From assembly GCF_009469615.1 (NCBI RefSeq), contig NZ_SSXX01000002.1, forward strand, positions 207,501 to 271,500: a stretch of 64,000 nucleotides of DNA. The letters are read 5' to 3'. The translations under genes were made by a program, and so were the position numbers. The stretch's first letter is position 1. Each line of letters begins with the position of its first letter. A model generated the notes under the pieces. It was given only the letters and a program-made list of their open reading frames with translations. It did not search any database and was not told the DNA's origin. The stretch is from Dechloromonas sp. H13 (lineage in GTDB: Bacteria > Pseudomonadota > Gammaproteobacteria > Burkholderiales > Rhodocyclaceae). Positions 1-64,000 of this stretch are shown piece by piece.

Positions 1-154
1 AGTAGGTCATCGCCAGGCTCCCCATCAACCCAGCCCCCTCCGGAACCACCGGCAGGGGGCCGCGGCGTTTACAATCTACAAAACACACTCTGCCGATAGA
101 TGGCAGGGGCTATACTGAGCTACCCGAAATCGTTGTTCGGAAGCGAGGTTAAAG
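1..154. other. Left-edge non-coding stretch upstream of msrA
   Basis: No convincing gene is seen here; the left end may be the tail of a region outside the window. A TATACT hexamer at 111-116 could be a -10 box for msrA, but no good -35 lies at the right distance, so the promoter call is weak. The sequence AAGCGAGG before the ATG at 155 is a plausible ribosome binding site. Confidence 0.4.
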
Positions 155-694
155 ATGGCTGTCGCAACATTTGCCGGTGGCTGCTTCTGGTGCCTGGAAG
201 CGGTTTTCTCCCAATTGTCGGGTGTCCATCATGTAACCTCGGGCTATTGCGGCGGATACAACGTCAATCCGACCTACGAGCAGGTATGCACCGGAACTAC
301 TGGCCATGCGGAAGCAGTCAGAATCGACTTTGATCCGGCAAAGATTTCTTTCTCCCAGCTTCTGGAAGTCTTTTTCACTATCCATGATCCGACAACCCGG
401 AATCGTCAAGGGGCCGATGTGGGGACGCAATATCGATCTGCAATATTCGTTCATTCGCCCGAGCAGCGGGCTGAAGCGCTGGCGATGATCGGTGCTCTGA
501 ACCAGGAGCTGCCTGCGAATTCACCCGTGGTGACCGAGATATCGGATGCACCGCAATTCTTCCCCGCGGAGAATTACCACCAGCGCTATTTCGCCGACAA
601 TCCGGCTCAGGGTTACTGCACGTTCGTGATCAGTCCCAAAGTGGCAGCCTTCAGGCGTGAATTTGCGTCGCTGCTCAAGACACCGGGTCAATGA
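155..694 (+). CDS. msrA: Peptide-methionine (S)-S-oxide reductase MsrA
   Basis: Reduces the S epimer of methionine sulfoxide, free or in proteins, as part of oxidative damage repair in the cytoplasm. The signature GCFWC lies at residues 9-13, with Cys10 as the nucleophile; further cysteines at about 32 and 45 and near the C terminus could serve as resolving residues. The 179-residue length is normal for a stand-alone MsrA. It is followed, converging and overlapping by 20 bases, by a hydrolase gene on the other strand. Family assignment is secure; regulation cannot be seen. Confidence 0.96.
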   Translation: MAVATFAGGCFWCLEAVFSQLSGVHHVTSGYCGGYNVNPTYEQVCTGTTGHAEAVRIDFDPAKISFSQLLEVFFTIHDPTTRNRQGADVGTQYRSAIFVHSPEQRAEALAMIGALNQELPANSPVVTEISDAPQFFPAENYHQRYFADNPAQGYCTFVISPKVAAFRREFASLLKTPGQ

Positions 695-1511
695 ATTGCA
701 TCAACTCGCGGGCGAAGCGTTCGCGTTGCCACTGATGTGGGGAGTGATCGCATCCCTCGTAGATGTGGAGAACGGCATCCGCTATTTCATTGGCGACGTA
801 ATGCGCAGTTTCAGTCCGGTAGAAATTGCTTTGGCCACCATAAACGAGCATTGATGGAATATCGATTCGTCTCAGCACGTCGCGATAATCCGCTGCGGTC
901 AGACTTGCCCAGCAGGTGATCAGTGGGCGAGGATTCTGGGCGCGCAATGCGGCACGCGAGCGTTCCCAGCCGCTGGCGCCGGCCAGGTATTTTTCCCGAG
1001 CCCGCTCATTCAGCCCGAACGCAGTGAGCTTCAGCACGCCCTCGGCGAAATCCTCCTCGAGCCAGGTCATCAGTTCATTTGCTTTATCCGGGCCGAAGTT
1101 TCCGTAGATCCCATGTTCCCAACCAGGTTCGGTCAGCAATTTCGGTGACTGGTCGATGAAGCACAACTTGGCGAGACGGTCCGTTCCGAAATCCCTGATG
1201 TATTGCCAGAGGGTCAGGGCACCCATCGAATGGCCTACCGCCACCACGTTGTCGAGACGGTAATGCTCGAGCAGGTTGGCGAGGTCTCTGGCCATTCTTT
1301 CCACCGTTGGCGGCTCACCGTCATCCAGGGGGTGGCCGCCATGGCCGCGGGCATCCCAGCGATATACGCGGTGGTGCCGGTGAAGTTCGTTCAGGAAGGG
1401 AAACCATTCCTGATGGCTGGATGTCCAGCCGTGCAGCATGACGATCGGCGAGCCTTCTCCGGATACCTTCACATGGATTTTTGCTCCGTCGTCGGCGAGG
1501 AAATGGGACAT
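675..1511 (-). CDS. Alpha/beta hydrolase
   Basis: A 278-residue alpha/beta-hydrolase fold protein of unknown substrate. The oxyanion region HGWTSSH is near residues 27-33, the nucleophile elbow GHSMG has Ser95, and the C-terminal GCDHSPH supplies the likely catalytic histidine. The usual acid position after strand 6 reads GGQSNFY instead of the common GGxD, so the acid may have moved or the enzyme may differ in mechanism. I chose the ATG at 1511 (MSHFLADD) because the homologous fold begins there; a longer frame reaches 1562. It is divergent from the metallo-hydrolase at 1580. Confidence 0.85.
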   Translation of the reverse strand: MSHFLADDGAKIHVKVSGEGSPIVMLHGWTSSHQEWFPFLNELHRHHRVYRWDARGHGGHPLDDGEPPTVERMARDLANLLEHYRLDNVVAVGHSMGALTLWQYIRDFGTDRLAKLCFIDQSPKLLTEPGWEHGIYGNFGPDKANELMTWLEEDFAEGVLKLTAFGLNERAREKYLAGASGWERSRAALRAQNPRPLITCWASLTAADYRDVLRRIDIPSMLVYGGQSNFYRTETAHYVANEIADAVLHIYEGCDHSPHQWQRERFARELMQFIDPVS

Positions 1512-1579
1512 GGCTTTTGCGGTCGCAGTGAAAACAGGGGCAAAGTATAATCCGCCCTTCAATACGGAAGGGTACGGAA

Positions 1580-2530
1580 ATGTTCGACTGGAGAGATTAC
1601 GGCAATGGCATCATCGCCTTCGACGCCGGCTATGTGCGGCCGGTTCTGGCAGCGATTCATGTCGTCATAGAAGCGGGGCGCGTGGCATTCATCGATACGG
1701 GCAGCAACGATGCGCTGCCCAATGCGCAGGCGGCTCTGAAACGGCTTGGGCTGGCGCCTGACGCGGTCGACTACATTATTCTGACCCACATACACCTCGA
1801 TCATGCCGGTGGCGCCGGCAGCATGATGGCCGCTTTTCCCCGGGCGCAACTCGTCGTTCATCCGCGCGGCGCGCGACACATGGCCGAGCCAGGCCGGCTG
1901 GTCGCGGGCGTGACCGCCGTCTATGGGGAGGATTACGTGCGCCGGGTTTACGGCGAGATTCTGCCGGTTCCCGCCGAGAGAATCGTCGAGGCCCCCGATG
2001 GCCATGCGGTTTCACTGGCTGGCCGCGAGTTGCTGTGTCTCGATACACCGGGTCACGCGCGGCACCATATCTGCATCGTCGACCGCAGGACGGGTGGGAT
2101 TTTCAGCGGAGACATGTTCGGACTTTCCTACCGCGAACATGACGTGGATGGGGGTCCCTTCATCTTTCCAACGACCACGCCGACGCAGTTCGAGCCGGAG
2201 GCGATGCATGCCTCGATCGATCGCCTGCTGTCGTTCAGGCCGGAAGCGATCTATCTGACGCACTACAGCCGGGTCGGGAATATTCCCCAGATGGGCGCCG
2301 ACCTGCATCGCCGGCTGGATGCGATGGTCGCCTGTGCGCAGCAGGCTGGCGGTAGCGGTGCGGAAAGGCATGAAGCAATCAAGGCGGCGTTGACGAATTA
2401 TCTGCTGACCGAACTGCGAGCCCATGGCTGTCCTTTGCCGCAAGCGCACGCTTTGGGAATCTGGGAAACCGATCTCGAACTCAATGCCCAGGGGCTCGAA
2501 GTGTGGCTGGATAGCCGGCAGCCAGCCTAA
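1580..2530 (+). CDS. MBL-fold metallo-hydrolase
   Basis: A 316-residue metallo-beta-lactamase-fold hydrolase. The metal-binding motif THIHLDHAGG gives His70, His72, Asp74 and His75, a further ligand lies in TPGHARHH, and the bridging aspartate is in FSGDMFG. The roughly 100 residues beyond the core are usual for this broad group, which includes glyoxalase II-like and lactonase-like enzymes; substrate cannot be told from sequence. The start follows GGTACGGAA closely. The 3' end overlaps the corA stop by four bases, convergently. Confidence 0.88.
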   Translation: MFDWRDYGNGIIAFDAGYVRPVLAAIHVVIEAGRVAFIDTGSNDALPNAQAALKRLGLAPDAVDYIILTHIHLDHAGGAGSMMAAFPRAQLVVHPRGARHMAEPGRLVAGVTAVYGEDYVRRVYGEILPVPAERIVEAPDGHAVSLAGRELLCLDTPGHARHHICIVDRRTGGIFSGDMFGLSYREHDVDGGPFIFPTTTPTQFEPEAMHASIDRLLSFRPEAIYLTHYSRVGNIPQMGADLHRRLDAMVACAQQAGGSGAERHEAIKAALTNYLLTELRAHGCPLPQAHALGIWETDLELNAQGLEVWLDSRQPA

Positions 2531-3585
2531 CGGCGCCGCCAGAACATGAACAGCATGATGCTGGCAATTACCAGCATCAATCCGGTGGCATAGTAGAAGC
2601 CACGCGGCAGTTCGAGCCAGGGCATCTGGTGAAAATTCATCCCGAAAATGCCGGCAATCAACGTTGCCGGCATGAAGATGGTGGCGACCACCGTCAGCGT
2701 CCGGACTTCGAGATTGACGCGATGACTGACGGTCGTCAGGTGCACATCGAGCAAGCCGGTCGCCAGTTCGCGGAGATCTTCGAGCGACTCGATGATATGA
2801 ACCGTGTGGTCATAAACATCGCGCAGATAAAGCTGGATTTCCGGTGCAAAAAAATGCGCATGTTCGCGATGCAGGTTGCCGAGAAGTTCGCGTAGCGGGT
2901 AAAGATTGCGCCGCAGCTGGGATACGCAACGCTTGAACTGGTGGATGTTTTCGAGCACCGCCGGTCCCGGGTGGCCAAGAATTTCGGTTTCGAGCTTTTC
3001 TGCATAATCGTCGAGCTGTTCAATGACCGCAAAATAGCTATCGACCACCGAATCGAGCAACGAGTAAGCCACCATGTCGGTACTGGCGCTACGGAGCTTT
3101 CCGCGATCCGTCCGCAGGCGCTGACGGACCGGCTCGAATGTGCGGGAAGGCCGCTCCTGGAAAGTGAGCAGGTAGTCCGGGCCGACGACCAGGCTGATCT
3201 GGTCCTGCACTAGGTCGAGCGGCGTCGTGGCGACCTCGTAGCGGTGCAGAACTATGTACAGGTAGTTGTCGTAAGCATCGACTTTCTGGCGCTGGTTGTT
3301 GTTCAGGATGTCCTCAAGCACCAGCGGATGCAACTGGAAGGCATTGCCGATGGCGGCCAGCGCCACCGGATCCTGAAGTCCGTAAACATTTCCCCACAGC
3401 GTTGAGTTCTGGCGCGGGTAGGCAGCCAAGGCGGCGGTATCCGGCAGTTCGTTCTCGCTCAGGGCAGCCGGACCGAAATCGAGTACCGATATTACGGGTT
3501 TGGCGGTCTTGATTTCGCCGATGTGAACCAGCGAGCCTGGCGGCATGCCGGCCTTGCGAGAACGCAGCTTCTTCGGCTTTTTCAT
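2527..3585 (-). CDS. corA: CorA-type magnesium/cobalt transporter
   Basis: Inner-membrane channel for Mg2+ (also Co2+ and Ni2+ in relatives), active as a pentamer. The long N-terminal cytosolic domain is followed by two C-terminal membrane helices; the diagnostic GMN motif is at residues 315-317 just before the short periplasmic loop, and the protein ends in basic residues (WRRR) after TM2. Length 352 is typical. The start codon overlaps the tcdA stop by four bases (ATGA), so the two are translationally coupled. Substrate is inferred from the family. Confidence 0.94.
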   Translation of the reverse strand: MKKPKKLRSRKAGMPPGSLVHIGEIKTAKPVISVLDFGPAALSENELPDTAALAAYPRQNSTLWGNVYGLQDPVALAAIGNAFQLHPLVLEDILNNNQRQKVDAYDNYLYIVLHRYEVATTPLDLVQDQISLVVGPDYLLTFQERPSRTFEPVRQRLRTDRGKLRSASTDMVAYSLLDSVVDSYFAVIEQLDDYAEKLETEILGHPGPAVLENIHQFKRCVSQLRRNLYPLRELLGNLHREHAHFFAPEIQLYLRDVYDHTVHIIESLEDLRELATGLLDVHLTTVSHRVNLEVRTLTVVATIFMPATLIAGIFGMNFHQMPWLELPRGFYYATGLMLVIASIMLFMFWRRR

Positions 3586-4349
3586 TTGGCGAGAATCAGC
3601 TGGATGGCATGTGCGGCGGCGGCCATGCCGAAGACCGAGGTGACGCAGACCGACGAGCCGAATCCCGCACAGCTGAGCCCTGCCGGCGCGCCTTGTGTCT
3701 CGCAGCTGGCCTGCGGATCGGGGTAGCGCAGCGCTTCCGTCGAGAATACGGCGGCTACCCCGAATTTCTTCCGGGGATCGCGCGGGAATCCATGTTCGCG
3801 ACGGAGCTGTGCGCGAACCTTGGCCAGCAGCGGATCCTGCACGGTCGCCGACAGGTCGCTTATCCTAACCTGGGTTGGGTCGATCTGGCCACCGGCAGCA
3901 CCGGCGACGACCATCGGCATGCGCAGACGCCGGCAGTGGGCGATCATGGCAGCTTTGGTGCGTGCCTGGTCGATGGCATCGACCACGACATCGAAGCGGG
4001 GTGTCAGGATATCCGCCACGTTTTCCGGGGTGACGAAATCCTCGATGCAGGTGACCTCGCAGGTAGGATTGATGGCATGGATTCGTTCGGCCATCGCATC
4101 GACCTTGGCTTTGCCGTAGACATCGCCGAGGGCATGAATCTGCCGGTTGGTGTTGGATTCCGCCACCATGTCGAGGTCGACCGCAGCAAGCTGCCCGATG
4201 CCGGTTCGGGCTAGCGCCTCCAACGCCCACGAGCCAACTCCGCCGACGCCCACGACACAGACGCTGGCATGGATCAGGCGTTCGGCCGCCGCCGGGCCGT
4301 ACAGGCGGGCAACGCCGCCAAAGCGGCGTGCGTGGTCGGCCGCCATCAT
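3582..4349 (-). CDS. tcdA: tRNA threonylcarbamoyladenosine dehydratase (TcdA/CsdL family)
   Basis: E1-like ATP-dependent enzyme that cyclises the t6A base at position 37 of ANN-decoding tRNAs to ct6A. From the ATG at 4349 the protein has 255 residues: Rossmann motif GVGGVGS at 34-40, acidic VDLD at about 57-60 and the ThiF/MoeB-type SNTNRQ at 65-70. The frame is open to 4532, but a GGAGG-containing ribosome binding site (CAGGAGGGCAGGAA) sits immediately before the paired ATGATG at 4349/4346, so the shorter start is preferred. Co-transcribed with corA downstream; divergent from ispB. Confidence 0.93.
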   Translation of the reverse strand: MMAADHARRFGGVARLYGPAAAERLIHASVCVVGVGGVGSWALEALARTGIGQLAAVDLDMVAESNTNRQIHALGDVYGKAKVDAMAERIHAINPTCEVTCIEDFVTPENVADILTPRFDVVVDAIDQARTKAAMIAHCRRLRMPMVVAGAAGGQIDPTQVRISDLSATVQDPLLAKVRAQLRREHGFPRDPRKKFGVAAVFSTEALRYPDPQASCETQGAPAGLSCAGFGSSVCVTSVFGMAAAAHAIQLILAK

Positions 4350-4488
4350 TTCCTGCCCTCCTGCCGGCGCAAAGTAGGCGCCGCCAATGCATGCAGGGGC
4401 GATATGAATGTTTCGGAGTTGCTCATGACACGCCGAGTGTAGCCGAAAGCAACGGCCGGGAAGAAGGCGGAAACCTGGTTTCCTTGTC

Positions 4489-4517
4489 TTGACGACCCGT
4501 CTGCCCACGCCTAAGAT
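4489..4517 (+). promoter_or_regulatory. Sigma70-type promoter for ispB
   Basis: TTGACG at 4489-4494 and TAAGAT at 4512-4517 are separated by 17 bases, a near-ideal sigma70 layout. It places the transcript start about 20 bases before the GTG at 4546 and argues against using the upstream in-frame TTG at 4489, which would lie inside the -35 box. Confidence 0.7.
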
Positions 4518-4545
4518 TCCGCGCTTACCCAAGAGCAGGTTGATT

Positions 4546-5514
4546 GTGACCGTGGAACAGCTTTACGCCCTGATCGGGCAAGACATGAAGGCCGTGGACG
4601 CGGTCATCCGCGATCGTCTCCACTCGGACGTCGCGCTCGTTAGCCAGGTTGCAGAGTACATCATCGCTAGCGGTGGCAAGCGCATGCGTCCGGCGCTGGT
4701 TTTGCTGGCGGCAGGGGCGATGGGCTATCAGGGACGGCAGCATCACGATCTGGCGGCCGTCGTCGAATTCATCCATACCGCCACCCTCCTGCACGACGAC
4801 GTGGTCGACGAATCATCGCTACGTCGTGGTCGCGATACCGCCAATGCCATTTTCGGCAACGCAGCCAGCGTGCTGGTCGGCGACTTCCTGTATTCCCGGG
4901 CCTTCCAGATGATGGTCGAGGTCGATGAAATGCGTATCATGCGGGTGCTCTCCGACGCCACGAACGTCATCGCCGAGGGCGAAGTCCTGCAACTCATGAA
5001 TTGTCACGATGCCGACGTCGACGAGCAGCGCTACCTGCAGGTCATCCGCTTCAAGACAGCCAAGCTGTTCGAGGCCGCCGCGCAACTGGGCGCCATACTG
5101 GGGGGGGCGACACCGGAGATCGAGCGCGCCCTGGCCGACTACGGCATGCATCTTGGAACGGCCTTCCAGCTGGTCGACGACGTGCTCGATTATTCCGGCC
5201 AGGAAGCGGATACCGGCAAGCATCTCGGCGATGACCTCGCCGAAGGCAAGCCGACGTTGCCGCTGATCTACGTGATGCAGAACGGCACGCCCGAACAGGC
5301 GGCCTGTGTGCGCCGGGCCATCGAGGACGGCGGTCGGGACGATTTTCCCGCCGTGCTGGCAGCCATCCACGCCAGCGGGGCGCTGGGCCATGCGCGCCGG
5401 CAGGCGGAACGTGAAGCCGAACGCGCGAGAGAAGCAATTTGCGCGCTGAGGGATTCAAATTATCGGGAAGCTCTGCTAAAATTGACGCTCTTTGCGGTTG
5501 AGAGGAATCACTAG
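4546..5514 (+). CDS. ispB: Polyprenyl (octaprenyl) diphosphate synthase
   Basis: Long-chain trans-prenyl transferase that elongates FPP with IPP to make the ubiquinone side chain. Starting at GTG 4546 it has 322 residues. The two aspartate-rich motifs are DDVVD at about 84-88 and DDVLD at about 211-215; GGKRMRP near the N terminus binds the diphosphate. The track of promoter boxes at 4489-4517 supports the 4546 (or 4552) start rather than the upstream TTG. tRNA-Pro follows 18 bases after the stop, probably on the same transcript. Chain length (octaprenyl) is inferred from beta-proteobacterial relatives. Confidence 0.93.
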   Translation: MTVEQLYALIGQDMKAVDAVIRDRLHSDVALVSQVAEYIIASGGKRMRPALVLLAAGAMGYQGRQHHDLAAVVEFIHTATLLHDDVVDESSLRRGRDTANAIFGNAASVLVGDFLYSRAFQMMVEVDEMRIMRVLSDATNVIAEGEVLQLMNCHDADVDEQRYLQVIRFKTAKLFEAAAQLGAILGGATPEIERALADYGMHLGTAFQLVDDVLDYSGQEADTGKHLGDDLAEGKPTLPLIYVMQNGTPEQAACVRRAIEDGGRDDFPAVLAAIHASGALGHARRQAEREAERAREAICALRDSNYREALLKLTLFAVERNH

Positions 5515-5532
5515 TCTCCTCTCGCAAAGCTT

Positions 5533-5609
5533 CGGAGTGTAGCTCAGCCTGGTAGAGCACTGCGTTCGGGACGCAGGGGTCGCATGTTCGAATCATGTCA
5601 CTCCGACCA
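5533..5609 (+). tRNA. tRNA-Pro (anticodon CGG)
   Basis: A 77-base cloverleaf: acceptor CGGAGTG pairs with CACTCCG, followed by discriminator A and an encoded CCA. The anticodon arm CTGCG-TTCGGGA-CGCAG gives anticodon CGG, which reads CCG proline codons. The T arm contains TTCGAAT. It lies just after ispB and just before a strong terminator. Confidence 0.97.
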
Positions 5610-5614
5610 TATTG

Positions 5615-5650
5615 AAGCCCATGTAATTCTAAGAATTACATGGGCTTTTC
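5615..5650 (+). terminator. Intrinsic terminator after ispB/tRNA-Pro
   Basis: A long perfect inverted repeat (AAGCCCATGTAATT pairing with AATTACATGGGCTT, loop CTAAG) is followed by TTCGCTTTT. It sits five bases beyond the tRNA CCA end and should end the ispB-tRNA transcript. Confidence 0.85.
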
Positions 5651-5860
5651 GCTTTTGAAGATATCCCTGAATTTCGGCGTCGGAGCGTCTCGGTCCACGG
5701 GGTTGCGTGGTAACATGTTGAGCTAATTGGCTTTTGTGTTGTTCTGTCCTGCCATCGCCAGGCAGAAAAATGCCCTGGGGAATACCGGGGATGCATTTCC
5801 GAATAATTCTCAGCCTGGCTGGTGTTGCAAGGCGTGCCGGCAAACTCGGGGTCGTCCAGA
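5651..5860 (+). other. Intergenic stretch before the pilS operon
   Basis: About 210 bases with no convincing gene. It is less GC-rich than its surroundings and should hold the promoter of the PP0621-pilS-pilR operon, but no clear -35/-10 pair stands out by eye. A short frame entering from 5822 merely extends the next gene upstream. Confidence 0.4.
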
Positions 5861-6091
5861 ATGAAGTACCTGCTGCTCATCGCTTTTGTCGTCGTGATCT
5901 GGTGGGTGTTCAAAATCCGTGCAGTGAGGCCGACGCCACCTCGCACCAAGGCATCTCCCGCGCCTGAGAAGATGGTGGTCTGCGCTCACTGCGGCGTGCA
6001 CTTGCCGCTCAGCGACAGCATCGCCGAGCATGGCGTCCATTTCTGCTCCGAAGCGCATCGGCAGGCTGGAAAGGCAGCCGGCAAGCCGTGA
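5861..6091 (+). CDS. PP0621 family small membrane-anchored protein
   Basis: A 77-residue protein: one N-terminal membrane helix (about residues 3-18, rich in L, I, V and W) and a cytosolic tail with a small metal-binding-like module, CAHCG followed by HFCSEAHR, which resembles a TRASH/zinc-ribbon knuckle. Proteins of this PP0621 family commonly precede pilS in related bacteria (family knowledge); function is not established. I chose the ATG at 5861, which begins the membrane helix. The stop overlaps the pilS GTG by four bases. Confidence 0.8.
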   Translation: MKYLLLIAFVVVIWWVFKIRAVRPTPPRTKASPAPEKMVVCAHCGVHLPLSDSIAEHGVHFCSEAHRQAGKAAGKP

Positions 6092-7698
6092 GCGACTGGC
6101 TGGCCACGACCTGGGAGGCGAGTTGGCGCCCCTTCCAGTATTTCAACCTCTACCGCCTGGTTCTCGGCGGTCTCGCCTTGCTGGGCGTCCTGCTGCCCGA
6201 GGGCTGGATTGCCTCGCTGCATCTGACGTATTCGCTGCCCTTCCTGCTGCTGGCGGTGCTCTACATGTCGGTGGTCGGCACCGGACTCCTTGCTTCCATC
6301 CACTGGCAGCATCGTTTCAATTTCCAGCTCTCGTTGCAGGTGATGACCGACGTGGCGGCGATCGGTCTGCTGATGTACGCCGGCGGCGGGATCGGCAGCG
6401 GCGTCGGCGCCTTGATGCTGGTCTCCCTGGCCACCGCCAGTCTGGTCGGGCGGGGGCGTCTGGTGCTCTTCTATGCCGCTTTGGCGACGCTGGCTACGCT
6501 CGGCGGACAGGTCGTCGGCGCCGTGTTCCGCGATTTCGAGCCGGCGACCATCGTCCAGGCGGGCTTCCTGTCCGCCGGGTTTTTTGCGACGGCGATCCTG
6601 GCGCGCCTGCTTGGCCAGCGCCTGATGGCCAACGAGGAGCTGGCACGCCAGCGCGGCATCAGCCTGGAAAACCAGAGCCGCATCAGCCAGCGGGTCATCG
6701 AACGGATGCAGGACGGCATTCTGGTGGTGGACAGCGACGGGCAGGTGCAGCGGCACAATCCCGTGGTCGAAACGATGCTCGGCGCGGCGCCCGCGCCAGA
6801 GATGCGTCTGGCGGATTATTGTCCGGCGCTGGCTGCGGCGCTGGCCGGATGGAAGGTGGCCAGGGCGAATGCGACGACCGACTTTCAGGCGCCCAACGGC
6901 AGCGAACTGCGTGCCCGTTTCGAGCAGACGGCCAGCAGCGCGGGGGAGATACTGGTGTTTCTCGAGGATATCGGGCGTATCGAGGAACGGGCGCAACAGA
7001 TGAAACTTGCCGCCCTGGGACGGTTGACCGCAAGCATCGCCCACGAAATCCGCAACCCGCTTTCTGCCATCAGCCACGCCGGCGAACTATTGCGCGAGGA
7101 ACGGCGGGGCGACATGCAGGAGCGGCTGTTGAAAATCCTCGCCGACAACGTGGCGCGTCTCGACCGGATCGTTGCGGATATCCTCGAACTCGGCCGGCGC
7201 GACCGGATGCAGGCCGAGTACCTGCCGCTGCGCCGCTTCTGTGCGCAATTCGTCGAGAGTTTCGAAAGCGCCCACGCGGTCGTGCCGGGCCTCATCCAGG
7301 TCGATGTCGCGGGCGATCCAGGCATCTGTTTCGATCGTACCCACCTCGACCAGGTTCTGTGGAATCTGTTGGGCAATGCCGTGCGTCATTGCCGTGGGCG
7401 TCCCGGTAGCGTGCGCCTGCACGTAGCGGCCGGCGACGGGCAAGGGCTGGTAGAGTTGCATGTCATTGACGACGGCGCCGGCGTTCCGGAAATGGTCAGG
7501 TCCCAGATATTCGAGCCATTTTTCACCACCCACCATCTCGGTACCGGGCTGGGCCTGTTCATCGCCCGCGAGCTTTGCGAGGCCAACGGCGCCAGCCTGG
7601 AGCTGGCGGCCGATGCCGATGGTGGACATTTCATTCTTGTTGGGAGATGCGACACATGTCTGTTGCCCGAAGCGAGCGACGCCCGCGCGGCGAATTGA
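6088..7698 (+). CDS. pilS: Sensor histidine kinase PilS
   Basis: Membrane sensor kinase that, with PilR, controls type IV pilin transcription via sigma54. The 536-residue protein has about six membrane helices in residues 20-180, a PAS-like region at roughly 195-295, the HisKA phospho-site SIAHEIRNP with His319, and a C-terminal HATPase with N box around NLLGNAVRH, DDGAG and GTGLGLF. It starts with GTG overlapping the PP0621 stop, which implies translational coupling. Its 3' end overlaps pilR by 43 bases. The identity rests on topology, neighbours and order. Confidence 0.92.
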   Translation: MSDWLATTWEASWRPFQYFNLYRLVLGGLALLGVLLPEGWIASLHLTYSLPFLLLAVLYMSVVGTGLLASIHWQHRFNFQLSLQVMTDVAAIGLLMYAGGGIGSGVGALMLVSLATASLVGRGRLVLFYAALATLATLGGQVVGAVFRDFEPATIVQAGFLSAGFFATAILARLLGQRLMANEELARQRGISLENQSRISQRVIERMQDGILVVDSDGQVQRHNPVVETMLGAAPAPEMRLADYCPALAAALAGWKVARANATTDFQAPNGSELRARFEQTASSAGEILVFLEDIGRIEERAQQMKLAALGRLTASIAHEIRNPLSAISHAGELLREERRGDMQERLLKILADNVARLDRIVADILELGRRDRMQAEYLPLRRFCAQFVESFESAHAVVPGLIQVDVAGDPGICFDRTHLDQVLWNLLGNAVRHCRGRPGSVRLHVAAGDGQGLVELHVIDDGAGVPEMVRSQIFEPFFTTHHLGTGLGLFIARELCEANGASLELAADADGGHFILVGRCDTCLLPEASDARAAN

Positions 7699-9008
7699 GC
7701 CGCGTGCTGGTCGTCGATGACGAGCCGGATATCCGCGAACTGATCGATCTCACGTTGTCGCGCATGGGGCTGGCTGCCGCCTGTGCCGGCAGCGTCGCAG
7801 AGGCGCGGCAGGCGCTGGCCGACGGCGAGTTCCATCTGTGTCTGACCGACATGCGGCTGCCGGATGGCGATGGCCTTGAGGTCGTCCGCTACATCGCCGA
7901 GCACCATGCGCAGACCCCGGTGGCGGTGATCACCGCCTACGGCAGCACCGAAAATGCCGTCGCAGCGCTCAAGGCGGGTGCCTTCGACTACCTGGCCAAG
8001 CCGGTCGGCCTCGAGCAGTTGCGTGCCCTCGTCAAGTCGGCCTTGCGCGTGCCGGGCAGCCAGCAGCAGGGTAATCATCCCCTGCAGTCGCTGACTGGCG
8101 AGTCGGCCGCCATGCAGCAGGCCCGTTCGATGATCGAGCGGCTGGCGCGCAGCCAGGCACCCATCTACATTTCCGGCGAATCCGGGAGCGGCAAGGAGCT
8201 TGCGGCGCGCCTCATCCATGCGCGCAGCGCGCAGGCGAGCGGGCCGTTCGTTCCGGTCAACTGCGGCGCGATACCGGAAAACCTGATGGAAAGCGAATTC
8301 TTCGGGCATCGCAAGGGGGCGTTTACCGGTGCCGAGAGCGATCACGAAGGATTTTTCCAGGCCGCCAGCGGTGGCACGCTGTTCCTCGACGAGGTGGCCG
8401 ACCTGCCGCTGGCGATGCAGGTCAAGCTGCTGCGCGCGATCCAGGAGAAAAAGGTGCGCAAGGTCGGGGTCGCCACCGAGGAGCCGGTCGACGTCCGCAT
8501 CATCTGCGCGACGCACCGGAATCTGCGTGACTGCGTCGACAAGGGCAACTTCCGGCAGGACCTCTACTATCGCCTGAACGTCATCGAGTTGCGCATGCCG
8601 GCCCTGCGCGAGCGGGTCGAGGACATTCCCGCGCTGGTCGCTGCCATCCTGAAGAAGCTCTGCGGCGAGACAGTGCCCCAGGTGTCGGCGGCGGCCCTGC
8701 AGGCGCTGGCAGCCTATCCGTTCCCCGGCAACGTGCGCGAACTGGAAAACATTCTCGAACGCGCGACGGCACTTTGTTCCGGGACGACGATCGAGGTGGA
8801 CGACCTGCATCTGGCGCCGGACGAAATGGGTGGCGAGAATCCCGGGCGTGGCAGCGAGACGCTGGATGACTATCTCAATCGCCTCGAGCGCCAGGCCATC
8901 CTCGAAGCCTTGCAGAAGACCGACGGGAACCGGACTGCGGCCGCCCGCCTGCTCGGCGTTACCTTCCGTTCGCTGCGCTACCGTCTGGAACGGCTGGGCA
9001 TCGAGTGA
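7656..9008 (+). CDS. pilR: Sigma54-dependent response regulator PilR
   Basis: NtrC-type activator of 450 residues. Receiver domain with the acidic pocket DDEPD at 21-25, phospho-acceptor Asp65 and Lys115; AAA+ domain with Walker A GESGSGKE at 174-181, sigma54-contacting GAFTGA at 221-226 and Walker B TLFLDE at 241-246; Fis-type helix-turn-helix at the C terminus (GNRTAAARLLGV). I chose the ATG at 7656, which follows GGGAG by 9 bases, although the frame is open further upstream. Partner of PilS; expected target is pilA, which is outside this window. Confidence 0.94.
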   Translation: MSVARSERRPRGELSRVLVVDDEPDIRELIDLTLSRMGLAAACAGSVAEARQALADGEFHLCLTDMRLPDGDGLEVVRYIAEHHAQTPVAVITAYGSTENAVAALKAGAFDYLAKPVGLEQLRALVKSALRVPGSQQQGNHPLQSLTGESAAMQQARSMIERLARSQAPIYISGESGSGKELAARLIHARSAQASGPFVPVNCGAIPENLMESEFFGHRKGAFTGAESDHEGFFQAASGGTLFLDEVADLPLAMQVKLLRAIQEKKVRKVGVATEEPVDVRIICATHRNLRDCVDKGNFRQDLYYRLNVIELRMPALRERVEDIPALVAAILKKLCGETVPQVSAAALQALAAYPFPGNVRELENILERATALCSGTTIEVDDLHLAPDEMGGENPGRGSETLDDYLNRLERQAILEALQKTDGNRTAAARLLGVTFRSLRYRLERLGIE

Positions 9009-9574
9009 AGCGCTGGCGTGGCGACGGCTGGCTGAAGGGCGCGCGCTGGGCGTTTTCGCCGAACCAGGGACAGCGGCCGGCCGGCTGCACGGTTTCGCTG
9101 GTCGTGCTGCACAACATCAGCCTGCCGCCCGACGATTTCTCGGGCGACTGGATCGAGCGCTTTTTCACCAACCGCCTGGATCCGCAGGCGCATCCGTATT
9201 TCCGGACGATCGCCGAACTCCGGGTGTCGGCGCATTTTCTGGTGCGGCGCGACGGTCGCGTGATCCAGTTCGTCGGTTGCGACCGGCGCGCCTGGCATGC
9301 CGGCCAGTCGGCCTGGCAGGGCCGGGAAAACTGCAACGACTATTCGATCGGGATCGAACTCGAGGGCAGCGACGGCCAGCCGTTCACGCTGGCGCAGTAT
9401 GCGGCGCTGTGGCCGTTGCTGGCCAGGCTCCGGCAACGTTACCCGATCACCGGGCTGGCCGGTCATAGCCATGTGGCGCCTGGGCGAAAGACCGATCCCG
9501 GGCCGTACTTCGACTGGGCCGCGGCGCGGGCCCGCTTTCCCGCCCTTACCTTACCGGCCGAAGTAGGCGGCTAG
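9005..9574 (+). CDS. ampD: 1,6-anhydro-N-acetylmuramyl-L-alanine amidase AmpD
   Basis: Cytosolic zinc amidase that strips the peptide from anhydro-muropeptides in peptidoglycan recycling and thereby keeps AmpR-type beta-lactamase induction low. 189 residues of N-acetylmuramoyl-L-alanine amidase type 2: first zinc ligand in VVLHNIS (His36), catalytic glutamate in GIELEG, and the second histidine and aspartate ligands in HSHVAPGRKTDPG. It starts at a GTG that overlaps the pilR stop by four bases. The 3' end overlaps the convergent aminotransferase by 24 bases. Confidence 0.95.
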   Translation: MKRWRGDGWLKGARWAFSPNQGQRPAGCTVSLVVLHNISLPPDDFSGDWIERFFTNRLDPQAHPYFRTIAELRVSAHFLVRRDGRVIQFVGCDRRAWHAGQSAWQGRENCNDYSIGIELEGSDGQPFTLAQYAALWPLLARLRQRYPITGLAGHSHVAPGRKTDPGPYFDWAAARARFPALTLPAEVGG

Positions 9575-10714
9575 ACGGTCGACCGCTTCGCCCAGGCGGT
9601 CGATGCCGGTGGTGTAAGCGAAGCGAATGTGCCTTTCCGGTTCGTTGCTGCCGAAATCGAGACCGGGGGTGGCGGCGACGCCGACCTTTTCCAGCAGGTC
9701 GCGGGCCAGCACGAAGCTGTCGTCGCACAGGCCGGAACAATCGCAATACAGGTAGAAGGCACCTTCCGGGCGGGCGGTGACGCGGAAACCGATATTTTCG
9801 AGGGCCGGCGCGAGAAAATCCCGGCGCCGCCGGAATTCGCCGCGGCGTTCTTCGAGAATGGCGATGGTCTCGGGTGCGAAGGCGGCCAGCGCCGCGTGCT
9901 GCGCCGGCGTCGACGGGCAGAGCACGAGGTTCTGCGCCAGTTTCTCGACGTCGCGGACGTAGGACTCGGGAACGACCATCCAGCCCAGTCGCCAGCCGGT
10001 CATCTGGAAATACTTCGAAAAGCTGTTGATGACCCAGATGTCGTCGCCGGCCGCGCAGGCCGTCGGCGCGTCGATTTCGTAGGTCAGGCCGTGGTAGATC
10101 TCGTCGACCATGAAATGACCGTCCTTCTCGCGACAGGTCGCGGCTAGCGCGGCGATCTCCGGGAGCGTCAGCAGGGTCCCGGTCGGATTGGCCGGAGAGG
10201 CGACCAGCAGGCCCGCCGTGTCAGCGCTCCAGTGGGCGCGCAGCAACTCGGGCGTCGGCTGGAAATTGCTTGCCGGTCCGACCGGGATGCTGCGCGGCCG
10301 CCCTTCGTAGGCGCGCAGGATATGGCGGTTGCACGGGTAGCCGGGGTCGGCGAGCAGCCATTCGCGACCGGGGTCGGCCAGGCAGGCGAACGCCAGGTTC
10401 AGCGCCCCGGAAGCGCCGTTGGTGACGGCGATGCGGCTGGCCGGAACGGGCACGCCGTAGCGGCTGCGGTAGAAATCCGCGATCGCCTCGCGCAGTTCGG
10501 GCAGGCCGAGCGCCTGGGTATAGAGCGTTTTGCCCTGTTTTATCGCGTCGACCGCAGCAGTTGCAATTGGCGCCGGCGTCGGGAAATCGGGTTCGCCGAC
10601 TTCCATGTGGATGATGTCGCGGCCTTCGGCCTGCAACTGATGAGCGCGGGTGAAGAGTTCCACCACATGGAAGGGTTCGATGTCGGCAAGGCGGCGGGCG
10701 GGGCGGTAGGTCAT
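9551..10714 (-). CDS. PLP-dependent aminotransferase, class I/II
   Basis: A 387-residue fold-type I aminotransferase. Substrate-binding GEPDFPTP is at 40-47, SPANPTGT at about 173-180, and the Schiff-base lysine is Lys234 in NSFSKYFQMTGWR. It belongs to the AspC/AlaT-like group; amino-donor specificity cannot be read from sequence. I chose the ATG at 10714 (MTYRPARR), where similarity to the family begins, over a start at 10759. A terminator for the upstream pckG transcript lies just before it. Confidence 0.88.
   Translation of the reverse strand: MTYRPARRLADIEPFHVVELFTRAHQLQAEGRDIIHMEVGEPDFPTPAPIATAAVDAIKQGKTLYTQALGLPELREAIADFYRSRYGVPVPASRIAVTNGASGALNLAFACLADPGREWLLADPGYPCNRHILRAYEGRPRSIPVGPASNFQPTPELLRAHWSADTAGLLVASPANPTGTLLTLPEIAALAATCREKDGHFMVDEIYHGLTYEIDAPTACAAGDDIWVINSFSKYFQMTGWRLGWMVVPESYVRDVEKLAQNLVLCPSTPAQHAALAAFAPETIAILEERRGEFRRRRDFLAPALENIGFRVTARPEGAFYLYCDCSGLCDDSFVLARDLLEKVGVAATPGLDFGSNEPERHIRFAYTTGIDRLGEAVDRLAAYFGR
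10547..10558 (+). repeat. Dispersed motif copy (GTYGACCGCARC)
   Basis: GTCGACCGCAGC, preceded by T-rich TTTTGCCCTGTTTTATCGC. Lies inside the aminotransferase gene, antisense to it (codons for AAVDA). Confidence 0.6.
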
Positions 10715-10742
10715 GGCGGTTCTGCGGACGATGGCGGAAACG

Positions 10743-10773
10743 GAAAAGAAAACGGCCACCCGCAGGTGGCCGT
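10743..10773 (-). terminator. Intrinsic terminator of pckG
   Basis: Read on the minus strand, ACGGCCACC and GGTGGCCGT form a nine-pair stem with a short loop, followed by TTTCTTTT. It lies 23 bases past the pckG stop codon. Confidence 0.85.
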
Positions 10774-10795
10774 CCGATTATCGCTCAGGTGAAGC

Positions 10796-12640
10796 TTATG
10801 CGGCGTCCTTGAAGATGCCCATCTCGAACAGTTCGCGCTTGAGCACCAGTTCGCGCGGCATCTTCTCGCCCATCTTGTCGAACCACTCCTTGTGGCCGGC
10901 CAGTTCGGCCTTCCAGGCGTCGGCGTCGATGGTGGTCAGCGCCTCGAACTCGGCCTTGTTGACTTCCAGGCCGTTCCAGTCGATGTCCTCGAACTTCGGC
11001 ATCCAGCCGAGCACGGTTTCCTTGGCGGCGACGGTGCCCTTGCAGCGCTGGACGATCCACTTGAGGACGCGCATGTTGTCACCGAAGCCCGGCCACATAA
11101 ACTCGCCCTTCTCGTTCATGCGGAACCAGTTCACGCAGAAGATCTTCGGCGTGGCATCGACGGCCTTGCCCATGCGCAGCCAGTGGTTGAAGTAGTCACC
11201 CATGTGGTAGCCGCAGAACGGCAGCATGGCGAACGGGTCGCGACGGACGACACCCTGCTGGCCGAAGGCGGCAGCGGTGGTTTCGGAACCGAGCGTGGCG
11301 GCCATGTAGACGCCGTAGTTCCAGTTGAAGGCCTGGTAGACCAGCGGCACGGTGGTGGCGCGACGGCCGCCGAAAATGAAGGCGGAAATCGGCACGCCGG
11401 CGGGATCTTCCCAGGCCGGGTCGACCGACGGACACTGGCTTGCCGGGGCGGTGAAGCGGGAGTTGGCGTGCGCGGCCTTCTTGCCGGCCTTGCCGTCGGC
11501 CGGCGTCCAGTCGTTGCCCTGCCAGTCGATCAGGTGGGCCGGGGCTTCCTTGGTCAGGCCTTCCCACCACACGTCGCCGTCGTCGGTCAGCGCGACGTTG
11601 GTGAAGATGATGTTTTCCTTGAGCGTTGCCAGCGCGTTGAAGTTGGTCTTTTCCGAGGTGCCCGGCGCGACGCCGAAGAAGCCGGCTTCCGGGTTGATGG
11701 CGTAGAAGCGGGTGACGCCGTCGGCATCGACGCGCGGCTTGATCCAGGCGATGTCGTCGCCGATGGTGGTGATCTTCCAGCCGTCCAGGGTCTTCGGCGG
11801 GATCAGCATGGCGAAGTTGGTCTTGCCGCAGGCCGACGGGAAGGCGGCGGCGACGTAGGACTTCTCGCCCTCCGGCGACTCGACGCCGAGGATGAGCATG
11901 TGTTCGGCCAGCCAGCCCTGGTCGCGCGCCATGTTGGAGGCGATGCGCAGCGCGAAGCACTTCTTGCCGAGCAGGGCGTTGCCGCCGTAGCCGGAGCCGT
12001 AGGACCAGATTTCGCGGGTTTCCGGGTAATGGACGATGTACTTGACGGTCGGGTTGCACGGCCACTTGGCATCCTGCTGGCCCGGTTCGAGCGGGGCGCC
12101 GACAGTGTGGATGCACGGAACGAATTCGCCGTCGGTGCCGAGCACGTCGAACACGGCCTTGCCCATGCGGGTCATGGTGCGCATGTTGGTCACGACGTAG
12201 GCGGAATCAGTGATCTCGAAGCCGATGTGGGCGATCGGCGAGCCGAGCGGGCCCATGCTGAACGGAATGACGTACATCGTGCGGCCCTTCATGCAGCCCT
12301 TGAACAGGCCGTTGAGGGTCTCGCGCATCTTGGCCGGTTCCTCCCAGTTGTTGGTCGGGCCGGCATCTTCCTTCTTCTCGGAGCAGATGTAGGTGCGGTC
12401 TTCGACGCGGGCGACGTCGGACGGGTCGGAGAAGGCGAGATAGGAGTTCGGGCGCTTTTCCGGGTTGAGCCTGATCAGCGTGCCGGCCTCTACCATTTCG
12501 GCGCACAGGCGGTCATACTCTTCCTGCGATCCGTCGGCCCAGTGGATACGTTCGGGCTGGGTCAGCGCGGCGATTTCGGCGACCCATTTCTTCAGGCCTT
12601 CGTGTTTGACGTAGTCAGGTGCATTCAGCGGTGCGGTCAT
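10796..12640 (-). CDS. pckG: Phosphoenolpyruvate carboxykinase (GTP)
   Basis: Converts oxaloacetate plus GTP to PEP, CO2 and GDP, the first committed step of gluconeogenesis from organic acids. The 614-residue length and motifs are those of the GTP class: the kinase-1 loop [13 protein letters not shown], the kinase-2 region TIGDDIAW, and FGGRR. I chose the ATG at 12640 (MTAPLNAP), preceded by GGAGAGAGAC; the frame extends to 12658. It is divergent from maeB across about 245 bases, so the PEP-oxaloacetate and malate-pyruvate routes probably share a control region. Confidence 0.97.
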
Positions 12641-12809
12641 GGCGATGTCTCTCTCCAAGTTACTGAAATAGATAAACTTTACGCCAGTCGCCGGAAGCTG
12701 CCACCAAGACTTCGAGCGGCGCGGAGCCGTCGGCTGGGAAGCCCGTAATTATGCATCAAGTCAGGGTAAACATCCACTTGACTTTGTTCGGCTACGTGAT
12801 ATCCGCAGC

Positions 12810-12837
12810 TTGGCAGCCCGTGCCGGCATGATATAAT
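12810..12837 (+). promoter_or_regulatory. Sigma70 promoter of maeB
   Basis: TTGGCA at 12810-12815 and a consensus TATAAT at 12832-12837 are 16 bases apart. The expected transcript start is near 12844, about 40 bases before the maeB ATG. Confidence 0.75.
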
Positions 12838-12859
12838 TTTTGCACTATTCAAAAATCGT

Positions 12860-12874
12860 TTTCATAATACGAAA
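12860..12874. promoter_or_regulatory. Candidate operator (near-palindrome) in the maeB leader
   Basis: TTTCATAATACGAAA is a 15-base palindrome with one mismatched pair, lying between the -10 box and the GGAGG of maeB, a position suited to repression. Its TTTC...GAAA shape resembles sites of IclR-family regulators (family knowledge), and an IclR gene lies about 3.5 kb downstream; the link is inference. Confidence 0.4.
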
Positions 12875-12885
12875 CGGAGGCAGAC

Positions 12886-15165
12886 ATGGATCCCAAGCAG
12901 CTGCGCGAGTCCGCGCTCTATTACCACCGTCACCCGAAGCCCGGGAAGATAGCGGTCACCCCGATCAAGCAGTTGACCAACCAGTACGACCTGTCGATGG
13001 CCTACTCGCCGGGCGTCGCCTTCGCCTGCGAGGAAATCGTTGCCGACCCGGTCGAGGCCAGCACGCTGACCGCGCGCGGCAACCTGGTCGGCGTCATCAC
13101 CAACGGCACCGCCGTCCTCGGCCTCGGGCCGATCGGCCCGTTGGCCGCCAAGCCGGTGATGGAAGGCAAGGGCGTCCTGTTCAAGAAATTCGCCAACATC
13201 GACGTCTTCGACCTTGAAATCGACGAACGCGACCCCGACAAGCTGATCGACACCATCGCCTCGCTGGAGCCGACCTTCGGCGGCATCAACCTCGAAGACA
13301 TCAAGGCGCCCGAATGCTTCTACATCGAGAAGAAGCTGCGCGAGCGGATGAAGATCCCCGTCTTCCACGACGACCAGCACGGCACCGCCATCGTCGTCGG
13401 GGCGGCGGCGCTCAACGGCCTGCACCTGATCGGCAAGGACCTGTCGCAGGTCAAGATCGTCACCTCCGGCGCCGGCGCCGCCGCGCTCGCCTGCCTCGAC
13501 CTGCTGGTCATGCTCGGGGCACCGGTCGAGAACATCTGGGTTACCGACATCAAGGGCCTGGTCTACGAAGGCCGTGTCGAGGAAATGGACGAGATCAAGG
13601 CGCGCTACGCAAAAAAGACCGACGCCCGTACGCTGGGTGAGGTGATCGCAGGGGCGGACGTTTTCCTCGGCCTCTCCGCCGGCGGCGTGCTGAAACCCGA
13701 GATGGTCGCCAAAATGGCCGCCAACCCGCTGATCATGGCGCTTGCCAACCCGACCCCGGAAATCACGCCGGAACTGGTCAAGAGCGTGCGCGACGACGCC
13801 ATCATGTGCACCGGCCGTTCGGACTACCCGAACCAGGTCAACAACGTCCTCTGCTTCCCCTTCATCTTCCGCGGCGCCCTCGACGTCGGCGCGACCACCA
13901 TCACCGAGGAAATGAAGATGGCGGCGGTCCGCGCCATCGCCGAACTCGCCCGCGCCGAGCAATCGGAAGTGGTGGCCTCGGCCTATGGCGAAAAGGTCAC
14001 CGGCTTCGGCCCCGAATACCTGATTCCGCGCCCCTTCGACCCGCGCCTGATCGTCAAGATCGCGCCGGCGGTCGCCAAGGCCGGCATGGACTCCGGCGTC
14101 GCGACGCGGCCGATCCAGGACTGGGCCGCCTACGTCCAGGGGCTCAACGAATTCGTCTACCACTCCGGCATGATCATGAAGCCGGTCTTCTCGCAGGCCA
14201 AGCTGGCGCCCAAGCGCATCGTCTTCGCCGAGGGCGAGGACGAGCGCGTGCTGCGCGCCGTGCAGGTCGTGGTCGACGAGGGCATCGCCCGCCCGATCCT
14301 GATCGGCCGCCCCGGGGAAATCGCGCGGCGGATCGAGGCCTCGGGCCTGCGCATCCGCCCGGGCAGCGACTACGAGGTGATCCATGCCGACGATTCGGAA
14401 TTCTTCGACCGCCATTTCGACGAGTTCTGGCAGACCTACCATCGCCTGACCGAACGCAAGGGCGTCTCGCCGGACTACGCGCGGCGCGAGGTGCGGCGCC
14501 GGGCGACGCTGTACGGCGCGCTGATGGTCCGTCTCGGCCATGCCGACGGCCTCATCTGCGGCACCTTCGGGCGCCATGAAACGCACCGCGAGTACGTGCA
14601 GAGCGTGATCGGCACCCAGGCCGGGCGCGACCGCTACTATTCGATGAACCTGCTGATGCTGCCGGGGCGCACGGTCTTCATTGCCGATACCTACATCAAC
14701 TACGATCCGAGCGCCGAGCAGCTGGCCGACATGACCCTGCTCGCCGCCGAGGAAATCCGCAACTTCGGCATGCAGCCGAAGGTCGCGCTGCTTTCCCATT
14801 CGACCTTCGGGACGGCGGATACGCCGACTGCGCTGAAGATGCGCCAGGTGCTGGCGATCCTCGAGCAGCGGGCGCCGGACCTCGAGGTCGATGGCGAAAT
14901 GCACGGCGATGCCGCGCTGGACGAGGAAATCCGCCTCGGCGCCTTCCCCAATTCGCGCTTCAAGGGCCAGGCCAACCTGCTGGTGATGCCGACGCTCGAT
15001 GCCGCCAACATTTCGTTCAACCTGCTCAAGGTGGCGGCTGGGGACAACCTGACCATCGGCCCCATCCTGCTCGGCGCCGCACGGCCCGTCCATATCCTGA
15101 CCCCCACCGCCACCGTCCGCCGCATCGTCAATATGACCGCGCTGACTGTCGTCGACGCAAGGTGA
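12886..15165 (+). CDS. maeB: NADP-dependent malic enzyme with C-terminal phosphotransacetylase-like domain
   Basis: Oxidatively decarboxylates malate to pyruvate, producing NADPH. The 759 residues fit the MaeB class: an N-terminal malic enzyme half with MAYSPGVA, the NAD(P)-binding [14 protein letters not shown] region and [10 protein letters not shown], and from about residue 430 a phosphate acetyl/butyryltransferase-like half that in relatives is regulatory (acetyl-CoA binding) and not catalytic. The ATG follows GGAGG by a good distance. Together with pckG it sets flux at the C4/C3 node during growth on organic acids. Confidence 0.96.
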
Positions 15166-15269
15166 CAAAGAGTCTTAACTTATTGTCCTATCTATCTATT
15201 TTTGTTGATTTTTGCAAGCCTCCTGCTAAACTAGGCTAAAATTTGCAGCGTGTTGGCAGGAGTTTGCAT

Positions 15270-16352
15270 ATGAAACAGGTACTCAAGGCAGCCGTGCTGC
15301 TGGGTGCGTTGCTGGGGGCAGGGCTGAGTGTCCCAGGCCATGCGGCGACCGACGTCAAGAAGCCGCAGGCAGTCGCCAAGAAGGATGGTTCCAAGGATGT
15401 CGCTGCCGCCAAACTGGGCAGCAGGAAGGCGGTCGCCTCGACCCGCAAGGCGCCGGCCAAATCGGCGGCCGCCCCAGCCAAGGCAGCGCCGAAGTCGGCA
15501 TCTCGGGCGGCGGCGCCGGAGAAGACCGCCAGCAGCCAAGGCGTCAGGAAGTCGATGCGCAAGGTCAGCATGGCCGACATCGAACCGAGCCGCTTGGCAC
15601 TCTATTCGGCCTCGGCCTTGGTCATAGACCAGGAAACCGGGCAGCCGCTGCTGGAAAAACAGTCCGACACCGTCGTGCCGATCGCCTCGATTTCCAAGCT
15701 GATGACGGCAATGGTCGTCCTCGACGCCAAACTCGATCTCAATGAAGTCATCGCGATCGGCGACGACGACGTCGATGGCCTGAAGGGCACCCGCTCGCGC
15801 CTGCCGGTGGGAACGACGATGACGCGCGAAACGGCGATGCTGCTGGCCCTGATGTCTTCCGAAAACCGTGCAGCGAATGCCCTTGGTCGCCACTATCCGG
15901 GCGGTCTGCCGGCCTTCGTCAAGGCCATGAACCAGAAGGCGCACGCGCTGGGCATGTTCAGCTCACGCTTCGAGGAGCCGACCGGCCTGTCCAGCAACAA
16001 CGTGTCGACCGCCCGCGATCTGGCGCGCATGGTGGCGGCCGCCGCCCGCTACCCGGAGATCCGCAATTTCTCGACGACCGGCGAGGCCCGTGTCGACCTG
16101 AACGGCCATATCCGCGACTTCCACAATACCAACGCCCTGGTGCGCAGCGACAATTGGGAAATCGGCGTCTCCAAGACTGGCTACATTTCCGAGGCGGGGC
16201 GCTGCCTGGTCATGCAGGCGCGCGTTGCCGACAAGCCGGTCGTGATCGTGTTGCTCGACTCCGCCGGCAAGATGACGCGGGTTGGCGATGCCAACCGGAT
16301 CAAGCGCTGGATGGAAAGCGCCAGCCTGACGCCGGAGCGCCGGCCGGTCTGA
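15270..16352 (+). CDS. pbpG: D-alanyl-D-alanine endopeptidase (PBP7/8 type)
   Basis: Periplasmic low-molecular-weight penicillin-binding protein that cleaves peptidoglycan cross-links. 360 residues: signal peptide ending near GHAA (about residue 26), then a Lys/Ala-rich linker of some 70 residues reminiscent of histone H1-like tails, then the S11 peptidase domain with SxxK at Ser140-Lys143, SEN at 197-199 and KTG at 302-304. I chose the ATG at 15270, eight bases after GGCAGGAG. The low-complexity linker is longer than in E. coli PbpG. A terminator follows. Confidence 0.92.
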   Translation: MKQVLKAAVLLGALLGAGLSVPGHAATDVKKPQAVAKKDGSKDVAAAKLGSRKAVASTRKAPAKSAAAPAKAAPKSASRAAAPEKTASSQGVRKSMRKVSMADIEPSRLALYSASALVIDQETGQPLLEKQSDTVVPIASISKLMTAMVVLDAKLDLNEVIAIGDDDVDGLKGTRSRLPVGTTMTRETAMLLALMSSENRAANALGRHYPGGLPAFVKAMNQKAHALGMFSSRFEEPTGLSSNNVSTARDLARMVAAAARYPEIRNFSTTGEARVDLNGHIRDFHNTNALVRSDNWEIGVSKTGYISEAGRCLVMQARVADKPVVIVLLDSAGKMTRVGDANRIKRWMESASLTPERRPV

Positions 16353-16376
16353 TCCTCGTCCGGATAGGATGCAACG

Positions 16377-16405
16377 GGGCTGCCAGTGGCAGCCCTATTT
16401 TTTTA
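16377..16405 (+). terminator. Intrinsic terminator of the PBP7 gene
   Basis: GGGCTGCC and GGCAGCCC form an eight-pair stem with loop AGT, followed by TATTTTTTTAT. The T-run overlaps the stop codon of the convergent IclR gene, so the two 3' ends are as close as they can be. Confidence 0.88.
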
Positions 16406-17183
16406 TCCCGGAATAACCGAGTGCGTGCGAGATGGCGTCGGCAGCCTTCCTGACCTGGGGAACCCAGGCTGGATCGTGGCGGTCGGCCGGCGCCGAAACC
16501 GAAAGCGCGGCGACGATGTGGCCTTCCTCGTCGTAGATGGGGGCTGCCAGGCATTTGAGCCCGATTTCCGCTTCCTCGTCGTCGTAGGCAATGCCGTGCC
16601 GGCGCACCTTGTCGAGTTCCTTCTCGAGCGTCGCGAGCGTGGTCAATGAACGCGGCGTCTTGCCGGGCAGTCCGGTGCGCTTGGCGTAGTCGCGGACCTG
16701 CTGCGACGAATCGGCGGCCAGGAAGAGCTTGCCGAGCGAGGTCAGGTGCAGCGGTGCACGCCCGCCGACCAGATAGACGACACGCACCAGCGCCCGGCCG
16801 GACGAGGTGCGCTCGATATAGACGATCTCGTCGTCGTAGCGCGCGCCAAGGTTGATCGCCTCGCCGATGGTCTCGTGCAGTTCCTGCATGAAGGGCAGGG
16901 CGATCTCACGTACGTTGATGCGCGACTTCACCAGGTTGCCGAGTTCGAGCAGGCGGATGCCGAGGCGATAGGTGCCGGCGTCCTGGCGTTCGACGAAACG
17001 CGCCGCCGTCATCGCCGCCAGGATGCGGTGCGCGGTGGACGGGTGGAGTTCGGTGACGCTCGCCAGGTGCTTGAGGGTGGCTGCCTCGGAGGTCGCGGCA
17101 AGGGCGTCGAGGAGTGTCATCATGCGCTCGATGACCTGGATCGAACCGGGCGTCTTGGCAGACCCGCTGGCGGTTTCGGACAA
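16395..17183 (-). CDS. IclR family transcriptional regulator
   Basis: DNA-binding regulator of 262 residues: winged helix-turn-helix at roughly residues 15-75 (LKHLASVTELHPSTAHRIL) and a C-terminal GAF-like effector domain. Divergent from lutA with about 70 bases between the starts, so control of the lactate-utilisation operon is the simplest inference. IclR proteins often sense small carboxylic acids, which would fit lactate or pyruvate. It may also act on maeB (see candidate operator). The last codons (AAA AAA TAG) form the T-run of the opposite terminator. Confidence 0.9.
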   Translation of the reverse strand: MSETASGSAKTPGSIQVIERMMTLLDALAATSEAATLKHLASVTELHPSTAHRILAAMTAARFVERQDAGTYRLGIRLLELGNLVKSRINVREIALPFMQELHETIGEAINLGARYDDEIVYIERTSSGRALVRVVYLVGGRAPLHLTSLGKLFLAADSSQQVRDYAKRTGLPGKTPRSLTTLATLEKELDKVRRHGIAYDDEEAEIGLKCLAAPIYDEEGHIVAALSVSAPADRHDPAWVPQVRKAADAISHALGYSGIKK

Positions 17184-17252
17184 CTGGATTCCTTTATTGG
17201 TGCGGTTTGAGTAGCATTAGCCACTTTCTCTCTTGTGCGCCGCAATATTAGC

Positions 17253-17984
17253 ATGCGCTTGGCCCTCTACGTTACCTGCCTGGTCGACCTGATGCGTCCC
17301 GCCGTCGGCCTGGCGGCGCTGCGTCTGCTGGAGGAAGCCGGTTGCGAGGTGGTCGTGCCGGCGGCGCAGACCTGCTGCGGTCAACCCGCCTGGAGTGCCG
17401 GAAATCGCGATCTGGCGCGCGACCTGGCGCAGAAGGCGATCGCCGAGCTGGAAGGCTGCGACTACGTGGTGATTCCCTCGGGCTCGTGCGCGGACCAGAT
17501 CCGCAACGTCTATCCGCAACTGCTTGCCGACGATCCGGCCTGGGCGGCGCGCGCGCAGGCGGTCGCCGCGCGCAGCCACGAACTGACCGCCTTCCTTGCC
17601 GACGTGCTGGCGCTCGATGCGGTGCCGGGGGCGTTCGCCGGCAGCGTCACCTATCACGATTCGTGCAAGGGCCTGCGCGGCCTCGGCGTCAAGGCGCAGC
17701 CGCGGGAGCTGCTGGCCCGGGTGCGCGGACTGACGCTGGCCGAAATGCGCGACTGCGAGGAATGCTGCGGTTTCGGCGGCGCCTTCGCGGTACGTTTCGG
17801 CGACATCTCGACCGCCATCGTCGATCGCAAGTGCGAGGCGATTGCCGCCGCCGGCGCCGATGCCGTGGTCGGCGGCGACCTTGGCTGCCTGCTCAATATC
17901 GAAGGTCGCCTGCGGCGGCGCGGCGACACGCGTACCCGGGTTCTGCATGTGGCCGAAGTGCTGGCCGGGGCCGAGCCGGCATGA
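17253..17984 (+). CDS. lutA: Lactate utilisation protein A, (Fe-S)-binding subunit
   Basis: LutA/LldE-type CCG-domain protein of the LutABC L-lactate dehydrogenase complex, expected at the cytoplasmic face of the membrane. Two cysteine-rich CCG motifs are present: TCCGQ at about 40-44 and CEECCGFGG in the second half, as in heterodisulfide reductase subunit B relatives that bind non-cubane Fe-S clusters. 243 residues from the ATG at 17253; the frame opens slightly upstream at a TTG. First gene of a six-gene overlapping operon; its TGA overlaps the lutB ATG. Confidence 0.93.
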   Translation: MRLALYVTCLVDLMRPAVGLAALRLLEEAGCEVVVPAAQTCCGQPAWSAGNRDLARDLAQKAIAELEGCDYVVIPSGSCADQIRNVYPQLLADDPAWAARAQAVAARSHELTAFLADVLALDAVPGAFAGSVTYHDSCKGLRGLGVKAQPRELLARVRGLTLAEMRDCEECCGFGGAFAVRFGDISTAIVDRKCEAIAAAGADAVVGGDLGCLLNIEGRLRRRGDTRTRVLHVAEVLAGAEPA

Positions 17985-19423
17985 CGGCGGCCGTCCGTTC
18001 TCAGGCCATGTTCTTCCAGGCGCGCGCTGCCCGGCAGGCGCGCGACAGCGGCCTGCAGAAGACGCTGGAGAAAGCCAGGCCGCTGTTCGTCGGCAAGCGG
18101 GCCAAGGGGCTCGCCGGGCTGGCCGACGACGGCCTCGACTTCGCCGGCCTGCGCGCCGCCTGCGAGGCCATCCGCCGTCGCGTCGTCGATGACCTCGACG
18201 TCTGGCTGGAACTTTTCGAGGCACGGGCCACGGCCGGCGGCGCCGAGGTGCTGTGGGCGCGCGACGGCGACGAGGTCGCGCGACTGGTGGTCGACATCGC
18301 GCAGCGCCATGGCGTGACCAAGGCGGTCAAGTCGAAATCCATGCTTTCCGAAGAGGCGCGCCTCAACGAGGCGCTCGCCGCCGCCGGCATCCGGCCGGTC
18401 GAAACCGACCTCGGGGAATACATCGTCCAGCTCGCCGGCGAAGCGCCCTCGCACATCATCGCCCCGGCGGTGCACAAGACGCTGGCCGAGGTCGAAGCAC
18501 TGTTCGCGCAGCATCACGAGCGTCCCGTCCAGGCGCGGACCGCGGCCGACATCCCGGCGCTGGCCGCCGAGGCGCGGGCCGTGCTGCGCCAGCATTTCCT
18601 GTCGGCGGAAATGGGCATTTCCGGCGCCAATTTCCTGATCGCCGAGAGCGGCTCGGCGGCGCTGGTGACCAACGAGGGCAACGGCCGCATGGTCACGACG
18701 CTGCCGCGTGTGCATGTCGTCGTCACCGGGATCGAGAAGATCGTCCCGACGCTCGACGATTTCGCGACCCTGATGCGCCTGCTGCCGCGCTCGGCGACGG
18801 GGCAGGGCATTTCCAACTACGTCTCGCTGTTGACCGGGACGCGCGGCGCCGACGAACGGGAAGGACCGGAAAAGACCGTCTTCATCCTCGTCGACAACGG
18901 ACGGGCCGCGCTCGCCGGGTCGGATTTTGCCGCCATGCTGCGTTGCATCCGCTGCGGCGCCTGCATGAACCACTGTCCGGTCTATTTCTCGCTCGGCGGC
19001 CACGCCTACGGCTGGGTCTATCCCGGGCCGATGGGCTCGGTGCTGACCCCGTTGTTCACCGGCATCGAGAACGCCCTCGACCTGCCGCACGCGTCCACCG
19101 GCTGTAACCAGTGCGGCAGCGTGTGTCCGGTCAATATTCCGCTGCCGGCGCTGATGCACCGCCTGCGCGAGATGCAGCACGAACGCGGCCTGCGTCCGTG
19201 GCGCGAGCGCTTAGCCCTGCGTGCCTGGGCCTGGCTGGCGGCGCGGCCCGGCCTCTATCGCTGGGCGACACGCCGGGCGGCGCGCTACCTGCGCTGGCTG
19301 ACCGACGAGAGCGGGCGCATCCGCGTTCTCGGCCTGGCGCCGGAGTGGACCGCCGGGCGCGACCTGGCACCGCCGCCGGGCCGGACTTTTCACGAACTTT
19401 ACGCAGCAAGAAAGAGAGCTTGA
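17981..19423 (+). CDS. lutB: Lactate utilisation protein B, iron-sulfur subunit
   Basis: LutB/LldF subunit of 480 residues: an N-terminal LUD domain, then a ferredoxin-like segment with two [4Fe-4S] motifs, CIRCGACMNHCP from Cys322 and CNQCGSVCP from Cys375, and a C-terminal hydrophobic-basic tail. Transfers electrons from lactate oxidation towards the quinone pool (family knowledge). Starts in an ATGA overlap with lutA, which shows translational coupling; the next gene begins two bases after its stop. Confidence 0.94.
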   Translation: MTAAVRSQAMFFQARAARQARDSGLQKTLEKARPLFVGKRAKGLAGLADDGLDFAGLRAACEAIRRRVVDDLDVWLELFEARATAGGAEVLWARDGDEVARLVVDIAQRHGVTKAVKSKSMLSEEARLNEALAAAGIRPVETDLGEYIVQLAGEAPSHIIAPAVHKTLAEVEALFAQHHERPVQARTAADIPALAAEARAVLRQHFLSAEMGISGANFLIAESGSAALVTNEGNGRMVTTLPRVHVVVTGIEKIVPTLDDFATLMRLLPRSATGQGISNYVSLLTGTRGADEREGPEKTVFILVDNGRAALAGSDFAAMLRCIRCGACMNHCPVYFSLGGHAYGWVYPGPMGSVLTPLFTGIENALDLPHASTGCNQCGSVCPVNIPLPALMHRLREMQHERGLRPWRERLALRAWAWLAARPGLYRWATRRAARYLRWLTDESGRIRVLGLAPEWTAGRDLAPPPGRTFHELYAARKRA

Positions 19424-19425
19424 GC

Positions 19426-20124
19426 ATGGAATTTGCAGTCGACGGCCCGAAGGCCATCCCCCTGTGGATCAACGGCCGCGCCTTCCTGACCGTGACGCCG
19501 TCGTTCTTCGATGTCGTCAATCCGGTCAGTGGCGAGGCGGTTTACCGGGTGCCGCTGTGCGGGGCCGACGAGGCGGCCGAAGCCGCCACCGCTGCCAGCG
19601 CCGCCCGGCCGGCCTGGGCTGCGCTGGCGCCCGCGGCGCGCCAGGCCAGCCTGAACGCGCTGGCCGATGCCCTGGAAGGCTATGCCGGTCATTTCGCCAA
19701 GCTGTTGCGCGGCGACACGGGCCTCGCCGAGGCAGCGGCAGCAGCCGACGTGGCCGCGGCGGTGGCGGCCCTGCGCGGTGCCGAGGTTGGCGAACCCGGT
19801 GTCGTCGCCATCGTCGTCGACGCCACGCGCCCGCTGGCCGGCCTCGCCGAAGCGGCGGCCCCGGCGCTGCGCGCAGGGGCGTGCGTGATCGTCAAGCCGA
19901 GCCCGAAGGCGCCGTCGGCTGCCTACGCGCTGTGCGAACTGTCCGGCCGCGCCGGCTGGCCGGGCGGCGTGCTCAACCTGCTGCAAGGCGACACGGAAGC
20001 GATCGCCGGATTGTGTGCCGCCGCCATCGACCGCCTGGCCTATGCCGGCGAGGCGGCGCTCGGCGCCCAGGTCGGCGCCATGGCTGCGGCTGCCGGCAAG
20101 CCGTTTGCGATGCAGGCTGCCTGA
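19426..20124 (+). CDS. Half-length aldehyde dehydrogenase-like protein (NAD-binding part only)
   Basis: A 232-residue protein matching only the first half of an NAD(P)-dependent aldehyde dehydrogenase (family length about 480). Visible are the N-terminal oligomerisation strands, the PAWAALAPAARQ helix, VIVKPSPKAPSAA with the cofactor-contacting lysine, and a degenerate GEAALGAQV loop in place of the usual FTGSxxVG. The protein stops where the catalytic glutamate (ELGGK) is expected, reading FAMQAA, and the whole cysteine domain is absent. No frameshifted remainder follows; the next gene starts at once. It therefore looks like a stable reduced form with a non-dehydrogenase role. Part of the lut operon. 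Confidence 0.75.
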   Translation: MEFAVDGPKAIPLWINGRAFLTVTPSFFDVVNPVSGEAVYRVPLCGADEAAEAATAASAARPAWAALAPAARQASLNALADALEGYAGHFAKLLRGDTGLAEAAAAADVAAAVAALRGAEVGEPGVVAIVVDATRPLAGLAEAAAPALRAGACVIVKPSPKAPSAAYALCELSGRAGWPGGVLNLLQGDTEAIAGLCAAAIDRLAYAGEAALGAQVGAMAAAAGKPFAMQAA

Positions 20125-21080
20125 TGCAGCGCATCGTCTACCTGGAACGCGAGTCGATCATCGCCGACGTCCGCCGCCCGGGCTTCGCCCACGACTGGGT
20201 CGAATACCCGAAGACGGCGCCGGCGCAGGTGGTCGAACGCCTGCAGGGCGCCAGCATCGCCATCATCAACAAGGCACCTTTGCCGGCGGTTGCGGTCGAC
20301 GCCCTGGCGGACCTGAAAATGATCGCCGTGGCGGCGACCGGCACCAACATCATCGATCTCGATGCCTGCCGGCGGCGCGGCATCGTTGTCTCCAACATCC
20401 GCGGCTATGCCGACCACACGGTGCCGGAACACGCGCTGGCGCTGCTGCTGGCGCTGTCGCGCAACCTGGTTGCCTGGCGCGCCTCGGTGCAGGCCGGGCG
20501 CTGGCAGCAGTCGGACCAGTTCTGCCTGTTCGACCACCCGATCCGCGACCTGCATGGCGCCACGCTCGGCCTGATCGGCAGCGGCAGCCTGGGCAACGGC
20601 GTCGCACGGCTGGCCGAGGCCTTCGGCATGCGCGTGCTGCGCGCCGAACACAAGGGGGCGACCGCGCTGCGCCCCGGCTACACCGATTTCGCGCAGGTCC
20701 TGCGCGAGGCTGACGCGATCAGCCTGCATTGCCCGCTGACGCCGCAGACGCAGGGCCTGATCGGCGAGGCCGAACTGCGCACGATGAAGCCGACGGCGCT
20801 GCTGATCAACACTGCGCGCGGCGGCCTGGTGGACGAGGTAGCGCTGATCCGGGCGCTGCAGGAAGGCTGGATCGCCGGCGCCGGCTTCGACGTCATCACC
20901 GCCGAACCGCCGCCGCCGAGCCACCCGATGGTCGCGCCAGAACTGCTGGCGCTGCCCAACTTCCTGTTGACGCCGCATGTCGCGTGGGCCAGCCGGCCGG
21001 CCATGCAGGCGCTGGCCGACCAGCTGATCGACAACATCGAAGCCTTTGTCGCGGGCAGTCCGCGCAACCGGGTGGCGTGA
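20124..21080 (+). CDS. D-2-hydroxyacid dehydrogenase
   Basis: NAD(P)-dependent dehydrogenase of the glycerate/D-lactate family, 318 residues. It carries the Rossmann motif GSGSLGNG, the catalytic arginine in NTARGGLVDE, an acidic partner following it, and the catalytic histidine in LTPHVAWAS. It is closest in style to glycerate or hydroxypyruvate reductases. Its place between lutB and lutC, with one-base and three-base overlaps, suggests that D-lactate or a related 2-hydroxyacid is fed into, or balanced against, the LutABC reaction (inference). Confidence 0.87.
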   Translation: MQRIVYLERESIIADVRRPGFAHDWVEYPKTAPAQVVERLQGASIAIINKAPLPAVAVDALADLKMIAVAATGTNIIDLDACRRRGIVVSNIRGYADHTVPEHALALLLALSRNLVAWRASVQAGRWQQSDQFCLFDHPIRDLHGATLGLIGSGSLGNGVARLAEAFGMRVLRAEHKGATALRPGYTDFAQVLREADAISLHCPLTPQTQGLIGEAELRTMKPTALLINTARGGLVDEVALIRALQEGWIAGAGFDVITAEPPPPSHPMVAPELLALPNFLLTPHVAWASRPAMQALADQLIDNIEAFVAGSPRNRVA

Positions 21081-21727
21081 GCGCGCGCGAGGAGATCCTG
21101 CAGCGCGTCCGCGCCGGCCTCGGCAAGCGCGACGCGGCGGCGCGCCGGGCGGCGGCCGAGGCGTGCCTGAGCGATCCGGCGCGCGGCCCGCAGCCGCGCA
21201 TGGCGAGCGATCTCGTCGCGCGTTTCGCGGACAAGGCGCGGAGCCTGGCGAGCAGCGTCGAGCAGGTCGGCGACATGGCGGCGGTACCGGCCGCCGTCGC
21301 CCGCTACCTGACGGCGCAGGGGCTGCCACCGCAGGCCGTGGCGACCGGTGACGTCGCCGGGCTCGACTGGGCAGGCGCCGGCCTCGAGGTTGCCGCGCGG
21401 GTTGCGGTCGATGCCGACCGTACCGGCATTTCCGGCTGCTTCTGCGCCATCGCCGAAACCGGCACGCTGATGCTGCTCTCCGGCCCGCGGACGCCGGCCA
21501 GCGTCAGCCTGCTGCCGGAAACCCACATCGCCGTCGTTCCCGTCGGGCGCCTCGTCGCCACGATGGAGGACGCCTTCGCGCTGCTACGCGCCGAACGGGG
21601 CGCCCTGCCGCGCGCCGTCAATTTCATTTCCGGCCCCTCGCGGACCGGCGACATCGAGCAAACCATCGTCCTCGGCGCCCACGGGCCGTGCCGGGTGCAC
21701 CTGATCCTGTGCGGAGAAACTTCATGA
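21077..21727 (+). CDS. lutC: Lactate utilisation protein C (LUD domain)
   Basis: 216-residue LUD-domain protein, third component of the LutABC lactate-oxidising complex. Recognisable by GCFCAIAETGTLML and the SLLPETHIAVV segment. It starts with a GTG overlapping the stop of the dehydrogenase gene, and its own stop overlaps the ATG of the S4 gene. The N-terminal 70 residues are charged and helical, as usual in LutC. Confidence 0.92.
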   Translation: MSAREEILQRVRAGLGKRDAAARRAAAEACLSDPARGPQPRMASDLVARFADKARSLASSVEQVGDMAAVPAAVARYLTAQGLPPQAVATGDVAGLDWAGAGLEVAARVAVDADRTGISGCFCAIAETGTLMLLSGPRTPASVSLLPETHIAVVPVGRLVATMEDAFALLRAERGALPRAVNFISGPSRTGDIEQTIVLGAHGPCRVHLILCGETS

Positions 21728-21939
21728 GCATTACCCTGGCCGTGCGCGGCGACTACATCCAGCTCGACCAGCTGCTCAAGGCCACCGGCCTCTGCGATTC
21801 CGGCGGCGCGGCGCATGCCGCCATCGCCGAGGGGCGGGTCAGGGTGGATGGTGCGGTCGACACCCGGAAACGGGCCAAATTGCGGCCGGGGCAGACGGTC
21901 CAGTTCGCCGGCGAGGAAGTCCGGCTGGTCGCCGAATAG
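21724..21939 (+). CDS. S4-domain RNA-binding protein (YbcJ-like)
   Basis: A 71-residue single S4 domain. Core features are LDQLLKATGLCDSGGAAH, an invariant-type GRVRVDG turn and RKRAKLRPGQ. Such small S4 proteins bind structured RNA, often ribosomal (family knowledge). Last gene of the lut operon by overlap, but it is probably a housekeeping passenger. Confidence 0.88.
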   Translation: MSITLAVRGDYIQLDQLLKATGLCDSGGAAHAAIAEGRVRVDGAVDTRKRAKLRPGQTVQFAGEEVRLVAE

Positions 21940-21948
21940 GCCGCCGCC

Positions 21949-22509
21949 TCAGTCGAGCCAGCGGATCGGCGAGGCCAGTTCCGGGTGCCGGCCGATGCGG
22001 CCGGCGTAGAGTTCGGCGATGCGCGCGAGATCCCGGTCGCGGTCGCCGCCCAGATCGATGTAGGCGACGATGCCGGCTTCCTTGCGCGCGTAGTCGATGA
22101 CGGCGATGGCCAGCGGCACCTTGGCGCCGAGGGCGATGCGGTAGAAGCCGGATTTCCAGCCTTCCGTCCGACGCCGGGTGCCTTCGGGCGTGATGCCGAG
22201 GATGAAGCGCTCGCGCACGGCGAACTGTTCGATCATCTGCGTCACGACGTTGGTCCGTTCGCGGCGGTTGATCGGGATGCCGCCGAGCCGCCGCATCAGG
22301 CCGGCGAATGGCCAGCGGAAGGCGACGTCCTTGGCCATCCAGCGCACCTCGGCGCCGAGCGCGAAGTTGGCGAACAGGCCGTAGAAAGCGTCCCAGTTCG
22401 AGGTGTGCGGGTATTCGATGAGCACTGCCCTGGGTGGGCGCGGCCCGGGCGGCTCGAAGACCTTCCAGCCGAGGAGTGCGAGGAGGAGGCGGGAGAAGCG
22501 GCGCAGCAT
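21949..22509 (-). CDS. 1-acyl-sn-glycerol-3-phosphate acyltransferase-like protein
   Basis: 186-residue PlsC-fold acyltransferase. The catalytic HxxxxD is HTSNWD near residues 35-40 and the phosphate-binding block is TPEGTR. It is shorter than canonical PlsC and belongs to the group with HTSNWD motifs whose acyl acceptor is unknown. Hydrophobic N terminus suggests membrane association. It lies three bases after the DUF47 gene on the same strand. Confidence 0.85.
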   Translation of the reverse strand: MLRRFSRLLLALLGWKVFEPPGPRPPRAVLIEYPHTSNWDAFYGLFANFALGAEVRWMAKDVAFRWPFAGLMRRLGGIPINRRERTNVVTQMIEQFAVRERFILGITPEGTRRRTEGWKSGFYRIALGAKVPLAIAVIDYARKEAGIVAYIDLGGDRDRDLARIAELYAGRIGRHPELASPIRWLD

Positions 22510-22512
22510 CGG

Positions 22513-23151
22513 TCAGGTGATCTTGACCACGATGTCGTGCAGCGTGTTGGCGCAATTGGCCATGCGGTCGGCGGCGTTCGACAGATGGCGGTAGATTTCG
22601 CGGCGCTTGAACATGTTGATGTAGTCGTCGCCCTGGAACAGTTCGGCGATCGCCCGCCGGTAGGCCTTCTCGACCTTGCGTTCGGCCTTGCGCCCGGCGT
22701 CGGCATCGGCTTCGGCGGCTGCCGGTTCCCTGGCGAGCTTGGTGAAGCCGAGGACCAGCGCGTCGGTGCCGAGCTTGATGTGCATGGCCATCTCCAGGCA
22801 GTGCTTGTCGGGCGCGACACAGAGAACGTTCATCTCGCTGACCGTGCTCTTACAGTAATTGACGATCTCGTCGAGGTTGATGATGGCGCGGTAGAGATCC
22901 TCGCGGTCGATCGGCGTCGAGAAGGCCTCGTTCAGCGCGTGCAGGTTGCGGATCTTGATGTGGTCGGCGGCATGTTCATCCTGGCGGATCAGCTCGCCGG
23001 TCGCCGGGTCGCCGCTTTCCATGAACTCGACGAGCAGGCCGGTGGTATGCGCGACCTGCTCGCACTGCTCGACCAGCAGGGCGAAGAAATTGGGCGTTTT
23101 CGGGAAGACGCGCTCGAGCAGGCGACGGAAGAAGGAAGGCTGTTCGATCAT
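22513..23151 (-). CDS. DUF47/PhoU-like phosphate transport regulator
   Basis: 212-residue all-helical PhoU-related protein of the family usually found beside Pit phosphate transporters, for which it is thought to act as a partner or regulator (family knowledge). Repeated Asp/Glu-rich helices such as DEHAADHIK and NLDEIVNYCKS are typical metal-binding PhoU signatures. Its start overlaps the pit stop by four bases, so the two are made together. Confidence 0.9.
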   Translation of the reverse strand: MIEQPSFFRRLLERVFPKTPNFFALLVEQCEQVAHTTGLLVEFMESGDPATGELIRQDEHAADHIKIRNLHALNEAFSTPIDREDLYRAIINLDEIVNYCKSTVSEMNVLCVAPDKHCLEMAMHIKLGTDALVLGFTKLAREPAAAEADADAGRKAERKVEKAYRRAIAELFQGDDYINMFKRREIYRHLSNAADRMANCANTLHDIVVKIT

Positions 23152-24194
23152 GGCGGGCCTCCGAGAAAGAGATTGACCAGCGCGTAGGCCTGGATGGCGA
23201 CGAGGGCGGCGCCGGGAATGGTGATGACCCAGGTCACTGCGATGTCCTTGGCCTTGGCCCAGCGCACCGCGCGCGGGCGTTCCGAGGCGCCGATGCCCAT
23301 GATCGAGGTGGCCACCACGTGCGTCGTCGACACCGGCGCGCCGCCGGCCGAGGCGGCGAGGATGACCGCCGCCGAGGTCAGCTGCGAGCCGAGGGCGTGG
23401 ATCGGCCGTACCCGGTAGATGGCGAAGCCGAGCGTGCGGACGATGCGCCAGCCGCCAGAGAGGATGCCGAGGGTGATCGCCGTGGCGCAGGCGAGCATGA
23501 CCCAGAAGGGCACCTCGAAGGTCGGGATGAAGCCGCCGAGCAGCAGGACCAGGGTCAGGATGCCCATGCTCTTCTGCGCGTCGTTAGCGCCGTGCGAAAA
23601 GGCTAGGCCGGCGGCGGTGACGAACTGCAGGCCGCGCAGGCGGGCGTTGGCGGCCGGGTTGGCCGCCATCAGCACGGCGGTCAGCAGCCGGTGCGCCAGA
23701 TAGCCGAGCCAGAAGCCGAGCAGCGGCGACAGCAGCAGCGCCGCCAGCACCTTGACGATACCGGTCAGGTGGCCGTGCAGCAGTTCGCCGAAGCCCCAGA
23801 CGACATGGTCGCTGCCGACCGAGACGGTGACGGCGCCGATCAGCCCGCCGACCAGCGCGTGCGACGACGACGACGGAATGCCGAAGTACCAGGTGCCGAG
23901 GTTCCAGACGATGGCGCCGAGCAGCCCGCAGAGCAGGATGGCCAGCGAGAGCAGGGGTGCCACGCCGTCGAGCGCGACGAACTTGCCGATGGTGTTGGCG
24001 ACCGCCGTGCCGCCGAGCAGCGGGCCGAGGAACTCGAAGACGCCGACGATGACGACCGCCTGCGCCGGCGTCATGGCGCGCGAGGCGATGACGGTGGCGA
24101 CGATGTTGGCGGCGTCGTGGAAGCCGTTGGTGTAGTCGAACAGCAGCACGATGACGACGGTGATCGTCGCGAGCAGGACGACGCCCTCAGCCAT
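23148..24194 (-). CDS. pit: Low-affinity inorganic phosphate transporter, Pit family
   Basis: Inner-membrane phosphate (metal-phosphate) symporter with about ten helices, 348 residues. The two inverted-repeat signatures are present: GFHDAANIVATVI near the N terminus and SHGANDAQKSMG in the second half, plus SSSHALVGG. It is short compared with E. coli PitA (499) but usual for the DUF47-linked type. First gene of a three-gene minus-strand operon with the DUF47 protein and an acyltransferase. Confidence 0.93.
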   Translation of the reverse strand: MAEGVVLLATITVVIVLLFDYTNGFHDAANIVATVIASRAMTPAQAVVIVGVFEFLGPLLGGTAVANTIGKFVALDGVAPLLSLAILLCGLLGAIVWNLGTWYFGIPSSSSHALVGGLIGAVTVSVGSDHVVWGFGELLHGHLTGIVKVLAALLLSPLLGFWLGYLAHRLLTAVLMAANPAANARLRGLQFVTAAGLAFSHGANDAQKSMGILTLVLLLGGFIPTFEVPFWVMLACATAITLGILSGGWRIVRTLGFAIYRVRPIHALGSQLTSAAVILAASAGGAPVSTTHVVATSIMGIGASERPRAVRWAKAKDIAVTWVITIPGAALVAIQAYALVNLFLGGPP

Positions 24195-24345
24195 CGTGCC
24201 GCGCCCGGCGGGGTGCAGTGTTGTTGTTTGTTGTCATCAAATCAGTATAGCGCCGTTGGCACTGCCGGGATTTGCGCGAAAACCGGCGCCGGTTGCGGTC
24301 GACCGTCTAAAATAAGCAAATTCTGATTCGCAGGGACGCGCCGCC
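24195..24345. other. Divergent intergenic region pit / TDT transporter
   Basis: About 150 bases between two divergent starts. It contains one copy of the dispersed motif (24291-24304) followed by an A/T-rich stretch CTAAAATAAGCAAATT that may carry promoter elements for the TDT gene. No ORF or clear operator was seen. Confidence 0.45.
24291..24304 (-). repeat. Dispersed motif copy (intergenic)
   Basis: On the minus strand reads GGTCGACCGCAACC, preceded by TTTGCTTATTTTAGAC. Between the divergent pit and TDT genes, outside any gene. Confidence 0.65.
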
Positions 24346-25386
24346 ATGGCCTACCCGAAATTTTCCGAAATCACGCGCGCCTTCGCCCCAGGCTGGTTCG
24401 CCGCCGTCATGGGCAGCGGCGTCCTGGCGCTGACCACGCACGGGCTCGCCGCGCATTGGCCGCTCCTGGCCGGGCCGGCGCTGGCGCTGCACTGGTTCGC
24501 CTCGCTGCTCTTCGTCGTGCTCGCCGTGCCCTGGCTGGCGCGCTGGCTGCGCTTCCGCGATGCCGCGCTGCAGACGCTCATGCATCCGGTGCAGGCCAAC
24601 TTCTACCCGACCTTCTCGATCGCCCTGCTGGTGCTGGCGGCGCAATGGCTGGTCTTCACGCCCTGCGTCGCGCTGGCGCTGACCTTGTGGTGGCTGGGCG
24701 TCGTCCTGCATTTCGCCTTCAGCTTTGCCGTGCTGTTCTTCATGTTCCGTGGCGAGCACGTGGCGATGGAGCACGTGACGCCGGCCCATTTCATCCCGGC
24801 CGTCGGCCTCGTCGTCATGCCGCTGGCCGGCGCGCCGCTGCTGCCGCACATGGCGGAATCGACGCGCCAAGTTGCGCTGACCGTCAACGCCGTCGGCCTC
24901 GGCGCCGGCAGCATGATGTATGTCGGCCTGCTCGGCATCACGCTGTTCCGCAAATACCTGCACAAGCCTGCGCAGGGCATCCTGACGCCGACGGTGTGGA
25001 TTCACCTGGCGCCGCTCGGCGTCATTCCGGTCAGCCTGGCCAACCTGCTCGATTACCTGCCCTTCCCGGCGGCGCGCGAGGTCGCCGTGGTGGCGATGCT
25101 CCTGTTCTGGGGCTTCGGTGTCTGGTGGCTGGTCATGGCCAGCCTGCTGACGCTGGCGGCGCGCGCCGCCGGGCAACTGCCGTTCGCGCTTTCGTGGTGG
25201 GGCTTCACCTTTCCGCTCGGCGCCTTCGTCGCCGAAAGCCTGCGTCTGACGAAACTGCTCGGCTGGGGCACCATCCTCGCCGTCGGCGTCGCCGCGTGGT
25301 TGCTGCTCTGCGCGCTGTGGGCGCTGACGCTGTGGCGCACGGCATGCGGCGTCGCCAGCGGCGACATCTTCCGGCCCCACCCGTGA
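24346..25386 (+). CDS. TDT/SLAC1 family membrane transporter
   Basis: A 346-residue polytopic protein with about ten membrane helices of the tellurite-resistance/dicarboxylate transporter (SLAC1, TehA, Mae1) fold. Near the N terminus is FAPGWFAAVMGSGVLAL, and each helix pair carries the small-residue pattern typical of the anion-channel fold. Substrate could be sulfite, C4-dicarboxylate or another anion; the sequence does not decide. The stop overlaps the GTG of the downstream hydrolase. Confidence 0.85.
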   Translation: MAYPKFSEITRAFAPGWFAAVMGSGVLALTTHGLAAHWPLLAGPALALHWFASLLFVVLAVPWLARWLRFRDAALQTLMHPVQANFYPTFSIALLVLAAQWLVFTPCVALALTLWWLGVVLHFAFSFAVLFFMFRGEHVAMEHVTPAHFIPAVGLVVMPLAGAPLLPHMAESTRQVALTVNAVGLGAGSMMYVGLLGITLFRKYLHKPAQGILTPTVWIHLAPLGVIPVSLANLLDYLPFPAAREVAVVAMLLFWGFGVWWLVMASLLTLAARAAGQLPFALSWWGFTFPLGAFVAESLRLTKLLGWGTILAVGVAAWLLLCALWALTLWRTACGVASGDIFRPHP

Positions 25387-26279
25387 TCGAGGCGCTGCTC
25401 GGCGTATTGGGCGCCGGCTGGCTCGGCGGCAACTGGCTGATCCGCCGCGGACTGGCGGCGCCTCGCGTCGCCGACGGCGCGACACCGGAAGGTGTCGCCT
25501 GGCAGGCCGTCGAATTCGCCACGGCCAACGGCAAGACGCTGCGCGGCTGGTGGATTCCGGCCGGTGAGCGGGCGCCGGCGCTGGCCGTGCTGCACGGCTG
25601 GGGCGGCAACGCGGCGATGATGCTGCCGCTGGTCGCCGCCCTGCACCGGGCCGGCTACGGCCTGTTGCTGTTCTCGGCGCGCAACCACGGGGCCAGCGAC
25701 GGCGACACCTTCTCGTCGCTGCCGCGCTTCGCCGAGGATCTCGAACACGCCTTCGACTGGCTGTGCGCCCGGCCGGAGGTCGATGCCGCCCGCGTCGGCC
25801 TGCTCGGCCACTCGGTCGGCGCCGGCGCCGCGCTGCTGGTCGCCGCCCGCCGGCGCGACGTGGCGGCGGTCGTCAGCCTGGCCGCCTTCGCCCACCCGGC
25901 CGGCCTGATGCGCCGCTGGCTGCGCTGGAAACGCATCCCCTACCGGCCGTTCGGCTGGTACATCCTGGCCTACGTGCAGCACGTCATCGGCCACCGCTTC
26001 GACGACATCGCCCCGCGCCGGACGATCGCCGACGTCGCCTGTCCCGTCCTGCTGGTGCATGGCAACGCCGACGCCACCGTGCCGGTCGCCGAGGCGCACG
26101 AAATCCTGGCCGCCGCCCGTCCCGGGCAGGCGCGGTTGCTGCTGATCGCCGGCGATCACGAGGGCTTCGCGGAGATCGACGGCCCGCTGGCCGCGGTCGT
26201 GGAATTTCTCGACCAGGCTGCTGCCGCAGGCCGCGGAAAGCGCCCGAATGCTTCGCCGGTGGGGCATTTGCCGCGATAA
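25383..26279 (+). CDS. Alpha/beta hydrolase (FrsA/BAAT-like)
   Basis: 298-residue hydrolase with an N-terminal hydrophobic anchor (LLGVLGAGWLGGNWL). The triad is visible: nucleophile in GHSVG, acid in HGNADATVP, histidine in GDHEGF. GTG start coupled to the TDT gene stop. Resembles the predicted dienelactone-hydrolase-like group that is anchored in the membrane; substrate unknown. Confidence 0.82.
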   Translation: MIEALLGVLGAGWLGGNWLIRRGLAAPRVADGATPEGVAWQAVEFATANGKTLRGWWIPAGERAPALAVLHGWGGNAAMMLPLVAALHRAGYGLLLFSARNHGASDGDTFSSLPRFAEDLEHAFDWLCARPEVDAARVGLLGHSVGAGAALLVAARRRDVAAVVSLAAFAHPAGLMRRWLRWKRIPYRPFGWYILAYVQHVIGHRFDDIAPRRTIADVACPVLLVHGNADATVPVAEAHEILAAARPGQARLLLIAGDHEGFAEIDGPLAAVVEFLDQAAAAGRGKRPNASPVGHLPR

Positions 26280-26286
26280 TCGCGGC

Positions 26287-26643
26287 ATGGATGAACGCCG
26301 CAAGAACCTTCGCATCGCCGCCCGGATTCCCTGCGACCTGCTGATCGCGCCGACCGGGAAACATTTTTCCGGATTTACCAAGAACATTTCGTTCGGCGGT
26401 GTCGAATTCGAGGCCAGCGAATCGTTGACCCGCACCGGCAATGTCGTGGCCAGCGGCACGCCGGCGATCCTGACCTTCCTGCTGCGCCGGATGGGCGTGC
26501 TTCAGGAACTCAAGTTTCCCTGCCGCTTGCGTTTCGTCGCGGCCAACCGGGCGGGGATCGAATTCACCGTCTCGCACCCGACGCCGGAGCAGCGCGCGGC
26601 GCTCCAGACGATGCTGGAAACGCGCTCGAACCGCGTCGACTGA
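26287..26643 (+). CDS. PilZ-domain protein
   Basis: 118-residue stand-alone PilZ domain, a probable c-di-GMP receptor. The nucleotide-binding RxxxR is in MDERRKNLRIA (residues 4-9) and the second motif is NISFGGVEF. Start at the ATG at 26287 places the motif at the N terminus as usual; the frame opens 39 bases earlier inside the hydrolase gene. With pilS/pilR elsewhere in the window, a link to surface motility is possible but unproven. Confidence 0.88.
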   Translation: MDERRKNLRIAARIPCDLLIAPTGKHFSGFTKNISFGGVEFEASESLTRTGNVVASGTPAILTFLLRRMGVLQELKFPCRLRFVAANRAGIEFTVSHPTPEQRAALQTMLETRSNRVD

Positions 26644-26644
26644 C

Positions 26645-27559
26645 CTAGCAGCCGCTGCCCTCGGGCAGGCGCGAAAAGCCGAAACCGCCGCCGCCGCCGC
26701 TCGCCGGCTGGATGCAGATCATCATGTTGAGCGCGCTGGCCGAGCGCCGCAGGTCGCCGGGGAAGGGCGCGAAGGGCACCGCCTGCTCGACCACCGCCTT
26801 GATGAAGGCGATCTGGTCCTGCTGGTCGCCGGCATTGACGATGCGGAAGCTTTTCAGCGTGCCGTCCGGGTTCAGCTTCACCTGCACCGACGCCTTCCTG
26901 ACCCCACGGCTGCGCGGGTCGTTGCGCACGAAGCCGGCGCTGCGGTTGAGCTTCTTGACCAGCGCGTCGAGATACATTTCCAGGCTGAACGGATCGACCG
27001 GCTGGGCGTTGGGCAACAGTTCGAGGATTTCGCTGCGTTCCTGTTCCTGGCGCGCCTGCTGGCGGGAGAATTCGCGGGCCTGGGCCAGCGAGCGCTGGGC
27101 GAGGTTGGGGCGCGGGCTGGCCTGCGACTGGCGTTCGAGTTCGCGCAGGAAATTGTTCATTTCCTCCTTCTGCGCGACGGTCCACTTCGGTGCCGGCTGG
27201 CTGGCGGCCTGCCCCTTGGGCTTGTTGACCGCCAGCACCGGCCGGCGCTCCGGCGCTTTCTTCGGGGGCGGTTTGCGGGCCGGCAGTTCGGCCGGCATCG
27301 GCGGCACCGGCACCGGCTCCGCCTCCTGCGGCTTGACGGTCGGCGCGGTGAGGCTGGCTTCGAGGCGGGTGGCCGGGCGCTCGGCACGCGGCTTCTGCTG
27401 CGGGATCAGCGCGACGAGCACGTGCAGGAGCAGCGAGGCGGCGATCGCCAGCCGCAGGGAACGTTGCTTGCGGGAGGTCTGGTCGGCCAGCTGGCGCTTC
27501 AGTTCCGCGATTTCGAGGAGCAGGGCGCGCTGCGTGCCGGGTGTTTCCGGATGGGGCAT
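26645..27559 (-). CDS. TonB/TolA-like energy-transducing protein
   Basis: 304 residues: a cytosolic N-terminal coil (EIAELKRQLADQ, about 16-27), one membrane helix at about 38-53, a Pro/Lys-rich periplasmic spacer (AELPARKPPPKKAPERRP), a helical charged middle (ERQSQ...REFSRQQARQEQER) and a C-terminal TonB-like domain (SVQVKLNPDGTLKSFRIV). The cytosolic coil before the helix is longer than in classical TonB. No exbB/exbD or outer-membrane receptor is nearby, so partners are unknown. The ATG at 27580 is an alternative start. Confidence 0.75.
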   Translation of the reverse strand: MPHPETPGTQRALLLEIAELKRQLADQTSRKQRSLRLAIAASLLLHVLVALIPQQKPRAERPATRLEASLTAPTVKPQEAEPVPVPPMPAELPARKPPPKKAPERRPVLAVNKPKGQAASQPAPKWTVAQKEEMNNFLRELERQSQASPRPNLAQRSLAQAREFSRQQARQEQERSEILELLPNAQPVDPFSLEMYLDALVKKLNRSAGFVRNDPRSRGVRKASVQVKLNPDGTLKSFRIVNAGDQQDQIAFIKAVVEQAVPFAPFPGDLRRSASALNMMICIQPASGGGGGFGFSRLPEGSGC

Positions 27560-27640
27560 CGGCCGGATTCTAGCCGCCATGCCTGCCCCGGTCGACGTCG
27601 ACGCTTGTCGGTGTGCGTAAAAAGCCGTTAAGATGGGCAA

Positions 27641-27660
27641 TCAATTCAACGGTTATTGAA
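27641..27660. promoter_or_regulatory. Candidate ArsR operator
   Basis: TTCAA (27645-27649) and TTGAA (27656-27660) form an inverted repeat six bases apart, nested with TCAAT/ATTGA. It ends two bases before the arsR ATG, as expected for autoregulation by an ArsR/SmtB repressor. Confidence 0.6.
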
Positions 27661-27662
27661 AT

Positions 27663-27998
27663 ATGGAATCGAAAGCCGCCATCACCGCGCTGGGCGCCCT
27701 GGCCCACGCCACCCGCCTGGAAATATTCCGCCTGCTGGTGCGCGCCGGGGCCGAGGGCCTGTCGGTCGGCCGCATCGCCGAGGCCTTGGGCATCGACGCC
27801 AACGGCCGCCTGACCTTCCATCTCAAGGAACTGGTCGGCGCCGGGCTGGCCAACTCGCGCCAGGAAGGGCGCTTCGTCTTCTATTCGACCAACTACGGCG
27901 CGATGAACGAACTGCTGCGCTACCTGACCGAGGATTGCTGCGGCGGCCTCGGTTGCGACGAAATCGTCGCTGCCTGCGACACGGAAAGCTGCGCATGA
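27663..27998 (+). CDS. arsR: ArsR/SmtB family arsenic-responsive repressor
   Basis: 111-residue winged-helix repressor. The recognition region is LSVGRIAEALGIDANGRLTFHLKEL. The C terminus is cysteine-rich (EDCCGGLGCDE and ESC), which gives a plausible As(III) site different from the classical alpha-3 ELCVCDL motif and closer to the type with C-terminal paired cysteines. It starts the operon and overlaps arsC by four bases. Confidence 0.9.
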   Translation: MESKAAITALGALAHATRLEIFRLLVRAGAEGLSVGRIAEALGIDANGRLTFHLKELVGAGLANSRQEGRFVFYSTNYGAMNELLRYLTEDCCGGLGCDEIVAACDTESCA

Positions 27999-28498
27999 AG
28001 AGCTTCAACGTCCTGGTGCTGTGCACCGGCAATTCGGCCCGCTCGATCCTCGGTGAGGCCTTGTTCAACCATCTGGGCAACGGCCGCATCCGCGCCTTTT
28101 CCGCCGGCAGTCAGCCGAGCGGCCGGGTCAATCCGCTGGCCCTGGAAACCCTGGCGGCGCACGGCGTGCCGTGGCCGAACGCCGGCCAGCCGCGCAGCAA
28201 GTCGTGGGACGAATTCGCCGAACCGGGGGCGCCGCGCCTGGACTTCATCTTCACCGTCTGCGCCAGCGCGGCCGGCGAAGCCTGCCCGGTGTGGCCCGGC
28301 CACCCGGCGACCGCGCATTGGGGCATCGCCGACCCGGCGCATGTCGAGCCGCTGGCGGCGCGCCGGGCGGCGTTCGAGGTCGCCTATGGCGAACTCGAAA
28401 GGCGCATCGCGGCATTCCTGAAATTGCCCCTCGAAACAATGTCGACCGCAGCAGTTGCCGACGCGGCGCGCAAGATCCACACGGAGGCCGGCGCATGA
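27995..28498 (+). CDS. arsC: Arsenate reductase ArsC, low-molecular-weight phosphatase type
   Basis: 167-residue LMW-PTP-fold reductase that converts arsenate to arsenite. The P-loop CTGNSAR (Cys10-x5-Arg16) binds arsenate. Additional cysteines in [15 protein letters not shown] are placed as the relay pair of thioredoxin-linked enzymes. Both ends overlap neighbours by four bases, so arsR-arsC-acr3 are translationally linked. A copy of the dispersed DNA motif falls in the last codons (28441-28452). Confidence 0.9.
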
Positions 28499-29556
28499 GC
28501 GAAGTCACCCGCAAGCTCTCGTTCCTCGACCGCTACCTCACGCTCTGGATCTTCGCCGCGATGGGGCTGGGCATCGCGCTCGGCTACTTCGTGCCAGGGG
28601 TCGAGGACTTCATCAATGCCTTCCAGGTCGGCACGACCAACGTCCCGATCGCGCTGGGCCTGATCCTGATGATGTACCCGCCCTTCGCCAAGGTGCGCTA
28701 CGAGGAACTGCCCGACGTTTTCGCCGACCGCAAGGTGCTCGGCCTGTCGCTGGTCCAGAACTGGATCGTCGGGCCCCTGCTGATGTTCGCGCTGGCCATC
28801 ATCTTCCTGCCCGACAAGCCGGAGTACATGGTCGGCCTGATCCTGATCGGCCTCGCCCGCTGTATCGCCATGGTCATCGTCTGGAACGAGATCGCCAGGG
28901 GTTCGACCGAGTATGCCGCCGGCCTCGTCGCCTTCAACTCGATCTTCCAGGTGCTGTTCTTCAGTATCTACGCCTGGCTGTTCGTCACCGTTTTGCCGCC
29001 TTTTTTCGGGTTGACCGGAGCGATCGTCGATATCTCGATCGGCCAGATCGCCGAGAGCGTCTTCATCTACCTCGGGATTCCCTGTATCGCCGGCGTGCTG
29101 ACTCGCGTCGTCATGCTGCGCTTCGTCAGCAAGGAGTGGTACCACGCGCATTTCGTCCCCAAGATCGGGCCGATCACGCTGGTGTCGCTGCTGTTCACCA
29201 TCGTCGTCATGTTCAGCCTCAAGGGCAAACTGATCGTCACCATCCCGCTCGACGTGGTGCGCATCGCCATCCCGTTGCTGATCTACTTCGTGGTCATGTT
29301 CCTGATCTCGTTCTACCTGAGCCGGAAGATCGGCGCCGGCTACAAGAAGTGCACGACGCTGTCGTTCACCGCCGCCAGCAACAACTTCGAACTGGCGATC
29401 GCGGTCGCCGTGGCGGTCTACGGGATCAATTCCGGCGCCGCCTTCGCCGCGGTCATCGGGCCGCTGGTCGAAGTGCCGGTGATGATCGGCCTGGTGACCG
29501 TCGCGCTGTGGTTCCGGCAGCGCTTCTTTGCCGCGGAGACGGCGGGCACGCCATGA
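28495..29556 (+). CDS. acr3: Arsenite efflux transporter ACR3
   Basis: Ten-helix inner-membrane arsenite exporter, 353 residues. The essential membrane cysteine of the family is Cys123 in [14 protein letters not shown]; the conserved glutamate near the second half is in [12 protein letters not shown]. This is the BASS-superfamily ACR3 type, unrelated to E. coli ArsB. Completes the detoxification path: reduction by ArsC, then export. Its stop overlaps the sigma factor start. Confidence 0.94.
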
Positions 29557-30098
29557 GCGTTCCCTGCCTGCGCGCCGCGCTGGCCGCGCATGAAGGCGAA
29601 CTGCGCGGTTTCCTGCGCCATCGCCTCGGCCGGCCGGAGGACGCCGACGACCTTCTGCAGGAGGTGTTCATCAAGGCGCTGCGTCAGGACAGGCGCTTCT
29701 GCGCCATCGAGAATCCGCGCGCCTGGCTGTTCCAGGTCGCCCGCAACGCGCTGGCCGACCACCTGCGTTGCGCACGCAAGTACATCGCGCTGCCGGACGA
29801 CGTGCCGGCGCCGACCGAAGAAGCGCACCCGGTCGTCGATGACCTTAGCCAGTGCCTGCCGCGGGTGCTGTCCGAACTGTCGGCGGCGGACCGCCTGGCG
29901 ATCACCTTCTGCGATATCGAGGGGCGGACCCAGCAGGAACTCGCCGACCATCTGGGCATCGGCCTGCCCGGGGCGAAATCGCGCATCCAGCGGGCGCGCC
30001 GGCGCCTGCGGGCAAGACTGGTGACGGCTTGCCAGGTCAGCTTCGACGCGCGGGGCGAAGTCTGCTGTTTCGTGCCGCGCCCGCCGCTGGCAGAATGA
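29553..30098 (+). CDS. ECF-type RNA polymerase sigma factor (SigZ-like)
   Basis: 181-residue extracytoplasmic-function sigma factor: sigma2 region with [15 protein letters not shown] and [17 protein letters not shown], and sigma4 with [20 protein letters not shown]. The C-terminal tail is unusual, ending [19 protein letters not shown], with three cysteines that could bind As(III) or another thiophilic metal. No anti-sigma gene is visible. Its ATG overlaps the acr3 stop, so it is made with the arsenic genes; it may act as their own sensor-activator (inference). Confidence 0.87.
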
Positions 30099-30168
30099 GC
30101 AAGGCCGGAACCGAAGGGCGGCGTTGTCGCCCGCGGGGCCGGATGAAGCGACTCCCTGGAAGCTGTTC

Positions 30169-31131
30169 ATGAGTAGCGGCGATCACGACCACCATCACGA
30201 CGACCACGCGAAGCACTGTCACGGCCACCATCACCACCACGCGACGGCCGGGCGGGCGCTCGGCATCGCGCTGCTCCTGACGCTCGGCTTTTCCGTCGTC
30301 GAACTCGTCGCCGGCTGGCGCGCCGGCTCGCTGGCCCTCCTCGCCGATGCCGGGCACATGGTCAGCGACGGCGCCGCCCTCGGCCTCTCGGCTCTGGCGG
30401 CCTGGCTGGCGGCACGGCCGCCCAGCCGCCGTCACACCTACGGCCTGGGCAAGGCCGAACTGCTGGCTGCGCTGGTCAATGCGCTCTCGATGCTGGTCGT
30501 CGTCTTCCTGATCGGCATGGAAGCCTGGCGGCGCCTGCAGGCGCCGGGGCAAATCGACGGCGCCATCGTCGGCGGCGTGGCGATCGCCGGCCTGCTGGTC
30601 AACCTGCTGGTCGCCTGGGTGCTGTCGCGCGGCGAGCCGAATCTCAATGTGCGTGGGGCGCTGCTGCACGTCATGGGCGATGCGCTGGGTTCGGTGGCGG
30701 CCATCGTCGCCGGGGCGGTGATCTACTTCACCGGCTGGACGCCGATCGACGCGCTGCTCTCGCTGCTGATCGGCGGGCTGATTCTTTCCTCCAGCGTCGC
30801 GCTGCTGCGCGAGGCGCTGCACGCCGCGCTCGACGGCGTGCCGGCCCACATCGACCTCGACGACCTCGGCCGGCAGTTGGCCAGGGTGGCCGGCGTCCGC
30901 GAAGTGCACGATCTGCACGTCTGGCCGATCGGTGCCGAGCGCCTGGCGGTTTCGGCCCATGTCCGGGTCGACAGCCTGGCCGACTGGCCGCGCACCCTGG
31001 GCGGGTTGAGCGAGGTGGCGATGCGGCACGGCATTGGCCACGTCACTTTCCAGCCGGCGCCGTTCCGCAATGGCGACGCGCAGCCGGTGCGCTTCCGGCG
31101 CCACGAACCATCCGGTGCGCCGGAACACTAG
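30169..31131 (+). CDS. Cation diffusion facilitator, Zn/Cd exporter (ZitB/CzcD-like)
   Basis: Six-helix inner-membrane metal/proton antiporter, 320 residues. The N terminus is extraordinarily histidine-rich (about 13 His in the first 24 residues). The transport site is formed by LADAGHMVSD in TM2 and LHVMGDALGS in TM5 (two HxxxD pairs), diagnostic of Zn/Cd CDFs. A cytosolic ferredoxin-like domain ends the protein. I chose the ATG at 30169, preceded by TGGAAG. It follows the sigma factor by 70 bases and may be part of the arsenic operon. Confidence 0.92.
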   Translation: MSSGDHDHHHDDHAKHCHGHHHHHATAGRALGIALLLTLGFSVVELVAGWRAGSLALLADAGHMVSDGAALGLSALAAWLAARPPSRRHTYGLGKAELLAALVNALSMLVVVFLIGMEAWRRLQAPGQIDGAIVGGVAIAGLLVNLLVAWVLSRGEPNLNVRGALLHVMGDALGSVAAIVAGAVIYFTGWTPIDALLSLLIGGLILSSSVALLREALHAALDGVPAHIDLDDLGRQLARVAGVREVHDLHVWPIGAERLAVSAHVRVDSLADWPRTLGGLSEVAMRHGIGHVTFQPAPFRNGDAQPVRFRRHEPSGAPEH

Positions 31132-31155
31132 CGGCGCGCCGGACGCCACCATCGC

Positions 31156-31617
31156 CTAGCCGGTGAAGCTCTCCGGCATCTGCAGCGCGACGACCTCGCC
31201 GCGGGCGGTGGCGACGCCGTCGGCGTAGACGGTCGCTTCGACCACCACCTTGCGCCCCTTGATTTCCTTGACCCGGCCGCGAATCTCGAGCAGCGGGCCG
31301 AGCGGCGTCGGCTTCAGGTAGCTGACCTGCAGCGAGCCGGTGACGAAACGGAAGGCCGGCAGGCTGTCCAGCGGCCGGTTCTCGGCGCGATACATCGCCG
31401 CCGCCGCCGTGCCGGTGCAGTGGCAGTCGATCAGCGATGCCAGCAGGCCACCATAGACGAAGCCGGGGATCGCCGTATGTTCGGGCCTCGGCTGGAAGCG
31501 GGTGACGCTCTCGTCGCCCTCCCAGCAGGTCTTGATCTGGTGGCCGGCGGCGTTGAGCCGGCCGCAGCCGTAGCAGTGGGCGACGTTTTCCGGGTAGTAG
31601 TCCTGGAAGGCTTGCAT
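31156..31617 (-). CDS. PaaI-family thioesterase (hotdog fold)
   Basis: 154-residue single hotdog domain. The PGFVYGGLLASLIDCH helix with its glycine and aspartate is the usual catalytic segment, though the N-terminal part also has a CYGCG pair that could bind metal. Probably hydrolyses an acyl-CoA. I chose the ATG at 31617 although an open frame runs much further upstream through the ynfA gene. Confidence 0.85.
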   Translation of the reverse strand: MQAFQDYYPENVAHCYGCGRLNAAGHQIKTCWEGDESVTRFQPRPEHTAIPGFVYGGLLASLIDCHCTGTAAAAMYRAENRPLDSLPAFRFVTGSLQVSYLKPTPLGPLLEIRGRVKEIKGRKVVVEATVYADGVATARGEVVALQMPESFTG

Positions 31618-31655
31618 GTTGTAGTCCTCGGCGGTTCGTTCGGTGGGGAAGAAGG

Positions 31656-31988
31656 TCAGTTGGCGGACGGTTGCAGGGCGATCACCGCCATGCCGACGAG
31701 GGCGATGGCGGCGCCCGACACATCCCAGCGCGTCAGCGACACGCCGTCGACCAGGCGCAGCCAGAGCAGCGCGACGGCGATATACATGCCGCCGTAGGCC
31801 GCGTAGGTCCGCCCCGCGGCCGTCGGGTGCAGCGTCAGCAGCCAGGCGAACAGCGCCAGCGATGCGGCGGCGGGCACCAGCAACAGGGCGCTCCTGTCGT
31901 GCTTCAGCACCAGCCACGGGAGATAGCAGCCGACGATCTCGGCCAGGGCCGTCAGGGCGAACAGGAAGCTGAGGCGCAGGAGTTCCAC
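31656..31988 (-). CDS. YnfA family small membrane protein
   Basis: 110 residues with four membrane helices, of the UPF0060/YnfA family related to small multidrug resistance proteins. Characteristic segments are [30 protein letters not shown] and LRLVDGV. The GTG at 31988 aligns with the E. coli YnfA start; an ATG at 32027 would add 13 non-conserved residues. Transport role is suggested for relatives but substrate is not clear. Confidence 0.87.
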
Positions 31989-32089
31989 GATGGCGGTTCC
32001 GTGATTTCGTGCCCCGGATTGTGCCACGGCGGGCGCGGCAGTGACGGGTGGTGGACGCCCGCCGAAAAAGCGCCATAATCATTCGCATC

Positions 32090-32416
32090 ATGTCTTCCAC
32101 CTCGCCCTCCACCATCCCCAACCGCCTCGAGACCCTCCGGGTGCTTCGGCTGATGGGCGACTACGAGCCGATCCTCATGCTGACCGGCAGCGACGATGGC
32201 TACGGCACGCGGTGGACGCTGAGTGGCCAGCAGGTGCAGCCGGCGATCGCCCGCTACCTGATGGAGACTGGCTTCGTCACCGAGACCGGCAAGACGCAGT
32301 TCGGCGCCCGCAAACTGGCCCTGACCGTCGACGGCAAGCGCTTCCGCGACAACGGCGTGCGCTGGTGGGACAGCCTGAGCCTTCTCGAGAAGCTCAAGGT
32401 GACGCTCCTCGGCTGA
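32090..32416 (+). CDS. Conserved small protein of unknown function
   Basis: 108 residues, soluble, no signal peptide. The C-terminal two thirds have the look of a winged helix (ARYLMETGFVTETG, then LTVDGKRFRDNGVRWW) and end in LLEKLKVTLLG. I do not recognise the family. It precedes the permease-thioredoxin pair by about 70 bases and may be its regulator (inference). Confidence 0.65.
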   Translation: MSSTSPSTIPNRLETLRVLRLMGDYEPILMLTGSDDGYGTRWTLSGQQVQPAIARYLMETGFVTETGKTQFGARKLALTVDGKRFRDNGVRWWDSLSLLEKLKVTLLG

Positions 32417-32487
32417 GGTCGCCCCGGCGCCGTTGCATCCTTTGGCGCCGTCCCTCGTCTTCAGGGGCAGGAGATAAGGAGATTCGC

Positions 32488-33924
32488 ATGGACATCGTGT
32501 CGTCTGCCCTGCAAAGCGGTTTCGCCAGCCTCGCCTCGTATCTGGCGGCGCACGTCCTGCTCTGCCTGGTGCCGGCCTTCTTCATCGCCGGCGCGCTGTC
32601 GGCGCTGGTGCCGCAGCAGTCCATCATCCGCTTCCTCGGGCCGGACGCGCCGAAGTGGGTGTCCTACCCGGCGGCGGCCGGGGCCGGCAGTCTGCTGGCA
32701 GTCTGCTCATGCACCATCCAGCCGCTGTTCGCCGGCATCTACAAGAAGGGCGCCGGGCTCGGGCCGGCCATCACCTTCCTCTTCTTCGCGCCGGCCGCCA
32801 ACATCCTGGCGCTCTCCTACACCGGCGTCGCGCTGGGGGCGGAATTCGCCATCGCCCGCATCGTGCTGGCGCTGTCCTTCGGGATCGGCATCGGCATGAT
32901 CATGGCCATCGTCTTCCGCGACGGCGAGGCGGTGCGGGTCGCGGAAGGCGCGACCTTCGCCGCCGGCGAGCGCATCTCGCGGCGGACGCTGGTTTTCCTC
33001 GGTGCGCTGGTCGCCCTGCTGATCGCCGGCACGCTGAAGGTCGATTTCCTGAAGGCCAGCCTGTTCACCGCCGAACTGCCGTGGCCGGGTGCGGCGCATG
33101 CCCAAGCGACGCTCGACCGCTGGGTGCCGGTCAACGAGGCGCTCGGCGCCGAGGGGCTGAGCCTGCAAGGCGCGGCGCTGATCGTCCTGCTCGGGCTGAT
33201 CGGTGGCGCGGCCTGGCGCGGCCTGGGTCAGGTCGACAACGGCTTCAACCGCCTGACGCCGCTGGCACTCGGGCTGACGGCGCTGACGCTGGTTTTCGCC
33301 GCGCTCGGCCTGCGCGCCACGGAAAACGGCCTCTTTTTGACGTTGACCGGAAGAACCGCCGCCGTCGCGGCATTGCTGGCGCTGCTGGTGCCGCTGGCCC
33401 GCCGTTTCGACACCTGGGACGTGCAGCAGTGGCTGTGGGAAACCTGGCGCTTCGTGAAGATGATCTTCCCGCTGCTGGTCGTCGGCGTCTTCCTGGTCGG
33501 CGTCATCCGCATCTTCATCCAGCCGGAATGGATACAGGCGGTGGCCGGCGCCAATACGGTGCTCGCCAACCTGGCCGGCGTCGTCTTCGGCGTCTTCATG
33601 TACTTCCCGACCCTGGTCGAGGTGCCGATTGCCAAAATGTTCCTCTCGCTCGGCATGCACCCGGGGCCGCTGATCGCCTACCTGATGGCCGATCCCGAAC
33701 TGTCGCTGCAGAGCATCCTGATCACCGCGGCGATCATCGGCAAGCTGAAGGCATGGACCTACGTCGGGCTGGTCGCCCTGTTCTCGACGCTGGCCGGGCT
33801 GACCTACGGGGCGTGGGTGGATGGTGCGCCGCTGGTGACACTCGCGGCGGCGGTGGTCGGCTTCGTGGCACTGCTGGTCGCCGCCCTGCATCTGATCGAA
33901 AAAGCCCGGCTGGCCCGGGCCTGA
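32488..33924 (+). CDS. DUF318-type permease (ArsP/YraQ-like)
   Basis: 478-residue membrane protein with two DUF318-type halves. The first half carries AVCSCTIQPLFAGIYKKGAG, the cysteine pair and glycine-rich turn typical of this permease family; the second half has the equivalent PTLVEVPIAKMFLSLGMHPG without the cysteines. Related ArsP proteins export trivalent organoarsenicals; others have unknown substrates. GGAG precedes the ATG. The next gene, a tiny thioredoxin, is the classic neighbour of this family. Confidence 0.88.
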   Translation: MDIVSSALQSGFASLASYLAAHVLLCLVPAFFIAGALSALVPQQSIIRFLGPDAPKWVSYPAAAGAGSLLAVCSCTIQPLFAGIYKKGAGLGPAITFLFFAPAANILALSYTGVALGAEFAIARIVLALSFGIGIGMIMAIVFRDGEAVRVAEGATFAAGERISRRTLVFLGALVALLIAGTLKVDFLKASLFTAELPWPGAAHAQATLDRWVPVNEALGAEGLSLQGAALIVLLGLIGGAAWRGLGQVDNGFNRLTPLALGLTALTLVFAALGLRATENGLFLTLTGRTAAVAALLALLVPLARRFDTWDVQQWLWETWRFVKMIFPLLVVGVFLVGVIRIFIQPEWIQAVAGANTVLANLAGVVFGVFMYFPTLVEVPIAKMFLSLGMHPGPLIAYLMADPELSLQSILITAAIIGKLKAWTYVGLVALFSTLAGLTYGAWVDGAPLVTLAAAVVGFVALLVAALHLIEKARLARA

Positions 33925-33939
33925 ACCAAGGAGAGAACG

Positions 33940-34173
33940 ATGCTGATCAAGATACTGGGCAGCGGCTGCGCCAAGTGCAACCGGCTGGAACAGCTGACGC
34001 GCGAGGCGGTTGGCGAACTGGGCATCGCCGCGACCTTCGAGCACGTCCGCGACATGGACGCGATCATGGCCTACCCGATCATGACCACGCCGGCGCTGGT
34101 GATCGACGAGGCGGTGAAATGCTCTGGCCGCATCCCGAGCAGGGACGAGATCGTCGGCTGGCTGCGCGGATGA
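33940..34173 (+). CDS. Small thioredoxin-like redox protein
   Basis: 77 residues, a minimal thioredoxin fold of the redox-active disulfide protein 2 type, with the active site GCAKC (Cys10 and Cys13) and the cis-proline in TTPALVID. It lies 15 bases after the permease. Permease plus mini-thioredoxin pairs are widely conserved; the thioredoxin may deliver or reduce the substrate (inference). Confidence 0.9.
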   Translation: MLIKILGSGCAKCNRLEQLTREAVGELGIAATFEHVRDMDAIMAYPIMTTPALVIDEAVKCSGRIPSRDEIVGWLRG

Positions 34174-34186
34174 TCCCGCCTGCCGG

Positions 34187-34921
34187 TCAGCCGCCGTGGA
34201 TCAGCGCGTCGGGAATCAGGTAGAACTCCCGGCCGCCAACGCTGACCAGCCAGTTGTCGTCCTGCCGTTTGGCCGAGACGCCGGCGCCGTCGTCGGTCGT
34301 GAAGCGCTTGCCGGCAAAATGCAGGACGCGATGGAGCGGCGTGCCGGTATGGGCGATCCAGATCTGGGCGCTGCCGCTGGCGAGATGTCGGACGACGCGG
34401 AAGTCGCACCACTGGTCGAGGGGCGGCTTGCCGGTCGCGCATTTGATTTTCCCCGAGGCGTCGTAGATGGCCGGCGGATTGGCGGCCGCGGTGCCTGACA
34501 CCGCCTTGTCGCCGGCCATCGTGAAGTTCACCGTGTAGCGGGCGCTTTCGTTGCGCCGCGCGGCATTGCGCATCAGGTAGACGCGCACGGTGTACTCGCC
34601 GTCCCGCGGCAGCGCGCCGTTGAAACTGTTGCCAGAGAGCGAACCGACGAAGAGGGCGGTGTCGTCGTTTGGCGGTAGCACGTTGAAATAGGCCGAGCGG
34701 TTGTTCGCCTGCAGGTTGACGTCGAGGATCTGGCCCGCCGTGGCGCGCAGGCGGTAGTCGACGGTCTCGTCGCCCCGGATCGTGCCCTTCAGCGTGGCGC
34801 CGTTCCTGCCCTTCTCGAAACGCACCGGCTCGGCGCGGATTTCCGCGAGGGCCGGCGCCGCGCTGCCGGCGCCGAGCAGCAGGGCAAGGAAGAGGCTTCT
34901 GGTCAGGCGGGATTTCTTCAT
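34187..34921 (-). CDS. Secreted PliG-like lysozyme inhibitor with C-terminal extension
   Basis: 244 residues with a signal peptide cleaved near PALA-EI (about residue 26). Residues 30-140 resemble E. coli PliG, the periplasmic inhibitor of goose-type lysozyme: FEKGRNGATLKGTIRG, then LPRDGEYTVRVYLMRNAARR. The remaining 100 residues (with CATGKPPLDQWCDF, a likely disulfide pair) are not in E. coli PliG and may be a second domain. Monocistronic by context. Family call made by eye. Confidence 0.65.
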   Translation of the reverse strand: MKKSRLTRSLFLALLLGAGSAAPALAEIRAEPVRFEKGRNGATLKGTIRGDETVDYRLRATAGQILDVNLQANNRSAYFNVLPPNDDTALFVGSLSGNSFNGALPRDGEYTVRVYLMRNAARRNESARYTVNFTMAGDKAVSGTAAANPPAIYDASGKIKCATGKPPLDQWCDFRVVRHLASGSAQIWIAHTGTPLHRVLHFAGKRFTTDDGAGVSAKRQDDNWLVSVGGREFYLIPDALIHGG

Positions 34922-34981
34922 CGTCGGGTCAGGCGTTGGTGGTCACGGATCGACATTGGCGGAAGTGGCCGGCAGGCCGGA

Positions 34982-35836
34982 TCAGGTCAGTTCGAGCACG
35001 CGCAGCAGCGAGGCCGTGTCGTCGCGGCCCCAGCCCTGCGCCATCAACGCGTTGAGCTGCTGGGCGACGGTTGCGGTCAACGGCACCGGAACGCCCGATT
35101 TGCGGGCGGCTTCCAGCACCAGCCCGAAATCCTTGTGATGCAGCCGCGCCTCGATGCCGGCTGCGAAATCGCGCCGGACCATGCGTTCGCCCATCACGTC
35201 GAGCACGCGCGAGGCCGCCGAGCCGCCGGCCAGCGCCTGCTTCACCTTCGCGCAATCGACGCCGGAGGCGGCGGCCAGGCGCAGTGCTTCGGCGGCGGCC
35301 TCGATCGCCGCGACCATGATCATCTGGTTGCACGCCTTGGCCACCTGCCCGGCGCCGTTGGGGCCGATATGGACGATGCGCTGGCCGAGGCATTCGAGCA
35401 GTGGGCGCACGCGTTCGAGAACCACCGCATCGCCGCCGGCCATGATCGCCAGCGTGGCGTCGATGGCACCCTGGGCGCCACCGGAAACCGGGGCGTCGAG
35501 CATGTGGATGCCGCGTTCGCCGAGTTTCGCGGCGATCTTGCGGGCGACGTCGGGAGCGATGGTCGAGCAGTCGATCAGCACCGAGCCGGGCGCCATGCCG
35601 TCGCTCAGGCCGTCCGGACCGAGGGCGACGGTCTCGACGTCGGCGTTGGAGGTGATGATGGTGAACACCACTTCACAGCGGTGCCCGAGTTCGGCGGGCG
35701 TCGCGCACAGCGTCGCCGGCAGGCCGGCAGCCCTTTCCGGGCGGCGCGCCCAGACGTGCAGGTCGTGGCCGGCGCGCTGCAGGTGCAGCGCCATCGGGCG
35801 CCCCATGGCGCCCAGCCCGATGAAGCCGACCTTCAT
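34982..35836 (-). CDS. NAD(P)-dependent beta-hydroxyacid dehydrogenase (second copy)
   Basis: 284 residues of the 3-hydroxyisobutyrate/tartronate semialdehyde reductase family: GLGAMGRPMA nucleotide-binding loop at residues 7-16, substrate-binding DAPVSGGAQGA and the catalytic lysine in GAGQVAKACNQ. It overlaps the upstream paralogue by four bases, and the two are clearly similar throughout, so they arose by tandem duplication. Substrate may differ between copies. Confidence 0.88.
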   Translation of the reverse strand: MKVGFIGLGAMGRPMALHLQRAGHDLHVWARRPERAAGLPATLCATPAELGHRCEVVFTIITSNADVETVALGPDGLSDGMAPGSVLIDCSTIAPDVARKIAAKLGERGIHMLDAPVSGGAQGAIDATLAIMAGGDAVVLERVRPLLECLGQRIVHIGPNGAGQVAKACNQMIMVAAIEAAAEALRLAAASGVDCAKVKQALAGGSAASRVLDVMGERMVRRDFAAGIEARLHHKDFGLVLEAARKSGVPVPLTATVAQQLNALMAQGWGRDDTASLLRVLELT

Positions 35837-36699
35837 TCCTGGCCCGACAGCCGTTCGAGCAGTTTCAGCACGGCGATCGAGTCTTCCTCGCCGAGGCCGG
35901 AGCCGACCATGGCGTTGAACATCTGCGCCGTCGCCGCCGAGCCGGGCAGGCAGAGGCCGAGTTCGTGCGCCGTCTGCATGACGATGTTGAGGTCCTTCTC
36001 GTGCATCCAGCTCTTGAAGCCCGGCTTGAAATTGCGGTCGAGCATGCGCTGGCCGTGGTTTTCGAGGATGCGCGAGTAGGCGAAGCCGCCGAGCAGCGCC
36101 TCGCGCACCTTGCTGCGGTCGACCCCGTTTTTGGCGGCAAAAGCGAAAGCCTCGGCGACCGCCAGCACGCCCATGCCGGTGACGATCTGGTTGGCAGCCT
36201 TGGCCACCTGGCCGGCGCCGCAAGCCCCGACATGGACAATGTTCTTGCCCATGCACTCGAAGGCCGGCTTGGCGCGGGCGAAAGCAGCCTCCGAGCCGCC
36301 GGCCATGATCGACAGCGTGCCGGCGATGGCGCCGACTTCACCACCGGACACCGGCGCATCCATGAAATCGACGCCGGTGGCAGCGAGATCGACCCCGATC
36401 TGGCGGGCAGCGGCGGGGGCGATGGTGCTCATGTCCACCGCCACCAGGCCGGGCGCGGCGCCTTGCGCCGCGCCGCGCATGACTTCGGCGACGTCCGGCG
36501 CATCGGCGACCATCGAGATCACCAGTTCATTGCCCTGCGCGGCTTCCGTCGGGCTGCCGGCTCCCTTGGCGCCGGCGTCGAGCAGCGGCTGCATCGATTC
36601 GGCGCGGCGCGCCCAGACGGTGACCTGATGGCAGCCCTTCAGCAGATTTAGGGCCATCGGGCGGCCCATGATCCCGAGGCCGATGAATCCGATCTTCAT
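35833..36699 (-). CDS. garR: 2-hydroxy-3-oxopropionate reductase-like dehydrogenase (first copy)
   Basis: 288 residues of the same family as its downstream neighbour, with GLGIMGRPMA at 7-16, DAPVSGGEVGA and the catalytic lysine in GAGQVAKAANQ. Closest in style to GarR/GlxR tartronate semialdehyde reductase of the glyoxylate-glycerate route. No glyoxylate carboligase or hydroxypyruvate isomerase is adjacent, so the pathway role is inferred from the family only. Confidence 0.85.
   Translation of the reverse strand: MKIGFIGLGIMGRPMALNLLKGCHQVTVWARRAESMQPLLDAGAKGAGSPTEAAQGNELVISMVADAPDVAEVMRGAAQGAAPGLVAVDMSTIAPAAARQIGVDLAATGVDFMDAPVSGGEVGAIAGTLSIMAGGSEAAFARAKPAFECMGKNIVHVGACGAGQVAKAANQIVTGMGVLAVAEAFAFAAKNGVDRSKVREALLGGFAYSRILENHGQRMLDRNFKPGFKSWMHEKDLNIVMQTAHELGLCLPGSAATAQMFNAMVGSGLGEEDSIAVLKLLERLSGQE
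36112..36124 (-). repeat. Dispersed motif copy
   Basis: Minus strand GGTCGACCGCAGC with TTTTGCCGCCAAAAACG upstream, in the first beta-hydroxyacid dehydrogenase (VDRS codons). Confidence 0.55.
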
Positions 36700-36877
36700 G
36701 CGCTTTCTCCCATGTGCGAAGCAGCGATTCTAGCCCAGCCGGCCTGGTTCGGGCTGGCAGCTGGCCGGGCGCGGGGATTGGGGGTATGCTCGGTTTGCCG
36801 ACCCTGTCGGCGCGCCAACGTTGCAGGGCTGCACAAGTTTCCGCCGGTGTGCTTGCGGAAATCCCGAGGCCGATATC

Positions 36878-37465
36878 ATGAAGGATACGTTCAACGAGAT
36901 TGCGCTCCAGCCTGACGACGCACTGCTGGTCGTCGATGTCCAACGGGATTTCCTGCCGGGAGGCGCACTCGCGGTGCTCGATGGCGATGCGGTGGTTGCA
37001 CCGCTGAGCGTGTGGATTCGCCGTTTCGTCGCGGCCGGGCGGCCGGTTTTTGCGACGCGCGACTGGCATCCGGCCGACCATTGCTCGTTCGCCCCGCAAG
37101 GCGGACCGTGGCCGCCGCATTGCATCGCCGCTTCGCCGGGCGCGGAGTTGGCGCCGGGCCTCGAACTGCCCGTTGCCGCTGCCAGCATCGTGTCCAAGGC
37201 GACGCAACGTGCTGCCGATGCCTATTCGGGATTCGAAGGTACCGATCTGGATGCGCGGCTGCGAGCATCCGGCGTGCGCCGCCTGTTCGTTGGCGGGCTC
37301 GCCACCGACTATTGCGTACTCAATACAGTGCAGGATGCGCTGCGCCTGGGCTACCGCGTCGTGCTCCTCGTCGACTGCATTCGCGCCGTCGATGTGCAGG
37401 CCGGTGATGGTGCCCGGGCCACGGTAGCGATGCTGGCGGCCGGGGCGGTCGCCCGGCGGGGTTGA
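36878..37465 (+). CDS. pncA: Nicotinamidase
   Basis: Hydrolyses nicotinamide to nicotinate for NAD salvage. 195 residues of the isochorismatase-like hydrolase fold: catalytic aspartate in VVDVQRDFLPGG (Asp20), metal-binding DWHPADHCSF, lysine in IVSKAT and the nucleophilic cysteine in GLATDYCVLNT. I chose the ATG at 36878. Its stop lies two bases before the pncB ATG, giving a two-gene NAD-salvage operon. Confidence 0.94.
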   Translation: MKDTFNEIALQPDDALLVVDVQRDFLPGGALAVLDGDAVVAPLSVWIRRFVAAGRPVFATRDWHPADHCSFAPQGGPWPPHCIAASPGAELAPGLELPVAAASIVSKATQRAADAYSGFEGTDLDARLRASGVRRLFVGGLATDYCVLNTVQDALRLGYRVVLLVDCIRAVDVQAGDGARATVAMLAAGAVARRG

Positions 37466-37467
37466 GC

Positions 37468-38820
37468 ATGCGCAGCGCCGGAGAGAGCGTACTGCTCACC
37501 GACCTCTACCAGCTGACGATGCTTCAGGCGTATTTCGACGAGGGCATGGCGGAGACGGCGGTGTTCGAGTTCTTCGTGCGCAAACTGCCGGCGCAACGCA
37601 ATTTCCTGGTCGCCGCCGGACTCGAACAGGTGCTCGATTTTCTCGAGAGCCTGAGGTTCACTGCCGAGGAGCTCGACTGGCTGGGCACCTGCGGACGCTT
37701 CAGCCGACCCTTCGTCGATTCGCTGGCGGATCTGCGCTTTACCGGCGAGGTGCACGCGATGGCGGAAGGCACGGTGTTCTTCCCGGACGAGCCGATCCTG
37801 CGCGTCGTCGCGCCGTTGCGCGAGGCCCAGCTGGTCGAGACACGCCTGATCAACCTGCTGCAGTTTCAGACGCTGGTCGCCTCGAAGGCGGCGCGCGTGC
37901 GGCTCGCCGCCGGCGACCGGTTGCTGGTGGACTTCGGCCTGCGCCGTGCGCATGGCGCCGAGGCCGGTCTGCTATCGGCGCGTGCCAGCTACCTGGCCGG
38001 CTTTGACGGCAGTTCCAACGTGCTCGCCGGGATGCGCTGGAACATCCCGGTCTTCGGGACCATGGCCCATTCCTTCATCCAGGCACACGACAGCGAGGCC
38101 GACGCCTTCGAGCGCTTCGCGCGCGCCTATCCCGGAGGCTCCACGCTGCTGATCGACACCTACGACACCGAGGCTGCGGCGCACGCGGTGGTCGCGCTGG
38201 CCCGCCGGCTCGCCGGCGAGAATATCGCGATCCAATCGGTGCGCATCGACAGCGGCGACCTCGGCGAGCACGCCCGCAAGGTGCGCGCCATTCTCGACGC
38301 CGGTGGCGCCGGGAACATACGCATCTTCGCCAGCGGCAACCTCGACGAATACGCTGTCTGCAAGCTGGTCGCCGACGGCGGGCCGATCGACGGTTTCGGC
38401 GTCGGCACGCGCATGAACACCTCGGCCGACTACCCGTACCTCGACTGCGCCTACAAGCTGCAGGAGTACGCGGGCATCGCCCGCCGCAAGCGTTCCGAAG
38501 GCAAGGCGACATGGCCCGGCCGCAAGCAGGTGTTCCGGCGCCTGGCCGCCGACGGCATGGCGGGCGACACGCTGACGCTGGATGACGCGTGCGACGCGGG
38601 CGTGCCGCTGTTGGCGACGGTCATGCGCGACGGCCGGCGCGTCGCGCCGCAGGCGCAGCTCGCCGACCTGCGCGAGCTGGCCCGCCGACAACTGGCGGCA
38701 TTGCCGCCCGCCCTGTGCAGTCTCGATACGGCGCCCGCCTATCCGGTCACGGTGGCCGGGCCGCTGCGCGAACTTGCCGAGGCCGTTGACCGGCGCACGG
38801 CGGCCTTCCGGTCAACCTGA
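37468..38820 (+). CDS. pncB: Nicotinate phosphoribosyltransferase
   Basis: Makes nicotinate mononucleotide from nicotinate and PRPP with ATP hydrolysis. 450 residues: N-terminal LLTDLYQLTMLQAYF, the phospho-accepting histidine in GTMAHSFIQAH, RIDSGDLGE and FGVGTRMNTS. I prefer the ATG at 37468 over an in-frame TTG two codons upstream. The product step follows pncA directly. The 3' end overlaps the convergent phosphoribosyltransferase by nine bases. Confidence 0.94.
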   Translation: MRSAGESVLLTDLYQLTMLQAYFDEGMAETAVFEFFVRKLPAQRNFLVAAGLEQVLDFLESLRFTAEELDWLGTCGRFSRPFVDSLADLRFTGEVHAMAEGTVFFPDEPILRVVAPLREAQLVETRLINLLQFQTLVASKAARVRLAAGDRLLVDFGLRRAHGAEAGLLSARASYLAGFDGSSNVLAGMRWNIPVFGTMAHSFIQAHDSEADAFERFARAYPGGSTLLIDTYDTEAAAHAVVALARRLAGENIAIQSVRIDSGDLGEHARKVRAILDAGGAGNIRIFASGNLDEYAVCKLVADGGPIDGFGVGTRMNTSADYPYLDCAYKLQEYAGIARRKRSEGKATWPGRKQVFRRLAADGMAGDTLTLDDACDAGVPLLATVMRDGRRVAPQAQLADLRELARRQLAALPPALCSLDTAPAYPVTVAGPLRELAEAVDRRTAAFRST

Positions 38821-39444
38821 GGATGGCCGGGCGCGGCGCAGGCAGGCGATGACTTCGTCGTCCTCGACCTGGTCGAAGCGGGCATAGAACTGTCCGACCG
38901 CCTGAAAGTCGCGTGGCGCGTACAGGCAGACCGTCTCGTCGGCGTGGCGGCCGACCCGCTTCAGGCTGTCCTGTGCCGCCACCGGGATGGCGCAGATCAG
39001 CCGCGCCGGCGCCCGGGAGCGCACGGCATGCAGCGCGGCGAGCATCGTCGAGCCGGTCGCCAGGCCGTCGTCCACGACGATTGCGATGCGCCCGCCGGGG
39101 TCGGCAGGCGGCCGGCCCGGCGAGTAGAGGGCGCGGCGCCGGCGCAACTGCTCGAACCGGTAGGCTCTTTCGCGCTGCAGCCATGCCTCGTCTGCTGCGT
39201 TCGGGTCGGCGACGAAAAACCAGCCGCTCTCGTCGATGGCGCCGATGGCGTATTCCGGATTCCCGGGTGCGCCGAGCTTGTGGACGAGCACTACATCGAG
39301 TTCGCCAGCGAGTGCCGTGGCCAGCGCGGCACCCATCGGCACCGCGCCGCGCGGGATGGCGAGGATCAGCGGATTGCTGCCTTTCCATGCGGCGAGGGCA
39401 GTGGCGAGTTTGTCGGCGGCATCCAGGCGATCGGCGAAGAACAT
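38812..39444 (-). CDS. Type I phosphoribosyltransferase
   Basis: 210 residues with a PRPP-binding loop VVDDGLATGSTM in the second half and a PRGAVPMGAAL loop near the N terminus. This is the predicted-phosphoribosyltransferase group often fused or paired with hydrolases; the base substrate is unknown. The ATG at 39444 follows AAGGAGAAA. It lies 21 bases after another phosphoribosyltransferase gene, forming a minus-strand pair that faces pncAB. Confidence 0.85.
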   Translation of the reverse strand: MFFADRLDAADKLATALAAWKGSNPLILAIPRGAVPMGAALATALAGELDVVLVHKLGAPGNPEYAIGAIDESGWFFVADPNAADEAWLQRERAYRFEQLRRRRALYSPGRPPADPGGRIAIVVDDGLATGSTMLAALHAVRSRAPARLICAIPVAAQDSLKRVGRHADETVCLYAPRDFQAVGQFYARFDQVEDDEVIACLRRARPSSG

Positions 39445-39465
39445 GGCTTTCTCCTTGGCGAGCAC

Positions 39466-40032
39466 TCACTCACGGCGCAGATCGATTCCGAAATCCGGCT
39501 CGTAGGGCGGCACGTGGCATTCGACGATGTCGGGTGGCGCCACCTGCAGGCGCACCCCGACGATATCCGCGTGGACGGGCAGGCAAGCGACGCCGCGGTC
39601 GACCAGCACGGCGACGCGGATTTCGGCCGGCCCGTAACGTCCGAGGTATTCGACGACGCGAAGCAGGGAGTGACCGGAGTAAAGCACGTCATCGACGACC
39701 AGCAGGCGGCGCCCGGCCAGTTCGGCAAGGGGTGCGGCATGGTCCGGGTTCTCGACGAGTCGCGTTTCCGGGTGGAGCAGCGTGAGGTCGTCGGCATAGC
39801 GCGACACCTTGAGGTCGAGGCGCACGGGCGGCGGCAGGGCGTGGTGGGCGACCAGGCGTTCGGTGATGCGCTCGGCGAGCGGCGCGCCGCGGCGCAGGAC
39901 GCCGACTACCGCGATCGGCGCTGGTCCGGGAAACAGCCCGGCCGCCCGCCGAGCCATGTCGGCGACGACATCGTCGAGTTGCCGGTGGTCGTACAGGCAG
40001 GTGCGGGTGGGTGGCGGTCGGTCCGGATGCAT
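39466..40032 (-). CDS. PyrR-like phosphoribosyltransferase
   Basis: 188 residues, PRPP loop VVDDVLYSGHSLL, with a GVLRRGAPLAERI block and DLKVSRYADD typical of PyrR-type bifunctional uracil phosphoribosyltransferase/attenuation proteins. No pyr operon or attenuator is seen here, so a regulatory RNA-binding role is uncertain. Upstream partner of the type I phosphoribosyltransferase. Confidence 0.82.
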   Translation of the reverse strand: MHPDRPPPTRTCLYDHRQLDDVVADMARRAAGLFPGPAPIAVVGVLRRGAPLAERITERLVAHHALPPPVRLDLKVSRYADDLTLLHPETRLVENPDHAAPLAELAGRRLLVVDDVLYSGHSLLRVVEYLGRYGPAEIRVAVLVDRGVACLPVHADIVGVRLQVAPPDIVECHVPPYEPDFGIDLRRE

Positions 40033-40156
40033 CGTTGTCGCTCCCTTGACGTTCCGCCGGTCGCTGTCTCCAGCGCATTGCGGAACACGATCCGACTCTG
40101 ACGCATCGCCGGCGCGGCGTCAATGAGCGGAATCGTCGGCCGGTCGGACGGCCCGT

Positions 40157-40381
40157 TCAGACGCCGCAGGAGCCATTGCCGCGTTTGAAACCCATTTTCG
40201 CCAGCAGCTTTTCCGGCGGGCAGAAGCCGGTGAACCCGCTCTGCAGCAGATTGAGACCGACGAAGGCGGTGAAGGCGAGGAACCATTTCGAAACGAAAAT
40301 GGGGCTGCCCTCGACGCCGAGCGCCAGCGAGAGCAGGACGAAGAAGCCGGCCATGATGCGGATCATGCGTTCGATGGTCAT
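40157..40381 (-). CDS. DUF2892 (YgaP-like) small membrane protein
   Basis: 74 residues with two membrane helices (AGFFVLLSLALG and the segment around AFTAFVGLNLL) and a C-terminal FCPPEKLLAKMGFK followed by a single late cysteine. DUF2892 proteins often accompany rhodanese, sulfide or efflux genes. Its ATG overlaps the RND permease stop by four bases, so it is the last member of the adaptor-SQR-RND operon. Confidence 0.85.
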   Translation of the reverse strand: MTIERMIRIMAGFFVLLSLALGVEGSPIFVSKWFLAFTAFVGLNLLQSGFTGFCPPEKLLAKMGFKRGNGSCGV

Positions 40382-43300
40382 TGTGAGTGTTCCTTTCTGA
40401 AAGCGGAGAAGTAGAGCACCGGGATCACCACCAGGGTGAGCAGGGTGGAGACCAGGATGCCGAAGATCAGGCTGATGGCCAGCCCGTTGAAGATCGGGTC
40501 GTCGAGGATGAACAGGGCGCCGAGCATGGCGGCCAGCGCGGTCAGCGCGATCGGCTTGGCGCGCACGGCGGCGGACTGGATCACGGCGTCGTGGAAGTTC
40601 ATACCGGCGGCGACCTGCTGTTTGATGAAATCGACCAACAGGATCGAGTTGCGGACGATGATGCCGGCCAGCGCGATCATGCCGATCATCGAGGTCGCCG
40701 TGAATTGCGCGCCGAGCAGGGCGTGGCCGGGCATGACGCCGATGATGGTGAGCGGGATCGGCGCCATGATGATGAGCGGCACCAGATAGCTGCCGAAGTG
40801 GGCGACGACCAGCAGGTAGATCAGGATCAGGCCGACGCCGTAGGCCAGTCCCATGTCGCGGAAGGTTTCGTAGGTGACCTTCCACTCGCCGTCCCACTTG
40901 ACGCTGTAGCCGGCGTAGGGGTCGGCCGGCTGGCGGATGAACCATTCGCCGAGCGTGCCACCTTCCTTGAGCTCCTTGCCGATGATCTGCGAGCGCGCGT
41001 CGAACATGCCGTAGAGCGGCGAGTCGAGCTTGCCGCCCATGTCGCCGACGACATAGACCACCGGCAGCAGGTCCTTGTGGTAGATCGCCTTCTCGCGCGT
41101 CGCCTCACGCACCTCGACCAGTTCCGACACCGGTACCAGGTGGCCGTCTTTTGAGCGCACGCGCAATTTCAAAAGGGCGTCGAGGTTCGACTGCTTTTCC
41201 GCCGGCAGGGTCACGCGCACCGGGATCTCGAACTTGGATTCGGTATTACGCGCCGGCGTCACGTCCTGCCCGGCCAGCCCCATGCCGACCACCTCGACGA
41301 TGTCGCTCTGCGCCACGCCGAGCAGCGCCGCCTTGCTCTGCAGCACGTGCAGCACGAACTTCCGGGAATCTGCATCGATATAGTCGTCGACCGCAACCAG
41401 ATCGGGCGTGTCCTCGAAGGCCTTGCGCACCTGCTTGCCGACCGCCATCTGGCCGGCCATGTCCGGCCCGTAGATCTCGGCGACGATGGGCGACAGCACC
41501 GGCGGTCCGGGCGGCACTTCGACGACCTTGGCGACGCCGCCGTTCTTCTTCCCGATGGCCTCGATACGGTCGCGCAGGGCGACGGCGATCTCGTGGCTCT
41601 GGCGCGAGCGGTGCTTCTTGTCGGCCAGGTTGACCTGGATGTCGCCCTTTTCCGGCGCGGCGCGCAGATAGTACTGGCGGACCAGGCCGTTGAAGTTGAT
41701 CGGGCTGGCGGTGCCGGCATAGGCCTGGTAGTCGACGACGTCGGCTTCCTGCGCCAGTTCGGCGCCGATTTCGTGCAGAACGCGCGCCGTTTCCTCGACC
41801 GGCGTGCCGACCGGCATGTCGAGCACGACCTGGAATTCGCTCTTGTTGTCGAAGGGCAGCATCTTTAGCACGACGAGCTGGAAGTAGGCCAGCGACACCG
41901 AGCCGAGGATCATCAGCACGACGGCAACGGCCAGCCGGATGCGCGCCGCGCCGCCCTTCTGCGGGTCGAGGAAGGGCGTCAGCAGCTTGCGGAAGGTGGC
42001 GTCGAGTTTGGCATCGAGCTTTGACGGCGCGTGGCCGGCGCTGCTCGGGCCGTGCGCCTTCATCAGCTTGAGCGCCAGCCACGGCGTGACGACGAAGGCC
42101 ACCGCCAGCGAGATGGCCATGCCCATCGACGAGTTGATCGGGATCGGGCTCATGTACGGCCCCATCAGGCCGGTGACGAATGCCATCGGCAGCAGGGCGG
42201 CGATTACTGTCAGCGTGGCGAGGATGGTTGGCCCGCCGACCTCGTCGACCGCTGGCGGGATGATCTCGCGCAGCGGCTTGCCGGGGTATAGGCCCTGCCA
42301 GCGGTGAATGTTCTCGACGACGACGATGGCATCATCGACCAGGATGCCGATCGAGAAGATCAGCGCGAACAGCGACACCCGGTTGAGCGTGAAGCCCCAG
42401 GCCCAGGAGGCGAACAGCGTCGCGGCGAGGGTCAGGGTTACGGCGACGCCGACGATGAAGGCCTCGCGCCGGCCGAGCGCGAAGAAGACGAGGGCGACGA
42501 CGAAGGCGGTGGCGAAGATCAGTTTGCCGATCAGCTTCTGCGCCTTCTCGGTCGCCGTTTCGCCGTAGTTGCGGGTGACGGTGACCTCGACGCCTTCCGG
42601 GATCACCGTGTTTTTGAGGGTATTTATCCGGTCGACCGCAGCCGACGCGACATCGGCGGCATTGACCCCCGGCTGCTTGGAAAGCTGGATGGTGACGGCC
42701 GGGAACTCGCCGTCGCGGTTGCCGAACCAGGCGTAGCGCTTCGGCTGGTCGGGGCCGTCCTCGACCGTCGCGACGTCGCTCATGAACACCGGCTTGCCGT
42801 CGCGCACGGCGACCACCAGCTGCTTCACGTCGGCCGCCGCTTCGAGGTAGGTGCCGGTCTGCACCAGCACCTCGCGGTTGCCGGCGGTCAGGTTGCCGGA
42901 GGGCTGCAGGGCGTTCGACACCTTGAGGGCGCCGGCGATTTCCTGCGGCGTGACGCCGTAGGCGTTCATCCGCTCGGCGTCCATCAGCACGCGGATGGCG
43001 TGGTCGGGGCCGCCCAGCGTGGACACGTCGCGCGTGCCCTTGATGCGCTTCAGCTCGATCTCGACGGCGCGCGCCACCTGCTGCAGCTCGTAGGCCGAGC
43101 GTTCCGGGTCCTTCGTCCAGAAGGTGAGGGCGAGGATGGGCACGTCGTCGATGCCGCGCGGCTTGATCACCGGCTCCTGGACGCCGAGGTTGGGTGGCAG
43201 CCAGTCGCGGTGCGAATGCACGGTGTCGTAGAGGCGCAGCACGGCGTCGTTGTACTTGACGCCGACGTCGAACTGCACGGTGATCACCGCCATGCCGGGG

Positions 43301-43563
43301 CGCGACACGGAATAGACGTGCTCGACCCCGTGCATGCGCGACAGCACCTGTTCGGCCGGGCGCGCGACCAGGTTCTCGACATCCTTGGCCGAGGCGCCGG
43401 GGAAGGCGACCAGCACGTCGGCCATGGTCACGTCGATCTGCGGCTCTTCCTCGCGCGGCGTGACGAGGACGGCGAAGACGCCGAGCAGGAAGGCGACGAG
43501 CGCCAGCAGCGGCGTCATCCGCGATTCCTGGAAAGTGGCGGCGATGCGCCCGGAAATACCCAT
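40378..43563 (-). CDS. RND family efflux permease
   Basis: 1061 residues, twelve membrane helices and two large periplasmic loops of the AcrB/heavy-metal RND superfamily. First helix ends in TPREEEPQIDV, a feature of the hydrophobe-type subfamily used with sulfur/phenazine-like operons. Helix 4 reads SIGILVDDAIVVVENI with the proton-relay aspartate pair. A TTG at 43569 has better ribosome-binding spacing (AAAGGA then 6 bases) but the ATG at 43563 gives the usual N terminus. No outer-membrane factor gene is present in the operon. Confidence 0.9.
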   Translation of the reverse strand: MGISGRIAATFQESRMTPLLALVAFLLGVFAVLVTPREEEPQIDVTMADVLVAFPGASAKDVENLVARPAEQVLSRMHGVEHVYSVSRPGMAVITVQFDVGVKYNDAVLRLYDTVHSHRDWLPPNLGVQEPVIKPRGIDDVPILALTFWTKDPERSAYELQQVARAVEIELKRIKGTRDVSTLGGPDHAIRVLMDAERMNAYGVTPQEIAGALKVSNALQPSGNLTAGNREVLVQTGTYLEAAADVKQLVVAVRDGKPVFMSDVATVEDGPDQPKRYAWFGNRDGEFPAVTIQLSKQPGVNAADVASAAVDRINTLKNTVIPEGVEVTVTRNYGETATEKAQKLIGKLIFATAFVVALVFFALGRREAFIVGVAVTLTLAATLFASWAWGFTLNRVSLFALIFSIGILVDDAIVVVENIHRWQGLYPGKPLREIIPPAVDEVGGPTILATLTVIAALLPMAFVTGLMGPYMSPIPINSSMGMAISLAVAFVVTPWLALKLMKAHGPSSAGHAPSKLDAKLDATFRKLLTPFLDPQKGGAARIRLAVAVVLMILGSVSLAYFQLVVLKMLPFDNKSEFQVVLDMPVGTPVEETARVLHEIGAELAQEADVVDYQAYAGTASPINFNGLVRQYYLRAAPEKGDIQVNLADKKHRSRQSHEIAVALRDRIEAIGKKNGGVAKVVEVPPGPPVLSPIVAEIYGPDMAGQMAVGKQVRKAFEDTPDLVAVDDYIDADSRKFVLHVLQSKAALLGVAQSDIVEVVGMGLAGQDVTPARNTESKFEIPVRVTLPAEKQSNLDALLKLRVRSKDGHLVPVSELVEVREATREKAIYHKDLLPVVYVVGDMGGKLDSPLYGMFDARSQIIGKELKEGGTLGEWFIRQPADPYAGYSVKWDGEWKVTYETFRDMGLAYGVGLILIYLLVVAHFGSYLVPLIIMAPIPLTIIGVMPGHALLGAQFTATSMIGMIALAGIIVRNSILLVDFIKQQVAAGMNFHDAVIQSAAVRAKPIALTALAAMLGALFILDDPIFNGLAISLIFGILVSTLLTLVVIPVLYFSAFRKEHSQ
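42631..42642 (+). repeat. Dispersed motif copy
   Basis: GTCGACCGCAGC preceded by TTTTTGAGGGTATTTATCCG, inside the RND permease gene and antisense to it. Confidence 0.6.
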
Positions 43564-43569
43564 CGACAA

Positions 43570-44844
43570 CTATTTTCCTTTCAGTTTCAGGATGCCCAGT
43601 GCCTCCATGACGATCCTTTCATAGACCGTCTCGCTGGTGCCATGCTTGAGCTTGTGCATGAAATATTTTTCGAAGCCGACCTTGGCCAGATGCACCCACT
43701 TGCCTTCGCCGAACCAATTGACGTTGCGCGGCGGAATCTGCGGCAGCGCGACGAAGGCGGCGCCGGTGTCGCCGAAATCGGCGAGACAGACGGCGTTCCA
43801 CGTCGCCTTCTTGTCCGGCTCGCGGCCGTCGAGCACGGCGCGGATGTTCTTGGCCGTGGCGGTGACCATCGATTCGATCATGTAGCCGGTCTTCGGCGTG
43901 CCGGTCGGGATTGGCGTCACCTCGACCGGCGGGATGGCGACGCAGACACCGATGCCGTAGATCTCGGGGTATTTCGGGTTGCGCTGGAAGGCGTCGATGC
44001 TGACGAAGCCGCGCGGGTTGGTCAGGCCCTCGACCCCGAACACCGCGTCGATGCCCTTGAAGGCCGGCAGCAGCATCGAATACTTGAAGGGCAGCACGTG
44101 CTCCTTCTTCGGCTTGCCGTCCTCGTCGTGCTCGGTGACGAACATCTGGCCGGCCTCGACGCGCATCACCCTGGCGTTGCAGATCCACTTGATGTGCTTG
44201 CTGCGGAAGATCGACTCCATCAGCCCCTTGGAATCGCCGACGCCGCCCAGCCCGAGGTGGCCGATGTAAGGCTCCGACGTGACGAAGGTCATCGGTACGC
44301 GGTCGCGGATCTTGCGCCGGCGCAGGTCGGTTTCCATGATCATCGCGAACTCGTAGGCCGGCCCGAAGCACGAGGCGCCCTGCACGGCGCCGACGACGAT
44401 CGGGCCGGGGTCGGCGACGAACTCCTGCCAGGCGCGCTCGGCCTGCACGGCATGGTCGACGTGACAGATCGACTGGGTGTGTCCCTGCGGTCCCGTGCCC
44501 TCGATCTCGTCGAAGGCCAGCTTGGGGCCGGTGGACAGGATCAGGAAGTCGTAATCGACCGTCGCCCCGTCGTCAAGCTCCAGCTGCTTGCGCTCGGGAT
44601 GCACGCGGCGGACGCCGACGCCGATGAAGCCGATCTTCTTGCGCTCGAGCAGGGGGGCGGCGTCGAGTTCGATTTCCTCGCGTTTTCGCCAGTTGACCGC
44701 AACCCACGGGTTGGACGGGACGAAATGGAATTTCGGGTTGTTCGAGACAACGGTGATGCGATCCGTCGGGCGGGCGTTTTCCCGCATCTCGAAGGCCATG
44801 GTCATGCCGCCCAGGCCGCTGCCGACAATAACGATGTGTGCCAT
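43570..44844 (-). CDS. Sulfide:quinone oxidoreductase-like flavoprotein
   Basis: 424-residue FAD-dependent pyridine-nucleotide-disulfide family enzyme: FAD loop GSGLGGMTMAF at 8-18, FAD-contact STGPKLAF, GASCFGPAYEF and GIGVCVAIPP carrying the two cysteines expected to hold sulfur in SQR, and a C-terminal segment (FEKYFMHKLKHG) that could be the membrane-binding helices. It fits SQR-type enzymes that oxidise sulfide or related thiols and reduce quinone. Its stop is directly adjacent to the RND start, an unusual placement inside an efflux operon. Confidence 0.82.
   Translation of the reverse strand: MAHIVIVGSGLGGMTMAFEMRENARPTDRITVVSNNPKFHFVPSNPWVAVNWRKREEIELDAAPLLERKKIGFIGVGVRRVHPERKQLELDDGATVDYDFLILSTGPKLAFDEIEGTGPQGHTQSICHVDHAVQAERAWQEFVADPGPIVVGAVQGASCFGPAYEFAMIMETDLRRRKIRDRVPMTFVTSEPYIGHLGLGGVGDSKGLMESIFRSKHIKWICNARVMRVEAGQMFVTEHDEDGKPKKEHVLPFKYSMLLPAFKGIDAVFGVEGLTNPRGFVSIDAFQRNPKYPEIYGIGVCVAIPPVEVTPIPTGTPKTGYMIESMVTATAKNIRAVLDGREPDKKATWNAVCLADFGDTGAAFVALPQIPPRNVNWFGEGKWVHLAKVGFEKYFMHKLKHGTSETVYERIVMEALGILKLKGK
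44692..44703 (+). repeat. Dispersed motif copy
   Basis: GTTGACCGCAAC preceded by GATTTCCTCGCGTTTTCGCC, inside the SQR-like gene, antisense (codons VAVN). Confidence 0.6.
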
Positions 44845-44902
44845 AGGTCTCTCTCCTCGGTGTGATGGAAGAACCGCGGCTCTTTCGTTCGGCCGCTCCG
44901 GA

Positions 44903-45883
44903 CTACTTGTTGCCCTGCTTGAGCGCGATGGCCGCCCTGACCGGGTCGGTCACCACCTTGTCGCCGGCGCTCAGGCCGGCCAGCACTTCGATCTCACCCT
45001 GGCCGACGGCGTCGCCGATGCGCAGCTGGCGCAGGCTGAGGCGGTTGTCGGCACCCAGCACGTAGACGGCGGCGACTTCGCCGCGGCGCACGACGGCCTG
45101 TGCCGGCACGGTCAGCTTCTCGGCCTGGCCGAGGACGAAATGGACGCGCGCGAACATGCCCGGCGTCGCCTCCGGCACCGGCGGCAGGCTGACGCGCACC
45201 TGCGAGACGTGGGTCGCGGTGTCGGCGGTCGGCAGCAGCTTGACGGCGGTCGCATCGACCCACTTGTTGAGTTCCGGGAACTCGACGCGCGCCGTCCTGA
45301 CGCTGCGCATGTCATTCAGGCGGTATTGCGGAATGCTGGCGGTGACGCGCAGGCCGCCCGGTTCGTAGATCGTGAACAGCGGCTTGCCGGGCGTCGCCAT
45401 GTCGCCGAGTTCGGCGTGGCGGCGGGCGACGACGCCGGTCAGCGGCGCAACGATGGTGGCGTGGCTCTCGCTGGCGCCCGCCGCGGCGCGGGTGGCGGTG
45501 GCCGCGTCGTAGTCGGCCTTCGCCTTGTCGAGCGCGGCGGCGCTCATGAATTTCTGGGCGACCAGGCTTTTCGTGCGCTCGTAGTTGAGTCTGGCGTTGG
45601 CGTACTGGGCGTTGGCGGCACGCGCCGCTTCCTCCGCCTCGCGCGCGTCGATGCGCATCAGTACCTCGCCCTTGCTCACGCGCTGGCCGGCGTCGGCCTT
45701 CACTTCGATAATCCGGCCGGCCGTCTGGGCGCCGACGGTGGTCTGCTGGACGGCCTCGACCAGCGACTCGGCCGGGAAGCCCAGATCGACGCGGTGCGGC
45801 TGGACGACGACGCTTGGCAGTTCCTGCGCGGAGGCGGCTGCGGTCAACGCCCACAAAAGGCCAAAAATCAGTTTTGTCTTCAT
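44903..45883 (-). CDS. RND periplasmic adaptor (membrane fusion protein)
   Basis: 326 residues: signal peptide (cleavage near ASAQ, residue 20), beta-barrel/lipoyl segments (VGAQTAGRIIEVKADAGQRVSKGEV), a helical hairpin (ARAANAQYANARLNYERT) and a second lipoyl half (ESHATIVAPLTGVVARR). It should link the RND permease to an outer-membrane channel encoded elsewhere. It starts 20 bases after the LysR gene stop on the same strand, so that regulator may sit in the same transcript. A copy of the dispersed motif lies over the signal-peptide codons. Confidence 0.88.
   Translation of the reverse strand: MKTKLIFGLLWALTAAASAQELPSVVVQPHRVDLGFPAESLVEAVQQTTVGAQTAGRIIEVKADAGQRVSKGEVLMRIDAREAEEAARAANAQYANARLNYERTKSLVAQKFMSAAALDKAKADYDAATATRAAAGASESHATIVAPLTGVVARRHAELGDMATPGKPLFTIYEPGGLRVTASIPQYRLNDMRSVRTARVEFPELNKWVDATAVKLLPTADTATHVSQVRVSLPPVPEATPGMFARVHFVLGQAEKLTVPAQAVVRRGEVAAVYVLGADNRLSLRQLRIGDAVGQGEIEVLAGLSAGDKVVTDPVRAAIALKQGNK
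45836..45848 (-). repeat. Dispersed motif copy with extended T-tract
   Basis: Minus strand GTTGACCGCAGCC preceded by ATTTTTGGCCTTTTGTGGGC, over the adaptor signal peptide. Nearly identical upstream tract to the copy at 55477. Confidence 0.65.
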
Positions 45884-45903
45884 GTATATAAGAATACTCT
45901 AAT

Positions 45904-46821
45904 TTATTGGTCGGGCGCAAGGTCGCCGGCCGCCTGCAGGGCCGCGCCGAAGTCGCGGCACAGCGCCTGGAAGGCCCGGCTGGCGGGGCTGACGTGGCGC
46001 TGGCGGTGGCGCACGAAATAGAAGTTGCGGCGCAGGTCGAACTGCGGCGTCCGCAGCTCGACCAGGCTGCCGCGCCGGAAGGCCTCGCGCAGGGCGACGC
46101 GCGACAGGCAGGCGAGGCCGAGGCCGGCCTCGACGGCGCGCTTGATCGCCTCGGTGTGTTCCAGCTGCAGGCGGATCTGCAGGCTGGCGAGCCGCGGCGC
46201 GATGGCGCGGTCGAACAGGGCGCGCGTGCCGGAGCCCGCTTCGCGCAGGATCCACGGCTGTTCCGCCAGCTGCACGGTGCTCGCACGGCCGCTCGCGGAG
46301 AGCGGGTGCTGCGGCGCGCAGAAGACCACCAGTTCGTCGGCCAGCCACGGGTCGAGGACGAGGTCGGGGTCGTTGGCCTCGCCCTCGATCAGGCCGAGGT
46401 CGAGTTCGCAGCGCAGCACGCCGTCGAGGATGTGGCGGGTGTTGGCGACCTTGAGGTCGAGGCGCGAGGTCGGGTGGCGCTGCAGGTAGTCGGCGACGAT
46501 CAACGTCGCCAGGTAGTTGCCGATGGTCATCGTCGCGCCGACGGCCAGCGGGCCGAGCTGGCCGCCGGCGAGGAAGCCCTCGATCTCGGCGGCGCGCGCC
46601 AGGATGTCCTCGGCCTGTGGCAGCAGCCCGCGGCCGGTGGCGTTGAGGCGCAGCGACTTGCCGATGCGGTCGAACAGCGGGCAGGCGAACTGGCGTTCGA
46701 GTTCGACCAGTGCGCTGCTCGCCGCCGACTGCGACATCGCCAGCGCTTCGGCAGCGCGCGAGACGTTCTCGCTGCGGGCGATGGCGGCAAAGACCTCGAT
46801 CTGGCGCAGGGTGATTCGCAT
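45904..46821 (-). CDS. LysR family regulator (FinR-like)
   Basis: 305 residues: N-terminal helix-turn-helix (VSRAAEALAMSQSAASSAL) and LysR substrate-binding domain. The start MRITLRQIEVF, SRAA, SQSAA and ATMTIGNYLATL resemble the FinR regulator that activates fpr in pseudomonads, and the gene is divergent from fpr as finR is (family knowledge). The ATG at 46821 is preferred over an upstream start at 46887. It may also control the adaptor-SQR-RND operon located 20 bases downstream. Confidence 0.82.
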   Translation of the reverse strand: MRITLRQIEVFAAIARSENVSRAAEALAMSQSAASSALVELERQFACPLFDRIGKSLRLNATGRGLLPQAEDILARAAEIEGFLAGGQLGPLAVGATMTIGNYLATLIVADYLQRHPTSRLDLKVANTRHILDGVLRCELDLGLIEGEANDPDLVLDPWLADELVVFCAPQHPLSASGRASTVQLAEQPWILREAGSGTRALFDRAIAPRLASLQIRLQLEHTEAIKRAVEAGLGLACLSRVALREAFRRGSLVELRTPQFDLRRNFYFVRHRQRHVSPASRAFQALCRDFGAALQAAGDLAPDQ

Positions 46822-46833
46822 ATATATAAAACC

Positions 46834-46855
46834 GATAATTGATATGCAAATTATC
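46834..46855. promoter_or_regulatory. Candidate LysR-type operator between LysR gene and fpr
   Basis: GATAATT and AATTATC form a perfect seven-base inverted repeat with an eight-base spacer (22 bases in all), containing a T-N11-A LysR box. It lies 13 bases upstream of the LysR start and 65 bases upstream of fpr, a suitable place for autoregulation and activation of fpr. Confidence 0.55.
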
Positions 46856-46920
46856 CGCTTATGTTTCTGTGGTGCAACGCCTATCATCGCTTCCAGTCAA
46901 AAACGTAAAGGAGTCCGATC

Positions 46921-47700
46921 ATGAGCAACCTCGCCACCGAAACCGTCCTTTCCGTCAATCACTGGAACGACACGCTGTTTTCCTTCCGCACCACGCGCAG
47001 CGCCGGCCTGCGCTTCCTCAACGGGCAGTTCGTCATGATGGGGCTGGAGGTCGACGGGCGGCCGCTGACGCGCGCCTACAGCATCGCCAGCGCCAACCAC
47101 GAGGAACACCTGGAATTCTTCAGCATCAAGGTGCCGAACGGCCCGCTGACCTCGCGCCTGCAGAACGTCAAGCCGGGCGATCCGATCCTCGTCAGCAAGA
47201 AGCCGACAGGCACGCTGGTTCTGCACGACCTCAAGCCGGGCAAGCGCCTGTTCATGTTCGCCACCGGCACCGGGCTGGCGCCCTTCATGAGCCTGATCCA
47301 CGACCCGGAAACCTACGAGCGCTTCGAGAAGGTGATCCTGATCCACGGCGTGCGGTGGACCAACGAACTGGCCTATCACGACTACATCGAACACGAGTTG
47401 TCCGACCACGAGTTCTTCGGCGACTGGGCTCGCGAGAAGCTGATCTACTACCCGACGGTGACCCGCGAATCCTTCCGCAACGAGGGGCGGCTGACCGACT
47501 TGATCGACTCCGGCAAGCTGTTCGCCGACATCGGCGAGCCGCCGCTCGATCCGGCGACCGACCGCGCGATGATCTGCGGCAGCCCGGCCATGCTGGCCGA
47601 CACCGCGAAGCTGCTCGACGTCCGCGGCTTCAAGGTGGCACGCCATTACACCGGCGAGCTGGGCGACTACGTGATCGAGCGCGCCTTCGTCGAGAAGTGA
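46921..47700 (+). CDS. fpr: Ferredoxin-NADP(+) reductase
   Basis: 259-residue FAD enzyme exchanging electrons between NADPH and ferredoxin or flavodoxin, often part of the oxidative stress response. FAD-binding RAYSIAS at about 51-57, nicotinamide motif ATGTGLAPFMS and CGSP near the NADP site, and a C-terminal VEK. It is the bacterial subclass I type (length about 258). Regulated probably by the divergent FinR-like protein through the palindrome at 46834-46855. The start follows AAAGGAG. Confidence 0.95.
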   Translation: MSNLATETVLSVNHWNDTLFSFRTTRSAGLRFLNGQFVMMGLEVDGRPLTRAYSIASANHEEHLEFFSIKVPNGPLTSRLQNVKPGDPILVSKKPTGTLVLHDLKPGKRLFMFATGTGLAPFMSLIHDPETYERFEKVILIHGVRWTNELAYHDYIEHELSDHEFFGDWAREKLIYYPTVTRESFRNEGRLTDLIDSGKLFADIGEPPLDPATDRAMICGSPAMLADTAKLLDVRGFKVARHYTGELGDYVIERAFVEK

Positions 47701-47782
47701 GCGGGGGCGGCGCCGTGCCGCCGCGCAAAATCATGCTTGGGGCAGGCGAACTCCGCGCCGCGCCGGTGGACTAAACTGTAGA

Positions 47783-47809
47783 TTGCCGTCGTTCGCTACG
47801 CGACGGCAA
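47783..47809 (+). other. Stem-loop in the leader of the zinc protease gene
   Basis: TTGCCGTCG and CGACGGCAA form a perfect nine-base inverted repeat with a nine-base loop, 37 bases before the ATG at 47847. There is no T-run, so it is not an obvious terminator. It may be a protein binding site or an RNA control element. Confidence 0.45.
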
Positions 47810-47846
47810 GCTGCCATCGTCCGACCCGCCGCGAAAGGAGTACGCC

Positions 47847-48806
47847 ATGCGCCTGCCGCTGATCATCGCATCGTTGCTTTACTCCTTGCTCTACTCTTCC
47901 CACGGGTTCGCCGCGCCGCAAAAAAAGCCGGTGAACAGCCGCAAGATGGGCCTCACCATCAAGGTGGAGGGCGAGGGCTGGGGCAGCGTGCGCAAGGAAA
48001 CGATCGAGGCGGTACTCTATTCGGTTGCCGACGAACTGATGACGCGGCTGCCGAAGAAGCTGAACGTGCCGATCGTCGTCACCCATACCGACAGCAATCC
48101 GGTGGCGCTGTACGAGCGCGGCGCCGACGGCGAATACCGGGTCGAACTGCACGCCCGCGGCGCCAACTGGCACCTGTACACCTACGAATTCGCCCATGAG
48201 CTGTGCCACATCCTGTCGAACTACGAGGAAAACGCCGCACCGGGGAACAGTCGCTACAACCAGTGGTTCGAGGAAACCCTGTGCGAAACCGCCTCGCTAT
48301 TTACGCTGAAGAAGCTGGCCACGACCTGGAAGGAATCGCCGCCGGCGCCGGCGGACTGGTCGAAGGAGGCGGACAAGCTCAACCGCTTCTTCGACCTCCT
48401 GATCGCCGAGGGGCATCGCCAGCTGCCGCCGCACTCGCCGCTCGCCGTCTGGCTCGCCAGCAACGAGGAGCGCCTGCGCGCCAACCCGTACCAGCGCGAA
48501 AAGAACGAACTGGTCGCCAATCTCCTGCTGCCGCTGTTCGAGCGCAATCCGGAGAACTGGTCGACCCTCTCTTACCTCAACCTGGACCCCGGCGACGCGC
48601 GCAGCAGCCTTCAGGACTACCTGCGCAACTGGTACCGCAACGCCCCGGACGAGCACAAGACCTTCATCGCCGACGTGCTCGACCTGTTCCAGATGCGGGA
48701 AGTGATCACCGCCGCCATTCCGGCCGAAACGACGCTGGTCGCGGTCGCCGCCACGGGGCCGGGCGCGGGGCGGGTGGCGGCGCAGGGAGCGCCGGAGCAG
48801 CGCTGA
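47847..48806 (+). CDS. Predicted secreted zinc metalloprotease, unknown family
   Basis: 319 residues with a signal peptide (hydrophobic residues 3-20, cleavage near HGFAA). A gluzincin-like HELCH motif lies at 117-121 (His117, Glu118, His121), and EETLCETASLF at about 142-152 may supply the third metal ligand. The rest is helical and ends in a low-complexity Ala/Gly tail. It starts after GAAAGGAG. I do not recognise a characterised family, and neighbours give no substrate clue; fpr is upstream, two small exported proteins follow. Confidence 0.65.
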   Translation: MRLPLIIASLLYSLLYSSHGFAAPQKKPVNSRKMGLTIKVEGEGWGSVRKETIEAVLYSVADELMTRLPKKLNVPIVVTHTDSNPVALYERGADGEYRVELHARGANWHLYTYEFAHELCHILSNYEENAAPGNSRYNQWFEETLCETASLFTLKKLATTWKESPPAPADWSKEADKLNRFFDLLIAEGHRQLPPHSPLAVWLASNEERLRANPYQREKNELVANLLLPLFERNPENWSTLSYLNLDPGDARSSLQDYLRNWYRNAPDEHKTFIADVLDLFQMREVITAAIPAETTLVAVAATGPGAGRVAAQGAPEQR

Positions 48807-49007
48807 GCGTCTGCTTCCCTCTTTTTTTGGTGTGGCAGGCGAACTTTTGCCGGCGCCGGCTGTCGGATTTTTACCGTGATTCATCAAGCAACGACACGAA
48901 CCGCTTGAGAGGATCGGGGCGTCGCCGGCTACCGGAAAGACAATGGCAGGCCGGGCGCATTCGACGGTTCAACCTCCAGGGAGGAAATTGACCGTAGGAG
49001 AAGAATC
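48807..49007 (+). other. Intergenic region before the small exported proteins
   Basis: About 200 bases without a gene. The segment just before the ATG at 49008 has two stacked purine-rich blocks, CAGGGAGGAAA and GTAGGAGAAGAA; the same arrangement is repeated before the second paralogue at 49422. A T-run CCCTCTTTTTTT directly after the protease stop (about 48820) may be a weak terminator. Confidence 0.4.
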
Positions 49008-49295
49008 ATGAAGAAACTCACTTTTTCCAAAATTGGCTGTGGCCTGGTGATTGGCCTGCTGGCGCCGATTGGCGCGGGCTATGCCGCAGACGCGAACGAT
49101 TACATCCAGACCAACCTGGGTGGCGACAGCCCGTCGCTGACCAGCAACTATGAAGCCTGGTCCAAGGCGCAGGGCGCGCAGGGGCCGATCCGCTCGGACA
49201 TGACCGAGGACAAGCTGAGCGAAAGCGAGCGGGCGGCGAGGAAGCAGCAGATGGAGAGACAGCTCTATCCGTTCGGTGGTAACGACGGCGCCTGA
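49008..49295 (+). CDS. Small exported protein, ADANDYIQ family, copy 1
   Basis: 95 residues with a signal peptide (cleavage after GYA, about residue 26) releasing a mature protein starting ADANDYIQ. The mature part has GGDSP, AWSKAQGAQGPIRSDM, and a charged helical tail (EDKLSESERAARKQQMERQ). No cysteine or metal site. Homology to its neighbour at 49422 extends over the leader, the signal peptide and about 55 mature residues. Function unknown; I do not recognise the family. Confidence 0.7.
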   Translation: MKKLTFSKIGCGLVIGLLAPIGAGYAADANDYIQTNLGGDSPSLTSNYEAWSKAQGAQGPIRSDMTEDKLSESERAARKQQMERQLYPFGGNDGA

Positions 49296-49421
49296 GCCGA
49301 TTGCCGTAGCCGCTCCCGATGTCGAGGCAAGCGCCTGGACTTGGGGCGGCAGACGACTTTCCCGTTGCGGAACTTCTTGATTGAATCACCTCAGGGAGGC
49401 ATTCGACCGCAGGAGGAAATC

Positions 49422-49742
49422 ATGAAACACCTCAGTTTTTCCCACATTGGCTGCAGCGTGATGATTGCGCTGATCGCACCATGGAGCACGGTGAACGCAG
49501 CAGATGCCAACGACTACATCCAGGCACAGATCGGCGGCGACGGCGTGTCCCAGGCTTACGAGTCTCCGGCGTGGTCCGTCGGGCAGGGCGCGCAGGGTCC
49601 GATTCGCAGTGACTTGATGGTCGATTCGGCGGCGCTGGGCGAACCCTATGCCTACGCGGAAGACGCGCCGGCCGACCGCTTCGCCTATCCCGAAGATGCA
49701 CCGGCGTTCTCGGCGTCGTCCTTTGGGGCAGACGGCCCCTGA
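49422..49742 (+). CDS. Small exported protein, ADANDYIQ family, copy 2
   Basis: 106 residues, a paralogue of the preceding gene: MKHLSFSHIGC against MKKLTFSKIGC, mature start ADANDYIQ, and AWSVGQGAQGPIRSDL. The tails differ: here an acidic Tyr/Pro-rich repeat, with YAEDAPADR and YPEDAPAFS. The ATG at 49422 has CAGGAGGAAA before it; the upstream frame is leader. A bidirectional terminator follows at 49797. Confidence 0.7.
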   Translation: MKHLSFSHIGCSVMIALIAPWSTVNAADANDYIQAQIGGDGVSQAYESPAWSVGQGAQGPIRSDLMVDSAALGEPYAYAEDAPADRFAYPEDAPAFSASSFGADGP

Positions 49743-49796
49743 CTTGGCCGCAGTGCCATGGCGGCGGTGCCGGCCGATGGATTTCTTGATCGAAGC

Positions 49797-49826
49797 AAAA
49801 GGGCCGGTCGCATGACCGGCCCTTTT
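49797..49826. terminator. Bidirectional intrinsic terminator
   Basis: AAAAGGGCCGGTC and GACCGGCCCTTTT form a 13-pair stem with loop GCAT. With A-run on one side and T-run on the other, it can stop both the small-protein transcript and the convergent MFS transcript. Confidence 0.9.
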
Positions 49827-49842
49827 CTCATGAGAGCTTCCC

Positions 49843-51138
49843 TCAGCGCGCGGCGTCGCCCGCCGCCGGCCGCCAGATGTTGCGGCAGCGCGTTTCGCGA
49901 ATCCACCAGCTGGCGAGGGCACCGAACAGCGCGCACAGCGTGACGACGAGGACGCCGTTGCGCCACGCAGCGAGATCGTAGATGCGGGCGCCGTTGAGCA
50001 TTTCGCCGCGCCAGCCGAGGTCCATCACCCAGCCGACCAGCGGTTGCAGCAAGGCGCCGGCGAGAAAGCCGCCCATGTTGGCGACGCTGGTCGACATGCC
50101 GGAGAGTAGCGGCGGGTTGACCTCCTTGGCGCACGCCCAGGTCAGGCTGAAGCCGGCGGTCGACAGTCCCATCAGCCCGAAAAGCGCGAACGAGAGCCCG
50201 AGCGGCATCGTCGCGCCGGACAGCCAGATCAGCCAGATCGCTGTGTACAGGTGGGCGGCGGCGATCAGCACCGGCTTGCGCCGGCCGATGCGGTCGGACA
50301 GCGTGCCAATGAAGAAGCAGCCGACGGCGAAGCCGCCGAACCACAGCGACAGGTGGCTCGCCGCGGTCGGGCGCGGCATGCCGTGCACCTGCATCAGGTA
50401 GGGTGTCGCCCACAGGCCGGCGAAGGTGAAGAAGGCGCCGGACATGCCGGTATTGACCAGGATGGCCGGCCAGGTGGCACGGTTGCGGATCACCGCAAGC
50501 AGGCCGGAGAGGACGACGGTGCGGTCGAATTTCGGGGCCGCGGTGCCGCTGCCGGCGTCCGGGCGGTCGCGCACGATCAGCCAGCAGCCGGCGGCGAGCA
50601 GGAAGGAGACGACGCCGATGCCGATGAACACGCCGCGCCAGCCGGTTGCCTGGGCCAGCCCGGAGAGCGGGGCGCCGGCCAGCACCGAGCCCAGGTTGCC
50701 GATCAGCATGCAGACGCCGACCATGGTCGCGAAGCGGTTCTCCTCGAACCAGACGGCGATCAGCTTGAGCATGGCGATGAAGGTGACCGAGACGCCGAGG
50801 CCGATCAGCGTGCGCCCGGCGAGCGCCCAGTCGAGCGTCGGCGCGAAGCCGAAGAGGAAGCTGCCGAGGCCGCCGACGACACCGCCCAGCGCGAGAATCC
50901 GGCGCGGCCCGAGGGTGTCGACGAGGATCCCCGTCGGGATCTGCATCACCGTATAGACGTAGAAGTAGGTCGCTGCCAGGACGCCGAGCGAGGTCGCCGA
51001 GGTGGCGAAGGCGGCGGCCAGGTCCTGGGCGATGCCGGCCGGCGCAAAGCGCTGGAAGAACGACAGGATGTAGGCGACGGCGACGACGCCGAGCGCCAGC
51101 CAGCGTCGGCGCTGCTGCTCGGCCGTCAGGGCGAGCAC
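49843..51138 (-). CDS. MFS transporter
   Basis: 431-residue major facilitator with about twelve helices. The A-motif-like segments are DTLGPRRILALGG after TM2 and GTLSDRIGRRKP after TM8. FFQRFAPAGIAQDL near the N terminus resembles the oxalate/formate or nitrate-type sugar-phosphate antiporter branch, without a decisive substrate signature. It starts at a GTG three bases after the antiporter stop, so it is co-transcribed with the Kef-type gene. Confidence 0.85.
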   Translation of the reverse strand: MLALTAEQQRRRWLALGVVAVAYILSFFQRFAPAGIAQDLAAAFATSATSLGVLAATYFYVYTVMQIPTGILVDTLGPRRILALGGVVGGLGSFLFGFAPTLDWALAGRTLIGLGVSVTFIAMLKLIAVWFEENRFATMVGVCMLIGNLGSVLAGAPLSGLAQATGWRGVFIGIGVVSFLLAAGCWLIVRDRPDAGSGTAAPKFDRTVVLSGLLAVIRNRATWPAILVNTGMSGAFFTFAGLWATPYLMQVHGMPRPTAASHLSLWFGGFAVGCFFIGTLSDRIGRRKPVLIAAAHLYTAIWLIWLSGATMPLGLSFALFGLMGLSTAGFSLTWACAKEVNPPLLSGMSTSVANMGGFLAGALLQPLVGWVMDLGWRGEMLNGARIYDLAAWRNGVLVVTLCALFGALASWWIRETRCRNIWRPAAGDAAR

Positions 51139-51141
51139 CGC

Positions 51142-52500
51142 TCAGGCCCTGGTCGAGTGCCGGCGCAGCAGCACGGTGAGGATGGGCGGCGTCAGCAGGG
51201 TGGTCAGGATGACCATGATGACGATCACCGAGAACATCGCCTCGCTCATGACACCGAGCTTCTTGCCGACCATCGCGAAGATCAGGCCGACCTCGCCGCG
51301 CGGCACCATGCCCCAGCCGACCAGCCACGGGTTCATGCCCTTGCCGGCGGCGAAGCCGGCGGCCAGCTTGCCGATCACGGCCGCCACCGTGATGCCGAGC
51401 GCGACGGCGACGACCTTGGGGTCGGCGAGCGCGGTCAGGTCGACCTGCATGCCGGTCAGCACGAAGAACACCGGCACGAAGAAGTAGCCGATGGGTTCGA
51501 GCATGTGCTCGTGCTGGTGGCTGGTATGACGTTCGAGCACCTTTCTGATTTTTTGCTGTTTTTCGGTGTCGACCGCAACCGGCAGCAGCGCCTCGATATC
51601 CTGCACCAGCTTGGGCGTTTCGAATTCCTTGAGGAACACCGGTTCGAACAGCAGGCCGGCGGCGAAGGCGCCGATGATCGGCGCCAGCCCGACGGCGTGC
51701 GCCAGCCAGGCCATGAACAGGCCGACCACCAGGACCAGCGAGAACAGCATCGAGTGGCTTCGGTCCAGGTGCGATACCCAGTGCAGCAAGCGCGGCGCGA
51801 CGGCGCGGCCGATGGCGATCGAACCGCCGAGGAAGGCGACGGCCTTGGCGATGATCAGCAGTACGTCGACGACGCTCACCGTGCCGGCCTCGACCAGGCT
51901 GGAAACGACGGCGAGGATGACCAGGCCGAGGACGTCGTCGATCACCGCGGCGCCGAGGACGACCTGCGCTTCCGGCATCTTCAGCTTGCCGAGGTCACGG
52001 AAGACGCGGCCGGTGATGCCGACCGAGGTAGCGGCCAGCGTTGCGCCGAGGAACAGGTAGGCGTTGAATTCCATGCCCGGCAGTACCAGCGGGCCGGCGA
52101 CGAAGGCGCCGAGCACGAAGGGCACGGCGATGCCGACCGAGCCGACCAGCGAGGCGCGGGCGCCGACGCTGACGAGGTCGCCGAGCCGGGTTTCAAGACC
52201 GATCTGCAGGAGCAGGATGATGACCCCGAGCTCAGCCATGAACATGATGATCGGGTCGTTGGCGATGGTGTCGAAGTAATGGAAGCCGAGCAGGCCGAGG
52301 TTGCCGAGCATGACGCCGAGCAGCAGTTCGCCGAGGACGGCCGGAAAGCCGATCTTCTGGGCGAGCGGTGCGAAGAGACGGGCGGCGAGCAGGATGATGG
52401 TCAGCCACAGCAGGTTCTCGCCGACCACGTCGGAACCGGCGGCGAATACCGGCCAGGCGGCGGCGAGCAGGGCAAGCGGGAAGAGGCGGCGGAGTGTCAT
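51142..52500 (-). CDS. Cation:proton antiporter, CPA2 (Kef) type
   Basis: 452-residue membrane antiporter with about thirteen helices and an N-terminal signal-like helix (LFPLALLAAAWPVFA). The CPA2 core is recognisable by GELLLGVMLGNL, ATLAATSVGITGRVF and AAVIDDVLGLVILAVVSS, with the paired aspartates of the ion site. It lacks the C-terminal RCK domain of KefB/KefC. I chose the ATG at 52500; the frame opens to 52560. Expected to exchange K+ or Na+ for protons. Confidence 0.87.
   Translation of the reverse strand: MTLRRLFPLALLAAAWPVFAAGSDVVGENLLWLTIILLAARLFAPLAQKIGFPAVLGELLLGVMLGNLGLLGFHYFDTIANDPIIMFMAELGVIILLLQIGLETRLGDLVSVGARASLVGSVGIAVPFVLGAFVAGPLVLPGMEFNAYLFLGATLAATSVGITGRVFRDLGKLKMPEAQVVLGAAVIDDVLGLVILAVVSSLVEAGTVSVVDVLLIIAKAVAFLGGSIAIGRAVAPRLLHWVSHLDRSHSMLFSLVLVVGLFMAWLAHAVGLAPIIGAFAAGLLFEPVFLKEFETPKLVQDIEALLPVAVDTEKQQKIRKVLERHTSHQHEHMLEPIGYFFVPVFFVLTGMQVDLTALADPKVVAVALGITVAAVIGKLAAGFAAGKGMNPWLVGWGMVPRGEVGLIFAMVGKKLGVMSEAMFSVIVIMVILTTLLTPPILTVLLRRHSTRA
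51568..51580 (+). repeat. Dispersed motif copy with extended T-tract
   Basis: GTCGACCGCAACC preceded by ATTTTTTGCTGTTTTTCGGT, in the Kef-type antiporter gene, antisense. Confidence 0.65.
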
Positions 52501-52626
52501 GGGCTTGTATGTGGGAGCGAGGATGCGGCCCATCCTAATGGGGCGGCGATGAATCGACAAGCCGCGCCGGCCGATTCATGCGGCATGGCCCGGCCGGAAC
52601 GCAGGTCGTGTCCGGTGGTCGCCGGA

Positions 52627-53910
52627 TCAGTGCATCAACTGGTATTGCAGCACGTATATGCCGGCGCCGGCCAGGTAGCCGATCAGCGCCAGGCCGCTGA
52701 TCTTCTTCACGTACCAGAAGAAGTCGATCTTCTCGAGGCCCATCGCCGCGACGCCGGCCGCCGAGCCGATGACGAGGATGGAGCCGCCGGTGCCGGCGCA
52801 GTAGGCGAGGAATTCCCACAGGAAATGATCGGTCGGGTAGGTCGCCTGGTCGTACATGCCCATCGCGGCAGCGACCAGCGGCACGTTGTCGACGATGGCG
52901 CTGACCATGCCGATGATGAGGACGATCAGGTCGAGGCGGCCGATGTCGTGGTCGAGACGCTGGGCGAGCGCGGTCAGGATGTGGGTGTGTTCGAGGGTGG
53001 CGACGGCGAGCAGGATGCCGATGAAGAAGACCAGCGAACTCATGTCGATCTTCGACAGCGCGTGGGCCAGCGTCAGGTGGTTCTTGTACTCGGATTCCTT
53101 GTTGCGATGGATCAGGTCACCGACCAGCCAGACGATGCCGAGGCCGAAGAGGATGCCGAGGAAGGGCGGCAGGTGGGTGATGGTCTTGAACGCCGGTACC
53201 GCGATCAGGGTGCCGAGGCCGAGGAAGAACATCGTGTTGCGCTCGAATTCGGTGGTCTTCAGGCCGTGATCCATCTCGATGTGCTCGGGCGATTCGACCG
53301 GCCGGCCGCGCAGCACCCAGGCGGTGATGGCGAGCGGCACCAGCAGGCTGACGACCGCCGCCGGAAAGACCGAGGTGATGATGTTCATGGCGGTGATCTG
53401 ACCGCCGATCCAGAGCATGGTCGTCGTCACGTCGCCGATCGGCGACCACGCACCGCCGGCGTTGGCGGCGATGACGATGATGCCGGCGAAGAACAGGCGG
53501 TCGCCGCGGTTGGAGAGGAGCTTGCGCATCAGCGAGATCATGACGATGGTCGTCGTCAGGTTGTCGAGCAGGGCGCTGAGGAAGAAGGTGACGATGCCGA
53601 CCAGCCACATCAGCGTCGACAGCTGCTGCGTCTTGATTCGCTTGGTGATGACCTCGAAGCCGTTGTGTGCGTCGACCACCTCGACGATGGTCATCGCGCC
53701 CATCAGGAAGAAGGCGATCTGTGCGGTGGCCATCAGCGATTCGCCGAGCTGGTGCGAAATCAGTTCGTGGTCGGCGGTGGACAGCGCGTAGATGGTCCAT
53801 AACAGGCCGGCGCCGATCAGCGCGGAGGCCGACTTGTTGATCTTGAGCGGATGTTCGAGCGCGATCGCGGCGTAGGCGACGACGAAGACAACGACGAGGG
53901 CGGTCAGCAT
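52627..53910 (-). CDS. nhaD: Sodium:proton antiporter NhaD
   Basis: 427-residue ion-transporter-superfamily protein with about twelve helices. Characteristic segments are ALLDNLTTTIVMISLMRKLL, ANAGGAWSPIGDVTTTMLW and, in the second half, VDNVPLVAAAMGMY. Exports Na+ (or Li+) at alkaline pH in relatives. Sits between the Kef-type antiporter and the potassium channel, all on one strand, though gaps of about 90-125 bases suggest separate promoters. Confidence 0.92.
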   Translation of the reverse strand: MLTALVVVFVVAYAAIALEHPLKINKSASALIGAGLLWTIYALSTADHELISHQLGESLMATAQIAFFLMGAMTIVEVVDAHNGFEVITKRIKTQQLSTLMWLVGIVTFFLSALLDNLTTTIVMISLMRKLLSNRGDRLFFAGIIVIAANAGGAWSPIGDVTTTMLWIGGQITAMNIITSVFPAAVVSLLVPLAITAWVLRGRPVESPEHIEMDHGLKTTEFERNTMFFLGLGTLIAVPAFKTITHLPPFLGILFGLGIVWLVGDLIHRNKESEYKNHLTLAHALSKIDMSSLVFFIGILLAVATLEHTHILTALAQRLDHDIGRLDLIVLIIGMVSAIVDNVPLVAAAMGMYDQATYPTDHFLWEFLAYCAGTGGSILVIGSAAGVAAMGLEKIDFFWYVKKISGLALIGYLAGAGIYVLQYQLMH

Positions 53911-54001
53911 CTCGTAACCTCGTGACAGTTCGGGTGATTTCGAAGGGCGCCAATCCTAGCACGGCGACGCGCCCCGGCCGCCTGTGGAAAACCCTTACCG
54001 G

Positions 54002-55036
54002 TCAACCCAGCATCTCGATCAGCAGTGCCTCGATCTCCTGACGGCCGAGCGCGCTGGCCATGGCGATCAGCGTGAAACCCGGCTTGAGCAGGAACTCCTT
54101 GTCCGGGTTGAACTGCCAGTTGCCGTTGCGCTCGCGGGCGGCGAGCAGCACGTAGTTGGCGCTGCGCAGCTTGAGCGAGCCGATCGGTTTGGGGATGAAG
54201 GCGGCCGGGATCGGGATTTCCTCGATGCGCAGGTTCTTCTCCGACTTCAGCATTTCGTCGAGGAAGGACACGACGTGCGGGCGGATCATCGCCGAGGCGA
54301 TGCGCATGCCGCCGGTGAAGTCGGGCGAGACGATGGCGTCGGCGCCGGCCTTGCGCATCTTCTCGGTGTTGCGCGTTTCCTGGCAGCGGGCGACGACGCG
54401 GATGGTCGGCTTGAGCTGCCTGGCGGTGATGACGATCATCAGGTTGCGCGAATCGTCCTCGGTGATCGCGAAGATGCCCTTGGCCTCCTCGATGCCGGCT
54501 GCCCGCAGCATGTCGTCGTCGCTGGCGTCGCCGTGCAGGTAGAGCATGCCGGGGTTCTTGTCGCGAAATTCCTGGAGCCGCTCGCGCTCCTCGTCGATGG
54601 CCACGAAGTGGCGGTTGGTGGCCTCCAGTTCGTGCGCGATGTTGCGCCCGACGCGGCCGAAACCGCACAGGATGTAATGGCCCTTGAGCCTGTTGATTGC
54701 CTTTTCCATGCGTCGTCTCCGCAGGCTGCCGTTGAGGTCGGTTTCGAGAAGGGCGACGGTGACGATCGAGAACAGCATCGACAGGTTGCCGGCACCGAGG
54801 ATGCCGATGACCACCGTCAGGATGCGCGCGCCCTGGTTGCTCGACATGTCGATGATTTCGCCGAAGCCGATGGTGGCGACGGTGATGAAGGTCATGTAGA
54901 AGCAGTCGAACCACGAATACTTGCCCTCGGTCAGCAGCATGTAGCCGACCGTGCCGAAGATGTGGACGGCGACCAGGAAGCTGAGCGCCAGCCACAGCAG
55001 GCGGACGATGTAGCCGATCTGCGAGGTGTTGATCAC
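54002..55036 (-). CDS. Potassium channel with TrkA/RCK domain
   Basis: 344 residues: two membrane helices flank a pore with selectivity filter ATIGFGEI (a variant of TVGYG), then an RCK/TrkA-N Rossmann domain (ILCGFGRVGRNIAHEL) and a TrkA-C-like domain (RSANYVLLAARER). This is a ligand-gated K+ channel layout (MthK/KchA-like). It starts at a GTG whose bases overlap the DUF3124 stop, so the two proteins are made together. Confidence 0.9.
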   Translation of the reverse strand: MINTSQIGYIVRLLWLALSFLVAVHIFGTVGYMLLTEGKYSWFDCFYMTFITVATIGFGEIIDMSSNQGARILTVVIGILGAGNLSMLFSIVTVALLETDLNGSLRRRRMEKAINRLKGHYILCGFGRVGRNIAHELEATNRHFVAIDEERERLQEFRDKNPGMLYLHGDASDDDMLRAAGIEEAKGIFAITEDDSRNLMIVITARQLKPTIRVVARCQETRNTEKMRKAGADAIVSPDFTGGMRIASAMIRPHVVSFLDEMLKSEKNLRIEEIPIPAAFIPKPIGSLKLRSANYVLLAARERNGNWQFNPDKEFLLKPGFTLIAMASALGRQEIEALLIEMLG

Positions 55037-55551
55037 TTGGCGGGCGGGGGCGCGGGATCGTTGATCGGCACCGACTGGGTCATGAAGATGACCGCCTTGC
55101 CGCCGTCCATGTTGGCGTGCAGCGCCTCGACCAGCGGCGGGTTGATCGCCGCCTCGCTGTCCCACTTGATGATGAAGTTGGCGCCGGAGCCGCCGGAGGC
55201 GTCGTTGAGTTCGACGAACAGTTCGAGCGTGCCGTAGGGCGGGATGGCGACGGGCGTCGGCACGCGCTCGCCGAGCAGCTTGCCGTGGGTGTCGTAGTAG
55301 CGTGCGGAGAGGATGCGCAGCGGGCGCCGCCCGTCGGTGTTGCGGATGCTGACCAGCGCCGAGAGCAGCACCTGCGACGCCTTGCCGCTCTTGCCCAGGT
55401 TGCCGTAGAGCATGTGCGAATAGATCGGCAGGTAGACCGTCTGCCCGCTGCTCGGCGCGCGCACCTCCTGGGCGATGGTTGCGGTCGACCCCGCAAAAAG
55501 GCCAAAAATGGCTGCCCACAGGCAACTGCGGACCACTGCGGATCCTTTCAT
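55033..55551 (-). CDS. DUF3124 periplasmic protein
   Basis: 172 residues with a signal peptide (AAIFGLFAGSTATIAQ, cleavage near residue 28). The domain starts QTVYLPIYSHML and carries FIIKWDSEAAINPPLVEALH. DUF3124 has no known function; its coupling here to a K+ channel and PII-like genes suggests an accessory of ion transport (inference). A copy of the dispersed motif covers the signal-peptide codons. Confidence 0.85.
   Translation of the reverse strand: MKGSAVVRSCLWAAIFGLFAGSTATIAQEVRAPSSGQTVYLPIYSHMLYGNLGKSGKASQVLLSALVSIRNTDGRRPLRILSARYYDTHGKLLGERVPTPVAIPPYGTLELFVELNDASGGSGANFIIKWDSEAAINPPLVEALHANMDGGKAVIFMTQSVPINDPAPPPAK
55477..55490 (-). repeat. Dispersed motif copy with extended T-tract
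   Basis: Minus strand GGTCGACCGCAACC preceded by ATTTTTGGCCTTTTTGCGG, over the DUF3124 signal-peptide codons, in a different frame from the adaptor copy. Confidence 0.65.
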
Positions 55552-55571
55552 GGTCGCTCCCCTTGGTTTTT

Positions 55572-55922
55572 TTACCAGTCCGTCAAGTCTACCGGCATCA
55601 TGGGGTGTCCGCGCAAGACCCTTTCGACGAAAACCATGCCCGAACCCGGTTCGCCGATGCGCCCTTCGTGGAAGACGCGGGCGAATATGGCGTCGGCCTG
55701 CTCGGCCTCGGCCAGCACGATCAGCACGTCCTGCTCGCTGGTGAAGAGCTGGCCGGCGCGCAGGCGGCGGTTGCCGACGCCGCGCGCGTGGTGGTGCGAG
55801 ATCGACAGCACGCCGGGCGTTTCGGCCAGCGCTTCGAGCAGCTTCTGGCCCTGGCCGGCGGGCACGATGGCGGTGATCAGCTTCTTCTCGATCTCGCGGC
55901 CGATGCGGGCGAGGACGCTCAT
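55572..55922 (-). CDS. PII-like protein, short form
   Basis: 116 residues with the ferredoxin-like PII fold: strand ITAIVPAGQGQKLLEAL, a short T-loop region HHHARGVGNRR that lacks the uridylylatable Tyr51 of GlnB, and GRIGEPGSGMVFV. It is thus a PII-like rather than a true GlnB/GlnK protein. It follows the second PII-like gene by seven bases and precedes DUF3124 by 20. Confidence 0.8.
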   Translation of the reverse strand: MSVLARIGREIEKKLITAIVPAGQGQKLLEALAETPGVLSISHHHARGVGNRRLRAGQLFTSEQDVLIVLAEAEQADAIFARVFHEGRIGEPGSGMVFVERVLRGHPMMPVDLTDW

Positions 55923-55929
55923 CGCCGCG

Positions 55930-56310
55930 TCACCTGTCGCTGTCGACGTGCAGCCCGAAGCGGGCGGCGACTTCGTACGGGACGTGGGTGGCCATCTTTT
56001 CCAGTGGCGTCATCCACAGGATGCCCATGCCCGGCGTGTCGATCTTGGCGGTGACGAAGATGCGCTCGAAGATGCTGTCGGCCTGGTCGGAGGGAACGAC
56101 GATGTAGACCACCTCCTTTTCGGCGTTGATCGTCAGGCCGAGCAGGCCGAGGCGCTTCTGGCGCACGCCGGTGCCGTGCGCGTAGAAGATGGTGGCGCCC
56201 TGGGCGCCGGCCTCCTGGGCGACCTGGACGACCATGTCGGCGATGCCGCGCTGGACGATCGCGGTAATCAGCACGGCGTCGGTCAGGATGATCATTTCGC
56301 TCCGGCTCAT
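55930..56310 (-). CDS. PII-like protein, long form
   Basis: 126 residues, PII fold: LITAIVQRGIADMVV, loop AHGTGVRQKRLGLLG, the B-loop-like AKIDTPGMGILW, then an extra C-terminal helix. The canonical Tyr51 T-loop is absent. Its ATG overlaps the DUF1538 stop by four bases. PII-like proteins that lie beside membrane transporters usually sense nucleotides or second messengers and gate the transporter (family knowledge). Confidence 0.82.
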   Translation of the reverse strand: MSRSEMIILTDAVLITAIVQRGIADMVVQVAQEAGAQGATIFYAHGTGVRQKRLGLLGLTINAEKEVVYIVVPSDQADSIFERIFVTAKIDTPGMGILWMTPLEKMATHVPYEVAARFGLHVDSDR

Positions 56311-58022
56311 GGCTTTCTCCTTGCGGCGTCGCCGCGGTGCAGCGCGCGGTTGCGCCGTTCGATCCACAGGCCGGCGGCGAGCACGCTGACGATCGGACCC
56401 GCCGAACACATGGCGAGAATGCCGAAGCCTTCCGGCGCGCCGACCGCCTTGCCGAGCCCGATGCCGAGCGCTAGCAGAAGCGGCACGGTGACCGGGCCGG
56501 TAGTCACGCCGGCGCTGTCCCAGGCCAGGTTGACGAACTCCTCGCGCGAAAGCACGGTGAGCGCCAGGGCGATGCCGTAGGCGCCGATCAGCAGCCAGAC
56601 CAGCGGCAGGTCGAAGAGGATGCGGGCGACGCCGAGCGCGGCGCCGATGCCGACCCCGCAGGCGACCGCGTGCACCAGCAGGCGCTTCTTGAAGGCGCCG
56701 TCGCTCAGGTTTTCGACGGTCATGCCCATCGCGTTGAGCGCCGGCTCGGCGACGGTGGCGCCGTAGCCGATGCAGAAGGCGAACAGCAGCGTCATGCCCA
56801 GCCCCAGCAGGCGCGGGTAGAGCGGCGGCGCCCCGGTCTGGCGGTGCGGCGCGAAGGCCCACGGCACGTTGTTGCCGGCCTGATTGCCGAGCTCGACGAG
56901 GCCGGTGGTGAGGCCGAGGTTGAAGGCCATCATGCCGAGGACGGCGACACAGACGCCGTAGAGGAAGAGATCGGTGTGCTTGATCGGCGTCCGCAACAGG
57001 AAGCGCTGGACGACGAAGAGCAGCAGGATCAGCGGCAGGATGGCGCGCAGGGCGGCGAGCATCTCGGCGACCGGGCTTTCGCGATACCAGTCGGTGGGCG
57101 TTGCGGTGGCGTCGGCCAGCGGCGGCAGGCCCTCGCCGGCGTAATGGATGGCGGCGCCGAGGACGAAGATGACCGGCAGCAACGACGCCAGGGTGACGAT
57201 GCCGAACCCGGAAAGCGGGTTGTCGCCGCGCCCTGCCGAGGCGGCGACGCCGATGCCGACGGCGAGGACCAGCGGCACGGTGACCGGCCCGGTGGTGATG
57301 CCGCCGCAGTCCCAGGCGAGGCCGATCACCTGGTCGAGCCCGGGCCGGTTGGCGGCATACACGGTCAGGCCGAGGCAGAGCGGGACGATGACCAGGATCA
57401 GCGTCTTCATCTGCCAGCCGAACATCAGGCGCAGCAGGCCGAGCGTGACGGCGCAGCCGACCCCGCCGGCGACCGCCAGCACAAGCGATTCCGACCACGG
57501 GCCGAGCAGCGCCTTGAGCAGCCCGGCGCGCTCGGCCGAAATGGCGCCGGCGGCCGATTGCAGCGCGCTGATCGCCGGTTCGGCGAAGGTGGCGGCGGTG
57601 CCGAGCAGGGCGCCGAAGAGCAGGATGGTCGCGGTGCTCGAGCGTGCCGGCATCAGGAAGCCGATGTTCTCGGCGAAGGGCATCAGGCCCTGCTTGACGC
57701 CCTCCATGAAGAACATCAGGCCGAGCATGACGGCGCAGATGCCGAGGGCGATCGTTTCGGCCTCGGCCGGGGTGGTGCGCAGCGCCAGCGCCTGAAAGCC
57801 GATCAGCATCAGGGCCAGCGGAATGACCGCCCGCATCTGCTCGGTGAAGCGCACCGAAACGTAGGGCGTGACCAGGCGGTGGATGTCGATCAGGCGCAGG
57901 GCGGGCGTGCGCCGGGCCGGCAGTGCGCGTTCGGCGGCGATGACGTCGTTGTAGCTGACCTGCCGGTGGCGGCGGCGAATGGCGCCCAGATACTGGCCGT
58001 AGCGGATTTTCTTTTCGGACAT
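56307..58022 (-). CDS. DUF1538 membrane protein (two-repeat, putative transporter)
   Basis: 571 residues, about twelve to fourteen helices in two homologous halves. Each half has an AEPA motif (TFAEPAISAL near 145; TVAEPALNAM near 423), a LAWD-(x)3-ITTGPVTVP motif (residues 235-250 and 499-514) and a GFGI loop (271 and 532). Such inverted or tandem repeats around conserved breaks are typical of secondary transporters; substrate is unknown. I chose the ATG at 58022. Head of the PII-like/DUF3124/K+ channel operon. Confidence 0.85.
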   Translation of the reverse strand: MSEKKIRYGQYLGAIRRRHRQVSYNDVIAAERALPARRTPALRLIDIHRLVTPYVSVRFTEQMRAVIPLALMLIGFQALALRTTPAEAETIALGICAVMLGLMFFMEGVKQGLMPFAENIGFLMPARSSTATILLFGALLGTAATFAEPAISALQSAAGAISAERAGLLKALLGPWSESLVLAVAGGVGCAVTLGLLRLMFGWQMKTLILVIVPLCLGLTVYAANRPGLDQVIGLAWDCGGITTGPVTVPLVLAVGIGVAASAGRGDNPLSGFGIVTLASLLPVIFVLGAAIHYAGEGLPPLADATATPTDWYRESPVAEMLAALRAILPLILLLFVVQRFLLRTPIKHTDLFLYGVCVAVLGMMAFNLGLTTGLVELGNQAGNNVPWAFAPHRQTGAPPLYPRLLGLGMTLLFAFCIGYGATVAEPALNAMGMTVENLSDGAFKKRLLVHAVACGVGIGAALGVARILFDLPLVWLLIGAYGIALALTVLSREEFVNLAWDSAGVTTGPVTVPLLLALGIGLGKAVGAPEGFGILAMCSAGPIVSVLAAGLWIERRNRALHRGDAARRKP

Positions 58023-58098
58023 GGGAGTCTGACAGGTGGCTGACGACATTCTGCCACACCCCCGCATCGGCGGGCGGCGCGCTACCCGCCGATACCTC

Positions 58099-58720
58099 CT
58101 ACTGCTGCCCGTAGCCGGCGAATTTGTCGAGCACCGCGCGCATTTCCGCCGGCGTCAGCAGCACCGGCCGGCCGAGCTGGCAGGCGCGCCAGTATTGCTC
58201 GCACAGTTCCTCAAGTTCGATGGCCAGCGCCAGCGCCTCGCCGAGGTCGCGCCCGGCGACCAGCAGGCCGTGGTTGGCGAGCAGGCAGCCCTTGCGGCCT
58301 TCCATGGCGTGCATGGCTGCGGTCGACAGTTCCGGCGAGCCGAAAATGGCGTAGTCGGCACAGCGGATGGTGTCGCCGCCAAAACGGGCGATCATGTAGT
58401 GGAAGGGCGGAATGTCGCGGCGCAGGCAGGCGAGGCTGGCGGCGAACGGCGAATGGGCGTGCAGCACGGCACCGACTTCCGGCCGCGCGGCGTAGAGATC
58501 GCGGTGGAAGCGCCACTCCGACGACGGCTTGCGCCGGCCGTGGCGGGCGCCGTCCGGCGTCAGCAGCGGGATGTCGTCGGGCACCAGCGCGGCGTAGGCC
58601 ATGCCGGTCGGCGTGATGTAGAAATCCTGGCCGCTGCGCACGCTGACGTTACCTGCGGTGCCGCGGTTGAGGCCGCTGGCGCCCATCGCCAGGGCGGTGG
58701 CGATCAGTTGCTGGCGCGGA

Positions 58721-58728
<8 letters not shown>
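58099..58728 (-). CDS. Class II aldolase (fuculose-1-phosphate aldolase type)
   Basis: 209 residues with zinc ligands His90 and His92 (VLHAHS) and His153 (ANHGLL), and catalytic Glu71 in SSEWRFHRDLY. It overlaps mtnA by eight bases. In several bacteria the same pair forms the DHAP shunt, in which MtnA makes 5-methylthio- or 5-deoxyribulose-1-phosphate and this aldolase splits it into DHAP and an aldehyde (family knowledge). The context favours that role. Confidence 0.87.
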
Positions 58729-59809
<1,081 letters not shown>

Positions 59810-59812
59810 GGT

Positions 59813-60193
59813 TCAGGTGGGGGCGGTGTGGGTACGCAGCCAGGCGGCGTAACCCGTTTCGGTGATTTCACCGGCGGCGAGGGCGAGCATCGTCAAGGTG
59901 GCGTCTTTCTGCGAGGCGGTCAGCCGGTGGCCGTTCAGGCGGAGAAACATGCCGGCGCCGAGAAAGCCGGCCCGTTTGTTGCCATCAACAAACGGGTGAT
60001 TTTTCGCCAGGCCGAAGGCGTAGGCGGCGGCGCAGTCGAAGACGTCCGGGGTGCCATAGGCAGCCAGGTTGACCGAGCGGGACAGCGCGGAGTCGAGCAG
60101 ACCCTCGTCGCGGAGGCCTTGCGCGCCGCCATGCAACACCAGACTTTCGCCATGCAGAAGCAGAAGCGCGCGGCGGTCGATCCAGACGAACAT
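59813..60193 (-). CDS. doc: Doc-type toxin (Fic/Doc family)
   Basis: 126 residues with the Doc signature HPFVDGNKRAGF at 66-77 (HxFx[D/N]GNKR), which in Doc phosphorylates EF-Tu. N-terminal RDEGLLDSALSR is also typical. Normal length; nothing suggests decay. The ATG at 60193 lies one base after the antitoxin stop. The frame further upstream is in the antitoxin gene. Confidence 0.9.
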   Translation of the reverse strand: MFVWIDRRALLLLHGESLVLHGGAQGLRDEGLLDSALSRSVNLAAYGTPDVFDCAAAYAFGLAKNHPFVDGNKRAGFLGAGMFLRLNGHRLTASQKDATLTMLALAAGEITETGYAAWLRTHTAPT

Positions 60194-60194
60194 G

Positions 60195-60419
60195 CTATTT
60201 GGCGAGTTCGTGGAAGGTGTCGCGGTACTCGCGCATGAATTCGCGTCCGGCTTCAACCTGCCGGGCGACCTCCGGGTCGTAAGGCGTTAGCGAGAAGCCC
60301 TCGGGCGACTCGACCAGATAGACCGTGTCCCCCTTGTCGATGCGGAGCATGGCGAGCGCTTCCTTGGGCAGCACGACGCCAACCGAATTGCCGATCTGGG
60401 TCAGTTTGAGTGCGAACAT
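60195..60419 (-). CDS. AbrB/MazE-family antitoxin
   Basis: 74 residues: swapped-hairpin AbrB DNA-binding domain in residues 1-45 (LTQIGNSVGVVLPKEAL) and a toxin-binding tail (ARQVEAGREFMREYRDTFHELAK). It forms a non-canonical antitoxin for Doc, which is usually paired with Phd. Autoregulation is likely through the palindrome at 60434-60445. Confidence 0.9.
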   Translation of the reverse strand: MFALKLTQIGNSVGVVLPKEALAMLRIDKGDTVYLVESPEGFSLTPYDPEVARQVEAGREFMREYRDTFHELAK

Positions 60420-60433
60420 GGCGATCTCCGTGC

Positions 60434-60445
60434 TCGTTATAACGA
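60434..60445. promoter_or_regulatory. Candidate AbrB-Doc operator
   Basis: TCGTTATAACGA is a perfect 12-base palindrome, 15 bases upstream of the antitoxin ATG, in an otherwise AT-rich stretch. Its position suits autorepression by the AbrB-like protein. Confidence 0.6.
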
Positions 60446-60523
60446 ATGTAATACTACGCCGTTTTTCAGCTTGCGGTTGCCTGCCGGGCTGCCTTGGCGC
60501 ATGATTTTCACCTCTTTTTGACC

Positions 60524-60535
60524 GTCGACCGCAAC
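60524..60535 (+). repeat. Dispersed motif copy (5' leader of aminotransferase)
   Basis: GTCGACCGCAAC preceded by ATTTTCACCTCTTTTTGACC, ending at the base before the methionine aminotransferase ATG; non-coding. Confidence 0.65.
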
Positions 60536-61690
60536 ATGCAAACCCCGATCCGCATCGACTCCCGCTTCCCGCACATGGGGACCACCATCTTCACCGTGAT
60601 GTCGCGGCTGGCGGCCGAGTGCGGGGCGATCAACCTGTCGCAGGGCTTCCCCGATTTTCAGGCCGAGCCGGCGCTGTTCGACGCGGTGCATCGCCACATG
60701 CTGGCCGGGCGCAACCAGTATGCGCCGATGGCCGGCATGCCGGAGTTGCGCCAGGCGATTGTGGACAAGGTGGCGGCGCTTTACGGCGCGCGCTTCGACG
60801 TCGAGTCCGAAGTGACGGTCACCGCCGGGGCGACGCAGGCGATCTTCACGGCGATCGCCGCCTTCGTCCGGCCGGGTGACGAGGTGATCGTCTTCGAGCC
60901 GGTGTACGACTCCTACGTGCCGGCGATCGAGACGGTCGGTGGCACGGCGGTTTATGCGCAACTCAAATTCCCCGACTACGCGCCGGACTGGGAGCAGGTG
61001 CGCCGGCTGGTGACGCCGCGGACGCGCATGATCATCGTCAATTCGCCGCACAATCCGACCGGCAGCCTGGTGACCGCGGTCGACCGCGAAAAACTGGCGG
61101 AATTGGTGCGCGGCACCGACATCGTCGTGCTCTCCGACGAGGTCTACGAGCACATCCTGTTCGACGGCGAGCGCCACGCCAGCCTGTGCGGCCACCCGGA
61201 ACTGGCGGCGCGCAGCATCGTCGTCTCCAGCTTCGGCAAGACCTACCACATCACCGGCTGGAAGATCGGCTACGTCGTCGGCCCGGCGGCGCTCATGGCC
61301 GAGTTCCGCAAGGTGCACCAGTTCAACGTGTTCACCGTCCACACGCCGTCGCAGCTGGCGCTCGCCGACTACATGCAGGACGCCTCCCGCCACCTAGGGC
61401 TGGCAGCCTTCTATCAGGAGAAGCGCGACTTTTTCCGCGACCTGCTGGCGGCGACCCCGTTCGAGTTGTTGCCCTGCCGCGGCACCTATTTCCAGCTGGC
61501 GAGCTACAAGGCGGTCTCCGACCTGCCCGACCGCACCTTCGCCGAGTGGATGACGCGCGAGGTCGGCGTCGCGGTGATCCCGGTGTCGGTGTTCCACGCC
61601 GACGGGCACGACGACAGGGTGGTGCGCTTCTGCTTCGCCAAGCAGGAGGAAACCCTGCGCGCCGCCGGCGAGCGGCTGCGGCGCTTATGA
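60536..61690 (+). CDS. Methionine aminotransferase (YbdL-like)
   Basis: 384-residue PLP enzyme that transaminates 2-keto-4-methylthiobutyrate to methionine in relatives. Substrate region NLSQGFPDF at 33-41, SPHNPTGS, and the PLP lysine Lys235 in [13 protein letters not shown]. Divergent from the AbrB-Doc-mtnA operon; since both MtnA and this enzyme belong to methylthio salvage, the neighbourhood makes sense. The start at 60536 immediately follows a copy of the dispersed motif. Confidence 0.9.
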
Positions 61691-61763
61691 TGCCGGCTTG
61701 ACGCGGGGCGGGCGGAACCCAATAATCGACGGACCAGAATATCCCGAGAGAAAGGAAGGCAGC

Positions 61764-62189
61764 ATGGGCATGCTTCAGGAATTCCGCGAATTCGCGGTCA
61801 AGGGCAACGCGATGGACCTCGCGGTGGGCGTCATCATCGGCGGTGCCTTCGGCAAGATCGTCGAGTCGGTCGTCGGCGATCTGATCATGCCGCTGGTGTC
61901 GCGCGTCACCGGCCGCCTGGATTTTTCCAACCTCTACGTCCTGCTCGGCGACAATCCGAAGAACCTGACCGCGCTGGCCGACATCAAGGCGGCCGGCATC
62001 CCGGTCTTCGCCTACGGCAATTTCCTGACCATCGCCGTCAATTTCGCCATCCTCGCCTTTGTCATCTTCATCATGGTCAAGCAGATCAACCGCCTGCGCG
62101 CCAGCGAGCCGGCGCCCGAGCCGGAAGCGCCGGCGACGCCGGAAGATGTCCTGCTGCTGCGCGAGATTCGCGATTCGCTGAAGAAGTAG
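61764..62189 (+). CDS. mscL: Large-conductance mechanosensitive channel
   Basis: 141 residues with two helices and a charged C-terminal helix bundle. Signature [27 protein letters not shown] at 7-33, pore-lining with the small residue pattern, and KEIRDSL-like end ([12 protein letters not shown]). Releases solutes on osmotic downshock. The ATG follows AAAGGAAGGC. A strong bidirectional terminator follows. Confidence 0.96.
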
Positions 62190-62203
62190 GGAGTCTGGCC
62201 CAG

Positions 62204-62240
62204 GCAACAAAAAAGCCGCTCGCAGCGGCTTTTTTGTTGC
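62204..62240. terminator. Bidirectional terminator between mscL and glnE
   Basis: GCAACAAAAAAGCCGCT pairs with AGCGGCTTTTTTGTTGC around loop CGC. A-run and T-run flank the GC stem on both sides, so it serves both strands. Confidence 0.92.
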
Positions 62241-62253
62241 CCGACCGGTTCCG

Positions 62254-64000
62254 TCACTCCCCGAAAACCGTCCGCCACAGCGTGTTGACCGCAACGATGT
62301 GCCGTTCGATGCTTTCCCGGTCGATCAGTGCCTTGGGCGCGGCGCTCAGGCGCTTGGCGTGCTGCCGGCGGCGGTATTCGCGGTAGGCGTCGCCGGCGGC
62401 TTCTGCCTGGTCGGCGGGAATCAGCCCGAGTTCGGCCGCCATGCGCAGCAGGGCGATGTTGCCGAGGTTGCCGGTCAGGCTGCGGTGCTGGCTGGCGTAA
62501 CCGAGCACCAGGTACTGAACGATGAACTCGACGTCGATGATGCCGCCGGCGTCGTGCTTGAGGTTGAAGCCGGTTTCGCTCTTCGAGGCGTGGGCATCGT
62601 ACATCTTGCGGCGCATGGCGACGACTTCCTCGTGCAACTTCGCCAGGTCGCGCGGCAGGCAGAGAATCTCGCAGCGGATTTCCTCGAAGCGCGCGCCGAC
62701 CGCCGGGTCGCCGGCGCAGAAGCGGGCGCGGGTCAGCGCCTGGTGTTCCCAGACCCAGGCGTTCTTCAGCTGGTAGTCGCGGAAGGCGTCGACCGACACG
62801 GCAAGCAGGCCGGAATCGCCGTTCGGGCGCAGGCGCAGGTCGGTCTCGAACAGCATGCCGGCCGGCGTCTGGCTCGCCAGCCAGGTGCTCAGGCGCTGGC
62901 CGAGGCGGGTGTAGTTTTCCGCCGCCTCCTGGTCATCGTCATCGTAGAGATAAACGAGGTCGAGGTCGGAGACGTAGCCGAGTTCCTTGCCGCCCATCTT
63001 GCCGTAGCCGATGACGGCGAATTTCGGCGTCTCGCAGTGGCGCTTCTTGATCGTCCGCCAGCACAGCGGCAGGGTCTCCTGGACGATGGTGTCGGCCAGT
63101 TCGGTCAGGTGGTCCGAAAGGCGCTCGATGGTCTGCAGGCCGGCGAGGTCCTGCGCCAGCAGGCGGAAGATCTGCGCGTGGTGCATTTCGCGCAGGATGT
63201 CCATCTCGCGCTCGGTGTCGCCGGCGTGGTCGGCCAGGTTGCGCCTGAGGTTTTCGCGGAAGCCGGCCCAGTCGGTGGCGATGTCGTAGAGGCGCGGGTC
63301 GAGCAGCTCGTCGAGCAGCAGCGGATGGCGGCCGAGATAGTCGGTCGCCCACGACGAGGCGCAGACCATGTCGGCGACGCGTTTTAGCGCCATCGGGTAT
63401 TGCTGGAGCAGCGCCAGGTAGGCGCCGCGGCGGGCGATGCTCTCGACGAAATGGAGGCCGCGAGCAAGCGTGGTGTCAGGGTCGCCGGTGGCGCCGGCGG
63501 CCTCGATCAGGCGCGGGCCGATGGCGTCGAGGCGCGCGCGGTTGGTGGTCGGCAGCTGCAGGTAGCGGCTGGAGGCGCGCAGTTCGGCGAGGCGCCGGAT
63601 GGCCTCAGTCGGCTGGCGGAAGCCGAGGTTGCCGAAGGCCTCGACCGCCGTTTCGTCGTCGAGCTGCCCCATCCAGAGGCCGGTGAGCGGGTGTTCGCCG
63701 GCCTCCGGGTCGGAAAAGATCTGCTCGAAATGGCGGCTCACCTTGTCGCGGTGGGCGTTGAGCGCGGCGAGCATGGCCGGCCAGTCGGCGAATTCCATGC
63801 TGTGCGCGACGCTGGCCTGGTCGGCCGGGTTTTCCGGCAGCATGTGCGTCTGCTTGTCCTCGACATACTGCAGGCGGTGTTCGAGGCGGCGCAGGAAGAT
63901 GTAGGCCGCGCGCAGTTCGCTCTCGGTCTCGGCCGGCAGCAGCTGGCGGCTGACCAGCTGCCTGAGGACGGCCAGCGTCGGGCGGATCTGCAGCCCGGGG
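62254..64000 (-). CDS. glnE: Glutamine synthetase adenylyltransferase/adenylyl-removing enzyme GlnE (partial)
   Basis: The C-terminal part of GlnE; the frame remains open to the right edge, so the N-terminal domain lies outside. The visible nucleotidyltransferase domain has MGGKELGYVSDLDLVYLYDDD (around 62940-63005), the catalytic GG...SDLDL signature, followed by the helical domain ending TLWRTVFGE. Regulates glutamine synthetase by adenylylation under control of PII proteins. An internal ATG at 63843 is not the start. Confidence 0.95.
   Translation of the reverse strand, partial: PGLQIRPTLAVLRQLVSRQLLPAETESELRAAYIFLRRLEHRLQYVEDKQTHMLPENPADQASVAHSMEFADWPAMLAALNAHRDKVSRHFEQIFSDPEAGEHPLTGLWMGQLDDETAVEAFGNLGFRQPTEAIRRLAELRASSRYLQLPTTNRARLDAIGPRLIEAAGATGDPDTTLARGLHFVESIARRGAYLALLQQYPMALKRVADMVCASSWATDYLGRHPLLLDELLDPRLYDIATDWAGFRENLRRNLADHAGDTEREMDILREMHHAQIFRLLAQDLAGLQTIERLSDHLTELADTIVQETLPLCWRTIKKRHCETPKFAVIGYGKMGGKELGYVSDLDLVYLYDDDDQEAAENYTRLGQRLSTWLASQTPAGMLFETDLRLRPNGDSGLLAVSVDAFRDYQLKNAWVWEHQALTRARFCAGDPAVGARFEEIRCEILCLPRDLAKLHEEVVAMRRKMYDAHASKSETGFNLKHDAGGIIDVEFIVQYLVLGYASQHRSLTGNLGNIALLRMAAELGLIPADQAEAAGDAYREYRRRQHAKRLSAAPKALIDRESIERHIVAVNTLWRTVFGE

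What the first reader, a model, noticed from the sequence alone, without database searches (positions are those of the whole stretch)
4176..62295. Dispersed DNA word GTYGACCGCARC with an upstream T-tract, 18 copies in 64 kb
Seen directly: exact copies on the + strand at 4176, 10547, 28441, 41386, 42631, 44692, 51568, 59544, 60524, 62284, and on the - strand at 17374, 20288, 24291, 35069, 36112, 45836, 55477, 58315 (starts given). They lie in different reading frames (coding VAVD, AAVD, STAA, LTAT, VDRS, LLRST), in sense and antisense, and between genes (24291, 60524). The words force T- or A-ending codons (GTT, GCT, GCA) in genes that otherwise strongly prefer G/C endings, so selection or deposition acts on DNA, not protein. 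Many copies carry one or two T-runs about 8-25 bases upstream; the best pair, at 45836 and 55477, shares ATTTTTGGCCTTTT before the word. Near matches with GTTGACCGG follow T-runs at about 29010 and 33345. Possible roles: architecture or segregation signal, uptake-like sequence, nucleoid-protein or recombination site, mobile mini-repeat.
Basis: partly seen in the sequence, partly recalled or inferred. Interest (0 to 1): 0.8.

Follow-up and report, generated by a model that had tools for sequence, protein, structure and literature searches.

The report
Uptake-type DNA signal in Azonexus genomes
Hundreds to thousands of copies of one short DNA label, with A/T tracts at a fixed distance, are scattered over the chromosomes of many Azonexus/Dechloromonas bacteria, and they look and evolve like the self-recognition labels that Haemophilus and Neisseria use to choose which free DNA to take in, although uptake itself has not been tested here.

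Summary
All 18 copies are present (0.12 expected), and all 18 carry an A/T triplet at exactly -19..-17, often with a second tract one helical turn nearer. The whole genome holds 722 copies (9 for the reversed pattern). In its genus (76 genomes, Azonexus/Dechloromonas relatives) 40 genomes hold 429-2410 copies of the relaxed motif WWW-N16-GTYGACCG and 36 hold 210 or fewer; 297 sampled genomes outside the genus hold at most 71. The motif has a very sharp consensus, is balanced between strands, arises by point substitution, and is better conserved than its flanks among motif-rich species only. Five sampled genomes show at least four different endings (dialects). It is about tenfold depleted on a second contig of one genome and absent from a 34-kb element in another. 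Pilus and competence genes are present. Best explanation: a third, independent lineage of DNA uptake sequences, known so far from Neisseriaceae (DUS) and Pasteurellaceae (USS). Uptake is inferred; no receptor was found, and no competence or pilin family tested separates motif-rich from motif-poor species. Main rival: a chromosomal DNA-binding site.

The parts
4156..4191 (+). word 4176-4187 with A/T tract at -19..-17
10527..10562 (+). word 10547-10558 with far and near tracts
17370..17405 (-). word 17374-17385 with far tract
20285..20320 (-). word 20289-20300 with far tract
24288..24323 (-). word 24292-24303, intergenic, far and near tracts; overlaps an opposite relaxed copy (core 24298-24305 +), so a dyad
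28421..28456 (+). word 28441-28452 with tracts
35066..35101 (-). word 35070-35081 with far tract; in none of 4 aligned relatives
36108..36143 (-). word 36112-36123 with tracts; kept in 2 of 3 aligned relatives
41366..41401 (+). word 41386-41397 with tracts
42611..42646 (+). word 42631-42642 with tracts
44672..44707 (+). word 44692-44703 with tracts
45833..45868 (-). word 45837-45848 with ATTTTTGGCCTTTT upstream
51548..51583 (+). word 51568-51579 with tracts; kept in 1 of 2 aligned relatives (L034)
55474..55509 (-). word 55478-55489 with ATTTTTGGCCTTTT upstream; kept in 2 of 3 aligned relatives (L031, L034)
58312..58347 (-). word 58316-58327 with far tract; kept in 5 of 11 aligned relatives
59524..59559 (+). 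word 59544-59555 with far tract; kept in 5 of 12 aligned relatives
60504..60539 (+). word 60524-60535 with tracts; kept in 2 of 4 aligned relatives (L031, L035)
62264..62299 (+). word 62284-62295 with far tract, inside the 3' end of a glnE-like ORF; kept in 4 of 13 aligned relatives
8254..8261 (-). relaxed copy WWW-N16-GTYGACCG (GTTGACCGGAAC), core only
18829..18836 (+). relaxed copy, core only
21854..21861 (-). relaxed copy (GTCGACCGCACC), core only
24298..24305 (+). relaxed copy forming a dyad with the word at 24292-24303, core only
29010..29017 (+). relaxed copy with TTTT and TTTTTT tracts (GTTGACCGGAGC), core only
33342..33349 (+). relaxed copy with AAAA and TTTTT tracts (GTTGACCGGAAG), core only
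39596..39603 (-). relaxed copy, core only
50157..50164 (-). relaxed copy, core only
61077..61084 (-). relaxed copy, core only

Best explanation
The word is the core of a DNA uptake sequence: a chromosomal self-recognition label kept by naturally competent members of the genus. Its full form in this genome is RWWWW (-20..-16), about 6 bases, a weaker T-tract (-9..-7), then GTYGACCGCARC followed by a weak MRnC. Proposed working: free DNA from kin is caught at the cell surface by a type IV pilus or competence component that binds the GACCG core and uses the two A/T tracts, one helical turn apart on one side, for contact or bending. DNA bearing the label is taken up and recombined more often, so each point mutation that creates or perfects a label spreads by recombination. 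This yields hundreds of near-perfect copies on both strands, most in genes at codon-tolerant frames, few in foreign DNA, with dialects as the receptor drifts and loss where the preference is lost. Shown here: copy number, architecture, consensus strength, dialects, origin by substitution, lineage-specific maintenance, depletion in two stretches of foreign-looking DNA, presence of pilus and competence genes. Inferred: uptake bias, receptor, competence of these species.
For: Enrichment: 722 vs 9 reversed-control copies; codon-shuffle excess. Genus: 40 of 76 genomes hold 429-2410 relaxed copies with controls of 18-67; 297 of 297 sampled genomes of the order outside the genus hold at most 71. Sharp consensus: at WWW-anchored sites 145 perfect GTCGACCGCA against 0.3 expected, and of 89 one-mismatch sites 66 are two tolerated variants (T at core position 3, G at position 10); PMC1626085 (passages) calls this excess of perfect copies a puzzling attribute of USS and DUS. 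Architecture: two A/T tracts ten bases apart on one side, as in USS. Dialects: this genome GTYGACCGCARC, G090 GTYGACCGTGRA, G099 mostly GTTGACCGTRG, G030 GTYGACCGC then mostly G or A, G092 GTYGACCG with a loose end. Substitution rather than insertion: 38 of 52 aligned rows gap-free. Among word-rich loci words are more identical than flanks (0.858 vs 0.801; 38 of 47 words, p=1e-5); against low-count loci less (0.683 vs 0.790). Depletion: 7 vs 76 expected on the second contig of G092; 0 in a 33.7-kb element inside comEC of word-rich G002, about 7 expected from its genome mean. No strand skew: 115 vs 112 on 660 kb. Some inverted pairs in G090 read as stem-loops with a T-run. This genome has ComEC, DprA and ComEA-type hits, a major pilin and a minor pilin operon.
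Against: No uptake assay exists in any call. Competence genes do not separate word-rich from low-count genomes: ComEC is found in 71 of 76 and DprA in 75 of 76, and comEC is matched in pieces or truncated in low-count (G018, G035, G117) and word-rich (G002, G008, G019) genomes alike, some perhaps by assembly breaks. ComP_DUS is in 70 of 76 genus genomes whatever their word state and in 98 of 120 genomes of the order. The same layout of minor-pilin operon occurs in word-rich G000 and G126 and low-count G089 and G035. Nine genomes have no ComEA-type hit over the cut-off, five of them word-rich (G003, G015, G105, G116, G126), and word-rich G019 has no DprA hit. Density (one relaxed copy per 3.1 kb here, 1.8 kb in G092) is below the roughly one per kb of USS and DUS. 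Neighbour pairs within 60 bp are few in this genome: 9 against 5.3 expected at random. The words are not independent of one another (homologous sites recur), so its p-values are too small.
Confidence: 0.72

Rival explanations
1. Binding site of a lineage-specific chromosome-organising or nucleoid protein, kept at several hundred sites for DNA architecture or for marking the chromosome.
For: Spread over the chromosome, scarce on a second contig, bent-DNA-like tracts, conserved as DNA; present in some species of the genus and not in others.
Against: No orientation skew and no regional restriction apart from a few gaps. The scarcity of one-mismatch copies other than two tolerated variants (23) is, per PMC1626085 (passages), unlike binding sites of regulatory proteins. 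Several dialects within one genus fit a drifting uptake receptor better. No candidate gene was tested.
Confidence: 0.15
2. The word is tied to a restriction-modification or DNA-methylation system, or to another DNA-processing enzyme acting on GTYGAC-type sites.
For: GTYGAC resembles a HincII-type site (recalled); a type I restriction-modification set lies in this genome.
Against: Restriction would be expected to deplete sites, not enrich them; the fixed A/T tract 17-19 bases away is not explained.
Confidence: 0.05
3. Transcription terminators or other RNA elements.
For: Some inverted pairs form stem-loops with a T-run in G090; intergenic enrichment, 30 of 119 words in about 11% of the DNA.
Against: Most copies are inside genes, as often antisense as sense (44 and 42 of 119); in 724 kb of this genome only 9 neighbour pairs of the relaxed motif lie within 60 bp, 5.3 expected.
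Confidence: 0.03
4. A mobile or self-copying mini-repeat.
For: Many near-identical short copies.
Against: Homologous sites align without gaps in 38 of 52 rows, with point changes making or breaking the word; flanks share nothing beyond the motif in this genome.
Confidence: 0.02

Closest known systems
Pasteurellaceae uptake signal sequence (USS)
   Same: Many copies, very strong core consensus, two A/T tracts about one helical turn apart on one side, origin by substitution rather than insertion, types within the family (passages). In this genome's dialect the reverse complement GYTGCGGTCRAC shares TGCGGT with AAGTGCGGT.
   Different: The register of the tracts differs (near tract centred about 12 bases past TGCGGT by my arithmetic, not just beside the core), the far tract is the strong one, and other dialects of the genus (GACCGTG, i.e. 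CACGGTC) lack the USS inner core GCGG. A betaproteobacterial genus, so probably convergent.
Neisseriaceae DNA uptake sequence (DUS)
   Same: Enriched, dialects within the clade, inverted pairs, some relatives without it.
   Different: Different core (GCCGTCTGAA, inner CTG) and no flanking tracts in DUS.
Cyanobacterial HIP1 (recalled, not tested)
   Same: A short word strongly over-represented across a chromosome.
   Different: HIP1 is a palindrome (recalled) without a fixed distant tract; this motif is asymmetric.
Chi / KOPS-type oriented words (recalled)
   Same: Short, frequent chromosomal words.
   Different: Those are skewed to replication direction; here the strands are balanced (115 vs 112) on 660 kb with GC skew of one sign.

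Membership tests
DNA uptake sequences as a kind | massive over-representation in the host chromosome | tested here: met
DNA uptake sequences as a kind | far more perfect than singly mismatched copies | tested here: met
   145 perfect vs 89 with one mismatch, 66 of these two tolerated variants (this genome only)
DNA uptake sequences as a kind | both strands about equally, within and between genes | tested here: met
DNA uptake sequences as a kind | arise by point substitution, not insertion | tested here: met
   8 of the 18 window words had alignable relatives
DNA uptake sequences as a kind | dialects within the clade | tested here: met
   (five genomes with enough sites, found through the shared WWW-N16-GTYGACC part)
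DNA uptake sequences as a kind | inverted pairs that can act as terminators | tested here: inconclusive
   clear in G090; barely above chance in this genome (9 vs 5.3)
DNA uptake sequences as a kind | host has type IV pili and competence genes | tested here: met
   but equally present in low-count species
DNA uptake sequences as a kind | fragments with the motif are preferentially bound and taken up | not testable with these tools
   needs an uptake or transformation assay
DNA uptake sequences as a kind | a specific surface receptor | tested here: inconclusive
   ComP_DUS family present but not specific; no operon layout separates rich from poor in the 8 genomes scanned
Pasteurellaceae USS | inner core GCGG in all types | tested here: not met
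   present in this genome's dialect, absent from GACCGTG dialects
Pasteurellaceae USS | two A/T segments about one turn apart on one side of the core | tested here: met
   the register relative to the core differs
Neisseriaceae DUS | inner core CTG in a contiguous motif without flanking tracts | tested here: not met
   compared
Oriented chromosome words (Chi, KOPS) | strand bias with replication direction | tested here: not met
   (660 kb of one contig; origin and terminus not located)
Mobile mini-repeats | whole-unit presence or absence | tested here: not met

The most novel reading that the evidence does not exclude
A third, independently evolved uptake-sequence system exists in environmental betaproteobacteria. 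It is confined to one genus, split into at least four dialects that could act as genetic-exchange barriers between species, absent or scarce in about half the species, and read by a receptor that the presence of the pilin and competence families tested here does not reveal. Its phased A/T tracts repeat the Haemophilus layout with a different core, which would suggest that surface capture of DNA imposes a common geometry.
Probability: 0.62. Interest if true: 0.88.

Novelty: new variant of a known kind. Interest (0 to 1): 0.8.

Why it matters
[quoted passage not shown] A third case, in a genus with 76 held genomes of which 40 carry the motif and 36 have little or none, would allow comparative tests of how such labels arise, change dialect and disappear, and of which surface protein reads them.

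Tried and rejected
Mobile mini-repeat: rejected on homologous sites. Codon-usage artefact: rejected by codon shuffles. Oriented segregation words: not supported, strands balanced. Membership in USS or DUS proper: rejected on the inner cores. Loss of words by loss of comEC: not supported. ComP_DUS as marker of the receptor: rejected as unspecific. Search for a pilin present only in word-rich genomes: 8 genomes scanned with N_methyl, no separating operon layout seen; individual orthologues were not tested across the 76. A different word in low-count G089: none seen in 200 kb, nor an obvious one in 100 kb of G095. Even spacing of copies: weak (C6 CV 0.88, KS p=0.013; G092 CV 0.99, p=0.72). Rfam: only a tRNA above threshold (one search calls it tRNA-Pro). 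Literature: no paper in the held library joins 'uptake sequence' with Dechloromonas, 'DNA uptake sequence' with Rhodocyclaceae, or 'uptake sequences', 'overrepresented' and Burkholderiales. The hits for Azonexus with natural transformation (2 papers) and Dechloromonas with natural competence (1 paper), seen as listings only, look unrelated. The string GTCGACCGCA is in 34 papers, of which 20 listed titles look unrelated and 14 were not listed. A broader search gave 172 papers, 20 listed, none on this genus by title. Subscription papers and bioRxiv are mostly not in that library.
Full report
OBSERVATION. All 18 stated copies of GTYGACCGCARC are in the window, against a shuffle mean of 0.12. Six minus-strand starts in the finding are one base low. 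Every one of the 18 has three A/T bases at exactly -19..-17, where the window-wide rate of an A/T triplet is 0.032; 11 of 18 have a second A/T triplet within -11..-5. A relaxed motif, WWW-N16-GTYGACCG, has 27 places in the window, the 18 included.

WHOLE GENOME AND MOTIF. The window is contig C15:207501-271500 of a 3.66-Mb genome with 375 forward and 347 reverse strict copies, against 9 for the pattern read backwards. From 464 kb (119 strict copies) the full motif is RWWWW at -20..-16, a weaker T-tract at -9..-7, the word, then a weak MRnC; nothing else in 60 flanking bases on either side stands out. Over 724 kb, 161 of 173 strict words have the far triplet in place. The consensus is very sharp: at WWW-anchored sites there are 145 perfect GTCGACCGCA against 0.3 expected from G/C-anchored sites, and of 89 one-mismatch sites 40 are T at core position 3 and 26 are G at position 10, leaving 23 (7.3 one-mismatch sites expected). 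PMC1626085 (passages) names such an excess of perfect copies as a puzzling attribute of USS and DUS.

NOT CODON USAGE, NOT STRANDED. Within-gene synonymous shuffles give 34.9 copies (maximum 40, 40 shuffles) against 119; 33 of the 119 lie outside or across called genes, where the shuffle changes little or nothing. Of 119 words 44 are antisense, 42 sense, 30 intergenic and 3 overlap gene ends; intergenic DNA is about 11% of the stretch. Words prefer one frame in antisense (41 of 44) and two in sense (25 and 16 of 42) (gene calls from a simple codon-model caller of mine). On 660 kb of contig C6 the relaxed motif has 115 copies on one strand and 112 on the other, while GC skew is negative in all 11 bins.

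TAXON AND SPREAD. The nearest glnE-like relatives are Azonexus and Dechloromonas records. Among named genomes A. hydrophilus ZS02 has 450 strict copies, D. hortensis MA-1 390, D. denitrificans ATCC BAA-841 400; D. hankyongensis XY25 has 9, Dechloromonas sp. CZR5 11, Azospira sp. I13 3 (29 of 30 named loci searched, L044 is not held). Over all 76 held genomes of the genus the relaxed motif numbers 429-2410 in 40 (reversed control 18-67) and 210 or fewer in 36; eight of the 36 lie at 141-210, above their controls. Of 300 genomes drawn from the order, 297 are outside the genus, six of them from the same family, and hold at most 71; most are near or below their reversed controls, though a few small counts exceed theirs several-fold (for example 33 vs 5 in G247). 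In a glnE tree the low-count D. hankyongensis-CZR5 lineages form a well-supported group of four, with two further low-count relatives (98 and 94 relaxed copies) joined more weakly, and another low-count genome (L049) is sister to a word-rich one (L035). This suggests more than one loss or gain, but it is one gene and 9 of 24 inner branches are unresolved.

DIALECTS. Sampled stretches of five word-rich genomes were aligned on WWW-N16-GTYGACC, so that part is shared by construction; what follows differs: this genome GTYGACCGCARC; G090 GTYGACCGTGRA; G099 mostly GTTGACCGTRG with an added TTTTTTCCG before it; G030 GTYGACCGC followed mostly by G or A; G092 a loose end after GTYGACCG. Unanchored word counts bring up the same words in G090, G099 and G030; in G092 other repeated words rank above it. 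G099 rests on 22 sites, G090 on 41, G030 on 56. Two low-count genomes sampled, G089 (200 kb) and G095 (100 kb), show no comparable word. Dialects are also the pattern in Neisseriaceae DUS (PMC3630211, passages).

ORIGIN AND MAINTENANCE. Eight of the 18 window words have an alignable homologue among 26 relatives' loci; of 52 aligned rows 38 are gap-free, and 14 have gaps (4 of these keep the word, one has a 21-base gap); the word is kept or differs by point substitutions. Comparing 14 word-rich loci and the window, words are more identical than same-frame flanks (0.858 vs 0.801; 47 words, 38 positive, p=1e-5). Against 8 low-count loci (L038 and L098, with somewhat raised counts, were put there) they are less identical than flanks (0.683 vs 0.790; 39 words, 5 positive, p=5e-5). 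Homologous words recur among the loci, so the tests are not independent, and because sites were chosen for carrying the word the second figure partly reflects that choice. L041, L044, L052 and L055 were left out.

FOREIGN DNA. The second contig of G092 (146 kb, 140 kb read; perhaps a plasmid, not tested) has 7 relaxed copies where 76 are expected from 200 kb of its main contig. A 33.7-kb stretch that separates the two parts of comEC in word-rich G002 has none, about 7 being expected from that genome's mean density; it carries a phage-type integrase. Looking at the longest motif-free gaps on this genome's C6, which is not an independent test, I found integrase genes in two of them (417843-419123 and 646861-648267), a type I restriction-modification set, a glycosyltransferase cluster of 49% G+C, and the minor pilin cluster; the third-longest gap (119243-131531) was not examined.

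MACHINERY. This genome has an intact-looking 777-aa ComEC with three domains, a DprA hit, a ComEA-type hit, a major pilin, and an operon with a ComP_DUS-family pilin and a GspH/FimT-like pilin; further reading frames there look like PilV, PilW, PilX and PilY1 by position and appearance (labels recalled; two carry the N_methyl motif, the PilX-like frame matched no Pfam family). But none of the families tested separates motif-rich from low-count genomes: ComEC 71 of 76, DprA 75 of 76, ComEA-type 75 of 76 with 67 over the cut-off (the nine others are word-rich G003, G015, G105, G116, G126 and low-count G004, G025, G123, G124), ComP_DUS 70 of 76 and also 98 of 120 in the order. Word-rich G019 has no DprA hit. 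The same layout of minor-pilin operon is in word-rich G000 and G126 and in low-count G089 and G035. comEC is matched in pieces or truncated in low-count G018, G035 and G117 and in word-rich G002, G008 and G019 (G008 and G019 may be assembly breaks).

INTERPRETATION. Copy number, sharpness, balance of strands, origin by substitution, dialects, scarcity in foreign-looking DNA and phased A/T tracts together match one known kind, the DNA uptake sequences. The motif is not a USS, since the GCGG inner core is missing in some dialects and the tract register differs, nor a DUS. PMC12616744 (abstract and introduction read) states that only Neisseriaceae and Pasteurellaceae are known to have such systems. 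I therefore read it as a third, independent lineage. The uptake bias, the receptor and competence itself are inferences. The chief rival is an architectural DNA-binding protein, which these data cannot exclude.

Noticed in passing
G117:C1:2218607-2251879 (L242, L243) and G002:C33:109525-144033 (L244, L245): In both genomes two parts of comEC lie about 33 kb apart, around DNA of about 52% G+C with recombinase or integrase genes and no motif copies; comEC looks like a repeated target of mobile DNA in the genus.
   Followed up: partly
G018:C8:1085724-1086371 (L247) and G035:C1:1959178-1959913 (L246): comEC is matched only as a remnant (G018) or in two pieces in different frames (G035), both low-count genomes.
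   Followed up: partly
L201:6861-17686 (G000:C6:646861-657686): Island-like stretch with a phage-type integrase and type I restriction-modification genes (HsdR- and HsdM-like), without motif copies.
   Followed up: partly
L191 and L192 (G000:C6:452888-464694): Cluster of 49% G+C with glycosyltransferase genes next to the major pilin gene, without motif copies.
   Followed up: partly
G090:C1:500001-600000 (L254-L258): Some inverted pairs of the motif form long stem-loops ending in T-runs, like terminators.
   Followed up: partly
G099:C1:500001-600000 (L259-L263): Motif copies have an unusually long consensus upstream (TTT, TTTTGG, TTTTTTCCG), longer than in the other dialects sampled.
   Followed up: no
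G092:C1:1000001-1200000 (L131-L140): Other 12-mers are also frequent (GGTGTCGTTGCC 19 times, TTGCCGGTGAGG 18 times in 200 kb, reversed control 0); what they are was not looked at.
   Followed up: no
genus genomes G091, G095, G097, G098, G112, G005, G007, G125: Intermediate motif counts (141-210), above their controls: decaying sets or unrecognised dialects.
   Followed up: partly
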